From IMG/VR virus record IMGVR_UViG_3300020109_000047, positions 1 to 40,092 of that record: a stretch of DNA of 40,092 bases; one strand, written 5' to 3'. Shown in pieces: positions 1 through 40,092 of the stretch. The stretch comes from a virus. Position 1 is the first letter of the stretch. Each line of letters opens with the position of its first letter. The notes below the pieces were generated by a model. It did not search any database and was not told where the DNA came from. It was given only the letters and a program-made list of their open reading frames with translations. The position numbers and the translations under genes are program-made.

Positions 1-239
1 ATTTTGGTTACGAATTTAATAGAAAGTTAGAAAAGTTTATGGATGATATTTACATACATTTACCAGAAAATATGATAAACTATAAGTTTGAAGGATTTTC
101 AGATGAAGATTTTGAAACTGACGAATTTAGCACTAGAGATGTAAGTTTTTATAAAAGATGGCAAGGTGAAAAAGAACCGATTGAATTAAAAGTTGATGAT
201 TACTTACCAGTAGTTGATTTAACTAAAATAAAATTTTAA
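1..239 (+). CDS. Hypothetical protein, 5'-truncated by window edge
   Basis: The reading frame is open from base 3 to a TAA at 237-239, and no stop precedes the first ATG (39), so the true start probably lies outside the window. The visible part is acidic (FSDEDFETDEF) and ends DLTKIKF. I recognise no domain. The next gene on the same strand follows after a 42-base AT-rich gap. Confidence 0.6.
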   Translation, partial: FGYEFNRKLEKFMDDIYIHLPENMINYKFEGFSDEDFETDEFSTRDVSFYKRWQGEKEPIELKVDDYLPVVDLTKIKF

Positions 240-281
240 ACAAAAATCTTTATAAATTTATATTTTTTTATAATTTTAATT

Positions 282-836
282 ATGGTTAAAGAATATGATA
301 ATTTTATTTCAGATATTATTTGTGACCGACTTATTAAAATATCCTACAAAAATTTATCTGAAGCAGAAGTTTTAGGTGAAAAGATAGATGGATATAGAAC
401 AGCAAATAGTTGTTGGTTATACGATGATGATTACGATATTGTAAAAAATTATAGACAGAAAATTTCTGAATTGGTTAATTTACCAATTGAAAATATGGAA
501 TCATTACATATTGTTTCATATGATGTTGGTGGTGAATATAAAGAACATCACGATTTTTTCCATCCAACTGAAGAATATTTTGAAAATACCATATCTGCTG
601 GAGGACAAAGAACAAAAACTTGTCTTCTTTATTTAAACGATTCATTTGAAGGTGGTGAAACTGAATTTATAAATTTAGGAATAAAAATAAAACCAAAAAT
701 TGGTAAACTTATTGTTTGGGATAATTTAAATGAAGATGGGTCTTTAGATTATGATAGTTTACACGCAGGATTACCGGTTATTGAAGGAAAAAAATTTATT
801 GCTGTTATATGGATAAGGGAAAATAAATTTATTTAA
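282..836 (+). CDS. 2OG-Fe(II) oxygenase, prolyl 4-hydroxylase-like
   Basis: The 184-residue protein matches the P4Hc double-stranded beta-helix. The iron ligands read as H89 or H90 with D91 (HHDFF) and H161 (SLHAGLP). A basic residue about ten positions later (K170/K171, EGKKFIAVIWIRE) would bind 2-oxoglutarate. The segment YLNDSFEGGETEF (about 117-129) is typical of the family core. Such enzymes hydroxylate protein side chains using Fe(II), O2 and 2-oxoglutarate, and are frequent in large aquatic phages; the substrate here is unknown. The gene is followed by a strong intrinsic terminator. Fold and family are seen; the target would be a guess. Confidence 0.88.
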   Translation: MVKEYDNFISDIICDRLIKISYKNLSEAEVLGEKIDGYRTANSCWLYDDDYDIVKNYRQKISELVNLPIENMESLHIVSYDVGGEYKEHHDFFHPTEEYFENTISAGGQRTKTCLLYLNDSFEGGETEFINLGIKIKPKIGKLIVWDNLNEDGSLDYDSLHAGLPVIEGKKFIAVIWIRENKFI

Positions 837-856
837 TATAAAAAAATATAAAATTT

Positions 857-884
857 AACCTCATCTTTACGATGAGGTTTTTTT
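857..884 (+). terminator. Intrinsic terminator
   Basis: Perfect 9-bp stem AACCTCATC / GATGAGGTT with loop TTTAC, followed by a T run. It ends the oxygenase transcript. Confidence 0.9.
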
Positions 885-895
885 ATTAATATTAG

Positions 896-902
896 TATTT
901 AT
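896..902 (+). promoter_or_regulatory. TATTTAT promoter-like motif
   Basis: GTATTTAT with a 6-base gap to the ATG at 909; it lies just after a terminator. Confidence 0.5.
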
Positions 903-908
903 TAAAAT

Positions 909-1229
909 ATGGATAAAGGTTTAGTATTTTTACTAAGGAGAATTTCTCCAGAATATTTGAAACTACTGCTTGATGGTGAAATGGAAGATCAGCAACCTTG
1001 TTATTATAGAAATAGATTTGGTGAATATTTTGGAAAAGGTAAATATACAGAAGTTGTTCTTGAAGGTCTTTCTGATAACATATTTTATGTATATACAAAA
1101 CATAATCCAGCAACCGATGGTGATACAGAAAATGAAATTATAAGAGACATAGTTCAAAAAATATTTTTAAAAACTATAAAAAAATACTACGATGATGTTG
1201 ATTGTAGTGAAGAAGAAGATGAAGATTAA
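909..1229 (+). CDS. Hypothetical protein, acidic C-terminus
   Basis: The 106-residue protein has a hydrophobic, basic start (GLVFLLRRISPEYLKLLLDGE) and ends in an acidic tail (CSEEEDED). It is preceded by a terminator and a TATTTAT motif, so it begins a new transcript. The stop codon is directly followed by the ATG of the next gene (1230), which suggests translational coupling. No family is recognised. Confidence 0.8.
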   Translation: MDKGLVFLLRRISPEYLKLLLDGEMEDQQPCYYRNRFGEYFGKGKYTEVVLEGLSDNIFYVYTKHNPATDGDTENEIIRDIVQKIFLKTIKKYYDDVDCSEEEDED

Positions 1230-1787
1230 ATGAAATATCTAATAACAGAAAAACAAGGATCCAGACTGAAAAGTCAACTTTCACAATCATTTGATGAAAT
1301 TGGTTTTATTAATACAATCGATAGATACAGATTATCAATACCTCAACTTGATAAAATTTATAGAAATTCAAAATTACCAGAATTTAGTTGTGATGATTTA
1401 AATGAAATTTGTTCTAAATTAATTTATGAAAGTGATGTCAAAAAACGGTACATTACAGGAGAATATTTTATTAGTTTAGATATGGACGATTTTGTAGGTT
1501 CAGTATATTTCAAAGTAACAGATAATGAAACAACAAATAGTCTTGATGGTTATGCAACACCTTATTGGGATGGTAAATGTTTTTTACCAATTGATACTGA
1601 ATATTACAATTTTACAGATGATGACGGTGAAATAATCGATGAAGAAATAACTGGTCAGTACTATAAACAAATAAAATTACCGACCAAATTTGAAAGTTTT
1701 CAGGCAATAGTAGATTGGATGGAAAATGATTATATACAGTATTTAATTAATTTTTGTAAACAAACCTTTGAAGAATTGGAATCTTAA
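1230..1787 (+). CDS. Hypothetical protein with short N-terminal LITE-type tag
   Basis: The 185-residue protein begins MKYLITEKQGSRLKSQL, a version of the LxTE.Q/S...L tag seen on many proteins here. The rest is acidic and aromatic (DMDDFVGSVYF, DGYATPYWDGK, DDDGEIIDEEITG) and unrecognised. It abuts the previous stop codon with no spacer. By inference from the tag it may be a head-associated protein. Confidence 0.8.
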   Translation: MKYLITEKQGSRLKSQLSQSFDEIGFINTIDRYRLSIPQLDKIYRNSKLPEFSCDDLNEICSKLIYESDVKKRYITGEYFISLDMDDFVGSVYFKVTDNETTNSLDGYATPYWDGKCFLPIDTEYYNFTDDDGEIIDEEITGQYYKQIKLPTKFESFQAIVDWMENDYIQYLINFCKQTFEELES

Positions 1788-1790
1788 TAA

Positions 1791-1797
1791 TATTTAT
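1791..1797 (+). promoter_or_regulatory. TATTTAT promoter-like motif
   Basis: 4-base gap to the ATG at 1802. Confidence 0.5.
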
Positions 1798-1801
1798 CTA
1801 T

Positions 1802-1915
1802 ATGAAAAAAGAAGAAACAAAGCCAAGGAACAGAAAAAATCTTTCAAAAACACTTAAAAGAATTGAAAAAAATTCTGAAATCCTTAGAAAATATCAACAA
1901 GAACTGAAAAATTAA
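1802..1915 (+). CDS. Small basic protein, 37 aa
   Basis: ATG at 1802 gives a 37-residue, Lys/Arg-rich peptide (MKKEETKPRNRKNLSK...LKN) ending TAA two bases before the next ATG (1918). It has a TATTTAT motif 4 bases upstream, and the following gene is tightly spaced, which supports a real small gene. The amphipathic helix (LKRIEKNSEILRKYQQEL) has no known family. It could be a scaffolding or nucleic-acid-binding peptide, but this is not shown. Confidence 0.65.
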   Translation: MKKEETKPRNRKNLSKTLKRIEKNSEILRKYQQELKN

Positions 1916-1917
1916 TT

Positions 1918-2451
1918 ATGACAAAAATATTAGTAACGGAAGACCAATACCAAAGATTAATAAAAAGAATTACAGAAGAAGCTGCCGGTTATGACGACTA
2001 TAATGTTATGGCTCATCACGGCGGTACTTCTATGAAAGTATTGATTGATACTTTTACAGATTTATCACAAGTTCTTAGAAGTATCGGATATATGTTAAAA
2101 TCTGAAAATATTGAATATGTTGATTTAAAAGAAAATTTATATGAAGCAATTGATTTAATTTCAGAAATTAATTCGGCAATGGATATTGTTTTCAAAGATT
2201 TTACAGAAAAAGAATTAATTAGACTAGGTAAAATTTTACACAGAAAACTAGAATCTTATCAAGAAAAAATTAGAATAATGCTTAATATGGGTAAAGAATT
2301 AATAACAAAAGAAACAATCATTGATAAACTTTTTGGCTTAACAATGAATGTTTATAGAGCTATGACAGATTATGCAGCCGAATTAAAAGTCACAGACATT
2401 AAATTTCAAATAAGAATTGATAAAGGAAGCCCAAAAACCGATTTAAACTAA
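1918..2451 (+). CDS. Hypothetical helical protein with N-terminal tag
   Basis: The 177-residue protein starts MTKILVTEDQYQRLIKRI followed by TEEA, one of the clearest examples of the shared tag, with VTE and ITE sites about 14 residues apart. The remainder is mostly helical (DTFTDLSQVLRSIGYMLKSE; LGKILHRKLESYQEKIR). No enzymatic motif is seen. It follows a 37-residue gene by 2 bases and so is probably co-transcribed with it. Confidence 0.82.
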   Translation: MTKILVTEDQYQRLIKRITEEAAGYDDYNVMAHHGGTSMKVLIDTFTDLSQVLRSIGYMLKSENIEYVDLKENLYEAIDLISEINSAMDIVFKDFTEKELIRLGKILHRKLESYQEKIRIMLNMGKELITKETIIDKLFGLTMNVYRAMTDYAAELKVTDIKFQIRIDKGSPKTDLN

Positions 2452-2470
2452 TTTTTTTGGTTTTATAACA

Positions 2471-2477
2471 TATTTAT
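2471..2477 (+). promoter_or_regulatory. TATTTAT promoter-like motif
   Basis: Sits inside TATTTATAAATA, which also reads TATAAATA; 15-base gap to the ATG at 2493. Confidence 0.5.
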
Positions 2478-2492
2478 AAATAAATTAAAATT

Positions 2493-3815
2493 ATGAGTTA
2501 TTATAGAAGATTAATCGAAGAATCTGAAAAACAAAGAATTTTGGGTCTACACAATAGAGTTAAAAAAAATCCAACAACACGATTATTGAAAGAAGGTCTT
2601 TATGATTTCCCAATATGTGTTAGAAATGCTAACGGTGGAAAAGTAAATAACATACAATTACCACAAAAGGCTTTAAATTTTTTATATGAAAAAATAGGAT
2701 ATAAAGGATCTACAATGTTTGAAGCGGTTGTTGTAAATGACCCAAGTACAAATTACACCTATTATTGGTTACATACACCATCTAAAATGGTTGTTAAAGT
2801 ACCCAATGGAGATGGTGAAGTAATAATTCAATCATATAGTTGTAACTGTAAAAAAGTTATAAGTCGAAAATATGATGGTCAAAATAAAGAAGATATCCCT
2901 TGTTCTGGAAATAACCAACAAGGTAATCAACAAGGTGGTGGTAAAGACACTAATTGTAAAAGTAAAACTCCTTACAACGCTATTACCGATATGGGTATGA
3001 ACTTTAAAGATGTTCAAGCTAAATGGATTGCGGCAAATTGTAACGGAACCACTCCTTGTATCAAAGGTGACGCAACAACCAATATAAATTTAAGAAACGC
3101 TTTTTGTGACGGAACTTGGAAACCAGATGGTTCTAAAAGTGATTTTCCATTACCAGGTGGTCAAATACCTGGTGGTGATGTTAAACTTCCAGATATAAAA
3201 GAAATACAAGCATGTTTTGGTAAAGTACAACTTGATATGCCATTTGAATGTAAAGGAACTGTAATGTCTACAACAGGAAATGTAGTAGGTGGTGGTTGTA
3301 TTAATGCTTTAATTAAAAGATTTGAAGAAATGCCACAAAAAATGTTAGAAGTAATTCTTTGTATTTTTGCTAAATTACAAATTCCTGAAACACTTTTAAG
3401 AATAGTAATTGACTATGTTACTAAAAATCCACAGATTATTATTGACATTATTAATAAGAATCCACAGATTATTATTGACATTATTACAAACAATCCTCAA
3501 TTAATAATTGATATTATAAGTAAAAACCCTCAATTAATAATTGATATTATTACTAAAAATCCAGATATCATAAAACAAATACCTATCGATAAATTACCAG
3601 ATATTTTAAAACAAATACCTATTGAAAAATTACCAGAAATTATTAAAATACCTGGTATTCCAATCCAGTTACCGGGTGATAAAACTATTGAAGATATATT
3701 AAAAGAATTTCCAGGAATGCCGATAGGTAAAATACCTGGTTTATTACCAGGGGATAAACAATATTCAGAAGAATATATAACACCAACATTTGAACAAAAA
3801 CCTAAAGCTGATTAA
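2493..3815 (+). CDS. Tagged protein with 11-residue NPQIIID tandem repeats
   Basis: The 440-residue protein starts with the tag MSYYRRLIEESEKQRILG and continues to RLLKEG near residue 35. A Cys-containing central region (CNCKK, CSGN, CNGTTPC) includes a Gln/Gly linker. From about residue 312 there are four 11-residue repeats of the type NPQIIIDIITK, then KLPDILKQIPIEKLPEI-type units and a Pro/Gly-rich end. The repeats predict a regular helical or solenoid rod. No known enzyme domain is seen. A virion fibre-like or head-packaged structural role is inferred from tag and repeats. It is followed by a paralogous-start gene at 3828. Confidence 0.85.
   Translation: MSYYRRLIEESEKQRILGLHNRVKKNPTTRLLKEGLYDFPICVRNANGGKVNNIQLPQKALNFLYEKIGYKGSTMFEAVVVNDPSTNYTYYWLHTPSKMVVKVPNGDGEVIIQSYSCNCKKVISRKYDGQNKEDIPCSGNNQQGNQQGGGKDTNCKSKTPYNAITDMGMNFKDVQAKWIAANCNGTTPCIKGDATTNINLRNAFCDGTWKPDGSKSDFPLPGGQIPGGDVKLPDIKEIQACFGKVQLDMPFECKGTVMSTTGNVVGGGCINALIKRFEEMPQKMLEVILCIFAKLQIPETLLRIVIDYVTKNPQIIIDIINKNPQIIIDIITNNPQLIIDIISKNPQLIIDIITKNPDIIKQIPIDKLPDILKQIPIEKLPEIIKIPGIPIQLPGDKTIEDILKEFPGMPIGKIPGLLPGDKQYSEEYITPTFEQKPKAD
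3426..3557 (+). repeat. Four 33-bp in-frame tandem repeats
   Basis: The 33-base units encode NPQIIIDIINK, NPQIIIDIITN, NPQLIIDIISK and NPQLIIDIITK. The first two are nearly identical at base level, as are the last two, which suggests stepwise duplication within the gene. Confidence 0.9.
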
Positions 3816-3827
3816 AAATTTATAGTT

Positions 3828-4655
3828 ATGAGTTATTATTTGAAAAATTTATTAAGTGAGTCTGAAAAAAGACGAATTTTAAATCTTCACGAAAATCGTA
3901 GAAAATACGAATGGAAAGGTTTGATTATGGAAGCAACTGAAGAAGAGGCTAAAAGTTTTTTTGAAAAAAGAAAAACAAAAATGAAAAATTTTCCACCAGT
4001 TGGAACTGTTATTGATTACGACGGGAAGGGTAATTTTGCATATAAAACAATAGACGCTAATAATAATCCATTATATTTATTTGCAGATGGTACAGCAAAA
4101 AATTCTACTGGTAAAACAGCTACAAATAGATGGTACGGTCAATTAAGTCCAGACGAAGTGGCCCTTGATAAAATGCCCACACTAAAACCAACTCTAATAG
4201 AACCTAAAATAGACTTAAATACATTAAGTTCAACACCTAAAGGTTCTGAACCCCAAGGAATGATGACAGGTAAAGAAATTAATCAAAGTAGAAGAGAGTT
4301 AAAAAGAAAAATAAAATCTGCAAAAAAACAATTTAAAAGTGAAAATAAAAAAAATAAACAAAGTTGTTTAGCCTACTTTAAAAATTGGGTAAACGATTGG
4401 AACCAGAAGGATGAAGCATTACAAGTTATTGTTAAAGAAACATCACCACAATACAATAGTTACGTAAAATTTTTAAGTTCTTGTTGTGATATTTTGAATG
4501 AAAATGGAAAACAACCAGCTCTTTATGGGCTTTGTTCTACTAAAGGTGTAGAACCAGAAACAATCGTTAAGTCTTATAAAACGAAAACAGGTGGTTCTGG
4601 ATTGGGTGCAATGGAAATAGAAAATCAAACCTATGAAAATTTAGGATTACAATAA
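3828..4655 (+). CDS. Tagged hypothetical protein
   Basis: The 275-residue protein opens MSYYLKNLLSESEKRRILNL and reaches GLIMEAT at about residue 35. The start is homologous to that of the preceding gene, although the bodies differ. A Lys-rich middle (RRELKRKIKSAKKQFK) precedes a Cys-containing region (SCLAYFKNW, SSCCDIL). No family is recognised. The gene ends at a bidirectional terminator shared with the convergent FKBP gene. Confidence 0.82.
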   Translation: MSYYLKNLLSESEKRRILNLHENRRKYEWKGLIMEATEEEAKSFFEKRKTKMKNFPPVGTVIDYDGKGNFAYKTIDANNNPLYLFADGTAKNSTGKTATNRWYGQLSPDEVALDKMPTLKPTLIEPKIDLNTLSSTPKGSEPQGMMTGKEINQSRRELKRKIKSAKKQFKSENKKNKQSCLAYFKNWVNDWNQKDEALQVIVKETSPQYNSYVKFLSSCCDILNENGKQPALYGLCSTKGVEPETIVKSYKTKTGGSGLGAMEIENQTYENLGLQ

Positions 4656-4657
4656 AA

Positions 4658-4682
4658 AAAAGGGACTTAAGTCCCTTTTTTT
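4658..4682. terminator. Bidirectional terminator
   Basis: GGGAC TTAA GTCCC flanked by A and T runs on both sides, between two convergent genes. Confidence 0.88.
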
Positions 4683-5108
4683 TTACTCAACTCCCAAAAG
4701 TTCTAAATCAAAAAAAAGTTTTTGTCCTGCTAAAGGATGATTTGCATCCAAAACAACAACATTTTCTTTTACTTTAACAACTTTCACAATTACTGGACCG
4801 TTAGGACCAAATGTTTGTAACATAGCACCTTCTTGTACATCTTGTGGTACACGATCTTTAGGTATTTCAGTAATCAATTCATTATTATAATCACCATACG
4901 CTTCTGTATGTGGTATTTCTACCGTTTTTTTATCACCAACAGTCATATCAATTAACCCAGATTCAAAACCAGGAATTAATTGTCCTTGACCTAACGTTGC
5001 TTTAAGTGGTTCACGACCTTCATTTAATGAAGAATCAAATACAGAACCATCTTCCAATCTACCTGTGTAATTTACAGTCACAGTACTGTTTAGACTTACT
5101 TTGCTCAT
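4683..5108 (-). CDS. FKBP-type peptidyl-prolyl isomerase, SlyD-like
   Basis: The 141-residue protein has an FKBP core (VTVNYTGRLEDGSVFDSS; LGQGQLIPGFESGLIDM; KKTVEIPHTEAYG), an inserted chaperone-type flap (about 70-115), and the closing DANHPLAGQKLFFDLELL characteristic of the SlyD group. The C-terminal His/Cys-rich metal tail of E. coli SlyD is missing. It would catalyse cis-trans proline isomerisation and help folding in the cytoplasm. It is a stand-alone gene between a shared terminator and a long AT-rich leader. Phages rarely carry this gene; acquisition from the host and use in folding virion proteins are inferences. Confidence 0.93.
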   Translation of the reverse strand: MSKVSLNSTVTVNYTGRLEDGSVFDSSLNEGREPLKATLGQGQLIPGFESGLIDMTVGDKKTVEIPHTEAYGDYNNELITEIPKDRVPQDVQEGAMLQTFGPNGPVIVKVVKVKENVVVLDANHPLAGQKLFFDLELLGVE

Positions 5109-5286
5109 AATATTTTTTTTATTAAGGATAGTTTATTTTAATTTAAATGTAAAACATTATGGTTAAAATAATATTACAAATAATATTCAATATTTGACAC
5201 CAAATTGAAAAAGAAATTGTTTTATACAATAGACCTTTTTTCTTGAAAAGTAAAAAATCTAAAAAAAATTTTTTCATAATAAAAAG

Positions 5287-5293
5287 TATTTAT
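5287..5293 (+). promoter_or_regulatory. TATTTAT promoter-like motif
   Basis: 34 bases before the TTG start at 5328, an unusually long spacing for this motif here. Confidence 0.35.
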
Positions 5294-5327
5294 AATAATA
5301 TACTTATAAATTTTTAAAAAACCAACT

Positions 5328-5936
5328 TTGAAATCCTTAACTGATAAAATTGTTTCTTATTTAACTTTCGGTATAAATCTGGATATTTTACCAATAGACA
5401 ATAAAAATAAAAAAGAAGAAAAACCAGAAGAAAATTCAAAACTACCATCTAAAATACAGTCGGCAATCGATAAACTTAAAACAGATTGGGGTGTTGAAAT
5501 TACACAAAAACATATAGACAAAGAATTAGAACAAGAAGGTTCTTGGAAAGAAGACGCTGGAAGTGTAAACCAACAAGCACTAACAAATATAAATAAATTA
5601 ATAAAAGATTGTAATTCTAAATTTGGGTACCAAGGTGGTATAGCTTCTGGGTATCGAAGTTATAACGACCAAGTTAAAAATTTTGGTAGAAAAGTAAAAG
5701 AAGATGGTCGATCAATTGATAATGTACAAGCTTCTAATACAATCCCAGGATTCAGTGAACATCACACAGGTAAAGCCTTTGATATTTTTAGTACTGAAGA
5801 ATCTTGGTGGGATGCAAGACCAAAAGTAAAAAATTGGGTTGCAGATAATGCTAGTAATTATGGTTTTAGAGTTACATATAAAACACCTGGTACATTAAGG
5901 GTTGTGGAACCTTGGCATTTGTATTATACTAAATAA
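5328..5936 (+). CDS. M15-family D,D-peptidase (VanY/endolysin-like)
   Basis: The 202-residue protein has the LAS metallopeptidase signature: GYRS (about 108-111), the zinc site SEHHTGKAFD (H145, D152), and EPWHLYY (E194 catalytic, H197 third ligand). Such enzymes cut peptide crosslinks or stems of peptidoglycan. The start appears to be TTG (5328), since no in-frame ATG precedes the conserved region. The first 20 residues (LTDKIVSYLTFGINL) resemble the start of the next protein (LVNKLVSFLTSGLNL), so the pair shares an N-terminal element. No signal peptide is seen. A lysis or entry role is inferred from the adjacent lysozyme-like gene and small membrane protein. Confidence 0.9.
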   Translation: MKSLTDKIVSYLTFGINLDILPIDNKNKKEEKPEENSKLPSKIQSAIDKLKTDWGVEITQKHIDKELEQEGSWKEDAGSVNQQALTNINKLIKDCNSKFGYQGGIASGYRSYNDQVKNFGRKVKEDGRSIDNVQASNTIPGFSEHHTGKAFDIFSTEESWWDARPKVKNWVADNASNYGFRVTYKTPGTLRVVEPWHLYYTK

Positions 5937-5944
5937 TTATAGAT

Positions 5945-6520
5945 ATGAAAAAAATTATAAAAGAATCGGATTCAACATCACTTGTTAATAAGTTAGTATC
6001 TTTTTTAACTTCTGGGTTAAATTTAACTGATTTAACATTAGGTTCGGAAAAAGATGATACACAAATTTCTAAACCATCTTTATCTGATGATGAAGTGTAT
6101 GAAGCAATACTAACTGGTGTTGGTGCTCCAATAACAAAAGAAAATATGAAATTTATGTATGCTTGGAGACAAGGTGAAGGAGCAAAAGCAGCATTTAACC
6201 CATTTAACACAACGAAGAAAAAAGAAAAATCAACATTTTATAATTGTCTTAGTAGAAAAGATGGTAAATGTAATGGTGGTGTTAGAAACTATAGTAGTCA
6301 ACAAGAAGGTATTGATGCAACAATAGAAACTTTAAAATTAAGTTATTATACTTGTATTACAGATGGTCTTAAAAATGACATTGGTGCTAAAAAAATTGCA
6401 AGACAATGTAAAAGTGCTTTGAAGACTTGGGGTACTGGTGAACTTGTTGCTAAAGTTTTAGACGGTAACAAATTAAGTCCTTCACCAATACCAACATCCA
6501 CAACTAAAACAGTAACATAA
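5945..6520 (+). CDS. Lysozyme/transglycosylase-like protein
   Basis: The 191-residue protein shares a short N-terminal segment with the preceding M15 peptidase. Its core resembles phage lysozyme-like transglycosylases: FMYAWRQGEG (about 65-74, candidate catalytic Glu), NPFNTT, then GVRNYSSQQEGIDATIETL. This pattern of an early EG, an NP(F/L)NTT and an NY.S...G...T motif is known from endolysin-type proteins. It would cleave glycan strands. A conserved start, a 9-base gap to the peptidase and overlap with the next gene suggest one lysis operon. The exact bond cleaved cannot be told. Confidence 0.65.
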   Translation: MKKIIKESDSTSLVNKLVSFLTSGLNLTDLTLGSEKDDTQISKPSLSDDEVYEAILTGVGAPITKENMKFMYAWRQGEGAKAAFNPFNTTKKKEKSTFYNCLSRKDGKCNGGVRNYSSQQEGIDATIETLKLSYYTCITDGLKNDIGAKKIARQCKSALKTWGTGELVAKVLDGNKLSPSPIPTSTTKTVT

Positions 6521-6735
6521 TGTTAAAGTTTTCCAAATACTTAATTATACAATTAATGAACAAGTATGGTTCATTTATGTGGTTTGGAACGCACGTATCT
6601 ATGACTCAAACAGATTGGCATTGGTTGTTTGAAACTTTTTTATGTATTTTTGTTAATTTATTAGTTATTTTTTCTTTATATTTGCAATACAAAGAAGAAG
6701 AAAATGAAAAACTACAAAAAACTAACAATACCTAA
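6520..6735 (+). CDS. Small membrane protein, holin candidate
   Basis: The 71-residue protein overlaps the previous stop (TAATG). It has one clear membrane segment (LFETFLCIFVNLLVIFSLYLQY cut at about residues 36-56) and a charged C-terminus (KEEENEKLQKTNN). Its place right after two peptidoglycan hydrolases is that expected for a holin or spanin. There is no lipobox, so a single-TM holin is the better guess. The end overlaps the next gene by 32 bases. Confidence 0.7.
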   Translation: MLKFSKYLIIQLMNKYGSFMWFGTHVSMTQTDWHWLFETFLCIFVNLLVIFSLYLQYKEEENEKLQKTNNT

Positions 6736-7294
6736 AGATTCTGCTTGGAATAGAAAAGGGGTTTTACCATTCTTGTGGCGAAAAACACATTGGAGAATAC
6801 GATATTTTATTGGCGGAATAAAAAATATCTTTAGATGGATGCCAACTTTATATAAAGATAAAGATTGGGACGATTGGTATATTTTAACAATCTTACAAAA
6901 GAAAATAGAATTTCAGAGAAAAGAAATAATCTATGCAAATCGTCACATTAATGTTGATAGAGATAATCGTGATATGACAATTGTTTTAAACCTCATTGAA
7001 AGAGTTAAAGACGAATTCTATAATACTGAATATCTAAATTACGAAGAATCTAAATTTAGATTTGAACCTGTTGAAGATAATGAAAACTTCCGTTTTTTGG
7101 AAGTTGACGTTTTATCTGAAAGATATGATGATTTTTTAAAAAAATATCAATCAAGCGTTCGTAAAGTATTAAAAGAAAGACCCAATTTAGATAAAAAAGA
7201 TTTATGTTTTTATGTTTCAAAACATAATCAAGAAAAAGCACATAACTTATTGTTTAAAATCTTAAAAGAAAGAATGAAATGGTGGTGGGATTAA
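6704..7294 (+). CDS. Conserved phage-type hypothetical protein
   Basis: The 196-residue protein is rich in Trp and basic residues. It contains KDWDDWYILTILQKKIEFQR, a pattern I associate with uncharacterised proteins of large phages. It ends ERMKWWWD. It has no signal peptide or catalytic motif. It overlaps both neighbours (32 bases upstream, 16 bases downstream), so translation is likely coupled. Confidence 0.78.
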   Translation: MKNYKKLTIPKDSAWNRKGVLPFLWRKTHWRIRYFIGGIKNIFRWMPTLYKDKDWDDWYILTILQKKIEFQRKEIIYANRHINVDRDNRDMTIVLNLIERVKDEFYNTEYLNYEESKFRFEPVEDNENFRFLEVDVLSERYDDFLKKYQSSVRKVLKERPNLDKKDLCFYVSKHNQEKAHNLLFKILKERMKWWWD

Positions 7295-7476
7295 AAGTAT
7301 ATAAAGTAAAAGATAAAGAAACCTATAAAAAATTAAATTCTTTACTTGTTGGTTGGTGTTTTTTTAGACACGAAGGTGATGACTATTACATTAAAGCGCC
7401 TTCTAATAAAACAATAAAAGAATTAATAGAAAATGGTTCAATTACGGAATTAAATCAAACGAAGATTGAAGTATAA
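7279..7476 (+). CDS. Small hypothetical protein
   Basis: The 65-residue protein starts MVVGLKVYKVKDKETYKKL and ends ELNQTKIEV. The start lies within the previous gene, and the 3' end overlaps the convergent gene by 35 bases. No family is recognised. The composition is like that of its neighbours. Confidence 0.65.
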   Translation: MVVGLKVYKVKDKETYKKLNSLLVGWCFFRHEGDDYYIKAPSNKTIKELIENGSITELNQTKIEV

Positions 7477-7720
7477 TTTGTTTTTTATCGCCAACAACAT
7501 TCCAAGCTCTTTGTATTAATAATTCAAGAGCTGATGGAAATAGTAAATCAACCTTTTCTGGTTCATCTAAATATAAGTTTACGCTTATCAAGTAAGAATC
7601 CTTACTTCTTACATACGTTAAATTACTTATTGTAATATAACTATTTTGTCCAAAAAATTCTTCCAAATCTCTTTTAAATTGTTTGTCTATAATTTTCTGT
7701 AGATATTTTTTATACTTCAT
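7442..7720 (-). CDS. Hypothetical protein
   Basis: The 92-residue protein starts MKYKKYLQKIIDKQFKRDL and has a beta-rich middle (YITISNLTYVRSKDSYLISV). It is preceded on its strand by TATTTAT at 7730-7724, 3 bases before the ATG, which supports it as a real gene despite the convergent overlap with 7279-7476. Function is unknown. Confidence 0.7.
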   Translation of the reverse strand: MKYKKYLQKIIDKQFKRDLEEFFGQNSYITISNLTYVRSKDSYLISVNLYLDEPEKVDLLFPSALELLIQRAWNVVGDKKQIILQSSFDLIP

Positions 7721-7723
7721 TTA

Positions 7724-7730
7724 ATAAATA
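7724..7730 (-). promoter_or_regulatory. TATTTAT promoter-like motif
   Basis: 3-base gap to the minus-strand ATG at 7720. Confidence 0.45.
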
Positions 7731-7788
7731 ATAACCTATGAATGTTTATTTGACAAGTAAAAAACAAAACCTCAATTAATTTCTAACG

Positions 7789-7795
7789 TATTTAT
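7789..7795 (+). promoter_or_regulatory. TATTTAT promoter-like motif
   Basis: 5-base gap to the ATG at 7801. Confidence 0.5.
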
Positions 7796-7800
7796 TGTAT

Positions 7801-8394
7801 ATGAAAATATTGTTATCAACATTTTTAATTTTTATAAGTTTAATTGGGTTTACACAATGTAATGGTACACAATCTTTTACTTTAACACCCCCAGCAGTGG
7901 GTGGTACTTATTTACCAGGACAAGTTATTACAATGTGTTATACAATGAACGGATATACTCAGGCTGGTATTAACTGGATTGAAGGTTTTGATTTAACTTT
8001 AGGTTCTGGTTGGTCATCTGTTGTACCACAATCAGCACCTTTAAACTGTGGTGGTAACGCAACCGGCGGACAATGGACTTGGATGACTTCTGTAACATCA
8101 ACAACAACACCAATACAAACCGTGGGTCCTGGTTATTTCTTCGATTTAACAATAGATGGAAACCCAGGTAATGATTTTGGTGACGCAGGAAGTTGTGTAT
8201 GGACATTCTGTGTCACTTTGACTGTTGCAAATGTATGTACACCCCAAAATTTATTAATTCAAGTCACACCAGGGTCTGATGGTCTATGGGGAAGCTATAT
8301 TAGTTCTTCTTGTGATTTGGCAACACCATTTAATGTCTTTAACGGAACAATAAACACAGTTCCAATAGTATTGGGACCAATAAACCATAATTAA
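7801..8394 (+). CDS. Secreted protein, Bacteroidota adhesin-like
   Basis: The 197-residue protein begins with a signal peptide (MKILLSTFLIFISLIGFTQ). The mature part resembles segments of large Bacteroidota surface proteins: ITMCYTMNGY, GINWIEGFDLTLGSGW, GPGYFFDLTIDGNPGNDFGD. Cysteines are frequent. It ends LGPINHN, which is like the SPIQHN end of the next protein. I chose ATG 7801 because it directly begins the signal peptide and follows the promoter motif. The protein should be exported and lies in a three-gene secreted cassette whose last member has a T9SS sorting domain. Origin from a host adhesin gene is likely; its function for the phage is unknown. Confidence 0.85.
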   Translation: MKILLSTFLIFISLIGFTQCNGTQSFTLTPPAVGGTYLPGQVITMCYTMNGYTQAGINWIEGFDLTLGSGWSSVVPQSAPLNCGGNATGGQWTWMTSVTSTTTPIQTVGPGYFFDLTIDGNPGNDFGDAGSCVWTFCVTLTVANVCTPQNLLIQVTPGSDGLWGSYISSSCDLATPFNVFNGTINTVPIVLGPINHN

Positions 8395-8400
8395 TCTATC

Positions 8401-8982
8401 ATGAAAAAACTTTTATTTATTTTAATGATGATGATTTCGGGGATTTCATTGTCACAACTATCAACAACAAACCCAGATACGGTTTGTTATCAATCAACAA
8501 CTCTTTCTACTTATACTGTACCATCTGTTGGATTAGGAACATATACTTGGACTGTTACAGCACCTGGTGTTATCACAGCAGGTCAAGGTACTAACTCAAT
8601 TTCTGTTAACTGGTCGGCAGCAGCCCCTGGACTAATCACAAATGGTGTATCTGTAACTTATTCTTCACCTCCACCAGCTAACTGTCCTGCAACACCGGTT
8701 AATTTAAATGTATTAATATACCAAGTTATACCAACAATTACTGCTTTAGGGCCATTTTGTGAATCAGATCCTTGTGTAACTTTAGTTGGAACACCGGTAG
8801 GAAGTACTTGGTCTGGTACTGGGGTAGTTGGTAACCAATTTTGCCCAGATAACGTAACAAATGGAACAAATGCAACCTCAACAGTGACATATACTGTAAG
8901 TTCTGGTGGTTGTACATTCTCAACATCAGTTGTTGTACCAGTATATGGAACACCAACATTATCGCCTATACAACATAATTAA
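8401..8982 (+). CDS. Secreted PKD/Ig-like protein
   Basis: The 193-residue protein has a signal peptide (MKKLLFILMMMISGISLSQ). Two Ig/PKD-like beta modules typical of T9SS-exported adhesins follow: TVCYQSTTLSTYTVPSVGLG with YTWTVTAPGVITAGQG, then FCESDPCVTLVGTPVGSTW with TYTVSSGGCTFSTSV. The closing LSPIQHN resembles the spacer motif between repeats in such adhesins. It begins 6 bases after the previous stop, and its stop overlaps the next ATG (TAATG), which fits an operon. It lacks its own C-terminal sorting domain. Confidence 0.87.
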   Translation: MKKLLFILMMMISGISLSQLSTTNPDTVCYQSTTLSTYTVPSVGLGTYTWTVTAPGVITAGQGTNSISVNWSAAAPGLITNGVSVTYSSPPPANCPATPVNLNVLIYQVIPTITALGPFCESDPCVTLVGTPVGSTWSGTGVVGNQFCPDNVTNGTNATSTVTYTVSSGGCTFSTSVVVPVYGTPTLSPIQHN

Positions 8983-9548
8983 TGAGATTATTGTTATTTG
9001 TATCTTTTTTATGTCTTTCTTTGACCACATATTGTCAACATATGTTTGAATTGTGTGATGGTGAAAGTAAAACAGTCACTTATACGTCAAATTATGGTGG
9101 TTTCGGTACAAATACGTGGACAGTTAATGGAATTGTGTATAATAGTGAAGACTTAACATACACATTTACACAAACTGGAACATATAATATAGTATTGAGG
9201 CGTGAAAATGTTATTTGTTATGTTGAAGAATCAATACAAGTTGAAGTAACAGACTGTCCAAGAGTAGTTTATTGGGTACCTAACTGTTTTACTCCAGATG
9301 GAAATGAAAATAATCAATTATATGGTCCAGTTATGATTAGTGGATTTGATATAAATGGGTTTGAATTTACCATTTTTAATCGTTGGGGTAACATTGTGTG
9401 GAAATCTAATGACCCAAATGGTCGTTGGAACGGTACATTCAACAATAAAATGTGCACAGATGGTGTTTATATATGGAAATTAGTGTTTAATATCTTTGGA
9501 AACGACAAAAAAATACAAAATCACGGTCATTTGACGTTAATTAGGTAA
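8982..9548 (+). CDS. T9SS type B sorting-domain protein (gliding motility-associated C-terminal domain)
   Basis: The 188-residue protein has a signal peptide (MRLLLFVSFLCLSLTTYCQ), a PKD-like module (about 20-92, with WTVNGIVYNSEDLTYTFTQT) and a full C-terminal CHU_C/type B domain. That domain shows VPNCFTPDGNENNQLYGP, FEFTIFNRWGNIVWKS, GRWNGTFNNK, DGVYIWKLVF and the terminal GHLTLIR. In the host family this domain directs substrates through the type IX secretion system to the cell surface. The gene overlaps the previous stop by one base. The domain is seen with confidence; export of the phage protein by the host T9SS is inferred. Confidence 0.93.
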   Translation: MRLLLFVSFLCLSLTTYCQHMFELCDGESKTVTYTSNYGGFGTNTWTVNGIVYNSEDLTYTFTQTGTYNIVLRRENVICYVEESIQVEVTDCPRVVYWVPNCFTPDGNENNQLYGPVMISGFDINGFEFTIFNRWGNIVWKSNDPNGRWNGTFNNKMCTDGVYIWKLVFNIFGNDKKIQNHGHLTLIR

Positions 9549-9596
9549 AAATAAGGTTATAGACTGTTTTTTTTGCTAAATTTTAAGTTTTCAACC

Positions 9597-10037
9597 TTAA
9601 AACTCGTCATTTTTAATGTTTATTTCTTGAATTTTCAGTATTTTGACGTTTTTTCCCTTATTTTTAACCGTAATTTCCATTTCATTAGGGTAAAGTATGT
9701 TATTTTCGATAGTTTCTTCAATATCTACTTCTTTTTTGGGTATTTTTGTTGTAATTAGGTAGTATTTTTCCCCACATCTAGTACAAAATGAGTGATTTGA
9801 CAGTAATTCTGTCCTATTTTTGCTTAAATGTGACCCAATTTCGTCTAAATTAATGTCTTTTTTGTCATCTACGACTAAAATTCGGTATCCTTTTTGTGTT
9901 TTTGGTAGGTTTTAAGCCCATTTTAGGTAGTATTTTACCTCATTTTCGGCCTCTTTTTGGTTGAAATCCATTGATTTTAGGGTAGAAATTAGGGTTTTTT
10001 TACTAATTATTTCACTTAAAACAGGTAAAATCTTCAT
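9597..10037 (-). pseudogene. Hypothetical gene interrupted by in-frame TAA
   Basis: On the minus strand an ATG at 10037 starts MKILPVLSEIISKKTL..., which reaches YYLKWA and stops at TAA (9914-9912). The same frame then stays open for 104 more codons (NLPKTQKGYRILVVDDKK... to ...NIKNDEF) and stops at 9599-9597. The total of 441 bases is exactly 147 codons. The downstream part looks like true protein, with a CTRCG zinc-type pair, and no ATG occurs before its first two-thirds. A TATTTAT motif stands 4 bases before the ATG. It may be a nonsense mutation, a read error, stop readthrough, or two cistrons with a non-ATG second start. Function is unknown. Confidence 0.75.
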
Positions 10038-10041
10038 ATAT

Positions 10042-10048
10042 ATAAATA
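10042..10048 (-). promoter_or_regulatory. TATTTAT promoter-like motif
   Basis: 4-base gap to the minus-strand ATG at 10037, inside the end of the upstream 10055-10210 intergenic space. Confidence 0.45.
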
Positions 10049-10054
10049 ATTTAT

Positions 10055-10210
10055 TTATCCCTTTTTCTTATTGTATTTGATTTCCACTTCATATGGACCA
10101 GAATTTGACTTATAATTGTCATATTTCCAGATTAAAGTACAATCTTCGTGGGTAATAACACGTTCAAATACCTTACGTTCTATTTGTTTTTTAACTTTCT
10201 TATCACTCAT
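10055..10210 (-). CDS. Small hypothetical protein, 51 aa
   Basis: ATG at 10210 gives MSDKKVKKQIERKVFERV through YEVEIKYNKKKG. The composition alternates basic and beta-forming residues (CTLIWKYDNYK). A host-type TATATTTG lies 6 bases before the ATG, just after the terminator of the upstream minus-strand gene. This supports an independently transcribed small gene. No family is recognised. Confidence 0.72.
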   Translation of the reverse strand: MSDKKVKKQIERKVFERVITHEDCTLIWKYDNYKSNSGPYEVEIKYNKKKG

Positions 10211-10216
10211 AAAGTA

Positions 10217-10224
10217 CAAATATA
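10217..10224 (-). promoter_or_regulatory. Host-type -7 element TATATTTG
   Basis: Read on the minus strand, 6-base gap to ATG 10210. No clear TTG is visible at the -33 position. Confidence 0.45.
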
Positions 10225-10242
10225 GTAATTTTTCTTTAAAAA

Positions 10243-10265
10243 AAGAAACCCCTCTTTTGGAGGGG
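10243..10265 (-). terminator. Intrinsic terminator
   Basis: On the minus strand, GAGGGG hairpins around a short loop give CCCCTC..GAGGGG, followed by a T run. It ends the 10286-10519 gene. Confidence 0.85.
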
Positions 10266-10285
10266 AGTTAAAAACTGATAAAATG

Positions 10286-10519
10286 TTATTCTTGGGACTC
10301 TTTATCGTCTTCTTTAAAGAAATTTGTAAGAAACTTACCAACAACACCGAATACAATCGATGATACAATCATAATTTTGATTTCTTGTGTTGTAAAAATT
10401 TCTTTTAACGTGTCATACTGCCAAACACCACCAACCGCAACAATTGCAGCGGCAGCCAGTAATCCGTCCCCTAATTTTCTCCACTTTTTTGGTGTGGGTT
10501 TCCAATAATGTTTCATCAT
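10286..10519 (-). CDS. Two-helix membrane protein, holin-like
   Basis: The 77-residue protein starts MMKHYWKPTPKKWRKLGDG. Two hydrophobic segments follow (LLAAAAIVAVGGVW, about 20-33; IKIMIVSSIVFGVVGKFL, about 47-64), then an acidic tail (KEDDKESQE). Short two-helix proteins with a basic start and charged tail are often phage holins. No lysis gene is adjacent, so the call is tentative. The second Met (10516) could be the start. It has a TATTTAT motif upstream and its own terminator. Confidence 0.75.
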   Translation of the reverse strand: MMKHYWKPTPKKWRKLGDGLLAAAAIVAVGGVWQYDTLKEIFTTQEIKIMIVSSIVFGVVGKFLTNFFKEDDKESQE

Positions 10520-10531
10520 AGTTCTTTTTAT

Positions 10532-10538
10532 ATAAATA
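10532..10538 (-). promoter_or_regulatory. TATTTAT promoter-like motif
   Basis: 12-base gap to the minus-strand ATG at 10519. Confidence 0.45.
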
Positions 10539-10544
10539 TCATAT

Positions 10545-10578
10545 AATAAAAAAAGGGACAGTAGCGAATTGTCCCTTT
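10545..10578 (-). terminator. Intrinsic terminator
   Basis: On the minus strand the stem AAAGGGACA / TGTCCCTTT is followed by a T run. It ends the 10617-11168 gene. Confidence 0.87.
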
Positions 10579-10616
10579 AACATTACCATAACCAGTAATG
10601 GTCCTAAGCAAAGTTT

Positions 10617-11168
10617 TTATTGTCCTTTTACAAGATTAACACACTGTTTAAGATACTCTTTAGCTCTTGGTGATGGTGTGTATTCATCATCTTTTGTTTG
10701 TAGGTTTAAAATACGTTCAATATCCTTAACAAGTTCTGTACCGTGTTCATTTTCTTTATATAGTTCAATGATTTTATCCATAGCCTTATGACACTCACCA
10801 GTTGTTTCATCGTGATAGTTTTTATTTCTAAAACGATTTAGATTATTCATCATATCATAAGCTAAATGAGCACCACCATCTTTAACGTCTTTAAATAGTC
10901 TTATGTTATTTAAGATTCCTAGAGTATCGACCATTGAATTCACACCCATTCTTCTTTTATTAACACCAGGGGCATATTTAACGTATTCATCGGCTTGACC
11001 AACAATTTCGTCAAGAAGAATCATATTTTCTGGAACACATCTAGGTTTAGGTGGTTCTTTCTTTTTATTTTCTCTTTGTTCACCACCCATCGGAACATCG
11101 CCATTTTCTTTAATTACCTTTTCAATTAAAGCAACAAGCTCACTTTCTGTTAATTTTATTTTTTTCAT
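10617..11168 (-). CDS. Tagged hypothetical protein
   Basis: The 183-residue protein starts MKKIKLTESELVALIEKV followed by IKEN, a model example of the shared tag with LTE and IKE sites 16 residues apart. A short basic, Pro-rich linker (KKKEPPKPR) leads to a helical domain (LLDEIVGQADEYVKY; MVDTLGILNNIRLFKD). No enzyme motif is visible. It has its own TATTTAT motif and terminator, so it is a single-gene transcript. Confidence 0.84.
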   Translation of the reverse strand: MKKIKLTESELVALIEKVIKENGDVPMGGEQRENKKKEPPKPRCVPENMILLDEIVGQADEYVKYAPGVNKRRMGVNSMVDTLGILNNIRLFKDVKDGGAHLAYDMMNNLNRFRNKNYHDETTGECHKAMDKIIELYKENEHGTELVKDIERILNLQTKDDEYTPSPRAKEYLKQCVNLVKGQ

Positions 11169-11182
11169 ATGATGATTTTAAA

Positions 11183-11189
11183 ATAAATA
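11183..11189 (-). promoter_or_regulatory. TATTTAT promoter-like motif
   Basis: 14-base gap to the minus-strand ATG at 11168. Confidence 0.45.
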
Positions 11190-11213
11190 TGTTTTATTTA
11201 ATCAATTTTAATG

Positions 11214-11220
11214 TATTTAT
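11214..11220 (+). promoter_or_regulatory. TATTTAT promoter-like motif
   Basis: 26 bases before ATG 11247; together with 11183-11189 it forms a divergent promoter region. Confidence 0.4.
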
Positions 11221-11246
11221 ATTAATAAATATCTAAATAGTTGATT

Positions 11247-11855
11247 ATGTTAGACAATATAATAAAAAGAGTTATAAATGAAGAAATAAACCACCCAATG
11301 ATTCTTACAGAATCGGTAAGAATTTCAGAAAATCTGAAATACCACTTGGATAATCAAATACCATTATCTGAAACTGTTTTTAGGATTTTTTCACCCGCAT
11401 ATTTTGAATTAATTAATGAAGTGAGAAAACTTTATAATAATGGTTTAATGGATATTAACGAAGAAGATTTGTGGTTAGTTGAAAGTAACTTAGGTGAAAG
11501 TGTTACATTAGATAATGGAAAAAAAGTTTGGTTAGATGTTCCATTTGAAGTAAAGGAATCAATTAATGAGGCCGAACATAGAGGTAAAAAAGTAAAGCTT
11601 GGAAGTCCTTTTAGAACACCAGGTGGGCCAAAGAAATTTGCGGTATATGTTAAAACTCCAGGTGGCGGTGTGAAAAAAGTAACATTTGGAGATCCGAATT
11701 TAAGAATTAAAAACGCAAATAAAGGAAGAGCAAAATCATTTAGAGCAAGACACAATTGTGACCAGAAAAAAGATAGAACCACAGCTGGGTATTGGTCTTG
11801 TAATGTTGGTAGATATGCCAAAAAATTAGGTCTTAAATCATCCAGAAATTGGTAA
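11247..11855 (+). CDS. Phage virion-type protein with C-terminal RARH..C domain
   Basis: The 202-residue protein starts MLDNIIKRVINEEINH and carries an ILTES site, a tag-like beginning. The C-terminal half has KLGSPFRTPGGPKKFAVYVK and KKVTFGDPNLRIK, then SFRARHNCDQKKDRTTAGYW with SC. I know this pattern from uncharacterised C-terminal domains of structural-region proteins in aquatic phages, sometimes fused to prohead proteases. The conserved Cys and His residues could bind metal. ATG 11247 is preferred over the in-frame TTG two codons upstream. The protein lies upstream of another virion-family protein. Confidence 0.8.
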   Translation: MLDNIIKRVINEEINHPMILTESVRISENLKYHLDNQIPLSETVFRIFSPAYFELINEVRKLYNNGLMDINEEDLWLVESNLGESVTLDNGKKVWLDVPFEVKESINEAEHRGKKVKLGSPFRTPGGPKKFAVYVKTPGGGVKKVTFGDPNLRIKNANKGRAKSFRARHNCDQKKDRTTAGYWSCNVGRYAKKLGLKSSRNW

Positions 11856-11861
11856 TATTTT

Positions 11862-13094
11862 ATGGGACCATACGAAAGATTTATTAACCCAAGATATGTA
11901 AAAATATTCAATCATTTCTTAAAAGAAGTATGTGAAGCGGCTATTGAAAACAAATATCACACGAAGGTAAAGCTTAAATTATATGGTATTGGTGTAAGAC
12001 CAAAAAGTTCTGTTTATGAAGAAATACCAAAAGAAGAATTATTAGATTCACAGACAAAAGTTGATTTTTTTATTGATTCTGAACCTAGTAGATTTAGTAG
12101 ATTTAATGTTGTTGAAGATTTAATACTTCTTGAAGGTAAATCTTTCCTACAATTACAAAATGCCGACTATATGGGTTATATACCAGAATATTTTCGTATT
12201 AGAATACATTTCAATAACAGACCATTATTTCCTTTAGATTATGTTAGTGAAGATAGTTTAAATGAAGAAGTTGAGCCTTCTGAAAGGGCAGTTAAAAACA
12301 TTTGTGATGCAAAAAAATTCTGTGAAGCACAAGGAAAAATTACATTTGGACAATTAAAAGAAATTGTAACAAACGCAAAAGCAAAAAGACTATATCAACA
12401 TATTGGTGAAGGTGGCTTTAAAGCAACACTGAGATTACTTCCTTGGTTTTTTCCACAATTAGCAATTGCTGGTTTTACTGGATCAATACTAAGAGCTTTT
12501 AATAAAATATTCAGACCTGGGATTGAAGAAACAACTGGATATAAAACTTGGTGGGGTAAAACTATAATGAAATTGTTTGACTTGGTTGAAGGGGAATTGG
12601 GAATAGGTGACCCGTTATCAAAAATATTTTTTATTTCAGATGGATTAATGACAATGCTTGACGATAAATTAAAAGTTAAGTTTGCCAGACATATTGCTGA
12701 AATTGCTAGTGAAAAACCAGACGATGAAGAAGTTCCAGAATACTTTGTTGAAAATGAATTAAGGAAATATCTAAATGAAAAGTTTTTATTAGACCCACCA
12801 TTAAGTCCAAAAGAAATTAAAAAGAATGACGACTTACCTTTCAAAGAAGTTAAAGAAAATGGAATTAAAACAAGACTTTTCAAAGAAAATGTAAGTAATG
12901 GGGAATTAAAATGGCACTTTGATAAACAAGATAGAAAAGTTAAAGTTGTTAAATCAAATAACTGGATGTTACAGATGGATAATGATATCCCAAAACCATT
13001 AAAGGAAGGACAAACAATATTTATTCCAAAAGGTGTTTATCATAGAGTGATAAAAGGTCAAGGTGATTTAATTGTAAAAATAAAAGAATTGTAA
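11862..13094 (+). CDS. Conserved phage protein with C-terminal cupin-like segment
   Basis: The 410-residue protein has a middle block (about 145-310) with LYQHIGEGGFKATLRLLPWF, AIAGFTGSILRAFNKI, GYKTWWGKT and KIFFISDGLMTMLDDK, then VPEYFVENELRKYLN. I associate this block with a widespread but uncharacterised family of aquatic tailed phages. The end (IFIPKGVYHRVIKGQGDLIV) is cupin-like, but only one metal-type His is visible, so enzymatic activity is doubtful. It follows 11247-11855 by 6 bases, and its stop overlaps the next ATG, so the three genes form an operon. Confidence 0.82.
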   Translation: MGPYERFINPRYVKIFNHFLKEVCEAAIENKYHTKVKLKLYGIGVRPKSSVYEEIPKEELLDSQTKVDFFIDSEPSRFSRFNVVEDLILLEGKSFLQLQNADYMGYIPEYFRIRIHFNNRPLFPLDYVSEDSLNEEVEPSERAVKNICDAKKFCEAQGKITFGQLKEIVTNAKAKRLYQHIGEGGFKATLRLLPWFFPQLAIAGFTGSILRAFNKIFRPGIEETTGYKTWWGKTIMKLFDLVEGELGIGDPLSKIFFISDGLMTMLDDKLKVKFARHIAEIASEKPDDEEVPEYFVENELRKYLNEKFLLDPPLSPKEIKKNDDLPFKEVKENGIKTRLFKENVSNGELKWHFDKQDRKVKVVKSNNWMLQMDNDIPKPLKEGQTIFIPKGVYHRVIKGQGDLIVKIKEL

Positions 13095-13963
13095 TGTATA
13101 GAAAAAGATTTATAATAACTGAAAGTGAAAAAAAACATATAAAAAATTTATATGGTTTGTTAGTTGAACAAAGGGGTAATGTAACTGGTTGTACTTTTAG
13201 TGATGTGTATAAAAACACGTTAAGTGATTATAATGAAATTATGACTAAATATGGTAATGACTTTAATAAAATTTCTGATATTTTAACAACTAAAGCAAAA
13301 GAAATAATACAGAATGTAAAAAATAAAAATCAAAATGAAAATATTGAATTTGAGTCTGCCTGTCAAGTAGCTTTAAACACTATAAGAACAAATTATCAAA
13401 ATAAACCTTGGTTAATAATAGATCAGGTTAAAAATACAGTTTATTTTTTTACTAATGGTGGGACATATTTAACTGGGACTTTAGCAATTATGGGAAAAGA
13501 TAAACCAACTGATGAATTTAAAGCTTGGTCTTTAATGGATGATGATGAAAGAAACAATTCTGGTTTTGACCCAATATCTAGAATTGGCGGTAGATTTGCA
13601 CCAACTGGTGTGTTTAATGCTGGACCAGGACAAACTTATACACAATATACAGGTGCCGGAACAAAAGAAACCCCAAAAAATAATCTTTGGTCTTTTTTTG
13701 ATGAGTCTGGTAAAGAATTGGTAACAGCAATACACGGTGTTAAAAATACCACAGAAAGAAATGAAGCGTTTAAATGTGTAAATGGTACAAAACTAACTAA
13801 AGAAACAAATTTAGATTTATCTAGTGGTTGTATAAATTTACCAACAAGTTTTTTGGATAAATTAACCAATTTAAATATCGATATATCTAAGTATAAAATT
13901 TTTAGCTTAGGTGATGAAAACTATTTAGTTAAAAATTCATCAAACATTGATAACATCACTTAA
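13094..13963 (+). CDS. L,D-transpeptidase (YkuD-type), tagged
   Basis: The 289-residue protein begins with the tag MYRKRFIITESEKKHIKNLY and GLLVEQ. The catalytic YkuD domain spans about 105-255. It starts KPWLIIDQVKNTVYFF and holds the conserved HG (214-215) and SSGCINL (catalytic C246). L,D-transpeptidases form or exchange 3-3 crosslinks in peptidoglycan. No signal peptide is seen; instead the head-type tag replaces it. It could therefore be packaged and delivered, or modify the wall at lysis or entry; both are inferences. Its start overlaps the previous stop, and its end overlaps the convergent GMP reductase-like gene by 8 bases. Confidence 0.88.
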   Translation: MYRKRFIITESEKKHIKNLYGLLVEQRGNVTGCTFSDVYKNTLSDYNEIMTKYGNDFNKISDILTTKAKEIIQNVKNKNQNENIEFESACQVALNTIRTNYQNKPWLIIDQVKNTVYFFTNGGTYLTGTLAIMGKDKPTDEFKAWSLMDDDERNNSGFDPISRIGGRFAPTGVFNAGPGQTYTQYTGAGTKETPKNNLWSFFDESGKELVTAIHGVKNTTERNEAFKCVNGTKLTKETNLDLSSGCINLPTSFLDKLTNLNIDISKYKIFSLGDENYLVKNSSNIDNIT

Positions 13964-14936
13964 CAACATATTTCACAGTATTTAAACAGCCTATTGTATT
14001 TGGATTCCCGCCAGCATAAGAAATCGCACTTTGTAATGATTCTTCAATATCCTTTAACTTATCAAAAATAGAAACTTCTTTATATGGTACAAGTTTTCTA
14101 ATCCCTTCTATTCTATTTGTTTTTCCAGATTGTGAAGATGATGCACTACCCCAAAATTCTTTGTACCAATGACCATCTAATTCATTTTTAATTTTTTCAC
14201 CTGGAGATTCGTTAAATCCGGCCAACATACCACCAATCATAACCATTGATGCTCCCAATACAAGACTTTTTACAATATCACAATGTTCTTTTATTGAACC
14301 GTCAGCAACAATTGGTTTTTTTGCAACTTTAACACATTTTTTAATCATAGATGCTTGCCAACCACGGTTACCAAATCCGGTTGAATGGTACGTTGTACAA
14401 GCTGATCCTCCACCAATACCGCATTTTACCGCGTCACAACCCCAAGACTCCAAATCCGTTACAGCTTCTGGTGTACAAACATTACCACCAATTAAAAATA
14501 CATTCGACATTTTATTTTTAATGTATTTAACCATTTTTTTCATTTTAATTGAATAACCGTGTGCAATATCAACTGTAATAAAATGCGGTATTAAATTTTT
14601 TGATACAAGTTTGTCAATTAAGTAATAAGAATCTTCATTTACACCAACAGAAATTGATGCAATTAAATTATGGTCTTTCATTTCTTTAACAAAAGAAAAT
14701 TCATCAATATTAAATCTATGTAATATATAGAAATAACCTTTTTTTGATAGTTCTTTAGCTAAATTAATATCAATTATACTTTCCATATTAGCAGGTACAA
14801 TCGGAAGTTTAAATCTATGACCACCAAACATACAAGTTGTATCACAATCACTTCTACTTTCAATACTACTAAAATTTGGTAGCAGAGTCATATTATCAAA
14901 ATCAAATACTTTTTTCATTTTCATTATTTTCTTCAA
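13956..14936 (-). CDS. guaC: GMP reductase / IMP dehydrogenase family enzyme
   Basis: The 326-residue protein is a TIM-barrel enzyme without CBS domains. It has FDFDNMTLLPNFSSIESRSD at the start, PIVPANMESI (about 45-54), GGNVCTPEAV (150-159), and the catalytic loop KCGIGGGSACTT with C180 as the thioimidate-forming Cys. ADGSIK (211-216) and IGGMLAG (234-240) bind phosphate, and RKLVPYKEV follows at about 280-288. Length and lack of CBS fit GMP reductase (GMP to IMP with NADPH), but a short IMPDH is possible. The loop is GIGGGS, where GIGPGS is usual. The start overlaps the upstream thioesterase gene by 35 bases; Met7 (14918) is another possible start. Confidence 0.88.
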   Translation of the reverse strand: MKKIMKMKKVFDFDNMTLLPNFSSIESRSDCDTTCMFGGHRFKLPIVPANMESIIDINLAKELSKKGYFYILHRFNIDEFSFVKEMKDHNLIASISVGVNEDSYYLIDKLVSKNLIPHFITVDIAHGYSIKMKKMVKYIKNKMSNVFLIGGNVCTPEAVTDLESWGCDAVKCGIGGGSACTTYHSTGFGNRGWQASMIKKCVKVAKKPIVADGSIKEHCDIVKSLVLGASMVMIGGMLAGFNESPGEKIKNELDGHWYKEFWGSASSSQSGKTNRIEGIRKLVPYKEVSIFDKLKDIEESLQSAISYAGGNPNTIGCLNTVKYVVK

Positions 14937-15324
14937 TTAAATTTGTAATTCTATTTTTACCCTTTTCACCAATTGGAATTGGGTTTCCTTCTTCATCGAT
15001 TCTAACAAATCTAATATTTGTTTTAAGAACAACAGCTTGATTACCAGTATAAACATTGTGTGCTCTTGCTTCCATATATAATGTTAAAGAACTATTACCA
15101 AGTTTTGCTGGTTTACCATAAATTTTTATTAACTGACCTTCTTTTGCTGGTTTTTCAAAATTACATTTATCTATTGACACCGTAACAATTCTTGGTGTGT
15201 CACATAATTGCATTGCATATCCTGCAGCCGAAGCATCAATCCAAGCAAGAAGTTTACCACCAAACAAATTTCCGTGGAAACCTAAGTCAGATTTTTTTAT
15301 TGGGTGTGAATTTAATAACTCCAT
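14902..15324 (-). CDS. Hotdog-fold acyl-CoA thioesterase, YciA-like
   Basis: The 140-residue protein has the hotdog signature DLGFHGNLFGGKLLAWIDAS (about 15-34), with the catalytic Asp at WID, and later NFEKPAKEGQLIKIYGKPAK and SLTLYMEARA. The family hydrolyses acyl-CoA esters and works as an oligomer in the cytoplasm. It is translationally coupled to the downstream GMP reductase-like gene, and no other gene is in the unit. A metabolic role during infection is inferred; the acyl group cannot be told. Confidence 0.9.
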   Translation of the reverse strand: MELLNSHPIKKSDLGFHGNLFGGKLLAWIDASAAGYAMQLCDTPRIVTVSIDKCNFEKPAKEGQLIKIYGKPAKLGNSSLTLYMEARAHNVYTGNQAVVLKTNIRFVRIDEEGNPIPIGEKGKNRITNLIEENNENEKSI

Positions 15325-15380
15325 TTCTTTATTTTATTTTTTAAAAAAATAGATATATTTTAATTTATAGTCAAATAAAG

Positions 15381-15387
15381 TATTTAT
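15381..15387 (+). promoter_or_regulatory. TATTTAT promoter-like motif
   Basis: GTATTTAT with a 4-base gap to ATG 15392. Confidence 0.5.
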
Positions 15388-15391
15388 TATT

Positions 15392-15988
15392 ATGAAGTTC
15401 AGAAATTTAATTTTGGAAGATGGTAGAAGAAGGGATGTTATTCGAGTTGTTGTCAAAGATATTATAAAATTATTTAAAGAAGAAGATGAAGGTGAATTTC
15501 ATTTACCAAATTATTATGATGAAGAAAATGATTACTATGAATTTCCAAATTTAGGAGAAGTTTTTCTTATTGAAGTTATTTTAGAACAAAATGAAGACCT
15601 AGAAAGTTTCAAGGTTAATGCCGATTACTACCATAATGATGATATAATTGAAGTTACAATTGAATATAACCCAAATAATAAGACAAGAATAACTTATGAT
15701 TTGGTTGGTGAACTAAATGAAGTTATTGCACACGAAATTAGACATATTGAACAAAAAGTTAAGGGAACGTTTGATTTAGGTGGGGATGATGTTGAAGATC
15801 CTTATGAATATTATACACAACCACACGAACTTGACGCTCAAGTTTTTGGTTTTAAAAGATTATCAAAAATAACAAAAACACCAATGGATGTTGTTGTTAA
15901 AAGATGGTTTAAAACACATAAAGATGTTCATAGGTTAACCGATGAACAAGCAACAGATGTTATAAGTAAAATATTAAATTATAAGTAA
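15392..15988 (+). CDS. Zincin-type metallopeptidase
   Basis: The 198-residue protein has HEIRH (114-118) preceded by ELNEVIA, a standard HExxH zinc helix. QPHELDAQVFGF (about 143-154) could provide E146 as third ligand, as in gluzincins. The first 30 residues (MKFRNLILEDGRRRDVIRVV and KLFKEE) resemble a diverged terminal tag with ILE and FKE sites. No signal peptide is present. Its partner or substrate is unknown. One idea is a head-associated protease, but nothing ties it to the T4-type prohead protease fold (a serine protease). Confidence 0.8.
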   Translation: MKFRNLILEDGRRRDVIRVVVKDIIKLFKEEDEGEFHLPNYYDEENDYYEFPNLGEVFLIEVILEQNEDLESFKVNADYYHNDDIIEVTIEYNPNNKTRITYDLVGELNEVIAHEIRHIEQKVKGTFDLGGDDVEDPYEYYTQPHELDAQVFGFKRLSKITKTPMDVVVKRWFKTHKDVHRLTDEQATDVISKILNYK

Positions 15989-15993
15989 TTGTT

Positions 15994-16404
15994 ATGAAGG
16001 TACCACAAGAATATACAGCTAAAGTTGAAAAAATAAAAAATGTTATTTTATCAAGGTCTGGTTTAATATCGGAATATGGTCTTAACAATATTAAAATGGA
16101 AGTTGACGAATTTGATACTTTTGCTGATAATACTGTTTCTGAAATTGTATTTAGTCTTAGATTGAGTAATGTTGAATGTGATGAATGTGATCATCAACCG
16201 GAGTTAATTAGTGAAACAATTATAAACTTAAAATATAAAATAGAAAGTGCTGCCAATTTTTATATTTCACCAACATTAGAATTAAAAAGTAGTGGAGATT
16301 CTCTTAGAGGTGTACTATTTTATGATTGTAAAATTTGGAGAAGTGAATTTGAATATCTTACATTTGGAATTTTCTATGATGTTGGTGAAGACTTTAAGAT
16401 TTAA
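15994..16404 (+). CDS. Hypothetical protein
   Basis: The 136-residue protein starts MKVPQEYTAKVEKIKNVI. It is beta-rich in its second half (ESAANFYISPTLELKSSGDS; LRGVLFYDCKIW) and has a CDECDHQ motif (about 66-72). It follows the metallopeptidase by 5 bases, so the two are probably one operon. The 3' end overlaps the convergent gene by 11 bases. No family is recognised. Confidence 0.78.
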   Translation: MKVPQEYTAKVEKIKNVILSRSGLISEYGLNNIKMEVDEFDTFADNTVSEIVFSLRLSNVECDECDHQPELISETIINLKYKIESAANFYISPTLELKSSGDSLRGVLFYDCKIWRSEFEYLTFGIFYDVGEDFKI

Positions 16405-17011
16405 ATCTTTTTACAATTTCTAACATTAATCTTTTTGCAAAATTACCACCAAAACTAACAACTAAAAAAGCAAGACTTCGACCAACAATTTCTTTTGTAT
16501 CAACAGAACTTCCAGTTTGTGCAACTTCATATAACTCTGGTAATATTGGTATTAAAAAAGTATATGCAAGCATATTTGATATTTTAGCCGTAGGTACTGC
16601 CAAACTTTCAATAAAAGATAAAAAAACACTTTTTAATTTACCTGCAACATCCAAAGCACTATCAAATTCAAAAACCAATTCTTTTTCTTTTATTTTTTCT
16701 AATACTTTTCCTAACATTTCTTTATTTGAATGATAGTACGTTAATATTATTCCAGTTGAAATTAATGCTAATTCAGTTGATGATATTTCAGGAAATTTAC
16801 CTTCAATAAAATCTGATACTGGCATAACAAAACCAGCAATTGTTGCACCCCAAGTTGTTAAAAAATTTAAGTCAAGACCGATTTGGTTTTTTGTTTCTTT
16901 AACGACTTTTTTGAAAAAAGATTCTAACTCTTTCAATTTATCCACTATGTTTATTTGTCTTTCCTCAAGTAAAATTTTTTTATATTGAGACTCTGATATT
17001 ATTATCTTCAT
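16394..17011 (-). CDS. Tagged membrane-associated hypothetical protein
   Basis: The 205-residue protein starts MKIIISESQYKKILLEERQ, a short tag with ISE and LLE sites. It has hydrophobic segments near 50-65 (LTTWGATIAGFVMPVSDF), 79-93 (ELALISTGIILTYYH) and 145-160 (MLAYTFLIPILPELY). It could be a membrane-active protein carried in the head; that is inference. Its promoter motif is divergent from that of 17045. Confidence 0.8.
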   Translation of the reverse strand: MKIIISESQYKKILLEERQINIVDKLKELESFFKKVVKETKNQIGLDLNFLTTWGATIAGFVMPVSDFIEGKFPEISSTELALISTGIILTYYHSNKEMLGKVLEKIKEKELVFEFDSALDVAGKLKSVFLSFIESLAVPTAKISNMLAYTFLIPILPELYEVAQTGSSVDTKEIVGRSLAFLVVSFGGNFAKRLMLEIVKRFKS

Positions 17012-17016
17012 AACAA

Positions 17017-17043
17017 ATAAATATTTCGCTATATTTATATTTG
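17017..17043. promoter_or_regulatory. Divergent promoter region
   Basis: The minus strand has TATTTAT at 17023-17017, 5 bases before ATG 17011. The plus strand has TATTTAT at 17032-17038, 6 bases before ATG 17045, overlapping a host-type TATATTTG at 17036-17043. The whole space between two start codons is 33 bases. Confidence 0.55.
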
Positions 17044-17044
17044 T

Positions 17045-17359
17045 ATGGCAAGTAGAATTAAATATTTAAAAAATGCACCACTTGAAGTCGGAGATGAAGT
17101 TGTGTGTGTGATAATGGATGATAATTTTTCACCCGTTAAGTCTGGAACTCCAGGAGTTGTTAAGTCTGTGAGTAATGTACAAGGAAGTAATGTATATTAT
17201 GTAAATTGGGCTAGTGGGTCCAAACTTGCATTACTTCAAGGTGTTGATCAATGGAGAAAAGTTGTTAGTGAAGACGATGAAGAAGAAGACAGACAATTAA
17301 GTGAAGGTTTTATGTTTTTTACCACAAAAAGAGCATTAATAAAAGAAATAAAAAAATAA
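17045..17359 (+). CDS. Small SH3/KOW-like hypothetical protein
   Basis: The 104-residue protein has a beta-barrel-like core: LEVGDEVVCVIMDD, GTPGVVKSVSNVQGSNVYYV and NWASGSKLALL. This pattern recalls KOW/SH3-type barrels. A acidic linker (SEDDEEEDRQ) leads to a C-terminal tail LSEGFMFFTTKRALIKEIKK that looks like the end of a tag. The fold call is weak. The next gene begins 3 bases after the stop. Confidence 0.7.
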   Translation: MASRIKYLKNAPLEVGDEVVCVIMDDNFSPVKSGTPGVVKSVSNVQGSNVYYVNWASGSKLALLQGVDQWRKVVSEDDEEEDRQLSEGFMFFTTKRALIKEIKK

Positions 17360-17362
17360 ATT

Positions 17363-17989
17363 ATGGCACAATACTTTTTCAAAATGTCACAAGCTGAAAA
17401 AAATGACATTTTAGATAAACATAAAACAATTTATGATGGTTATGTAACACAATATGGTCAACAACCAAATATACAACCATTATATGTACAAGACTTTGCA
17501 AACGATAAAGGTGGTCTTACCGTATCAAATAAAGGTGTAGTAAAACCATACACAAATATGAATATCAATGAAGATATTGATAGAAGAGATAGAATTGGTG
17601 ATGGTCCACACGATTTACAAAATGGTACAGTTGATTTAAGAGGTGTTCCAGATATGTCAGATGTTGATAGAGAATATTTTCACAATTTATACCCATCTCC
17701 AAATGAAGATGAAACAGAATATGTTTCACTTGGAATGAAAAATGATGATGAAGAATGTACACATTGTGATGGAAATTCATTAGATATTGTTATTGATTTT
17801 GATGAATTGGGTGAAGACTTTGAATACGATATTGATAGGGATTTTTCTGAAGATTTAGCCGGGCCAATGAATTATGAAGTTACCGGAGATAGTTTTAGAG
17901 ATGAAGTTGATCATGAAGAAATTCCTAACTTTATGGAAAAACTAAACGAATCACTTGATATGTTTAGAAGATTTAAAAAATATAATTAA
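17363..17989 (+). CDS. Acidic hypothetical protein
   Basis: The 208-residue protein starts MAQYFFKMSQAEKNDILDKH, a sequence like the ESEK..IL.LH tag class. It then carries a Tyr/Gln segment and a very acidic C-terminal half (IVIDFDELGEDFEYDIDRDF; DEVDHEEIPN). CTHCDG (about 132-137) is a single CxxC pair. It probably belongs to the same operon as 17045 and 17991. Function is unknown. Confidence 0.78.
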   Translation: MAQYFFKMSQAEKNDILDKHKTIYDGYVTQYGQQPNIQPLYVQDFANDKGGLTVSNKGVVKPYTNMNINEDIDRRDRIGDGPHDLQNGTVDLRGVPDMSDVDREYFHNLYPSPNEDETEYVSLGMKNDDEECTHCDGNSLDIVIDFDELGEDFEYDIDRDFSEDLAGPMNYEVTGDSFRDEVDHEEIPNFMEKLNESLDMFRRFKKYN

Positions 17990-17990
17990 A

Positions 17991-18293
17991 ATGGAAATAC
18001 AAGAAATTGTTTCTTACTACTTATACGAAGACACAAAAAGAGTTGAAGTTTCTTTTAGACTTACAACCGATTCTGAAGATGAAATAAGAAATGATGTTAT
18101 TAACTTGGATGATTCAAAAGAGTTTGGATATAATCTAATCCAGGAAAGTACAGATTTTTTTAATTTTGATGATGATGAATTGGATGAAGATGATTCAGAT
18201 TTTCAAACAATAGATGAAGATTTATTACTTTCTTTTTTAAATGAATATTACATTGTACATTCGGACAAATTACCTAAAGTTGAAATAATATAA
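17991..18293 (+). CDS. Acidic hypothetical protein
   Basis: ATG 17991 directly follows the previous stop; an earlier in-frame ATG (17955) would overlap the upstream gene by 35 bases and is less likely. The 100-residue protein (MEIQEIVSYYLYEDTKRVEV...) has a run of Asp/Glu (FDDDELDEDDSDF, about 57-69). No family is recognised. It ends at a terminator shared with the convergent lipoprotein gene. Confidence 0.72.
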   Translation: MEIQEIVSYYLYEDTKRVEVSFRLTTDSEDEIRNDVINLDDSKEFGYNLIQESTDFFNFDDDELDEDDSDFQTIDEDLLLSFLNEYYIVHSDKLPKVEII

Positions 18294-18297
18294 AAAA

Positions 18298-18317
18298 GTC
18301 CGTATTTTCTTACGGAC
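18298..18317. terminator. Bidirectional terminator
   Basis: GTCCGTA / TACGGAC stem with an A run on the left. It overlaps the stop codon of the minus-strand lipoprotein gene. Confidence 0.82.
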
Positions 18318-18813
18318 CTACTCTTGTCAAAAAGAGTGTGATAGATTCATTTGGTCCAGATGAACCGTAAGCCCACTGTCCTGTTGAACGTAATACTAAT
18401 GTTTCAGCACCATCTTCAATAATATTAAAAACCTTTCTTGTTCCTTCAAATTCTATAATTAAGTTACCCAAAGCTGTATTTGTTTCACCAACAACATTAT
18501 AAAAGTAAGCTTTATTCCAAACTGTTGAACCATCTGGTTGTGGACTTGGTGAAAATCTAATTTGTACATAATCCATATGTAATTTAAAAAAACCAACTGG
18601 TATTGAATCAAAAGGTGATACATCGTTTGGATTCACGTATAAATCACCTGGATAGAAAACCATTGATTGTGGTGATGGACTATTATCAGTTTGTTCATAT
18701 GTTATTTTATCAACACGATATTCACCACTTAAAGATAAAAGTTTTGGTTGTGTATATTTAACACAAGAACTTAATGAAATTAAAAGAATAAAAAGTTTAA
18801 AAATGGTTTTCAT
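18310..18813 (-). CDS. Predicted lipoprotein
   Basis: The 167-residue protein has a lipoprotein signal (MKTIFKLFILLISLSSC, lipobox LSSC, Cys17) and a beta-rich mature domain (LLSLSGEYRVDKITYEQ; IEFEGTRKVFNIIEDGAET; ESITLFLTRVGP). It would be anchored in the host membrane after processing. Phage lipoproteins commonly block receptors or exclude superinfection, but this is only family-level knowledge. It is a single minus-strand gene. Confidence 0.83.
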   Translation of the reverse strand: MKTIFKLFILLISLSSCVKYTQPKLLSLSGEYRVDKITYEQTDNSPSPQSMVFYPGDLYVNPNDVSPFDSIPVGFFKLHMDYVQIRFSPSPQPDGSTVWNKAYFYNVVGETNTALGNLIIEFEGTRKVFNIIEDGAETLVLRSTGQWAYGSSGPNESITLFLTRVGP

Positions 18814-18865
18814 ATTGTATTATTTATATAACTACAAAATTAATACTTTTTTTTAAATATACAAC

Positions 18866-18872
18866 TATTTAT
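18866..18872 (+). promoter_or_regulatory. TATTTAT promoter-like motif
   Basis: 13-base gap to ATG 18886. A second copy at 18821-18827 lies farther upstream. Confidence 0.5.
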
Positions 18873-18885
18873 AAAGAAATATTTT

Positions 18886-19131
18886 ATGCAACTTGAAGAA
18901 TTAATTGGTTTAATGGAAAAATATACCTTTAATAATGATTTTGATGGTGAATTAGGCGAACAAGACGCACCTGCCGCTGGAGGTGGTGGTGCAACAGCTG
19001 GAGCTGCATACCCAACTGTCACAAAATGGGAAACCGGTTTAACAAGAAGTGTTGCAAACACAATTGATGATAAAGTTACTTGGTCGTCATTATATAAAAT
19101 TACAAGAGGAAAAGCAAATACATTATTATGA
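18886..19131 (+). CDS. Small virion-type hypothetical protein
   Basis: The 81-residue protein begins MQLEELIGLMEKY, a short helix like the B-type tag. A Gly/Ala linker (APAAGGGGATAGAA) leads to TKWETGLTRSVANTIDDKVT and YKITRGKANTLL. The latter block is familiar to me from small uncharacterised proteins in phage structural regions. The stop TGA overlaps the next start (ATGA), which confirms TGA is used as a stop here and suggests coupled translation. Confidence 0.78.
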   Translation: MQLEELIGLMEKYTFNNDFDGELGEQDAPAAGGGGATAGAAYPTVTKWETGLTRSVANTIDDKVTWSSLYKITRGKANTLL

Positions 19132-19206
19132 ATAACAAGAGCCTTTTATTGGAAAGAATTTTATTGAATATGATATATGATTCTAAAAAAACTTTGTCTG
19201 AAAATA
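19128..19206 (+). repeat. 5' cassette repeat, copy 1
   Basis: About 79 bases nearly identical to 20149-20227, with only a handful of substitutions. It includes the ATG and encodes the MNNKSLLLE tag. Confidence 0.9.
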
Positions 19207-20147
19207 AAATCATTCTTAATGAAAGTAAACCAAAAATAATAACATTTTATGGTCCTAAATCCCATAACCCAAATAAAAAAGTTCAATATATAATATATGG
19301 TACAATTATGAGTAATGTGTCTGCAAATTTAGAGAAGTTTGGATATAAACTAAGTAGTTCGAGTTGGGAATATACAGAAGGTTATAAACTTTCGAAATTT
19401 AAAACTGAAAATTCCATAGCAGATTGTTGCCTCGAAAGATACCCATGGTTGGGTCATAAAGATTACAAAAGCTACAGAAAAAAAAAGTGTGAGGAATTCG
19501 GAGGTAGTTTTCACTGGGACGAAGATAGATGTTCAAAAAATATGGGTGAGTGTAAGAAGTGGGATGATGAATGTGAAAAAAATTACCACACAAATTTGGA
19601 AATTTTAGAGAAAGAACGAGCCAGTCATTGTAAAGGAAAAATACAGGATAATCCACTAATAATGAACTTGCCATTTCAAATTGATTTACAAGGTTATCCA
19701 ATAAAATATTACTACGTAGAAGGTTTTATTGAACCTTTCAAAACAGAGAACTACAATGGTACATATCAAATTTATATGGAATTGGAAGGTAATGATTGTA
19801 CATTTGGCGACTTTACTTACTACCCTGTTGTGGATGGAAAGATTTGGAGGGGGCACGTTAGCCTACCCCCTTATGAAATACCACCAAAAAAACCAGAACC
19901 AGTTATAAAAAAGGTGGATAGAGTTGTTGATTCTGGAAAAACATTGGAAGAAAAAAAACAATGGTGTAAATTAAAGGGTAATGTTTGGGATGAAGTACTT
20001 GGTGTGTGTACCAATGCTAAAGTTAGTTTAAAAGCTAAACAATCAAGCGGTTCAAAAAGTAAAAGTGTTGGAATAATCAAAAACAATATTAATAGTGAAT
20101 TTAAAGCAAAAGAAATAACATTTCAGTTAAGTGGAGGAGGATTATAA
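19128..20147 (+). CDS. Tagged protein of swapped-middle family, copy 1
   Basis: The 339-residue protein starts MNNKSLLLERILLNMIYDSK and reaches IILNES by residue 35. It ends KEITFQLSGGGL. Both ends are almost the same as in the next gene, but the middle (Cys-rich: CCLERYPWLGHKDYKSYRKK, KCEEFGGSFHWDEDRCS) is unrelated to it. KKQWCKLKGNVWDEVLGVC near the C-terminus echoes KKCEEFGGSFHWDEDRC. No known domain is found. It is probably a packaged or virion protein, judged only from tag and location. Confidence 0.82.
   Translation: MNNKSLLLERILLNMIYDSKKTLSENKIILNESKPKIITFYGPKSHNPNKKVQYIIYGTIMSNVSANLEKFGYKLSSSSWEYTEGYKLSKFKTENSIADCCLERYPWLGHKDYKSYRKKKCEEFGGSFHWDEDRCSKNMGECKKWDDECEKNYHTNLEILEKERASHCKGKIQDNPLIMNLPFQIDLQGYPIKYYYVEGFIEPFKTENYNGTYQIYMELEGNDCTFGDFTYYPVVDGKIWRGHVSLPPYEIPPKKPEPVIKKVDRVVDSGKTLEEKKQWCKLKGNVWDEVLGVCTNAKVSLKAKQSSGSKSKSVGIIKNNINSEFKAKEITFQLSGGGL
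20110..20140 (+). repeat. 3' cassette repeat, copy 1
   Basis: 31 bases identical to 21059-21089. It encodes the KEITFQLSGGG end and carries GGAGGAGG, which acts as a Shine-Dalgarno-like sequence 8 bases before ATG 20149. Confidence 0.9.
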
Positions 20148-20148
20148 T

Positions 20149-20227
20149 ATGAATAACAAGAGCCTTTTATTAGAAAAAATTTTATTGAATATGAAATATG
20201 ATTCTAAAAAAACTTCGTCTGAAAATA
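20149..20227 (+). repeat. 5' cassette repeat, copy 2
   Basis: Partner of 19128-19206. Confidence 0.9.
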
Positions 20228-21096
20228 GAAAAATTATTTTGGAACAAGATCGAGACGGTGATGGTGTTCTTGACAAAAATGATTATTGTCCAGATGTTCC
20301 TGGTAAAAAAGAACTTAATGGTTGTCAACCACTTACAAAAACATTTGATATAAAAGGATCACCATTATACTTTTATGGCGAAGTTAAACAAACATTTGGT
20401 GATGCCTTAACAAAGGTTTTTTTAAATGAAAACGACCCCAATGCAACTGTAAAATATTATTATGGTTCCCATAGTAGGACATTAGGTCATATCCTATATG
20501 GCATGTGTCGTGCGTCGTTATCGAAGTACGCAAGGTCAAACGAAAACACATATTTCCAAAATGAAGAAATAACAAATTGTATTTCAGATAGTAAAAAAAA
20601 TTTAAGTTCTTTAAATAAAGCAGCCCCATTTTTAGTTTCACAAGGACCAAAAAATTTATTTTATTTAAGTTTCTATTGCGGTTACTGGGGACCAGAACGA
20701 CAAGGTTGGGGGCGTGATGGGTGGCAAACAATTTATGAAGACGGTTGTAATACAAATAATATTATTGGAGAACGTGGATATATTAACTATTCAACAGATA
20801 AGTGGTTACCTGTTAGAACATATATAAAACAACAACAACCAAAAAAACAAACACCAAAACCAAAAGAAAAAGTATTAAATCTGGATTTGAAGGACTTTGA
20901 AATTATCGGAACAAAGGGGTCTACAAATAAACCAATTGATGCAAAAACAACAGAAAATCAAGTTACAGATTTAGGTGTTGATAACGGTGAAAAAAGTAAC
21001 TTTAATAGGTCTAACATCTTACCAACCCCAAACACTACTGATGCTGAATCTAAATCACAAGAAATAACATTTCAGTTAAGTGGAGGAGGGTTATAA
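20149..21096 (+). CDS. Tagged protein of swapped-middle family, copy 2, with thrombospondin type 3-like calcium motif
   Basis: The 315-residue protein starts MNNKSLLLEKILLNMKYDSK and reaches IILEQ. DRDGDGVLDKNDYCPDVPGK (about 36-55) follows; this is a thrombospondin type 3 / OmpA-linker calcium-binding repeat. The middle then differs from copy 1 (DAKTTENQ, CGYWGPERQGWGRDGW). It ends QEITFQLSGGGL as in copy 1. ATG 20149 was chosen because it matches the start of copy 1 and follows GGAGGAGG; an in-frame GTG lies six codons upstream. Function is unknown. Confidence 0.84.
   Translation: MNNKSLLLEKILLNMKYDSKKTSSENRKIILEQDRDGDGVLDKNDYCPDVPGKKELNGCQPLTKTFDIKGSPLYFYGEVKQTFGDALTKVFLNENDPNATVKYYYGSHSRTLGHILYGMCRASLSKYARSNENTYFQNEEITNCISDSKKNLSSLNKAAPFLVSQGPKNLFYLSFYCGYWGPERQGWGRDGWQTIYEDGCNTNNIIGERGYINYSTDKWLPVRTYIKQQQPKKQTPKPKEKVLNLDLKDFEIIGTKGSTNKPIDAKTTENQVTDLGVDNGEKSNFNRSNILPTPNTTDAESKSQEITFQLSGGGL
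21059..21089 (+). repeat. 3' cassette repeat, copy 2
   Basis: Partner of 20110-20140, identical over 31 bases. Confidence 0.9.
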
Positions 21097-21100
21097 TAAA

Positions 21101-21107
21101 TATTTAT
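21101..21107 (+). promoter_or_regulatory. TATTTAT promoter-like motif
   Basis: 5-base gap to ATG 21113. Confidence 0.5.
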
Positions 21108-21112
21108 AAAAA

Positions 21113-22702
21113 ATGAATAAAAAATTAATTTCAGAAGAAATCCTAAGAATCCGTGAAATGATGGGTTTTAGTAGTTATAACAAAAGATTTCTGACAGAAG
21201 GTGTAGGAAAGTTGTTAGCAGATGAGTCAATGCCTGGTGGTATTGTGGATGATTTGGCATCAATGGGTAAAACAGTTGATGATATATTTTCATACTCAAC
21301 AAAACTTGCAAATGACTTCCCAACAAAAACATTTGATTCAATTATTGATAGAGTTGCAAAAGAAAACACTATTGATAGTGCTTCTGTTACCAATGAAATG
21401 ATGAGAAAATTCATAGCAACACAACCAGGGCTTATGGATGAAATTATGACTGTTGCAGCAAAAATTGCAGATGAAAGTACAACATTAAAAATTAGTGACG
21501 TTTCTTTTCAAGATGTTTTTACAAAAGCAGGTTTAGAAGAATTTCCAGAAAATTTAAAAAATACTTTAGCAACAAAAATAACTGATATAAATAAAGATAC
21601 GACAAAAAAAATTTTAGACCAATTTGAAAAATTACTTGATGGAAATATAAAAATAAAAAATACACCAGAAGCAAAAGAATTATCAAATAAAATAAGAAAT
21701 AAAAGAGCCGAAATTCTTGATTATGAAGATTATAAAACTAAGAAAAGCTCAAATGTTGACGTTGCAAAAAATGTTACAGAAAAAGAAGATGGTTTTGGTG
21801 AAGGTGATTTCCAAGACTTCAAAAAAAATTGGACAAGAGAAGATGTTGGTGGTGTTACTGACCCAAATCAATACTCTGTAGTTAAAAATAGTGCTGAAGA
21901 AACATTCAAAAATTTACCAGAAACATTTAACCCTTCAGAAATAAAAAGGGGTAGAGTAAATTCATATAAATTTATACAAAACGACGAAAGTACAAATTTC
22001 CAAGATGTTTTAAGATCTAGAACACAGATGGAAGTTACGTTACCAAACGGTAAAAAAACATTAATGTATTCTTCATCTGGCTCAAATGTTGGAACAACAG
22101 GAAAAGAAGCTGGAGAATGGTTTTGGATTCCTGGTTTTGCAAGAAGTGGTTGGTATATAAAAACAACCGAAAGTGTTGCATACACTAAAGGTGGTAATCA
22201 ATATATGACAGACTTTGCAAAATATTTAGAAAATAATGGATATAATGGTTTATCTAAAGAAGGTACCACACCAAGTTCAGTTTCTAAAATAGCTTCAAAT
22301 GTAACACCAACATCAACAAATAGATTACAATCAATAGTTGGTGATACAAGTAAAATAAATTGGTCAGTTATTAATAATGCTAAAAATGTAGAAGATTATA
22401 ATAAATTTATTGATGACGCAATAGCAACAAATAATTATATGAAAATATCAAGAGCTGGTTTTGAAGAATATGGAATTCCTAATTTTAGAAAACATTTAAT
22501 GGATTTAGATTTAAAAGCCGGCGATAACTCAATTGCTAGACAAAATGGTTCACAAAATGAATTATATAAAATGAATAGAGAAATTTTTGATTTATATCAA
22601 GCCGAAGGTGGAACATCTGATACTTTTATGGATTGGTTAACAAAATTACCAGAAGATCAACTGGAAGATATATATAACTATATAAACTCAAAAAAACAAT
22701 AA
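21113..22702 (+). CDS. Tagged long helical protein, paralogue A
   Basis: The 529-residue protein starts MNKKLISEEILRIREMMGFS and reaches KRFLTEG (about 25-31), a B-type tag bracketed by ISE and LTE. Residues about 32-205 are homologous to the protein at 24965 (DESMPGGIVDDLASMGKTVD; DIFSYSTKLANDFPTKTFDS) and are helical. The rest diverges (EFWIPGFARSGWYIK-like segment GEWFWIPGFARSGWYIKTTE). No enzyme motif is recognised. Size, helices and tag fit an internal head or ejected protein, which is an inference. Confidence 0.82.
   Translation: MNKKLISEEILRIREMMGFSSYNKRFLTEGVGKLLADESMPGGIVDDLASMGKTVDDIFSYSTKLANDFPTKTFDSIIDRVAKENTIDSASVTNEMMRKFIATQPGLMDEIMTVAAKIADESTTLKISDVSFQDVFTKAGLEEFPENLKNTLATKITDINKDTTKKILDQFEKLLDGNIKIKNTPEAKELSNKIRNKRAEILDYEDYKTKKSSNVDVAKNVTEKEDGFGEGDFQDFKKNWTREDVGGVTDPNQYSVVKNSAEETFKNLPETFNPSEIKRGRVNSYKFIQNDESTNFQDVLRSRTQMEVTLPNGKKTLMYSSSGSNVGTTGKEAGEWFWIPGFARSGWYIKTTESVAYTKGGNQYMTDFAKYLENNGYNGLSKEGTTPSSVSKIASNVTPTSTNRLQSIVGDTSKINWSVINNAKNVEDYNKFIDDAIATNNYMKISRAGFEEYGIPNFRKHLMDLDLKAGDNSIARQNGSQNELYKMNREIFDLYQAEGGTSDTFMDWLTKLPEDQLEDIYNYINSKKQ
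21218..21343 (+). repeat. Intragenic duplicated block, copy A
   Basis: 126 bases aligned without gaps to 25067-25192. A 58-base stretch (21269-21326 against 25118-25175) is identical by my reading. Confidence 0.88.
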
Positions 22703-22711
22703 TTTTATCAT

Positions 22712-24913
22712 ATGATGGAAAAACAAATATTATTAGAACTTAGAAGAATTCAAGAACTAATGGGTGTTAAAAAAATAATTAATGAATTTATTATAGACAC
22801 TGGAACTGGTGCAGTACCAAAAGCTAGTCCTGGTACTGGTATTTACGATGAAAAAGGAAACGAAGTTGAAGGAACTGACCCCGATGATGTTAGGTACCCA
22901 ACGTATGATTTGGGTCTTCCTCAATTTATGGAACCAACTGAAGCTGGTAGATTTATTAACGGTTTTAATTCACCACCAACTTTAATTATGGGGCCAAAGG
23001 ACGGTTCAGGCCCAAAGGTTTGGTATATTACATCATCAACAAAAATTGAAGATATCTTACCACCGGACGTAAAAAGTAAAATACAAATTGGTACTGTCAC
23101 AAATAAAGATGGTCAAGCCATTGAAAATCAAAAATATATTGAAATTGATGCTACATCCGATGAAGAAAAAACCGATAACACTACAGTAGTAAGTAATAAA
23201 AAAATCAAACTATGTTTACCAACACAAGAATGGTTTGATTCTTATGCTAACTTAGGTTTAGCCTATATGTTTGAAAATCCAAAAACAAGTAAAAAATACG
23301 CACTATTATTTGGAACTTGGGGAATAATGAGACAAACTGGACCTAAAAAAGAAGCGATGACTGGTTATGAAGCGGCTAAAGCTTGTTATGGTGCAGACAA
23401 TGGTTGGGAATTCAAAGTAACAAATGTATTAGGACCAACTGGTAAAGCTTTGGCCCCTTATCAAGAAGTTGGTGGAACAAAATTTTGGGATCCATCAGAT
23501 AAAGAAATGTTTGATACAAGGTCTGTTAATGATACATTCTGGGATAAATGGGGTATTTTCATTGAAATTGCTGTTGGTGTAGCTGTTGCTATTGTCGCAC
23601 CTTGGGTTGCTACCTTTTTAATTAGTCTAGCACCTATGGTTGGTGGTGCTTTTGCTGCAATTGTTGGTGGTTTACAGGGGGTAGCATATGGTGGAACACG
23701 ACTTCTAGTAGTACTTGTTGAAATTATAGCGGAAGGGACACTTCTGGCCCCATTAATTAAAAACCAATTAAGTCGAGGAGATGAAGTTGGTGCTGGAATC
23801 ACGGTAATATTTTGTTTTATACCTTTTTTAACAGAATTAAAACCAATTCATAATTGGTTAAAAAATGGTATTAGCGGTAGCTTTGGTAAAGCTGAAATAA
23901 AAGGTTTATTAGATGAAGTTGCAAAGGTAGATGGTGGATGGAACACAATTATGAATGTTTGGTCTGATTCACAAAGAAATTTATGGGAAGCTACCTTATC
24001 TCAACAAAATAAAGAAATATTTCAAGTTGGGATGACTGTGGTTAAAAACATAAGTGAAAAAGGAGCCGATGGTTCTAAAGACTTTGGGAAAGCTGTTGCT
24101 GATTACATGAATCAAAACGCTGACAAGGTTTTAAAAAATGCTAGACAGTTAGGATATACACCAATTGAAAAGGCAGTTGAAGATATTACAACGACTATAG
24201 TAACTATGCCTTTTTCTTTTACATCATTATTTACACAAACAGGATTAAAAGCAAGTCTAGCTAGGGGAATTATGACTTTTGCACCTGTTGCAATTGCCCT
24301 ACAACAAATAGGTAAAAAAATAAAAGAACAATTTCCAAACGAACAAGAGCAAAAACTTAAAGAAATGGAAGAAAAAGTTACAAAAGCTTTTGAAGACTTG
24401 GGAAATAATCCTGGTCAAGCTTATCAATTTGAATTGATGGCTACTTTATATCAAAAATTAGGTTGGTTAGATAAAGTTGGTGAAGTGACAAATTTAACAA
24501 TAGACAAAATTCTTGATAACCCAGAATTAAAAACGATGTACGATAATGAAGTTAAAACAACAATTGCTGAGCTTTTAAATAAAGAAGCAATAAAGCGAGC
24601 AAAAGAAGAAGAAAAAAAAGCTGCGGAATATTTATTATCAACTAGTGCCCAACAACAAATTGCAACTATTCAAACACTAATTATAATTAATCAATTACAA
24701 ACTAATATATTACCATCATTACTTGAAGGTCTTGGATATAAAAATCTTAAATTTGTTGACCCTTGTTGTGCAAGTTATTCCCAAACAGAAGACGCTCAGG
24801 AATTTATAGGAGAAAACGATGTTAAAGGTTTTATCGTATTTCCTAAAACAATGAAAGAAAATGATCCGTTTAAAATTGTTGTAAATGGTCAACAAGTTTG
24901 GCCAAAAGTCTAA
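22712..24913 (+). CDS. Large tagged protein with central membrane-like segment, ejection-protein candidate
   Basis: The 733-residue protein starts MMEKQILLELRRIQELMGVK and reaches INEF (B-type tag). A beta-rich N-terminal region (60-250) is followed by a long hydrophobic section, about 285-380 (IEIAVGVAVAIVAPWVATFL; PMVGGAFAAIVGGLQGVAYG; GITVIFCFIPFL). A long helical part (420-690, KEEEKKAAEYLLSTSAQQQI) comes next, and the end includes CCASYSQTEDAQEF. A large, mostly helical phage protein with membrane-spanning helices resembles internal virion proteins that cross the envelope during DNA entry. That is analogy, not homology that I can show. Confidence 0.82.
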   Translation: MMEKQILLELRRIQELMGVKKIINEFIIDTGTGAVPKASPGTGIYDEKGNEVEGTDPDDVRYPTYDLGLPQFMEPTEAGRFINGFNSPPTLIMGPKDGSGPKVWYITSSTKIEDILPPDVKSKIQIGTVTNKDGQAIENQKYIEIDATSDEEKTDNTTVVSNKKIKLCLPTQEWFDSYANLGLAYMFENPKTSKKYALLFGTWGIMRQTGPKKEAMTGYEAAKACYGADNGWEFKVTNVLGPTGKALAPYQEVGGTKFWDPSDKEMFDTRSVNDTFWDKWGIFIEIAVGVAVAIVAPWVATFLISLAPMVGGAFAAIVGGLQGVAYGGTRLLVVLVEIIAEGTLLAPLIKNQLSRGDEVGAGITVIFCFIPFLTELKPIHNWLKNGISGSFGKAEIKGLLDEVAKVDGGWNTIMNVWSDSQRNLWEATLSQQNKEIFQVGMTVVKNISEKGADGSKDFGKAVADYMNQNADKVLKNARQLGYTPIEKAVEDITTTIVTMPFSFTSLFTQTGLKASLARGIMTFAPVAIALQQIGKKIKEQFPNEQEQKLKEMEEKVTKAFEDLGNNPGQAYQFELMATLYQKLGWLDKVGEVTNLTIDKILDNPELKTMYDNEVKTTIAELLNKEAIKRAKEEEKKAAEYLLSTSAQQQIATIQTLIIINQLQTNILPSLLEGLGYKNLKFVDPCCASYSQTEDAQEFIGENDVKGFIVFPKTMKENDPFKIVVNGQQVWPKV

Positions 24914-24952
24914 TAATTTTTTCATTTATTAGATTATTAACATATTTATTAT

Positions 24953-24959
24953 AAAATTA
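24953..24959 (+). promoter_or_regulatory. TATTTAT promoter-like motif
   Basis: 5-base gap to ATG 24965. Confidence 0.5.
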
Positions 24960-24964
24960 TAGTT

Positions 24965-26446
24965 ATGAAAGAACGTTTACTTATAGAAGAATTAGTTAGA
25001 ATCAGAGAAATGATGGGTTTTAGTGGTTATAATAAAAAATTATTATTGGAATTTGGTCGTCAATTAGCAGATGAGGCAATGCCTGGTGGTATTATGGATG
25101 ATTTGGCAGCTTTAGGAAAAACAGTTGATGATATATTTTCATACTCAACAAAACTTGCAAATGACTTCCCAACAAGAACATTTGATTCAATTGTAGAAAA
25201 AGTTGCTGACGAAAATGGTGGAATTTCACCAGGTTCTGTTACTAAAGAAATGATGCAAGAATTTTTTGCTAAATCAGGTGTCTTTGATGATTTGACAGAA
25301 GTTGCAACAAAACTTGCAGATGAAAAAGTTGGTGGTTATATGACAGATGTAAATTTTACAAACGCGTTTAACAATGCTGGTCAAGGTGGATTACCAGGTA
25401 GTGTACAAGTTGTTGTAAAACAAAAAATTACCGCTCAGAATAAAAGTACAACAGAATCAATTTTAGAACAATTCAGAAGACTTATTGAAAGTGACACAAC
25501 TTTAAAAAATTCTGACGCTGGTAAAAAAATGTTGGATACAATTAATAATAAAAAGAAAGAAATTGCAGATTTTGATGCAAATGAAGTAAGAAAATCAACA
25601 AGTACTGGTGGAGTTGGTGGAAGAGCAGGTACCGGACCAACGCAGGCGGAAATTGATGCCGCGATGGACGCATTAACAAATAGAATTAGTAATATTGATA
25701 CAACATCTGAAAGTACAATTATGAGTAGTTTGAATTCAATTTTAGACGAGCTTGAAACAAATGGTTTAATTAAATACCCAAAAGGTGTTACTAAAGAAAT
25801 GGTTGTAAAAGATTTAACAGCAGCAATTCAAAGACTTTCAAACAACGCACAAGCCGCTGAAGCGGCATTTAATAAACTGACAACAGCTGAACAAGCAGAA
25901 TGGGCACAAAAAGTAATAAAAGATTTAGAAAATGCTAGAGCTAAAGTTGAAGGTGACCCTAATAAACCTGGTTGGTTTAAAAGAACGTTTTTTAGTTGGT
26001 TAAATGAAACAGCTGAAGTTGGTAAAAAAGGAAATAAAATTGAACCAATAAAAATTGTAAAAGGATTTTTTAAAATTTATTTTTTGATAGGGGGGATTTC
26101 TTTTGCTGTTTGTGCTATTAAAAATATATGGGACTTTAAACAAGAAGGTGTTGAAGGTATTAATAGTGGAAAAGATTTTGCAGATTGTTTATTCACCATT
26201 GCAACTTGGGCTCCAGATGGGATAGTTTACCTATTAAATTTAGGTGAGGAAGTTTTAGATACCGATTATGAAAATACCCCCGAATCTTTTAGAAAATGGG
26301 CTGACACTAAAGAAGTAAAAGATAAATATAAGTATATTGATTCTGGATATGACGCAGATGGAAAAACATACTATTTTAAATTTAATGATGGTACTGTTAA
26401 AGATGTTAAATTTGACGCTGATAATCAAACTTGGGTAGTTGAATAA
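24965..26446 (+). CDS. Tagged long helical protein, paralogue B
   Basis: The 493-residue protein starts MKERLLIEELVRIREMMGFS and reaches KKLLLEFG, the same tag as in paralogue A. Its first 200 residues are homologous to 21113-22702. The C-terminal half is different: a helical segment (about 225-330), one membrane segment (about 362-378, KIYFLIGGISFAVCAIKN), and a small beta end (GYDADGKTYYFKFNDGTVKD) that resembles PepSY/KTxx-type repeats only loosely. Shared front plus variable back suggests a modular cargo family. Confidence 0.82.
   Translation: MKERLLIEELVRIREMMGFSGYNKKLLLEFGRQLADEAMPGGIMDDLAALGKTVDDIFSYSTKLANDFPTRTFDSIVEKVADENGGISPGSVTKEMMQEFFAKSGVFDDLTEVATKLADEKVGGYMTDVNFTNAFNNAGQGGLPGSVQVVVKQKITAQNKSTTESILEQFRRLIESDTTLKNSDAGKKMLDTINNKKKEIADFDANEVRKSTSTGGVGGRAGTGPTQAEIDAAMDALTNRISNIDTTSESTIMSSLNSILDELETNGLIKYPKGVTKEMVVKDLTAAIQRLSNNAQAAEAAFNKLTTAEQAEWAQKVIKDLENARAKVEGDPNKPGWFKRTFFSWLNETAEVGKKGNKIEPIKIVKGFFKIYFLIGGISFAVCAIKNIWDFKQEGVEGINSGKDFADCLFTIATWAPDGIVYLLNLGEEVLDTDYENTPESFRKWADTKEVKDKYKYIDSGYDADGKTYYFKFNDGTVKDVKFDADNQTWVVE
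25067..25192 (+). repeat. Intragenic duplicated block, copy B
   Basis: Partner of 21218-21343. Confidence 0.88.
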
Positions 26447-26470
26447 AATAATCAATAAAAAATGTAAAAA

Positions 26471-28891
26471 ATGATTTTAGGTAATTTTAGATATTGTATT
26501 AAATCTGGTGGGTCTTGGCGAGACGCAAAAGATAAGTCAGAATATGACACAGTAAAGGCTGCAAATTCAAATAACGCAAAAAAATATTCAAAAGAATATA
26601 ATTGTGATGGAAAAATAGCACCAAGTCCTCCAAGTCCTCCAAGTCCTCCAAGTCCTCCAAGTCCTCCAAGTCCTCCAAGTCCTCCAAGTCCTCCAAGTCC
26701 TCCAAGTCCTCCAAGTCCTCCAAGTCCAAGTACTAGTTATAGTGTTTGTCCTGGACCAACATATTCAAGAGGTTGTAAAGATAGCGGAGCGCCAAATCCG
26801 AATGGTATAATATATAAGGTACAAGGATGTATTGGAGCAAAACAAGATAGTTTATTTGGTCCAAAAACAGAAACAGCTCTTAAACTAAAAACTGGAAAAA
26901 CAACATTTACTGATGATGATTTTTCTACAATATGTAAAACAAGTGGTGGTGATAACACTGGTGGTGATAACACTAGTGGTGGACAAGGAATGAAACCAGA
27001 AGATCAAAAGAAATTTTTTGAAAAACTAGAAAGAACAGGTAGAATTTATGATGGGTATATACAATATTTATCACAAGAAACCGACATTTCAAGTAAAGAC
27101 GGAAAATCAATTTATAGTTGTTGTTATATTAAAAAATTTGAATGTTCAAGAAATCAAGAAGGAAAAATAATATCAATTGGAAATGGCGTACCAATTTCAA
27201 GTAAAAGCGACGTTAAATTTTCTGAAGATTATATTTATATTATTTTATTTCCAGATTTAATTTATGGTTATATGACAAAAAGAGGTTCTATTGCACTTAA
27301 TGGTTATAAATTAACTTGGACACCAGATGATCCTAACTCTCAAAATATTTTCTTAGAATCAAAAAGAAGAAATATTAAAGAACAAAACATTGATTTTTCT
27401 GGTCTTCTTGGTAGTAATTGGAATTTTAATGCTGGTGGTGGAAATCGAGGTTCTGGAACTAATCAACAACAAGGAAATCAATCTGGAAGTGGTAATCAAC
27501 AACAAGGAAATCAATCTGGAAGTGGTAATCAAATTCAAGGAAAAAAATATGAAATTGACTATGACAAACTATGTGCTTACGTAAACCCAAAAAGAGACGA
27601 GGCCATACAAATCATTGAAGGAATGAGGGATATGAAGATTCCAGTTTTCAATATTCCATTAGTTAACGCAGAAGGTAAGAAAGAACTACAACAGACAATT
27701 GATGAATTAAAAAAAGTAGATTGTAAAACAGTTTGTGAACCAGGGAATTTAAAAATTTTAGCAGATGGAAAAGCTATGATTTTAGATAAACAAAAAAATG
27801 ACCCAAATGCTAAATATGTTGAAAACAAGTTAGCAAGATTATTGGTTTTAATTGAAGAAATTGAAAGTGAATGTAAAAGAATAGATAGGGAAAAAAGAAA
27901 CTTTGAATCACAAAATCAAGGTGGTAGTCAAGGTTCTGGAACTCAAGGGTCTGGTAGTAGTCAAGGTACTGGTAGTAGTCAAGGATCTGGTGGTACAACT
28001 GTTGTTACTGGAAGTAGAAAAGACGAATTAAGAAAAATGTTTGGTTTTGTCGATGAAAATGGTGATATTATACCACCAAAATCAAGAATTAGTAGAATGA
28101 ATAAAATACCAGAAAAAGGTGTTGCTGGTTTTGGAAGTTTACAATATGCAATTGATAACTATAATGCAAGATCTGAATGGTTTGAAGATTATAACGAACT
28201 AATGGATACTGAAGGGTTATCACAGTTTAAATTGAAATTCCCAGAAGATTTTGAAGATGAAGATTATGCGGGAATGATAATTAATAAGGAAAACTATTCT
28301 GAATTAACCCCATTGAAAGCAGGTTCAAAAACCCAATATAAAAGATTTACTTTTGGTGACTTTTTGGAAACTAGCTCAACCTTACCAATTTTCCAGACAC
28401 AAGCGGGTACTGGTGAATATAATGTTGAAAAAACAAAATGTATTGGTAACCCAAGAGAAAAATTAATTAACTATCTTACAGCAGCATTTTCAGCGTCAAG
28501 AAAGTTTAGAGGTAGTAATGAATTAGATTATTTTGAAAGGTGTCTTGCGACCAAAAAATTACAAAATGCTTTTGACGATGAAGGTCCGCTAAGAAAAAGT
28601 GATTTTGAAGAAGTTGATACAGATAGGTTACCTTTTGGTGTTTTTAATAACAAACTTAATCTAAAAGAAATTATTAAATTGTTAAGAGGTGAAGAAGTTA
28701 ACGGTGTTAGAATTAATAATTCAAGTTTGATAGACAAAAACTTTTATAGAGAAGGTTTTGCGGTTTACGAATCAGTAAGAAAAACAGTTAAGAAAAATTT
28801 AAGTGAAGCAATTACTAAAAAGAAAAATTTAAAACTTACAGAATCTACTTTAACTAAAATTTTAACAAATATAAAAAGAAAAGGATACTAA
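26471..28891 (+). CDS. Large protein with SPP repeat, peptidoglycan-binding-like domain and C-terminal tag
   Basis: The 806-residue protein starts MILGNFRYCIKSGGSWRD. A Ser-Pro-Pro linker (about 51-86) follows, then a PG_binding-like unit (about 93-155: KVQGCIGAKQDSLFGPKTET, ALKLKTGK), an unrecognised domain, and Gln/Gly/Ser linkers (NQQQGNQSGSG twice). A second helical domain and a further Gly/Ser linker (about 485-515) lead to a C-terminal domain. It ends KKNLKLTESTLTKILTNIKR plus KGY, which is the shared tag placed at the C-terminus. It starts 25 bases after the previous stop. A multi-domain virion protein contacting the wall is a reasonable inference. Confidence 0.82.
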   Translation: MILGNFRYCIKSGGSWRDAKDKSEYDTVKAANSNNAKKYSKEYNCDGKIAPSPPSPPSPPSPPSPPSPPSPPSPPSPPSPPSPPSPSTSYSVCPGPTYSRGCKDSGAPNPNGIIYKVQGCIGAKQDSLFGPKTETALKLKTGKTTFTDDDFSTICKTSGGDNTGGDNTSGGQGMKPEDQKKFFEKLERTGRIYDGYIQYLSQETDISSKDGKSIYSCCYIKKFECSRNQEGKIISIGNGVPISSKSDVKFSEDYIYIILFPDLIYGYMTKRGSIALNGYKLTWTPDDPNSQNIFLESKRRNIKEQNIDFSGLLGSNWNFNAGGGNRGSGTNQQQGNQSGSGNQQQGNQSGSGNQIQGKKYEIDYDKLCAYVNPKRDEAIQIIEGMRDMKIPVFNIPLVNAEGKKELQQTIDELKKVDCKTVCEPGNLKILADGKAMILDKQKNDPNAKYVENKLARLLVLIEEIESECKRIDREKRNFESQNQGGSQGSGTQGSGSSQGTGSSQGSGGTTVVTGSRKDELRKMFGFVDENGDIIPPKSRISRMNKIPEKGVAGFGSLQYAIDNYNARSEWFEDYNELMDTEGLSQFKLKFPEDFEDEDYAGMIINKENYSELTPLKAGSKTQYKRFTFGDFLETSSTLPIFQTQAGTGEYNVEKTKCIGNPREKLINYLTAAFSASRKFRGSNELDYFERCLATKKLQNAFDDEGPLRKSDFEEVDTDRLPFGVFNNKLNLKEIIKLLRGEEVNGVRINNSSLIDKNFYREGFAVYESVRKTVKKNLSEAITKKKNLKLTESTLTKILTNIKRKGY
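26621..26728 (+). repeat. 9-bp microsatellite encoding Ser-Pro-Pro
   Basis: About twelve head-to-tail units of CCAAGTCCT, essentially perfect except the last. It forms an in-frame flexible or polyproline linker, and its length can change by slippage without frameshift. Confidence 0.95.
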
Positions 28892-28988
28892 AGATACTTG
28901 TTTGGTGTAGTTACCGAATAAGAATAAACCATCTAAAAGAAGGAGGTGTTTAAGTATCTGACAAGATAGGAACTTCGGTTCCTATTTT
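28891..28988 (+). ncRNA. Small structured RNA with UUCG terminator hairpin (candidate)
   Basis: AGATACTT (starting at 28891) pairs perfectly with AAGTATCT (28952-28959), enclosing a 50-base loop that contains AAGGAGGTG (28940-28948). An 8-bp hairpin ATAGGAAC TTCG GTTCCTAT (28966-28985) with a T run follows. The long GGAGG stretch has no start codon at the proper distance. It could be a structured 3' UTR plus terminator of the upstream gene, or a separate small RNA. Confidence 0.5.
28966..28988 (+). terminator. Intrinsic terminator with UUCG tetraloop
   Basis: 8-bp perfect stem, TTCG loop, followed by TTTTG. It separates the long tagged genes from the glycosyltransferases. Confidence 0.88.
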
Positions 28989-29000
28989 GTTTTTATGTTG

Positions 29001-29007
29001 TATTTAT
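29001..29007 (+). promoter_or_regulatory. TATTTAT promoter-like motif
   Basis: 5-base gap to ATG 29013, which is why this ATG is preferred over the ATG at 28995 that precedes the motif. Confidence 0.5.
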
Positions 29008-29012
29008 TTATT

Positions 29013-29762
29013 ATGGGAAGATTTATTCAAGCAAGGGTTAGTGCCTCTGTAAAAAATTTTGAAAATCAATTGATGGAAAAATATAATTTGATACCATATA
29101 CCAATAATGAAACTCCAACCGTTTTTTTTGGTTTATACCGTAAAGAAGATTATGAAGACTTTGATTTACATAGGAGCAATTCGATAATTGTTTGGTGTGG
29201 AAGTGATTCACATAAAATTGATAAATTTATAGATTTTGTACCTAAAATTAGAACTGTTAAAAATATTGCAAAGTCCAGTTTTATTTCAGAAGACTTAAAT
29301 ACGTTTAATATTGCAAATGAAATTTTACCTATAACACCAACGTTAAATATTAAAAATCAAAAACCTAGAGGTGAAAATGTATATTTTTATGGTAGTGTAG
29401 AAAATAATTTTTATGGTATTGATATTTTGAACCGAATTAAAAATAAATTACCATATAAAATATATATAACACAAAAAGACACTTACAATAAGGAAGAACT
29501 ACAAAAAATATATGAGTCGTGTTTTATTGGACTTAGGTTGACAAAACACGATGGTTTACCAAACACAGTATGTGAATTAGGTCTTATGGGTAGGAAATGT
29601 ATCTACAATGGAAACTTACCAAATGCAATACCATTTTTGGATGATGAAGATATTATTAATATAATAAATAAAGAATATGAAAATAGAATGGAAGATAATT
29701 CACAAATTGTTGATGATTTTTATCATTATCTTAATATAAACGATAATTGGCTTTATTATTAA
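29013..29762 (+). CDS. Glycosyltransferase, GT-B-like
   Basis: The 249-residue protein has two Rossmann-like halves: an N-terminal part (FFGLYRKEDYEDFDLHRSNS; IIVWCGSDSHKID) and a C-terminal part with VYFYGSVENNFYGIDIL and GLRLTKHDGLPNTVCELGLM plus GRKCIYNGN. The last matches the sugar-nucleotide site (G.R...HDG.PN...E.G..G) of GT4-type enzymes. It is short for the family. It is followed 17 bases later by a second glycosyltransferase. It probably glycosylates virion or host surface, or modified DNA; the acceptor is unknown. Confidence 0.78.
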   Translation: MGRFIQARVSASVKNFENQLMEKYNLIPYTNNETPTVFFGLYRKEDYEDFDLHRSNSIIVWCGSDSHKIDKFIDFVPKIRTVKNIAKSSFISEDLNTFNIANEILPITPTLNIKNQKPRGENVYFYGSVENNFYGIDILNRIKNKLPYKIYITQKDTYNKEELQKIYESCFIGLRLTKHDGLPNTVCELGLMGRKCIYNGNLPNAIPFLDDEDIINIINKEYENRMEDNSQIVDDFYHYLNINDNWLYY

Positions 29763-29779
29763 AAATCATAATATAAAAC

Positions 29780-31600
29780 ATGGGTAAAATAATTTTAGAA
29801 AATATTTTTGAAAACGAAAAAGAACCAATACTAACTGTTGCACTCCCGGTCTACAATAGTAAAAAAATAGCATGGGTGTGTCTTGAAAGTTTAGTAAAAC
29901 AAGAAAATATAAATTTTAATTGGGAACTTATCATATATGAAGAAGAACACGAACAATCAATATTCCCAAATGTTTTATATGATTATATAGAAGAATTAAA
30001 ATCTGTTGGATGTTCTAAAATATTATTTATAAGTGGAAAAGAAAAAGTATCTCTTGTTGAAAAATGGATTGAAATTGGAAAAAATGTTAGCCCAACATCT
30101 CAGTGTTTTATGCTCCAAGCCGCCGATTGTTATTCACCAAAATCAAGACTTAAAATAAGTTATGAAAAAATAGTAAATGAAGATTATGACTGGTATGATC
30201 AAACTAAAGGTTATTTTTATTCTTTTATAAGTGATAGAGTAATTCTATATGAATTCAAAGGATTAACAAATTTAAATATGTCCCTTAAAACGGAATATAT
30301 GAAAAATTTACCATTTTCTAAACTTAAAAGTGGTATTGATGGTTACATATATAACCATTGTGTTATTTCTTGTAAACAAGTTTCTAGAAATTTTAGAAGA
30401 TATTTTGACGATAAACTATATAATGATAGTATTGACACACAGGGACATAATAACATAAGCCATTCCAGAGAATCATATTTTGATACAAAACCAAATATTT
30501 TTACAAAAACAAATTTAAGTGTTAACGATTTAGGTTGGCCATACAATATAAAAAATTCAATAAATTCGACATCCATATATGAACTTACAATAATAATATC
30601 AACATATTTAAACACAAAATATTTAGAAGATTGTTTTAATTCAATTATAAATTCAATTGGTGAAAAGAAAGTACAAGTTTTGGTTGGTATTGATTCTTGC
30701 CTTGAATCCAAAGAACATATCGAATCACATAGTTATCCAGGTTATTTTGAATTTTTCTTTTTTGGAAAGAACAACGGACCTTATATTGTATTTAACACTT
30801 TATCAAAATTAGCAAAATCAAAAAACATTTTATTCTTTGGTTCCGATGATATTATGGATTTAAATATGGTTGAAGATTCAATTAAGGGTCTTACGACACA
30901 CGATTGTGTAAAACCATATTATACAAATTTTGTCGATGGTAAACCATATAATTCACAAACAAAAAAACACGTTGGTGAAGGTGTGTTCGCAATTAGAAAA
31001 GACATATTTGATTATATGAACGGGTTTGAACCCTGGATGTGTGCCGCAGATTCTGATTTTATGGGTAGATTATATGGAACAAAACAATATAAATTTAAGT
31101 TCACAAATAAAATTAATTTTTATAGAAGAATACATAAAAATGGTTTAACAAGTAGACCAGATACCGGAATGGGTTCAAAATTAAGAGCACATTATGGAAA
31201 ATTAGCAAGACAACGAAATTCTGTCGGACCAATAATTAAAATGGTCACAGAACCATATATTATGCTTAACACACAAACAGTAACAACATTAAGAAAAGAC
31301 ATTACAAGTCCAAACATACCAAAGGTTGAAAAAAACATATCACCTTTAAGTTTATTACAGAATAAATCTGTTGAACCACAACCTTTTAGGAATTATATAA
31401 TAGAAGAAGTTAAACACAAACCAAAATCACAAATAAAAGAAAGACCACCAATTAGTCAAGTAAAACAAAACCACAAACCAGAAAAACAATTAGACAAAAA
31501 TTCATTAGCGAATAAATCAAAGAGTGTTTCAGTAAATAAAAAACCACAAATTTCAGAAACCAAAGATTTTAATATTGGTAAAGATTCATTAAGAGTTTGA
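29780..31600 (+). CDS. Tandem family 2-type glycosyltransferase
   Basis: The 606-residue protein has two GT-A units. Unit 1 starts at PILTVALPVYNSKKIAWVCL (about 12-31). Unit 2 starts at YELTIIISTYLNTKYLEDCF (about 265-284), with VQVLVGIDSC, and the DxD-like FFGSDDIMDLNM at about 354-365. A CAADSDFMGRLYG segment follows. A low-complexity basic C-terminus (KPKSQIKERPPISQVKQNHK) has no domain. The stop is TGA (31598-31600). It likely transfers sugar from an activated nucleotide; linked to the upstream enzyme by a 17-base gap. Confidence 0.85.
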   Translation: MGKIILENIFENEKEPILTVALPVYNSKKIAWVCLESLVKQENINFNWELIIYEEEHEQSIFPNVLYDYIEELKSVGCSKILFISGKEKVSLVEKWIEIGKNVSPTSQCFMLQAADCYSPKSRLKISYEKIVNEDYDWYDQTKGYFYSFISDRVILYEFKGLTNLNMSLKTEYMKNLPFSKLKSGIDGYIYNHCVISCKQVSRNFRRYFDDKLYNDSIDTQGHNNISHSRESYFDTKPNIFTKTNLSVNDLGWPYNIKNSINSTSIYELTIIISTYLNTKYLEDCFNSIINSIGEKKVQVLVGIDSCLESKEHIESHSYPGYFEFFFFGKNNGPYIVFNTLSKLAKSKNILFFGSDDIMDLNMVEDSIKGLTTHDCVKPYYTNFVDGKPYNSQTKKHVGEGVFAIRKDIFDYMNGFEPWMCAADSDFMGRLYGTKQYKFKFTNKINFYRRIHKNGLTSRPDTGMGSKLRAHYGKLARQRNSVGPIIKMVTEPYIMLNTQTVTTLRKDITSPNIPKVEKNISPLSLLQNKSVEPQPFRNYIIEEVKHKPKSQIKERPPISQVKQNHKPEKQLDKNSLANKSKSVSVNKKPQISETKDFNIGKDSLRV

Positions 31601-31640
31601 TTTATTATGTTTTAATTTTTATGTTTTATAGAAAAATCAT

Positions 31641-31820
31641 ATGTACGTAATTGTAAAACACATCAAATTAGACGAAAACAAAAAAAGAGTTCCAGTTATA
31701 CTACTTAACAGCGAAAGTGAAATTTGGGAATTTGATACCGAAAAAGAAGCAGAAAAAATGAGAGAGATTTTTGAATTAAATTCAGATTCTGGTCATAAAT
31801 ATCAAGTTAAAAAGATTTAA
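31641..31820 (+). CDS. Small hypothetical protein, 59 aa
   Basis: ATG 31641 gives MYVIVKHIKLDENKKRVPVI and ends SGHKYQVKKI. It has a beta-beta-alpha-beta look (VPVILLNSESEIWEF, EKEAEKMREIFELN) typical of small phage proteins. Its stop is 5 bases before the tRNA. No family is recognised. Confidence 0.75.
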   Translation: MYVIVKHIKLDENKKRVPVILLNSESEIWEFDTEKEAEKMREIFELNSDSGHKYQVKKI

Positions 31821-31825
31821 TATGC

Positions 31826-31899
31826 GGTCCCGTAGCATAATTGAATAATGCAACTCACTTCTAATGAGTAGATTCCAGGTTTGAATCCTGGCGGGACTA
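31826..31899 (+). tRNA. tRNA-Arg (TCT)
   Basis: A full cloverleaf is readable. Acceptor GGTCCCG / CGGGACT (with a G-U end pair), D-arm GCAT / ATGC, anticodon stem ACTCA / TGAGT with loop CTTCTAA (anticodon TCT), T-arm CCAGG TTTGAAT CCTGG. No CCA is encoded. It reads AGA, which appears to be the main Arg codon in these genes, so it would help translation of the phage. Confidence 0.92.
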
Positions 31900-31914
31900 C
31901 ACAAAAAAAATATT

Positions 31915-32022
31915 ATGGAAGATATATTTGAACAAATACATAATGAATTTATAAATTCTGAAGATTATTTTTCATATCTTCAAGATATTTATTCTTATGA
32001 AGAAAAGAATACGACTAACTGA
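31915..32022 (+). CDS. Possible 35-aa peptide
   Basis: ATG 31915 gives MEDIFEQIHNEFINSEDYFS and ends EEKNTTN with TGA at 32020-32022, overlapping the next gene by 26 bases. It sits between the tRNA and a tagged gene whose promoter motif lies inside it. It may be real or only the leader of that gene. Confidence 0.35.
   Translation: MEDIFEQIHNEFINSEDYFSYLQDIYSYEEKNTTN
31986..31992 (+). promoter_or_regulatory. TATTTAT promoter-like motif
   Basis: 4-base gap to ATG 31997. Confidence 0.45.
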
Positions 32023-32434
32023 AACTGAATTAATAAGTCTAATTAAAAGAATTCTTAAAGAAGAAAAGTATTCCGAAGAAGATATTAAGTACACCCACCC
32101 AATAACAGGTGAAGCCTGTAAAATCAAAGTAGCTAGAAATAAAGTAACTGATATGGAAAATAGACAATATGGATCAATCCTTGTCTGTATTGATGAAGAA
32201 TATGGTGATGAAAGAATTAAAGCCGAACTTCCAGTAGATGGTCCTACACCAGAAGAAGTTAGTGATTTTATATGTGAAAATATAGAAAGAACATTTGAAA
32301 TTCTGGATGATATGTTAACACACGAAGAAGAAGAGCCAATATCAGAAGAAGTTTATAGCCGAAGGTGGGACATTGTAGACCAGCCAATTGTTTGTTCAGA
32401 CAAACCAAAAAAGAAAAAAAGTTGGGAATACTAA
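31997..32434 (+). CDS. Tagged hypothetical protein
   Basis: The 145-residue protein starts MKKRIRLTETELISLIKRIL with KEE, the typical tag with LTE and LKE sites 16 residues apart. A compact alpha/beta region follows (CKIKVARNKVTDMENRQYGS; ILVCIDEEYGDERIKAELPV) and a Lys-rich end (CSDKPKKKKSWEY). No family is recognised. Confidence 0.82.
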   Translation: MKKRIRLTETELISLIKRILKEEKYSEEDIKYTHPITGEACKIKVARNKVTDMENRQYGSILVCIDEEYGDERIKAELPVDGPTPEEVSDFICENIERTFEILDDMLTHEEEEPISEEVYSRRWDIVDQPIVCSDKPKKKKSWEY

Positions 32435-32443
32435 ATAATATAA

Positions 32444-32450
32444 TATTTAT
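32444..32450 (+). promoter_or_regulatory. TATTTAT promoter-like motif
   Basis: Inside TATTTATAAATA; 12-base gap to ATG 32463. Confidence 0.5.
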
Positions 32451-32462
32451 AAATAAAAAATT

Positions 32463-32825
32463 ATGAAAAAAGTAATTAAACTAACAGAAAGAGACCTTAC
32501 AAGACTTATTAAAAGAATTGTAAAAGAAAGTGAAGAAGAAGTCAAACAAGAGTTAGATATGAAAAATAAATTGGATGATATCTTCTTTGGTTATGATAGT
32601 GCAAATATTTTTACACCATCTGGTGAATTTGGATACCTTTCACAAGAAAAAAGATTAAAAAAAGAAATAACACCAAAAGGAAGAAAAGAAAGAATCCAAC
32701 AAGTAATTGATGGTTTGGAAGAATACATTGAATACTTACGAAATGAAAAATTGGGTGAAGAAGATACCTGGATTGAAAATCCAAAATACGATGAAGTTTG
32801 GGGTGGAAAAAATGATGAATATTAA
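32463..32825 (+). CDS. Tagged hypothetical protein
   Basis: The 120-residue protein starts MKKVIKLTERDLTRLIKRIV with KES, again the tag (LTE, VKE). The remainder is charged and helical (KEEITPKG-like KRLKKEITPKGRKERIQQVI; DGLEEYIEYLRNEKLGEEDT). No known domain. It is followed by a G+C-richer stretch with hairpins and a tRNA-like sequence. Confidence 0.82.
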   Translation: MKKVIKLTERDLTRLIKRIVKESEEEVKQELDMKNKLDDIFFGYDSANIFTPSGEFGYLSQEKRLKKEITPKGRKERIQQVIDGLEEYIEYLRNEKLGEEDTWIENPKYDEVWGGKNDEY

Positions 32826-32842
32826 TTTTTTTTCAAAAACAC

Positions 32843-32887
32843 TTTGGGTGGGTACAACCCGAAGTCGGTCCCGAGCTAGGTCGGGCA
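32843..32887 (+). other. Two strong hairpins upstream of a tRNA-like sequence
   Basis: GGGT...ACCC (around 32844-32857) and CCCGA GCTAGG TCGGG (32868-32884) are compact, G+C-rich hairpins in an otherwise AT-rich region, with no gene. They may be part of the precursor of the tRNA-like RNA that follows, or a terminator without a T run. Confidence 0.45.
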
Positions 32888-32892
32888 CTACT

Positions 32893-32965
32893 ATGTCTCT
32901 GGTGTAATGGTTTAGCATAAACGGCTTCAACCCGTTCGGTTAGGGGTTAAATCCTTGTGTACGTG
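32893..32965 (+). tRNA. Degenerate tRNA-like sequence, anticodon position TCA
   Basis: The D-arm (GTGT / GCAT, loop AATGGTTTA with G18-G19) and anticodon arm (AACGG CTTCAAC CCGTT) are well formed. The anticodon would be TCA, which reads UGA. The T-arm is weak (TAGGG GTTAAAT CCTTG) and the acceptor ends pair poorly (ATGTCTC with TGTACGT). It may be a decayed tRNA, a suppressor-type tRNA, or a non-functional mimic. Confidence 0.4.
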
Positions 32966-32978
32966 TTAATTTTTAATT

Positions 32979-33008
32979 TTGTCAATCAAAAAACTTTTTG
33001 TATATTTG
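32979..33008 (+). promoter_or_regulatory. Host-type promoter
   Basis: TTG (32979-32981), 19 bases, TATATTTG (33001-33008), then 4 bases to ATG 33013. Confidence 0.75.
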
Positions 33009-33012
33009 TATT

Positions 33013-33513
33013 ATGAAAAACCAATTACCATACGAATCTACAGGAAGTGCGATTAAAGGTTATAGTGATTCTTTAACCGCAAGAAAAGAAACAAATGATT
33101 GTGTTGTTAGGGCATTTGCTTCGGCGTTTGATGTTACTTATGATTATGCACATAAGTATGTTGCAGAGGAGTTTAAAAGAGAACCAAGAAAGGGAACCTA
33201 CTTTACGGCATCTAAGATGAGTAAATTATCTGAAGGTGTGATCAAAGTTAATAATAAAAAAATTATCCCTATTGGTACAAAAAGTAATAGTGTAATTTAT
33301 CCATATTCACTTTCATATGAAATAAAAGTTAAAGGTGAAAAAGTTAAAAGACAAATGACTGTTGGTACGTTTGTAAAGAAAAACCCAAAAGGAACTTTCT
33401 TTGTATTGGTCAGAGGACATGCGTTTACAATCAAAGACGGTGTTGTTATTGGTAACCCTGAAGATGCAGTCAAAACAAAACGTCATATGAAATCGGCATT
33501 TGAAATTAAATAG
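33013..33513 (+). CDS. Papain-fold cysteine peptidase-like protein
   Basis: The 166-residue protein has TNDCVVRAFASAFDVTYDYA (about 27-46), with Cys in the usual nucleophile position of C39/papain-like folds, and GTFFVLVRGHAFTIKDGVVI (about 125-144), with His followed by a basic/acidic pair and GN. This NDC...GHA arrangement occurs in many small phage proteins annotated as cysteine peptidase-like. Whether it is active is unknown. ATG 33013 was chosen because the promoter places transcription start there. It is upstream of two further small genes. Confidence 0.7.
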   Translation: MKNQLPYESTGSAIKGYSDSLTARKETNDCVVRAFASAFDVTYDYAHKYVAEEFKREPRKGTYFTASKMSKLSEGVIKVNNKKIIPIGTKSNSVIYPYSLSYEIKVKGEKVKRQMTVGTFVKKNPKGTFFVLVRGHAFTIKDGVVIGNPEDAVKTKRHMKSAFEIK

Positions 33514-33543
33514 GGAATCCTACTTAAGATACAAAAAATAAAT

Positions 33544-33574
33544 TTGGTAGATTAAAAAATTATTTATACTTTTG
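33544..33574 (+). promoter_or_regulatory. Host-type promoter
   Basis: TTG (33544-33546), 20 bases, TACTTTTG (33567-33574), 4 bases to ATG 33579. The first 20 bases, ATTTGGTAGATTAAAAAATT, are repeated at 33974-33993. Confidence 0.75.
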
Positions 33575-33578
33575 TTTT

Positions 33579-33884
33579 ATGGTAACATTTGATGATATAA
33601 AGTTTGGACCACATAAAGTTGGTGATGGATTACACGGATTGATTTTCTTTCCTTGTGGATATGGACTTTCGATTGCTAGGTTTAAATTTCCGGGGCATTT
33701 TCGTTATTCATCATATACAGATGATGATACTTTTGAAGTTGCAATTTTAAAGGGGACAAAAGATCAGTGGGAAATTTGTTATGATACAGAATTAACAAAT
33801 GATGTACTAGGTTACCAAACAAAAGAAGATATAAATAGAATAATTAAACACGTTCAAAGATTATATAACGATGAAAACAATTGA
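33579..33884 (+). CDS. Hypothetical protein
   Basis: The 101-residue protein (MVTFDDIKFGPHKVGDGLHG...) is beta-rich (GLIFFPCGYGLSIARFKFPG; TFEVAILKGTKDQWEICYDT) with a C-terminal helix (INRIIKHVQRLYNDE). It is typical of small accessory phage genes. The start follows its host-type promoter by 4 bases, giving a leaderless mRNA if the promoter is used. It overlaps the next small gene by 14 bases. Confidence 0.78.
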   Translation: MVTFDDIKFGPHKVGDGLHGLIFFPCGYGLSIARFKFPGHFRYSSYTDDDTFEVAILKGTKDQWEICYDTELTNDVLGYQTKEDINRIIKHVQRLYNDENN

Positions 33885-33987
33885 GATTACATATGAGGAA
33901 ATTAAGATGGCAACAAGGCCAAATGTGTATCGTAATAAAAAAAAATACACAAGAAAAGAAAAGTTTAAAAAAGATTTGGTAGATTAA
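33871..33987 (+). CDS. Small basic protein, 38 aa
   Basis: ATG 33871 lies within the end of the previous gene. The product (MKTIEITYEEIKMATRPNVY...KDLVD) is rich in Lys and Arg (YRNKKKYTRKEKFKK). The stop lies inside the -33 region of the next promoter. Nucleic-acid binding is possible from charge alone. Confidence 0.6.
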   Translation: MKTIEITYEEIKMATRPNVYRNKKKYTRKEKFKKDLVD

Positions 33988-34006
33988 AAAATTCTACATA
34001 TCTTTG
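33976..34006 (+). promoter_or_regulatory. Host-type promoter of stable-RNA unit 1
   Basis: TTG (33976-33978), 20 bases, TATCTTTG (33999-34006). No ATG follows at short distance; a boxA-like leader does. Confidence 0.78.
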
Positions 34007-34027
34007 TAAGACAAATAAGGAATAAAG

Positions 34028-34043
34028 GTTCTTTGAAATATTG
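34028..34043 (+). promoter_or_regulatory. boxA-like leader, RNA unit 1
   Basis: GTTCTTTGAAATATTG resembles the boxA antitermination element of rRNA leaders. The same core occurs at 37050 and before the tmRNA. Confidence 0.6.
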
Positions 34044-34417
34044 AAAAACATTGTGGTTGTAAGAAACGGGAAACTCGTAAAGTGTATCAACCTGTTAAAT
34101 CAAGATAGTGAAACGAGAGTTTGATTTAACTACTAAACTACAAAAAAACAGTCAAGTGGCGGAATTGGTAGACGCTGGGAGAGATACCCAAGACTCCTTG
34201 GAATAAGGTAAATATTACACTTATTCCGTGCAGGTTCGAATCCTGTCCTGACAACAGTGGTTACCTGACTCCGATAGGACGGTAAAACCCATTGGGAAAT
34301 CGGAAGTCCGTGAATGGGGGCGCAAGCAAAGAAGAACTTACAATGGTGGAGTGCCTAAGACAAAAGAAACGAAGCGTATGGGTGATCATGCGTTGGATTC
34401 AAATCTCCACCTTTTTT
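34044..34417 (+). ncRNA. Stable-RNA unit 1 with tRNA-Leu-like and pseudoknot-like structure
   Basis: No open frame of protein character is found. Helices readable by eye are GGTTG / CAACC, TTAAATCAA / TTGATTTAA (around 34098-34130), a tRNA-Leu-like element (34150-34254), then CCGAT / ATCGG, GGAC / GTCC and CCCATT / AATGGG in interleaved order (34270-34315), which suggests a pseudoknot. A GNRA-capped hairpin (GC GCAA GC, 34320-34327) follows. The closing helix GGTGGAG / CTCCACC (34345-34351, 34405-34411) is directly followed by six Ts, so it may terminate the RNA. Confidence 0.6.
34150..34254 (+). tRNA. tRNA-Leu-like, enlarged anticodon loop
   Basis: GGCGGAATTGGTAGACGC is the typical Leu D-arm. 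A long variable arm (GGAATAAG / CTTATTCC) and T-arm GCAGG TTCGAAT CCTGT are clear. The acceptor AGTCAAG / CCTGACA has two mismatches. The stem GGGAG / CTCCT encloses 12 bases (AGATACCCAAGA) in place of the normal 7, so no anticodon can be assigned with confidence. It may be a non-decoding tRNA-like module or need trimming. Confidence 0.6.
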
Positions 34418-34431
34418 AAATTAAAAAAATT

Positions 34432-34494
34432 ATGACACCACTATTGTTAATATCATTTATATTGTTTATGTTTGTCATAAGAAAAAGACATTAG
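34432..34494 (+). CDS. Possible 20-aa membrane peptide
   Basis: ATG 34432 gives MTPLLLISFILFMFVIRKRH with a TAG stop: one hydrophobic helix with a basic end. It lies between two RNA elements and has no clear promoter. It may be a very small real gene or chance. Confidence 0.3.
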   Translation: MTPLLLISFILFMFVIRKRH

Positions 34495-34498
34495 TAAA

Positions 34499-34698
34499 CT
34501 TCAGTTCCCACACAGCGGTGAGATGGGCTAAGTTATATACAATTCCTCGGGGCTGGGAGTAGAAAGCTGAAGAGTCGTTGTTTGTCAGGAGTGTAATGAG
34601 GCATGGTGCCGAGTCCGAAAAACACCACGGTCCAAGAGCAATTTGGACGCGAAAAGTTATAAGGTTGCTCATTGTGGGTTCGAATCCCACCCTGACAT
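34499..34698 (+). ncRNA. Structured RNA with tRNA-like 3' domain
   Basis: CTTCAG / CTGAAG (34499-34504, 34567-34572) encloses TCCCA / TGGGA. Then TGTCAGG / CCTGACA (34583-34589, 34691-34697) forms a perfect 7-bp acceptor-like helix and GTGGG TTCGAAT CCCAC a perfect T-arm. The 84 bases between them are too long for a tRNA. They contain AATGAG / CTCATT (34595-34600, 34668-34673), GTCCAA / TTGGAC and GAGCAA / TTGCTC, some mutually exclusive. The acceptor plus T-arm plus a third helix recalls the tRNA-like domain of tmRNA, but no tag frame is present. Confidence 0.55.
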
Positions 34699-34783
34699 CT
34701 AAAAAAGTTAATTTGAAATTTGTGGATAATATTTTATAATATAGTTCTATTCATCTATTACATTGTAACGTATTTTGTGTTCG

Positions 34784-34790
34784 TATTTAT
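34784..34790 (+). promoter_or_regulatory. TATTTAT promoter-like motif
   Basis: 15-base gap to ATG 34806. Bases 34699-34783 show nothing else that I can name. Confidence 0.45.
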
Positions 34791-34805
34791 TAAAAAACAA
34801 ATATC

Positions 34806-34889
34806 ATGGAAGTAATTATTGCTTGTTTAGTACCCATTTCTCTTATTGGAATTCTTTTAGTTTCTTATTTAAGATATAAGGGAAAATAA
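34806..34889 (+). CDS. Small membrane peptide, 27 aa
   Basis: ATG 34806 gives MEVIIACLVPISLIGILLVS and YLRYKGK: one hydrophobic helix with a basic end. A promoter motif stands 15 bases upstream and a holin-like gene follows. It may be a lysis accessory peptide. Confidence 0.55.
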   Translation: MEVIIACLVPISLIGILLVSYLRYKGK

Positions 34890-34921
34890 AATATAATTTG
34901 ATTTTTTTTCATTTCTTTTTG

Positions 34922-34928
34922 TATTTAT
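34922..34928 (+). promoter_or_regulatory. TATTTAT promoter-like motif
   Basis: 32 bases before ATG 34961. Confidence 0.4.
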
Positions 34929-34960
34929 ATAAAAACAAATAAACGTTAAATCAAATTAAA

Positions 34961-35128
34961 ATGAAATTAACAAAAGAACAAGTTTTAGGAATTGTTAGAC
35001 ATGCTTTGACATTTGTTGGTGGTATCGTTGTAATGAAAGGATGGGCTGATGAAAGTGTTGTTGTTGAAATTACTGGTGGTGTTATGACACTAGTTGGTGC
35101 AATCTGGTCAATCATTGCAAAAAAATAA
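34961..35128 (+). CDS. Putative holin, 55 aa
   Basis: The product starts MKLTKEQVLGIVRHALTFVG and ends GAIWSIIAKK. Two hydrophobic helices (RHALTFVGGIVVMKG, about 13-27; ITGGVMTLVGAIWSII, about 37-52) are separated by WADESVVV. The RH.LTFVGG....GW....TGGVMTLVGAIWSI pattern is one I know from short phage holin-like proteins. A strong terminator follows. Holins form holes in the inner membrane at lysis. A peptidase with a LAS motif lies 560 bases downstream. Confidence 0.78.
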   Translation: MKLTKEQVLGIVRHALTFVGGIVVMKGWADESVVVEITGGVMTLVGAIWSIIAKK

Positions 35129-35150
35129 GTTTCTTATAACTTTTTGTGAA

Positions 35151-35176
35151 CCCCATCTTTTAGGTGGGGTTTTTTG
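35151..35176 (+). terminator. Intrinsic terminator
   Basis: CCCCATC TTTTA GGTGGGG with a T run, after the holin-like gene. Confidence 0.88.
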
Positions 35177-35203
35177 TTGATTAAAAAAAAAGTTATATCT
35201 TTG
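35174..35203 (+). promoter_or_regulatory. Host-type promoter
   Basis: TTG (35174-35176), 19 bases, TATCTTTG (35196-35203), 4 bases to ATG 35208. The TTG overlaps the T run of the terminator. Confidence 0.75.
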
Positions 35204-35207
35204 TTAT

Positions 35208-35675
35208 ATGAATATATTTTTTTTAGATTTTGATACTAAAAAATGTGCACAGTATCATTGTGATAAACACGTTGTTAAAATGATTTTAGAAACAGCTCAA
35301 CTTTTATGTGGTGTTCATTGGGTTATTGGTTCAGAAGCTCCTTATAAGTTATCACATAAAAATCACCCTTGTGCCATATGGACCCGTGAAAGTCTTTCGA
35401 ATTACCTTTATTTATGTGACCTTGGTTTAGAATTGTGTAAGGAATATACATATCGTTACGGTAAAAGACATAAATCACAGGATATTATAGAATGGTGTTT
35501 GGACAACAAACCAAGTATTCCAGATAAAGATTTTACACAACCACCAAAAGCAATGCCAGACGAATTTAAAGTAGATTCTGTTATCGAATCTTATAGAAAT
35601 TATTATATGATTGCAAAAAAATCTTTTGTAAATTGGAAAAATAGAAATATTCCAGAATGGTTTTTAATTCATTGA
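35208..35675 (+). CDS. Pyrimidine dimer DNA glycosylase-like conserved phage protein
   Basis: The 155-residue protein starts MNIFFLDFDTKKCAQYHCDK and has HVVKMILETAQLLCGVHW, NHPCAIWTRESLSNYLYLCD and CKEYTYRYGKRHKSQDIIEW. This N-terminal DKHVVKM...TAQLL and HPC..W..ES pattern is seen in phage and viral proteins often annotated as pyrimidine-dimer glycosylases. The activity is not proved by the sequence. The gene has a host-type promoter. The stop is TGA (35673-35675), and the frame stays open through it into the next gene. Confidence 0.65.
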   Translation: MNIFFLDFDTKKCAQYHCDKHVVKMILETAQLLCGVHWVIGSEAPYKLSHKNHPCAIWTRESLSNYLYLCDLGLELCKEYTYRYGKRHKSQDIIEWCLDNKPSIPDKDFTQPPKAMPDEFKVDSVIESYRNYYMIAKKSFVNWKNRNIPEWFLIH

Positions 35676-35677
35676 TG

Positions 35678-35684
35678 TATTTAT
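35678..35684 (+). promoter_or_regulatory. TATTTAT promoter-like motif
   Basis: 6-base gap to ATG 35691; begins 2 bases after the preceding TGA. Confidence 0.5.
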
Positions 35685-35690
35685 ATACAT

Positions 35691-36770
35691 ATGAATTTAC
35701 TAGTAGAAACAAATACATATGGTTTTGCGACTGGTTCTAAATATCCTGGATGTCTTGATCAAGGTAAAGTTTGTCTTGGTGGTGGAATAAATGGTGATTG
35801 GGCCGGTTCTGCAGAAAGAGCACTACAGATGGCATCTTGGTTAAAAGATTTAGGATTTAACCCTGGTTCACAAAAAAGAAGTAATAAATTAACAGCATCT
35901 GGAAATAGGTCAGACCACTGGGATGGTTCAAAAGATTCTTATGGTATTGATTTACCTTGTCGTGGTGAAAAAGGTGATAAAGGTTGGAAAAAACTAAGAG
36001 AAGAATTTGTAAAACGTGGGTGGATATCAGAAGATAAAATGCCAGATAAATTACTACAAAAAGGTAACGGTAAGTGGATTAATTTTAATGTTGGAACCTA
36101 CAGATATCAAGTTGGTTGGAATGTTAAAGACCACTATGACCATATTCACGTAGGTGTTAGAAACAAAAAACCAGATGAAAAATATTCATCAACTGATGAT
36201 AGTGAAAGTCAAGATTCAAAAGAAGTATCTAATGAAGTTGTACCAAAAATAAAAAAAATATTTTATACCGCTTTTTCTTTTAAAGAACAATCTATAATTG
36301 AAGGTGTTTTAGAAAAACTAGATTCTTTGAATGTTAAAGACAATTTTTCAAAAATTGTTTTAGCATCACTTGTAATATATAAAAAAGATTCAATTATAAA
36401 AGATGATAAAACCTCAAATTCAGACGCTGAAACATTTATAAATGATTTGAAAGATAAAACATTCAATTCTTTAGATGAATGTTTGGACTACTTTGAAAAA
36501 GAATTGGGTAAAAGGGAATTTAATAGAAGTGAAATAAAAACAATTGCTGAAAAATTTGAAGTTAAAGTTTCCGATGATACTGGCGCTGAAATAAAAATTG
36601 ATTTGGAAAAAATCAGAGCCTTCATGAAAAAATTTAAGGAAATATTTAGTAGTGGTGAAGAAGTTTCAGAAGTTGAACTACCTAAAGTCAATTTAAAAAA
36701 AGAAGAAGAAAGTTTAAAATTAAATGAAGAATTAAATAGAATTAAAGATTTGATGAAAAAAATTCTTTAA
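35691..36770 (+). CDS. LAS-type (M15-like) peptidase with C-terminal tag
   Basis: The 359-residue protein has an N-terminal zinc peptidase domain: SDHWDGSKDSYGID (H76, D87) and KDHYDHIHVGV (H151, H153), the HxH of LAS enzymes. The spacing from the first His to the Asp is longer than in VanY types. It likely cuts peptidoglycan peptides. A second, helical, acidic region (190-330) follows. The protein ends EESLKLNEELNRIKDLMKKI plus L, resembling the B-type tag (LLEELRRIQELMG) at the opposite end. It is in the same frame as the upstream gene, separated only by TGA and five codons. Confidence 0.82.
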   Translation: MNLLVETNTYGFATGSKYPGCLDQGKVCLGGGINGDWAGSAERALQMASWLKDLGFNPGSQKRSNKLTASGNRSDHWDGSKDSYGIDLPCRGEKGDKGWKKLREEFVKRGWISEDKMPDKLLQKGNGKWINFNVGTYRYQVGWNVKDHYDHIHVGVRNKKPDEKYSSTDDSESQDSKEVSNEVVPKIKKIFYTAFSFKEQSIIEGVLEKLDSLNVKDNFSKIVLASLVIYKKDSIIKDDKTSNSDAETFINDLKDKTFNSLDECLDYFEKELGKREFNRSEIKTIAEKFEVKVSDDTGAEIKIDLEKIRAFMKKFKEIFSSGEEVSEVELPKVNLKKEEESLKLNEELNRIKDLMKKIL

Positions 36771-36789
36771 CCTTATTGACACACCAAAA

Positions 36790-36796
36790 TATTTAT
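36790..36796 (+). promoter_or_regulatory. TATTTAT promoter-like motif
   Basis: 28 bases before ATG 36825. Confidence 0.4.
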
Positions 36797-36824
36797 TCTA
36801 TGTTTGAACTATAAAACAAACAAA

Positions 36825-36974
36825 ATGGCAGAACAAGAAACACAAGTAATTGAAATTGAAATCTTTGGATACATCAATGATAAAGGACAAAGAGTTTTTA
36901 CACCAAATTTGGAGTTTGCCCACATTATGGCAACAAAATACGGTACAAACCACGTCTTTATAGAAAAAAAATAA
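36825..36974 (+). CDS. Small hypothetical protein, 49 aa
   Basis: ATG 36825 gives MAEQETQVIEIEIFGYINDK and ends YGTNHVFIEKK. It has an alternating acidic/beta start and a short helix (NLEFAHIMATKYG). It ends 17 bases before the -33 element of the next promoter. No family is recognised. Confidence 0.7.
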   Translation: MAEQETQVIEIEIFGYINDKGQRVFTPNLEFAHIMATKYGTNHVFIEKK

Positions 36975-36991
36975 AAAAGTTCACAAAGTAC

Positions 36992-37022
36992 TTGACAAAT
37001 CAAAATAAATGTCTTAACTTTG
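36992..37022 (+). promoter_or_regulatory. Host-type promoter of stable-RNA unit 2
   Basis: TTG (36992-36994, within TTGACA), 20 bases, TAACTTTG (37015-37022). Confidence 0.8.
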
Positions 37023-37049
37023 TAAAACAATTCGGGAATGACCGAAAAC

Positions 37050-37064
37050 GTTCTTTGAAAATAG
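37050..37064 (+). promoter_or_regulatory. boxA-like leader, RNA unit 2
   Basis: GTTCTTTGAAAATAG, 27 bases after the -7 element. The following AATAGAATTATCC is repeated at 37335-37348. Confidence 0.6.
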
Positions 37065-37930
37065 AATTATCCGTTCAGGAGTAAGTAATGAAACTGATAA
37101 AGATATTGGGCCGTGTATAGTCCATAAAATAAACTGGGAAACCAGGATAAAGTGAATCATTCGTGTAAATGGTTTGCGGTTTGGGAAACTGAACGTGAGT
37201 ACACAAGCGGGATACCGTTTAACCTTTAATACCGAGGGCAACGCTGTAGGGAAAGTGGTTAGATGATTGGGCGATGTGGGTCGTCTGATTGAAGTGGGAA
37301 CACTAATAGGAATAACCCGTAGGAATATTGCAAAAAATAGAATTATCCAATTTTATCATTGCGTGTTCCAATATTAGAGATTGTTTAAAACCGAAAGGTA
37401 TGTTAATGTACGGGTGGTGCCGTTATTCACCTTGTCAAACTTGAACCAAGAAGTTAGACACGAAGTAGTCTTGAAGTATGGAAACTGGGAAGTTTCACGA
37501 AGTTGTTTAGTATTTCATAATCCAAAAGATAATGAAACTTTAGGTGGACCACAACTTCGATAATCCACAACACAAAAACATTTTTTTATAATTGGATATA
37601 AAAATCATAAAAGTAATAATGGAAAAGTGTCCATCACGGTATAACGGAAGTTGCCCACTTAGTCGTGAGATGTTCACGGCACATAAGGTTCCCAAGACCG
37701 AATGTATTTCTACCAAAAACCTCTAATCTCGCAAGGATTTACTGGGAAGGCATTCTCGGAGAGAGTTAAGTAATAGGAGAGTAGTTATATCGTTAAGGAG
37801 TGATTCACCTAAATAATCGGCAATGAGAAATACCATTCAAAAGATGGTGGATAAGAGTAGAAACAATAATGACTCTAAAGGTTCTCAATAAAACGTGTAA
37901 TCTCAACGTTCTTTTTAAAATATTTTATAA
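37065..37930 (+). ncRNA. Large structured non-coding RNA (about 0.9 kb), candidate
   Basis: The stretch is richer in G and C than its neighbours and holds no convincing gene. It shows many local helices: CTGG GAAA CCAG (37134-37145), GGTG / CACC, ACC GAAA GGT (37390-37399) and GAAACT GGGA AGTTTC (37481-37496), three of them with GNRA-type loops. Longer pairs GGAACAC / GTGTTCC (37297-37303, 37363-37369) and AATATTG / CAATATT are also present. It has its own promoter and boxA-like leader. Length, phage setting and nearby tRNAs recall the large ornate RNA classes GOLLD and ROOL, but I cannot confirm membership. An AT-rich break near 37570-37610 may divide two RNAs. Confidence 0.65.
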
Positions 37931-38010
37931 TAAAAAAATCAGTAAAAAAAGTAAAATACCGATTTTTAAAAAAATTATGGGGCAACAATTAGTTACCCTT
38001 TTCTTTTTAT
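37921..38010 (+). other. AT-rich end of RNA unit 2, possible terminators
   Basis: AAAAATC / GATTTTT flanks a T-rich loop (around 37935-37968). GGGGCAAC..GTTACCC with a following T run (around 37979-38008) forms a weaker hairpin. Either could end the RNA transcript. Confidence 0.4.
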
Positions 38011-38061
38011 AAAAACTTTGATATATATTATTATAATAAACCTTTAATTACCTTATTCAAA

Positions 38062-38232
38062 ATGAAAAAATTAGTTTTACTTTCTGCTGCTTTTTTTACG
38101 ACAATTTCTCTTTTGACGGCTTGTGGTGAAAAAGGAACTGGAAACGCAACTTCAGATGCAACACCAGAAGCTACTGTTGAGGCAACTACTGAAGCTACGA
38201 CTGTTGTAAAAGATACTGCTGTTGTTAAGTAA
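38062..38232 (+). CDS. Small lipoprotein, 56 aa
   Basis: The product starts with a lipoprotein signal (MKKLVLLSAAFFTTISLLTAC, cut after LLTA, Cys21). The mature part has 36 residues and contains Ala/Thr/Glu repeats (DATPEATVEATTEATTVV). It is much smaller than usual host lipoproteins. Phages use short lipoproteins to block receptors (for example T5 Llp), which is knowledge from other phages and not shown here. It ends at an intrinsic terminator. Confidence 0.82.
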   Translation: MKKLVLLSAAFFTTISLLTACGEKGTGNATSDATPEATVEATTEATTVVKDTAVVK

Positions 38233-38258
38233 TTAGGAAATATCCTAAAAAAAGAAAA

Positions 38259-38284
38259 CCCACTTCAAAAGAGTGGGTTTTTTA
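38259..38284 (+). terminator. Intrinsic terminator
   Basis: CCCACT TCAAAAG AGTGGG followed by a T run, between the lipoprotein gene and the convergent tmRNA. Confidence 0.9.
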
Positions 38285-38286
38285 AT

Positions 38287-38677
38287 TGGTGGATCCGGAG
38301 GGACTCGAACCCTCGTCCGGTTCATCTTGTTTAAGAGACGACTACATGTTTAGGTTGGTATTTTCTAATACCCCAAAATATTTGATTTGTTCTTCAACAT
38401 CGTAAATCAACAACCAATGGTCCCGAATCGGATTTAGAGAGCCATCCGGTGTGCTCTATCAAACTACGACTTCTGTTGCTAGGTTATATGTCTGCCGACC
38501 CCCCGTTTCCGTATCTAATTAAGCTACAGTAACTTCAGAACCTCTTACTAATCCAAGAGTTTCCATTTTGTTTAGCACATTGCCAGTTGTTTTGTGAATC
38601 AGTTTTTAACGAGATTAATTCAGTCCCGACATGCTTCTATTATTCAACCAACGCCCGTCAAATCCAAAAACGGACCC
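38287..38677 (-). ncRNA. ssrA: tmRNA (transfer-messenger RNA)
   Basis: The minus strand starts GGGTCCG, continues with GGATTTGACGGG, and ends in a T-arm (GAGGG TTCGAGT CCCTC), CGGATCC, A and an encoded CCA. The acceptor GGGTCCG / CGGATCC has one G-U pair. The mRNA-like part resumes after CAACTGGC, with the tag frame from GGC (38584) to TAA (38519). It encodes 21 residues, beginning GNVLNKMETLGLVR and ending GSEVTVA, plus the Ala charged on the RNA. The usual Bacteroidota end is ALAA. At 391 bases it is normal for tmRNA. It rescues stalled ribosomes and tags the product. It is not annotated by any protein gene on either strand. Confidence 0.93.
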
Positions 38678-38683
38678 ATAATA

Positions 38684-38735
38684 TCAAAGAACTATATATA
38701 AATACAAATATAATTATATTTATCTAATATGGCAA
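38684..38735 (-). promoter_or_regulatory. Host-type promoter plus boxA-like leader of tmRNA
   Basis: On the minus strand: TTG (38735-38733), 20 bases, TATATTTG (38712-38705), then GTTCTTTGA (38692-38684), 6 bases before the mature 5' end. The -33 element overlaps the start codon of the divergent gene 38729. Confidence 0.78.
38717..38723 (+). promoter_or_regulatory. TATTTAT promoter-like motif
   Basis: 5-base gap to ATG 38729, divergent from and overlapping the tmRNA promoter. Confidence 0.5.
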
Positions 38736-39778
38736 GTGAAACCTATGAATTTTTACAAAAAGTTGCTAAAGGAAAAGAAACCAGTAGATGGTCTTACCCT
38801 GATGATTTAATTAATTACATTTCTTATTCAAAAGGTAAATCACCAAAAGTTGAAATTACTTTTGATGATGACGATGATTTTTTGGAAGTTTTAAATGTAA
38901 CAGATGATGATGATAAGTATATGTGGCGTAGATTTACTGGTAGAGGTTACTATGATTATGATTTTGATATGTGGAGATATGAAGAAGATTTTAGAGAAGG
39001 ATATATTGTTGGAGCTTTTAAAGGTGAAAACATTGTACTTACAAATAAAATTTTAAGTCTTACCGATCCAACCTTACAACTTAATGCCGATATAGTAGAT
39101 TACACACCTATTTCAAAATTTTTAGATGCAAAATTCCCAGATGAAATGTCTGATATTACATATGAATATGGGAGATATAATGAAGAATGTGTTTCAAGAG
39201 AAGTACAAAAAATACTAAGAAATGAAACAAATAATCCATTTAGAAACTTTGGTATTGTACAAAAACAACATTCTTATAAATTTGTAACATCTGTAAACAT
39301 TTTATTAAATCTATATAAAATGTTAAATGCTGAAGATGAAGATTTAAAAGGAATGTTAACATTATTATATAAAACTTATGGTGATAAAGATCCTGGTGGT
39401 TGGTACGATTTGGAATATAATGTTTTTTGTGATGATTATGATGAAGAAGGGTTCCAAAAAGAAGTTACTCGAAATCTTGAAAAGATTTTAGAAAGAGTTG
39501 AGGAAGATTTTGAAGGTGTTGACCAAGAAGAATATAATAAAATGCTTGATGTTATTTTAAAAATTGGTGGGTTTAATACTATTATTGAATTACCAGGTAA
39601 GAATATGCAAGTATTTTTCCATAGATTTGAACCCAGAACAAACAAATTATATTTTGATGTTTGGAAAGGAAATAAAAAAGAACAAAGGTCTATTACTAAT
39701 CTTGAAGATTTAAATTTAGCTCTATATCATCCTGAATTACTTGAAAATATAAAAAAAGTATTAAAAAAACTTTTGTAA
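38729..39778 (+). CDS. Acidic hypothetical protein
   Basis: The 349-residue protein (MASETYEFLQKVAKGKETSR...) is rich in Asp/Glu and Tyr (FDDDDDFLEVLNVTDDDDKY; YDYDFDMWRYEEDFREGYIV). It has a helical middle (SVNILLNLYKMLNAEDEDLK) and a compact C-terminal beta segment (GKNMQVFFHRFEPRTNKLYF). No catalytic motif is recognised. It ends inside the next promoter. Confidence 0.8.
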   Translation: MASETYEFLQKVAKGKETSRWSYPDDLINYISYSKGKSPKVEITFDDDDDFLEVLNVTDDDDKYMWRRFTGRGYYDYDFDMWRYEEDFREGYIVGAFKGENIVLTNKILSLTDPTLQLNADIVDYTPISKFLDAKFPDEMSDITYEYGRYNEECVSREVQKILRNETNNPFRNFGIVQKQHSYKFVTSVNILLNLYKMLNAEDEDLKGMLTLLYKTYGDKDPGGWYDLEYNVFCDDYDEEGFQKEVTRNLEKILERVEEDFEGVDQEEYNKMLDVILKIGGFNTIIELPGKNMQVFFHRFEPRTNKLYFDVWKGNKKEQRSITNLEDLNLALYHPELLENIKKVLKKLL

Positions 39779-39802
39779 ATCAAAATAATATTTCTATATT
39801 TG
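39773..39802 (+). promoter_or_regulatory. Host-type promoter
   Basis: TTG (39773-39775, last codon of the upstream gene), 19 bases, TATATTTG (39795-39802), 4 bases to ATG 39807. Confidence 0.78.
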
Positions 39803-39806
39803 TCGT

Positions 39807-40092
39807 ATGGAAAGAAATTTTGAACTATTAAAACAAGTACTATCGGTACCAACCAAAACTTATCAAGAAGATTTGATGATTGATTTTATAACAGAATGGT
39901 TGGATGAAAATAAAATCCCCTATTATGTTGATAACTTCTACAACATATATGCAACAAAACAAACTGATGAAAATATTAAATACTTTCCTTGTGTGGTTGC
40001 ACATACAGATACGGTACATACAATCGATTCTATCAATGTTGTTGAAGTACAACTACCAAACGCTCAAAAAGAAATTAAATTAGCCCTTAAAG
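39807..40092 (+). CDS. M20/M42-type metallopeptidase, N-terminal part (cut by window end)
   Basis: ATG 39807 gives MERNFELLKQVLSVPTKTYQ, followed by LMIDFITEWLDENKIPYYVD and CVVAHTDTVHTI. The last is the first zinc-binding motif (HTDTV) of M20-family peptidases such as peptidase T and carboxypeptidase G2 types. The frame is open to base 40092, so only about 95 residues are visible. A host-type promoter stands 4 bases before the ATG. Its role in a phage is unclear. Confidence 0.82.
   Translation, partial: MERNFELLKQVLSVPTKTYQEDLMIDFITEWLDENKIPYYVDNFYNIYATKQTDENIKYFPCVVAHTDTVHTIDSINVVEVQLPNAQKEIKLALK

Follow-up and report, generated by a model that had tools for sequence, protein, structure and literature searches.

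A 40,092-nucleotide window of phage DNA (the whole stretch analysed here) encodes fifteen proteins that an initial annotation listed as starting with one of two related short sequences. What purpose might these terminal sequences serve, and how did proteins of mostly unrelated bodies come to carry them? Our best reading is capsid targeting of the T4 kind, on a scale that is out of the ordinary. The window aligns with a longer contig of the same phage (127.7 kb), differing from it at 3 of 40,092 positions; the tag-bearing phages are large, with presumed hosts among the Bacteroidota.

Terminal tags in the window and in related phages

Instead of two tag types we distinguish at least four or five, under names coined here: A (LTESDL..RIVKRVI), A' (ESEKxxI..LH/LYG), D (IITESQYK), B (R[IM][RK]E[ML]MG) and C (FxQLIES.MGNVKPLI.E). 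Nor are tags confined to protein starts, as had been described: C-terminal ones at the ends of the proteins at 35691-36770 and 26471-28891 had been overlooked. The tags and candidate tags of the window are as follows.

1230..1250, plus strand: partial tag, D-like, MKYLITE; a single [LIV]xE site among residues 1-48; the weakest of the fifteen
1918..1977, plus strand: N-terminal tag, type A, ILVTE..RITE; 29.8 bits; one of the four profile seeds
2493..2594, plus strand: N-terminal tag, type A', LIEESEKQRILGLH..LLKE; sites at 9, 10 and 34
3828..3932, plus strand: N-terminal tag, type A', LLSESEKRRILNLH..LIME; from site reading
11106..11168, minus strand: N-terminal tag, type A, KLTESELVALIEKVIKE; 34.5 bits; profile seed
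11247..11312, plus strand: N-terminal tag, short A form, IIKRVINE..MILTE; body matches phrog_7595
13094..13168, plus strand: N-terminal tag, type A', FIITESEKKHIKNLYGLLVE; L,D-transpeptidase-like body
15392..15481, plus strand: candidate tag, LILE..LFKE; absent from the earlier list; on a protein with HEIRH
16961..17011, minus strand: N-terminal tag, type D, IIISESQYKKILLE; from site reading
19128..19223, plus strand: N-terminal tag, B-like, LLLERILLNM..IILNE; from site reading
20149..20244, plus strand: N-terminal tag, B-like, LLLEKILLNM..IILE; type A instead in L011
21113..21199, plus strand: N-terminal tag, type B, LISEEILRIREMMGF..FLTE; scaffold likeness by eye only
22712..22786, plus strand: N-terminal tag, type B, ILLELRRIQELMG..IINE; from site reading and scaffold profiles
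24965..25051, plus strand: N-terminal tag, type B, LLIEELVRIREMMGF..LLLE; from site reading
28829..28888, plus strand: C-terminal A-like tag, LKLTESTLTKILTNIKRKGY, ending the 26471-28891 protein; closing site missing
31997..32062, plus strand: N-terminal tag, type A, RLTETELISLIKRILKE; 34.8 bits; profile seed
32463..32528, plus strand: N-terminal tag, type A, KLTERDLTRLIKRIVKE; 43.8 bits; profile seed
36714..36767, plus strand: C-terminal type B tag, LKLNEELNRIKDLMKKIL, ending the 35691-36770 protein

Several of these tags recur in other phage sequences. The minus-strand protein starting at 11168 has tagged homologues in G009 and G011, a look-alike of the minus-strand tag at 17011 lies in G009 at 127196, beginning MKIIITESQYKKILLE, and the tag at 13094 is found nearly identical on a different protein of 150 residues in L014. 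At the place corresponding to 19128, L004 has two genes, both starting with type A tags. The immuto homologue of the 11247 protein is missing the first part of the tag. At the other end of the proteins, counterparts of the 35691-36770 tag in L398-L402, five further loci that were read, have the form KLNEE..R[IM]K..[MI]KKIL. At 12 bits the type A profile does not pick up the 26471-28891 tag; the L004 counterpart of that protein ends LKLTESALTKILTNIKRKGY. In RM378, read by eye and with a B-type regular expression, only an MCP-adjacent gene ending RIKRLAGL was found.

Paired [LIV]xE sites had been proposed as a hallmark of the tags. With all 15 starts re-read, at least two such sites lie 10-30 residues apart within the first 48 residues of 14 of the 15 listed proteins. 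The pairing is confirmed for all but 1230, which has a single site; the spacing of 14-30 originally given, taken literally, holds for 11 of 15 (it is 12-13 in proteins 1918, 31997 and 32463). Two plain [LI]xE sites occur in the N-terminal 40 residues of 26 of the 123 G002 proteins, against a mean of 10.8 and a maximum of 21 in shuffles, and 37 of 568 internal segments; we dropped such pairs as evidence because their chance frequency is too high. Under the stricter rule [LIVF][LIV]xE, pairs occur at 14/123 G002 N-termini (shuffles: mean 1.6, maximum 7 in 1000; internal: 6/568), and at 67/1044 N-termini over five clade-1 genomes, where internal rates predict about 9. These counts are approximate, since genes were called by a simple longest-ORF method, and cover proteins of at least 80 residues (at least 100 in the G002 site-pair count).

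The initial annotation had also proposed building a tag profile and counting carriers. Doing so for type A in the five genomes (the phage and four relatives) yields N-terminal tags on 44 of 1044 proteins, whose bodies fall into 39 clusters: a short N-terminal segment is common to proteins with unrelated bodies, as in capsid targeting sequences of the T4 type. The first set of internal windows omitted part of each protein; an exhaustive rescan covering all returned 44 N-terminal, 2 C-terminal and 4 other matches. Of these four, the one at G002 4657 probably reflects a wrongly called start: its tag directly follows an in-frame Met. After the start Met, conservation is highest at the two putative P1 glutamates (3.11 and 3.42 bits); it is 1.06 bits one residue beyond the second and at most 0.62 thereafter. 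Position 16 is E in 40 of the 44 carriers and position 14 is [ILV] in 41; the segment thus ends with the motif of predicted gp21-type sites (L/I-x-E).

A degenerate-pattern scan of IMG/VR gave 143 matches at 120 loci, all 143 within 12 residues of a Met; although the pattern did not require it, E came next in all 143. The 142 bodies in this set form 67 clusters. The same type A scan returned zero matches in 84,980 prokaryote genomes. Short tag peptides searched by tblastn against a phage collection gave no match or a few with E 2 to 8.

Protease, capsid and scaffold

The initial annotation had called for a search for a T4 gp21-like prohead protease, and one is encoded on the 127.7-kb contig: its Peptidase_S77 gene scores 81 bits (Pfam cut-off 27) and lies between the portal and MCP genes, the portal being named by position and likeness. 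The objection that the genome has no such protease consequently falls. Of four records covering the window's phage and its closest relative, three have the gene, as does one (G008) of five contigs examined, the other four being only 20-50 kb long. The gene is also found in 9/9 and 7/7 large relatives or contigs chosen via the capsid gene, counts that are not independent because that gene lies near the protease. Of 20 contigs picked by the tag alone, 11 have it; the nine others, one of which measures 137,752 bases, may be fragments. Possession of the protease does not imply tags, since HTVC008M has a prohead protease, no type A tag in 160 proteins, and few strict site pairs (4/160, 2.2 expected).

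The capsid protein is a Gp23 MCP (PF07068, 246 bits). Its predicted maturation site, LINE|A, is found in all 78 readable of 80 clade-1 loci and has the same motif as the tags. A bS21 gene (PF01165, 32.4 bits, cut-off 27) lies on the minus strand among the head genes, at G002 62292-62477. With a Gp23 MCP and a reverse-strand bS21 gene among its head genes, the phage fits the T4-like lineage and, within it, the bS21 group as outlined in PMC9723584.

Some tags resemble the scaffold C-terminus. Scaffold-only profiles matched seven non-scaffold termini at 18 bits or more (six in clade 2, one in clade 1) and none of 7863 internal windows; the strong clade-2 matches are limited to two of five genomes (immuto and G019). 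Flavobacterium phage immuto, an isolate from Flavobacterium sp. LMO8, has B-type tags on its proteins at 25061 and 111675; cutting is predicted after ..AGIITE in the tags and after ..IVSE in its capsid protein. In the window, the C-terminal tag of the 35691-36770 protein matches the C-terminus of the phage's own scaffold (..LIESKTYENPQFLRMKDLMTKIK) at 23.2 bits with a scaffold-only profile. The N-terminal B tags of clade 1 match their own scaffold only modestly, and of the eight that we judged to be such, three score higher with the profile of the other clade. That of 22712 reaches 13.5 bits with the clade-2 profile and 6.6 with its own clade's; those of 21113 and 24965 stay below 9 bits with both. 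By profile, no convincing donor of type A was detected among head-region or head-core proteins; one 23-bit match lies inside the G008 29751 protein.

Upstream of the genes, ATATTTAT is found at 57 of 103 tagged, 24 of 44 structural, 0 of 20 replication and 145 of 876 other genes in clade 1. A gene counts as tagged here if its protein has a type A tag or a strict pair, and some of the 103 must owe their place to chance pairs. The word was the best of 593 8-mers on tagged genes, so that its p-value is a selected one; the structural and replication figures are not selected. It is orientation-specific and commoner than at untagged neighbours within 3 kb; among MCP genes only 19 of 79 have it. Its sense is opposite to that of the T4 late-promoter word, so we refrain from naming it a late promoter of the T4 type. 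The T4 word itself, TATAAATA, is enriched upstream of tagged genes in clade 1 (23/103 vs 60/940), with no enrichment in clade 2 (0/30 vs 22/754).

Proposed capsid targeting and its alternatives

We consider it probable that the tags direct proteins to the capsid in the way that the targeting sequences of T4 internal proteins do, with a gp21-type protease cutting at their boundary. The evidence is at the level of sequence: portable tags, a sharp boundary at E, a protease gene and a matching capsid motif, together with tag types swapped on homologous bodies (73%, 61% and 56% identical). The capsid-cargo sorting family envisaged at the outset gains support from the capsid cut-site motif, from the scaffold matches of some tags and from the upstream element shared with structural genes. 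Each tag would be a short stretch, probably a helix, with affinity for the scaffold core or the inner shell of the prohead, and through it late-expressed cargo would be co-assembled inside. The S77 protease may then cut after [LIV]xE at the tag boundary and free the cargo, which would travel in the head and presumably be ejected with the DNA. Several tag types may do the same job and be exchanged between bodies, and those matching the scaffold (clearest in clade 2 and in one C-terminal window tag) might place cargo in scaffold-type binding sites.

Propeptides of T4 internal proteins are cut by gp21 at L/I-x-E, and Alt is processed at both ends, in the accounts of PMC9026906 and PMC5694885. With the targeting sequences of IPI, IPII, IPIII and Alt, the tags share a short terminal segment, diverged bodies, a gp21-type protease and the L/I-x-E motif; this likeness is drawn from descriptions, the T4 sequences read being head genes 20-24 and 67/68. 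The tags differ from those of T4 in having many more candidate carriers per genome, in falling into several sequence types, in the second site that most of them possess and in the match of some to the scaffold C-terminus. In phiKZ and SPN3US, the same two sources describe several head-protein propeptides cut by a gp21-related protease, with an A/S-x-E motif and several propeptides of more than 100 residues, whereas the tags span about 15-35 residues and end at [LIV]xE within about 35. The N-terminal 30 residues of P1 DarB suffice to bring a reporter into the capsid (PMC9024508); the P1 authors report neither a consensus among the Dar N-termini nor a separate scaffold, in contrast to the strong consensus and occasional scaffold matches seen here. 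In an engineered, non-natural system based on P22, fusion to a truncated scaffold (residues 141-303 or 238-303) gets cargo packaged, as summarized in PMC9962691.

A broader reading is possible, though we lean somewhat against it: a general head cargo-loading system in which interchangeable N- and C-terminal signals each imitate a different prohead binding peptide (B the scaffold C-terminus, A another) and pack tens of proteins per genome, including peptidoglycan enzymes, for release by one protease. It is weakened by the window's N-terminal B tags at 21113 and 24965, given their low scores with both scaffold profiles. If it holds, natural phages have long done what P22 engineers do with scaffold-fused cargo. 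P22 cargo loading is not known to include a gp21-type release step.

The tags could instead be helices that dock proteins at a phage structure or place of assembly and stay uncut, the LxE motif reflecting helix composition. Tag-like N-termini with one site or none (1230, 17363) and the two C-terminal window tags, both of which end without a closing site, would agree with this; the conservation of the boundary glutamates and its fall right after the second, the unsearched E in every IMG/VR match and the same motif at the capsid protein's predicted site make it unlikely. Delivery to tails or baseplates rather than heads is quite improbable. Peptidoglycan-active proteins are common in tails, some tagged bodies are of such types (YkuD, lysozyme, peptidoglycan-binding), and one of 58 scanned proteins, no obvious head cargo, has a match to tape-measure PHROGs; yet none of 24 tail, baseplate or fibre homologues, a small sample, has a type A tag or strict pair, and the scaffold matches and S77 motif point to the prohead. 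For type A alone, 0 of 44 tail and replication homologues against 43 of 933 others is not a significant difference.

We give very little credence to a 5' DNA or mRNA element (a promoter or translation enhancer) or a recombination hot spot with an incidental peptide. Tags are mostly 5' and share an upstream DNA element, but codons differ at 41% of identical residues in the 19 best type A tags, C-terminal tags exist and the upstream element also precedes untagged structural genes. That the tagged proteins are diverged paralogues retaining an N-terminal domain is hardly credible: 21113 and 24965, three adjacent G008 genes starting MKDLIKKILKEET (paralogues by eye) and the largest IMG/VR body cluster, of 21 members, would fit, whereas the number of body clusters, 39 for 44 carriers and 67 for 142, and the exchange of tag types on one body argue against it.

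Should capsid targeting be correct, many unannotated phage proteins could join one class, likely capsid cargo, from about 20 residues and irrespective of fold. A widespread phage group would thereby yield a set of candidates for ejected effectors, with roles in anti-defence or host take-over or as cell-wall enzymes. The tags are also portable peptides that could be tested for loading large capsids with proteins, and they offer a direct test of scaffold mimicry as a natural loading route.

Bodies of the tagged proteins

The bodies had been called unrelated, and mostly they are; the exceptions are 21113 and 24965, which resemble paralogues, and 19128 and 20149, which are alike at both ends. The protein at 20149 and its L011 homologue are 73% identical over the alignment and differ in tag type. 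Apparent tag losses at L004 7810 and G018 31948 were set aside as start-codon artefacts or uncertain. A PDB sequence search with the 35691 protein gave no match up to E 0.1, and AlphaFold models of 13094 and 35691 (mean pLDDT 41.7 and 41.9) went unused. The candidate carrier at G010 187184 is exonuclease-like and no obvious head cargo. The 15392 body resembles Peptidase_M91 weakly, below cut-off (E 0.0012). That of 13094 matches YkuD just below cut-off (E 3.6e-4; 21.6 bits against 23.4) and its SSGCINLP stretch is kept in three homologues; as the initial annotation had it, an L,D-transpeptidase is likely among the tagged proteins.

Prohead protease and predicted capsid cleavage site

The tagged proteins of these phages are probably sorted into the capsid. 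They would work in the manner of T4 capsid targeting, whose sequence features were found where tested, and the initial annotation, which had proposed such sorting, is judged likely. The gp21-like protease that it suggested looking for is present: Peptidase_S77 (PF03420) scores 81 bits, against a cut-off of 27, on G002, a 127,688-base IMG/VR contig of the same phage, to which the window, a 40-kb virus record, aligns at bases 9002-49093 with 3 mismatches in 40,092. The major capsid protein of G002 is of the Gp23 family (PF07068, 246 bits). Beyond the window, on the reverse strand among the head genes, G002 also encodes ribosomal protein S21 at 62292-62477 (PF01165, 32.4 bits against a cut-off of 27).

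The same arrangement of head genes and bS21 is described for bS21-encoding phages, with Bacteroidetes of freshwater lakes as predicted hosts (PMC9723584), and the S21 gene among the head genes places the window's phage in that group. The nearest capsid proteins in the phage collection are those of an uncultured 484-kb phage, Flavobacterium phage immuto, Microcystis phage Mel-JY01 and Rhodothermus phage RM378, the reference Far-T4 phage (PMC4360716). At window 8982-9548 the phage encodes a protein whose CHU_C type IX secretion signal domain scores above the Pfam cut-off; beside it lie two small proteins with N-termini that look signal-like by eye. This fits a Bacteroidota host. The window also holds a tRNA-Arg (31826-31900) and two regions with few convincing ORFs (about 33900-34950 and 36800-38700).

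The protease was found in three of four records of a first set (G001-G003, all the same phage; absent from the 50-kb G004) and in one of five of a second (G008, a clade-1 relative), the four negatives being contigs of 20-50 kb. It is present in 9/9 large clade-1 contigs and 7/7 contigs of clade 2 (the clade that contains immuto), sets that are not independent because they were selected via the capsid gene, which lies near the protease gene. Among contigs selected solely by tag, 11 of 20 carry it, including five of the six of at least 120 kb. Cleavage by gp21 follows L/I-x-E, and T4 propeptides act as capsid targeting sequences (PMC9026906). The N-terminus of the major capsid protein is readable in 78 of 80 clade-1 capsid loci and reads LINE/A (slash, predicted cut site) in all 78, where T4 gp23 has FLTE/A; the cut site in these phages is a prediction from alignment. 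Of 77 clade-2 capsid proteins read, 74 have an [ILV]xE site following ENQAK, and the other three yielded no such motif. The C-terminal end of the protease is itself conserved within each clade (about LDLMK[KR]LSDYLGK or LDSIINDILRA; locus L018 and the capsid loci) and is perhaps the protease's own targeting end.

Paired sites and the type A tag

The initial annotation listed 15 proteins beginning with tags, nearly all of them with two or more [LIV]xE sites 14-30 residues apart. On re-reading, 14 of these starts carry [LIV]xE pairs 10-30 residues apart, but only 11 do so at the claimed spacing. The plain [LI]xE rule stands up only weakly against chance. The strict pair, two [LIVF][LIV]xE sites, occurs at 14 of 123 N-termini in G002, against a mean of 1.6 and a maximum of 7 in 1000 shuffles, and in 6/568 internal stretches. 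Internal rates predict 0.5 to 3.9 pairs per clade-1 or clade-2 genome; phage HTVC008M has 4/160 against 2.2 predicted.

Strict pairs at N-termini, by genome
Clade 1: G002, 14/132; G008, 7/100; G009, 20/321; G010, 7/212; G011, 19/279
Clade 2: immuto, 10/178; G018, 5/181; G019, 5/177; G020, 5/163; G021, 4/87

A profile of the type A tag (LTESDL..RIVKRVI-like), seeded with four window peptides and then grown, allowed the carriers to be counted as the initial annotation had proposed. At 12 bits it matches 44 of 1044 N-termini in five clade-1 genomes, two C-termini and 2/5027 internal windows; a rescan at every position gives 44 N-terminal, two C-terminal and four other matches. The 786 clade-2 proteins yield three N-termini and one C-terminus, and HTVC008M, at the same threshold, 0/160. 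With the tag cut away, the 44 bodies form 39 BLAST clusters. Start methionine aside, information is maximal at the two site glutamates (3.11 and 3.42 bits), with 1.06 bits one position past the second and at most 0.62 beyond. Since 41% of identical-residue positions in the 19 best-scoring copies use different codons, the tag is conserved as protein sequence.

A degenerate DNA pattern of the tag core, ending ahead of the second glutamate, matches at least 120 IMG/VR stretches and has no exact match among 84,980 bacterial and archaeal genomes. We examined 80 loci (99 matches), then all 120 listed (143 matches). Among the matches listed, all 143 lie within 12 residues of a methionine, the first of the open frame in 138, all 143 have glutamate at a position outside the search pattern, and 142 bodies fall into 67 clusters, the biggest with 21 members. 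In G008, three adjacent genes (85764-87111) start with an identical tag, MKDLIKKILKEET.

Tag exchange, scaffold ends and an upstream element

Tag types change on homologous bodies, which suggests, at the level of sequence comparison, that they are functionally equivalent. HVA1-like, low-identity and start-call rows are left out of the comparison.

Tag-type swaps between homologous genes
Window gene 20149 and locus L011 16016: 73% identical
G009 95498 and G011 248141: 61% identical
G010 216449 and G011 251189: 56% identical

Similarly, G019 151736 has MIQLLKIAKQILLE ahead of GGNVF, where its immuto homologue begins MGGNVF following a stop codon.

Some tags also resemble the end of the presumed scaffold, assigned by position as the gene immediately upstream of the capsid gene. 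Its body is variable and its C-terminal end almost invariant: R-x-[KR]-D-[LI]-M within the last 16 residues in clade 1 (79/79 loci with the gene; usually LIESKTYENPQFLRMKDLM.KIK) and R-x-x-x-[LI]-A within the last 18 in clade 2 (75/75; usually R[MWF]QKLAGI). Profiles built solely from these ends, at 18 bits or more, match 0/7863 internal windows. The clade-2 profile finds five N-termini among 786 proteins (immuto 25061 and 111675; G019 124994, 128276 and 129165) and, at C-termini, the five scaffolds plus G019 134634; the clade-1 profile finds five scaffolds plus the window protein 35691-36770 at C-termini, and 0/1044 N-termini. For the seven non-scaffold termini, the profile of the same clade gives 21-29 bits and that of the other clade less than 9. 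The likeness is clearest between the immuto tag QILSEQFRRMQKLAGIITE and the immuto scaffold end EIISEVSEQVSRWQKLAGIIK; the 35691 protein ends in KLNEELNRIKDLMKKIL, of which KLNEE..R[IM]K..[MI]KKIL is retained in the other loci read (L398-L402). Against a general likeness, the eight clade-1 N-terminal B tags listed (R[IM][RK]E[ML]MG type) reach 3-17 bits with the clade-1 profile, and three of them do better with that of clade 2; window 21113 and 24965 stay below 9 bits with both, a level that 63 of 12,312 internal 32-mers reach with either; and two of the five clade-2 genomes supply all of that clade's strong cases.

In the 100 nt preceding the gene, the word ATATTTAT occurs at 57/103 tagged genes, 4-69 nt ahead of the start codon in the five clade-1 genomes, and at 24/44 genes homologous to immuto genes for head or tail, 0/20 replication or nucleotide gene homologues and 145/876 others. 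For genes with at least 50 nt free upstream, the counts are 31/45 tagged, 13/21 structural, 0/9 replication and 62/275 others. The word was selected on tagged genes as the best of 593; the structural and replication figures are free of this selection. Tagged genes have it more often than untagged neighbours up to 3 kb away (78/334; p 2.3e-9), and 2% of random 100-mers contain it; in the opposite orientation, ATAAATAT, there is no enrichment (7/103 tagged against 26/334 neighbours). Only 19/79 loci have it upstream of the capsid gene itself. We infer that tagged genes may be co-expressed with virion genes, and ATATTTAT may serve these phages as a promoter element.

Putative cargo bodies and known packaging signals

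Terminal packaging signals are used by T4 internal proteins, SPN3US ejection proteins and P1 DarB (PMC9026906, PMC5694885, PMC9024508), and T4 IPIII is reported to be active in the host cytoplasm, permitting growth on one E. coli strain (PMC9391042). Cargo has been joined to scaffold pieces in P22 engineering (PMC9962691); a search judged by titles or the openings of abstracts, with most subscription journals outside it, found no scaffold-derived cargo tags in natural phages. Four tag strings were absent from the literature searched, which likewise omits most such journals.

Families could be assigned to few of 58 scanned proteins (the tagged ones plus two untagged homologues). Pfam matches comprise phage lysozyme, a peptidoglycan-binding domain, LRR, and SET with a weak DHH match; PHROGs matches comprise endolysins and an exonuclease (G010 187184, tagged by a strict pair only), with one protein matching tape-measure families. 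The body of window 13094 is similar to L,D-transpeptidases, as had been claimed. Tag A or a strict pair occurs in 0/44 tail or replication homologues, and a strict pair in 2/22 head-core homologues, both proteases; both samples are too small for significance.

The adjacent 19128-20147 and 20149-21096 proteins share, besides an N-terminal tag, the C-terminal end EITFQLSGGGL, a second terminal element; their L004 counterparts terminate in GITFQLSGGL and GIQFQMSGGL. A VanY-type carboxypeptidase and its neighbour (window 5328-5936 and 5945-6520) have in common, by eye, an N-terminal SL..K[IL]VS[YF]LT.G[IL]N, possibly a further tag type. A run of PPS (proline-serine) repeats lies at about 26620-26735, within the 806-aa protein 26471-28891.
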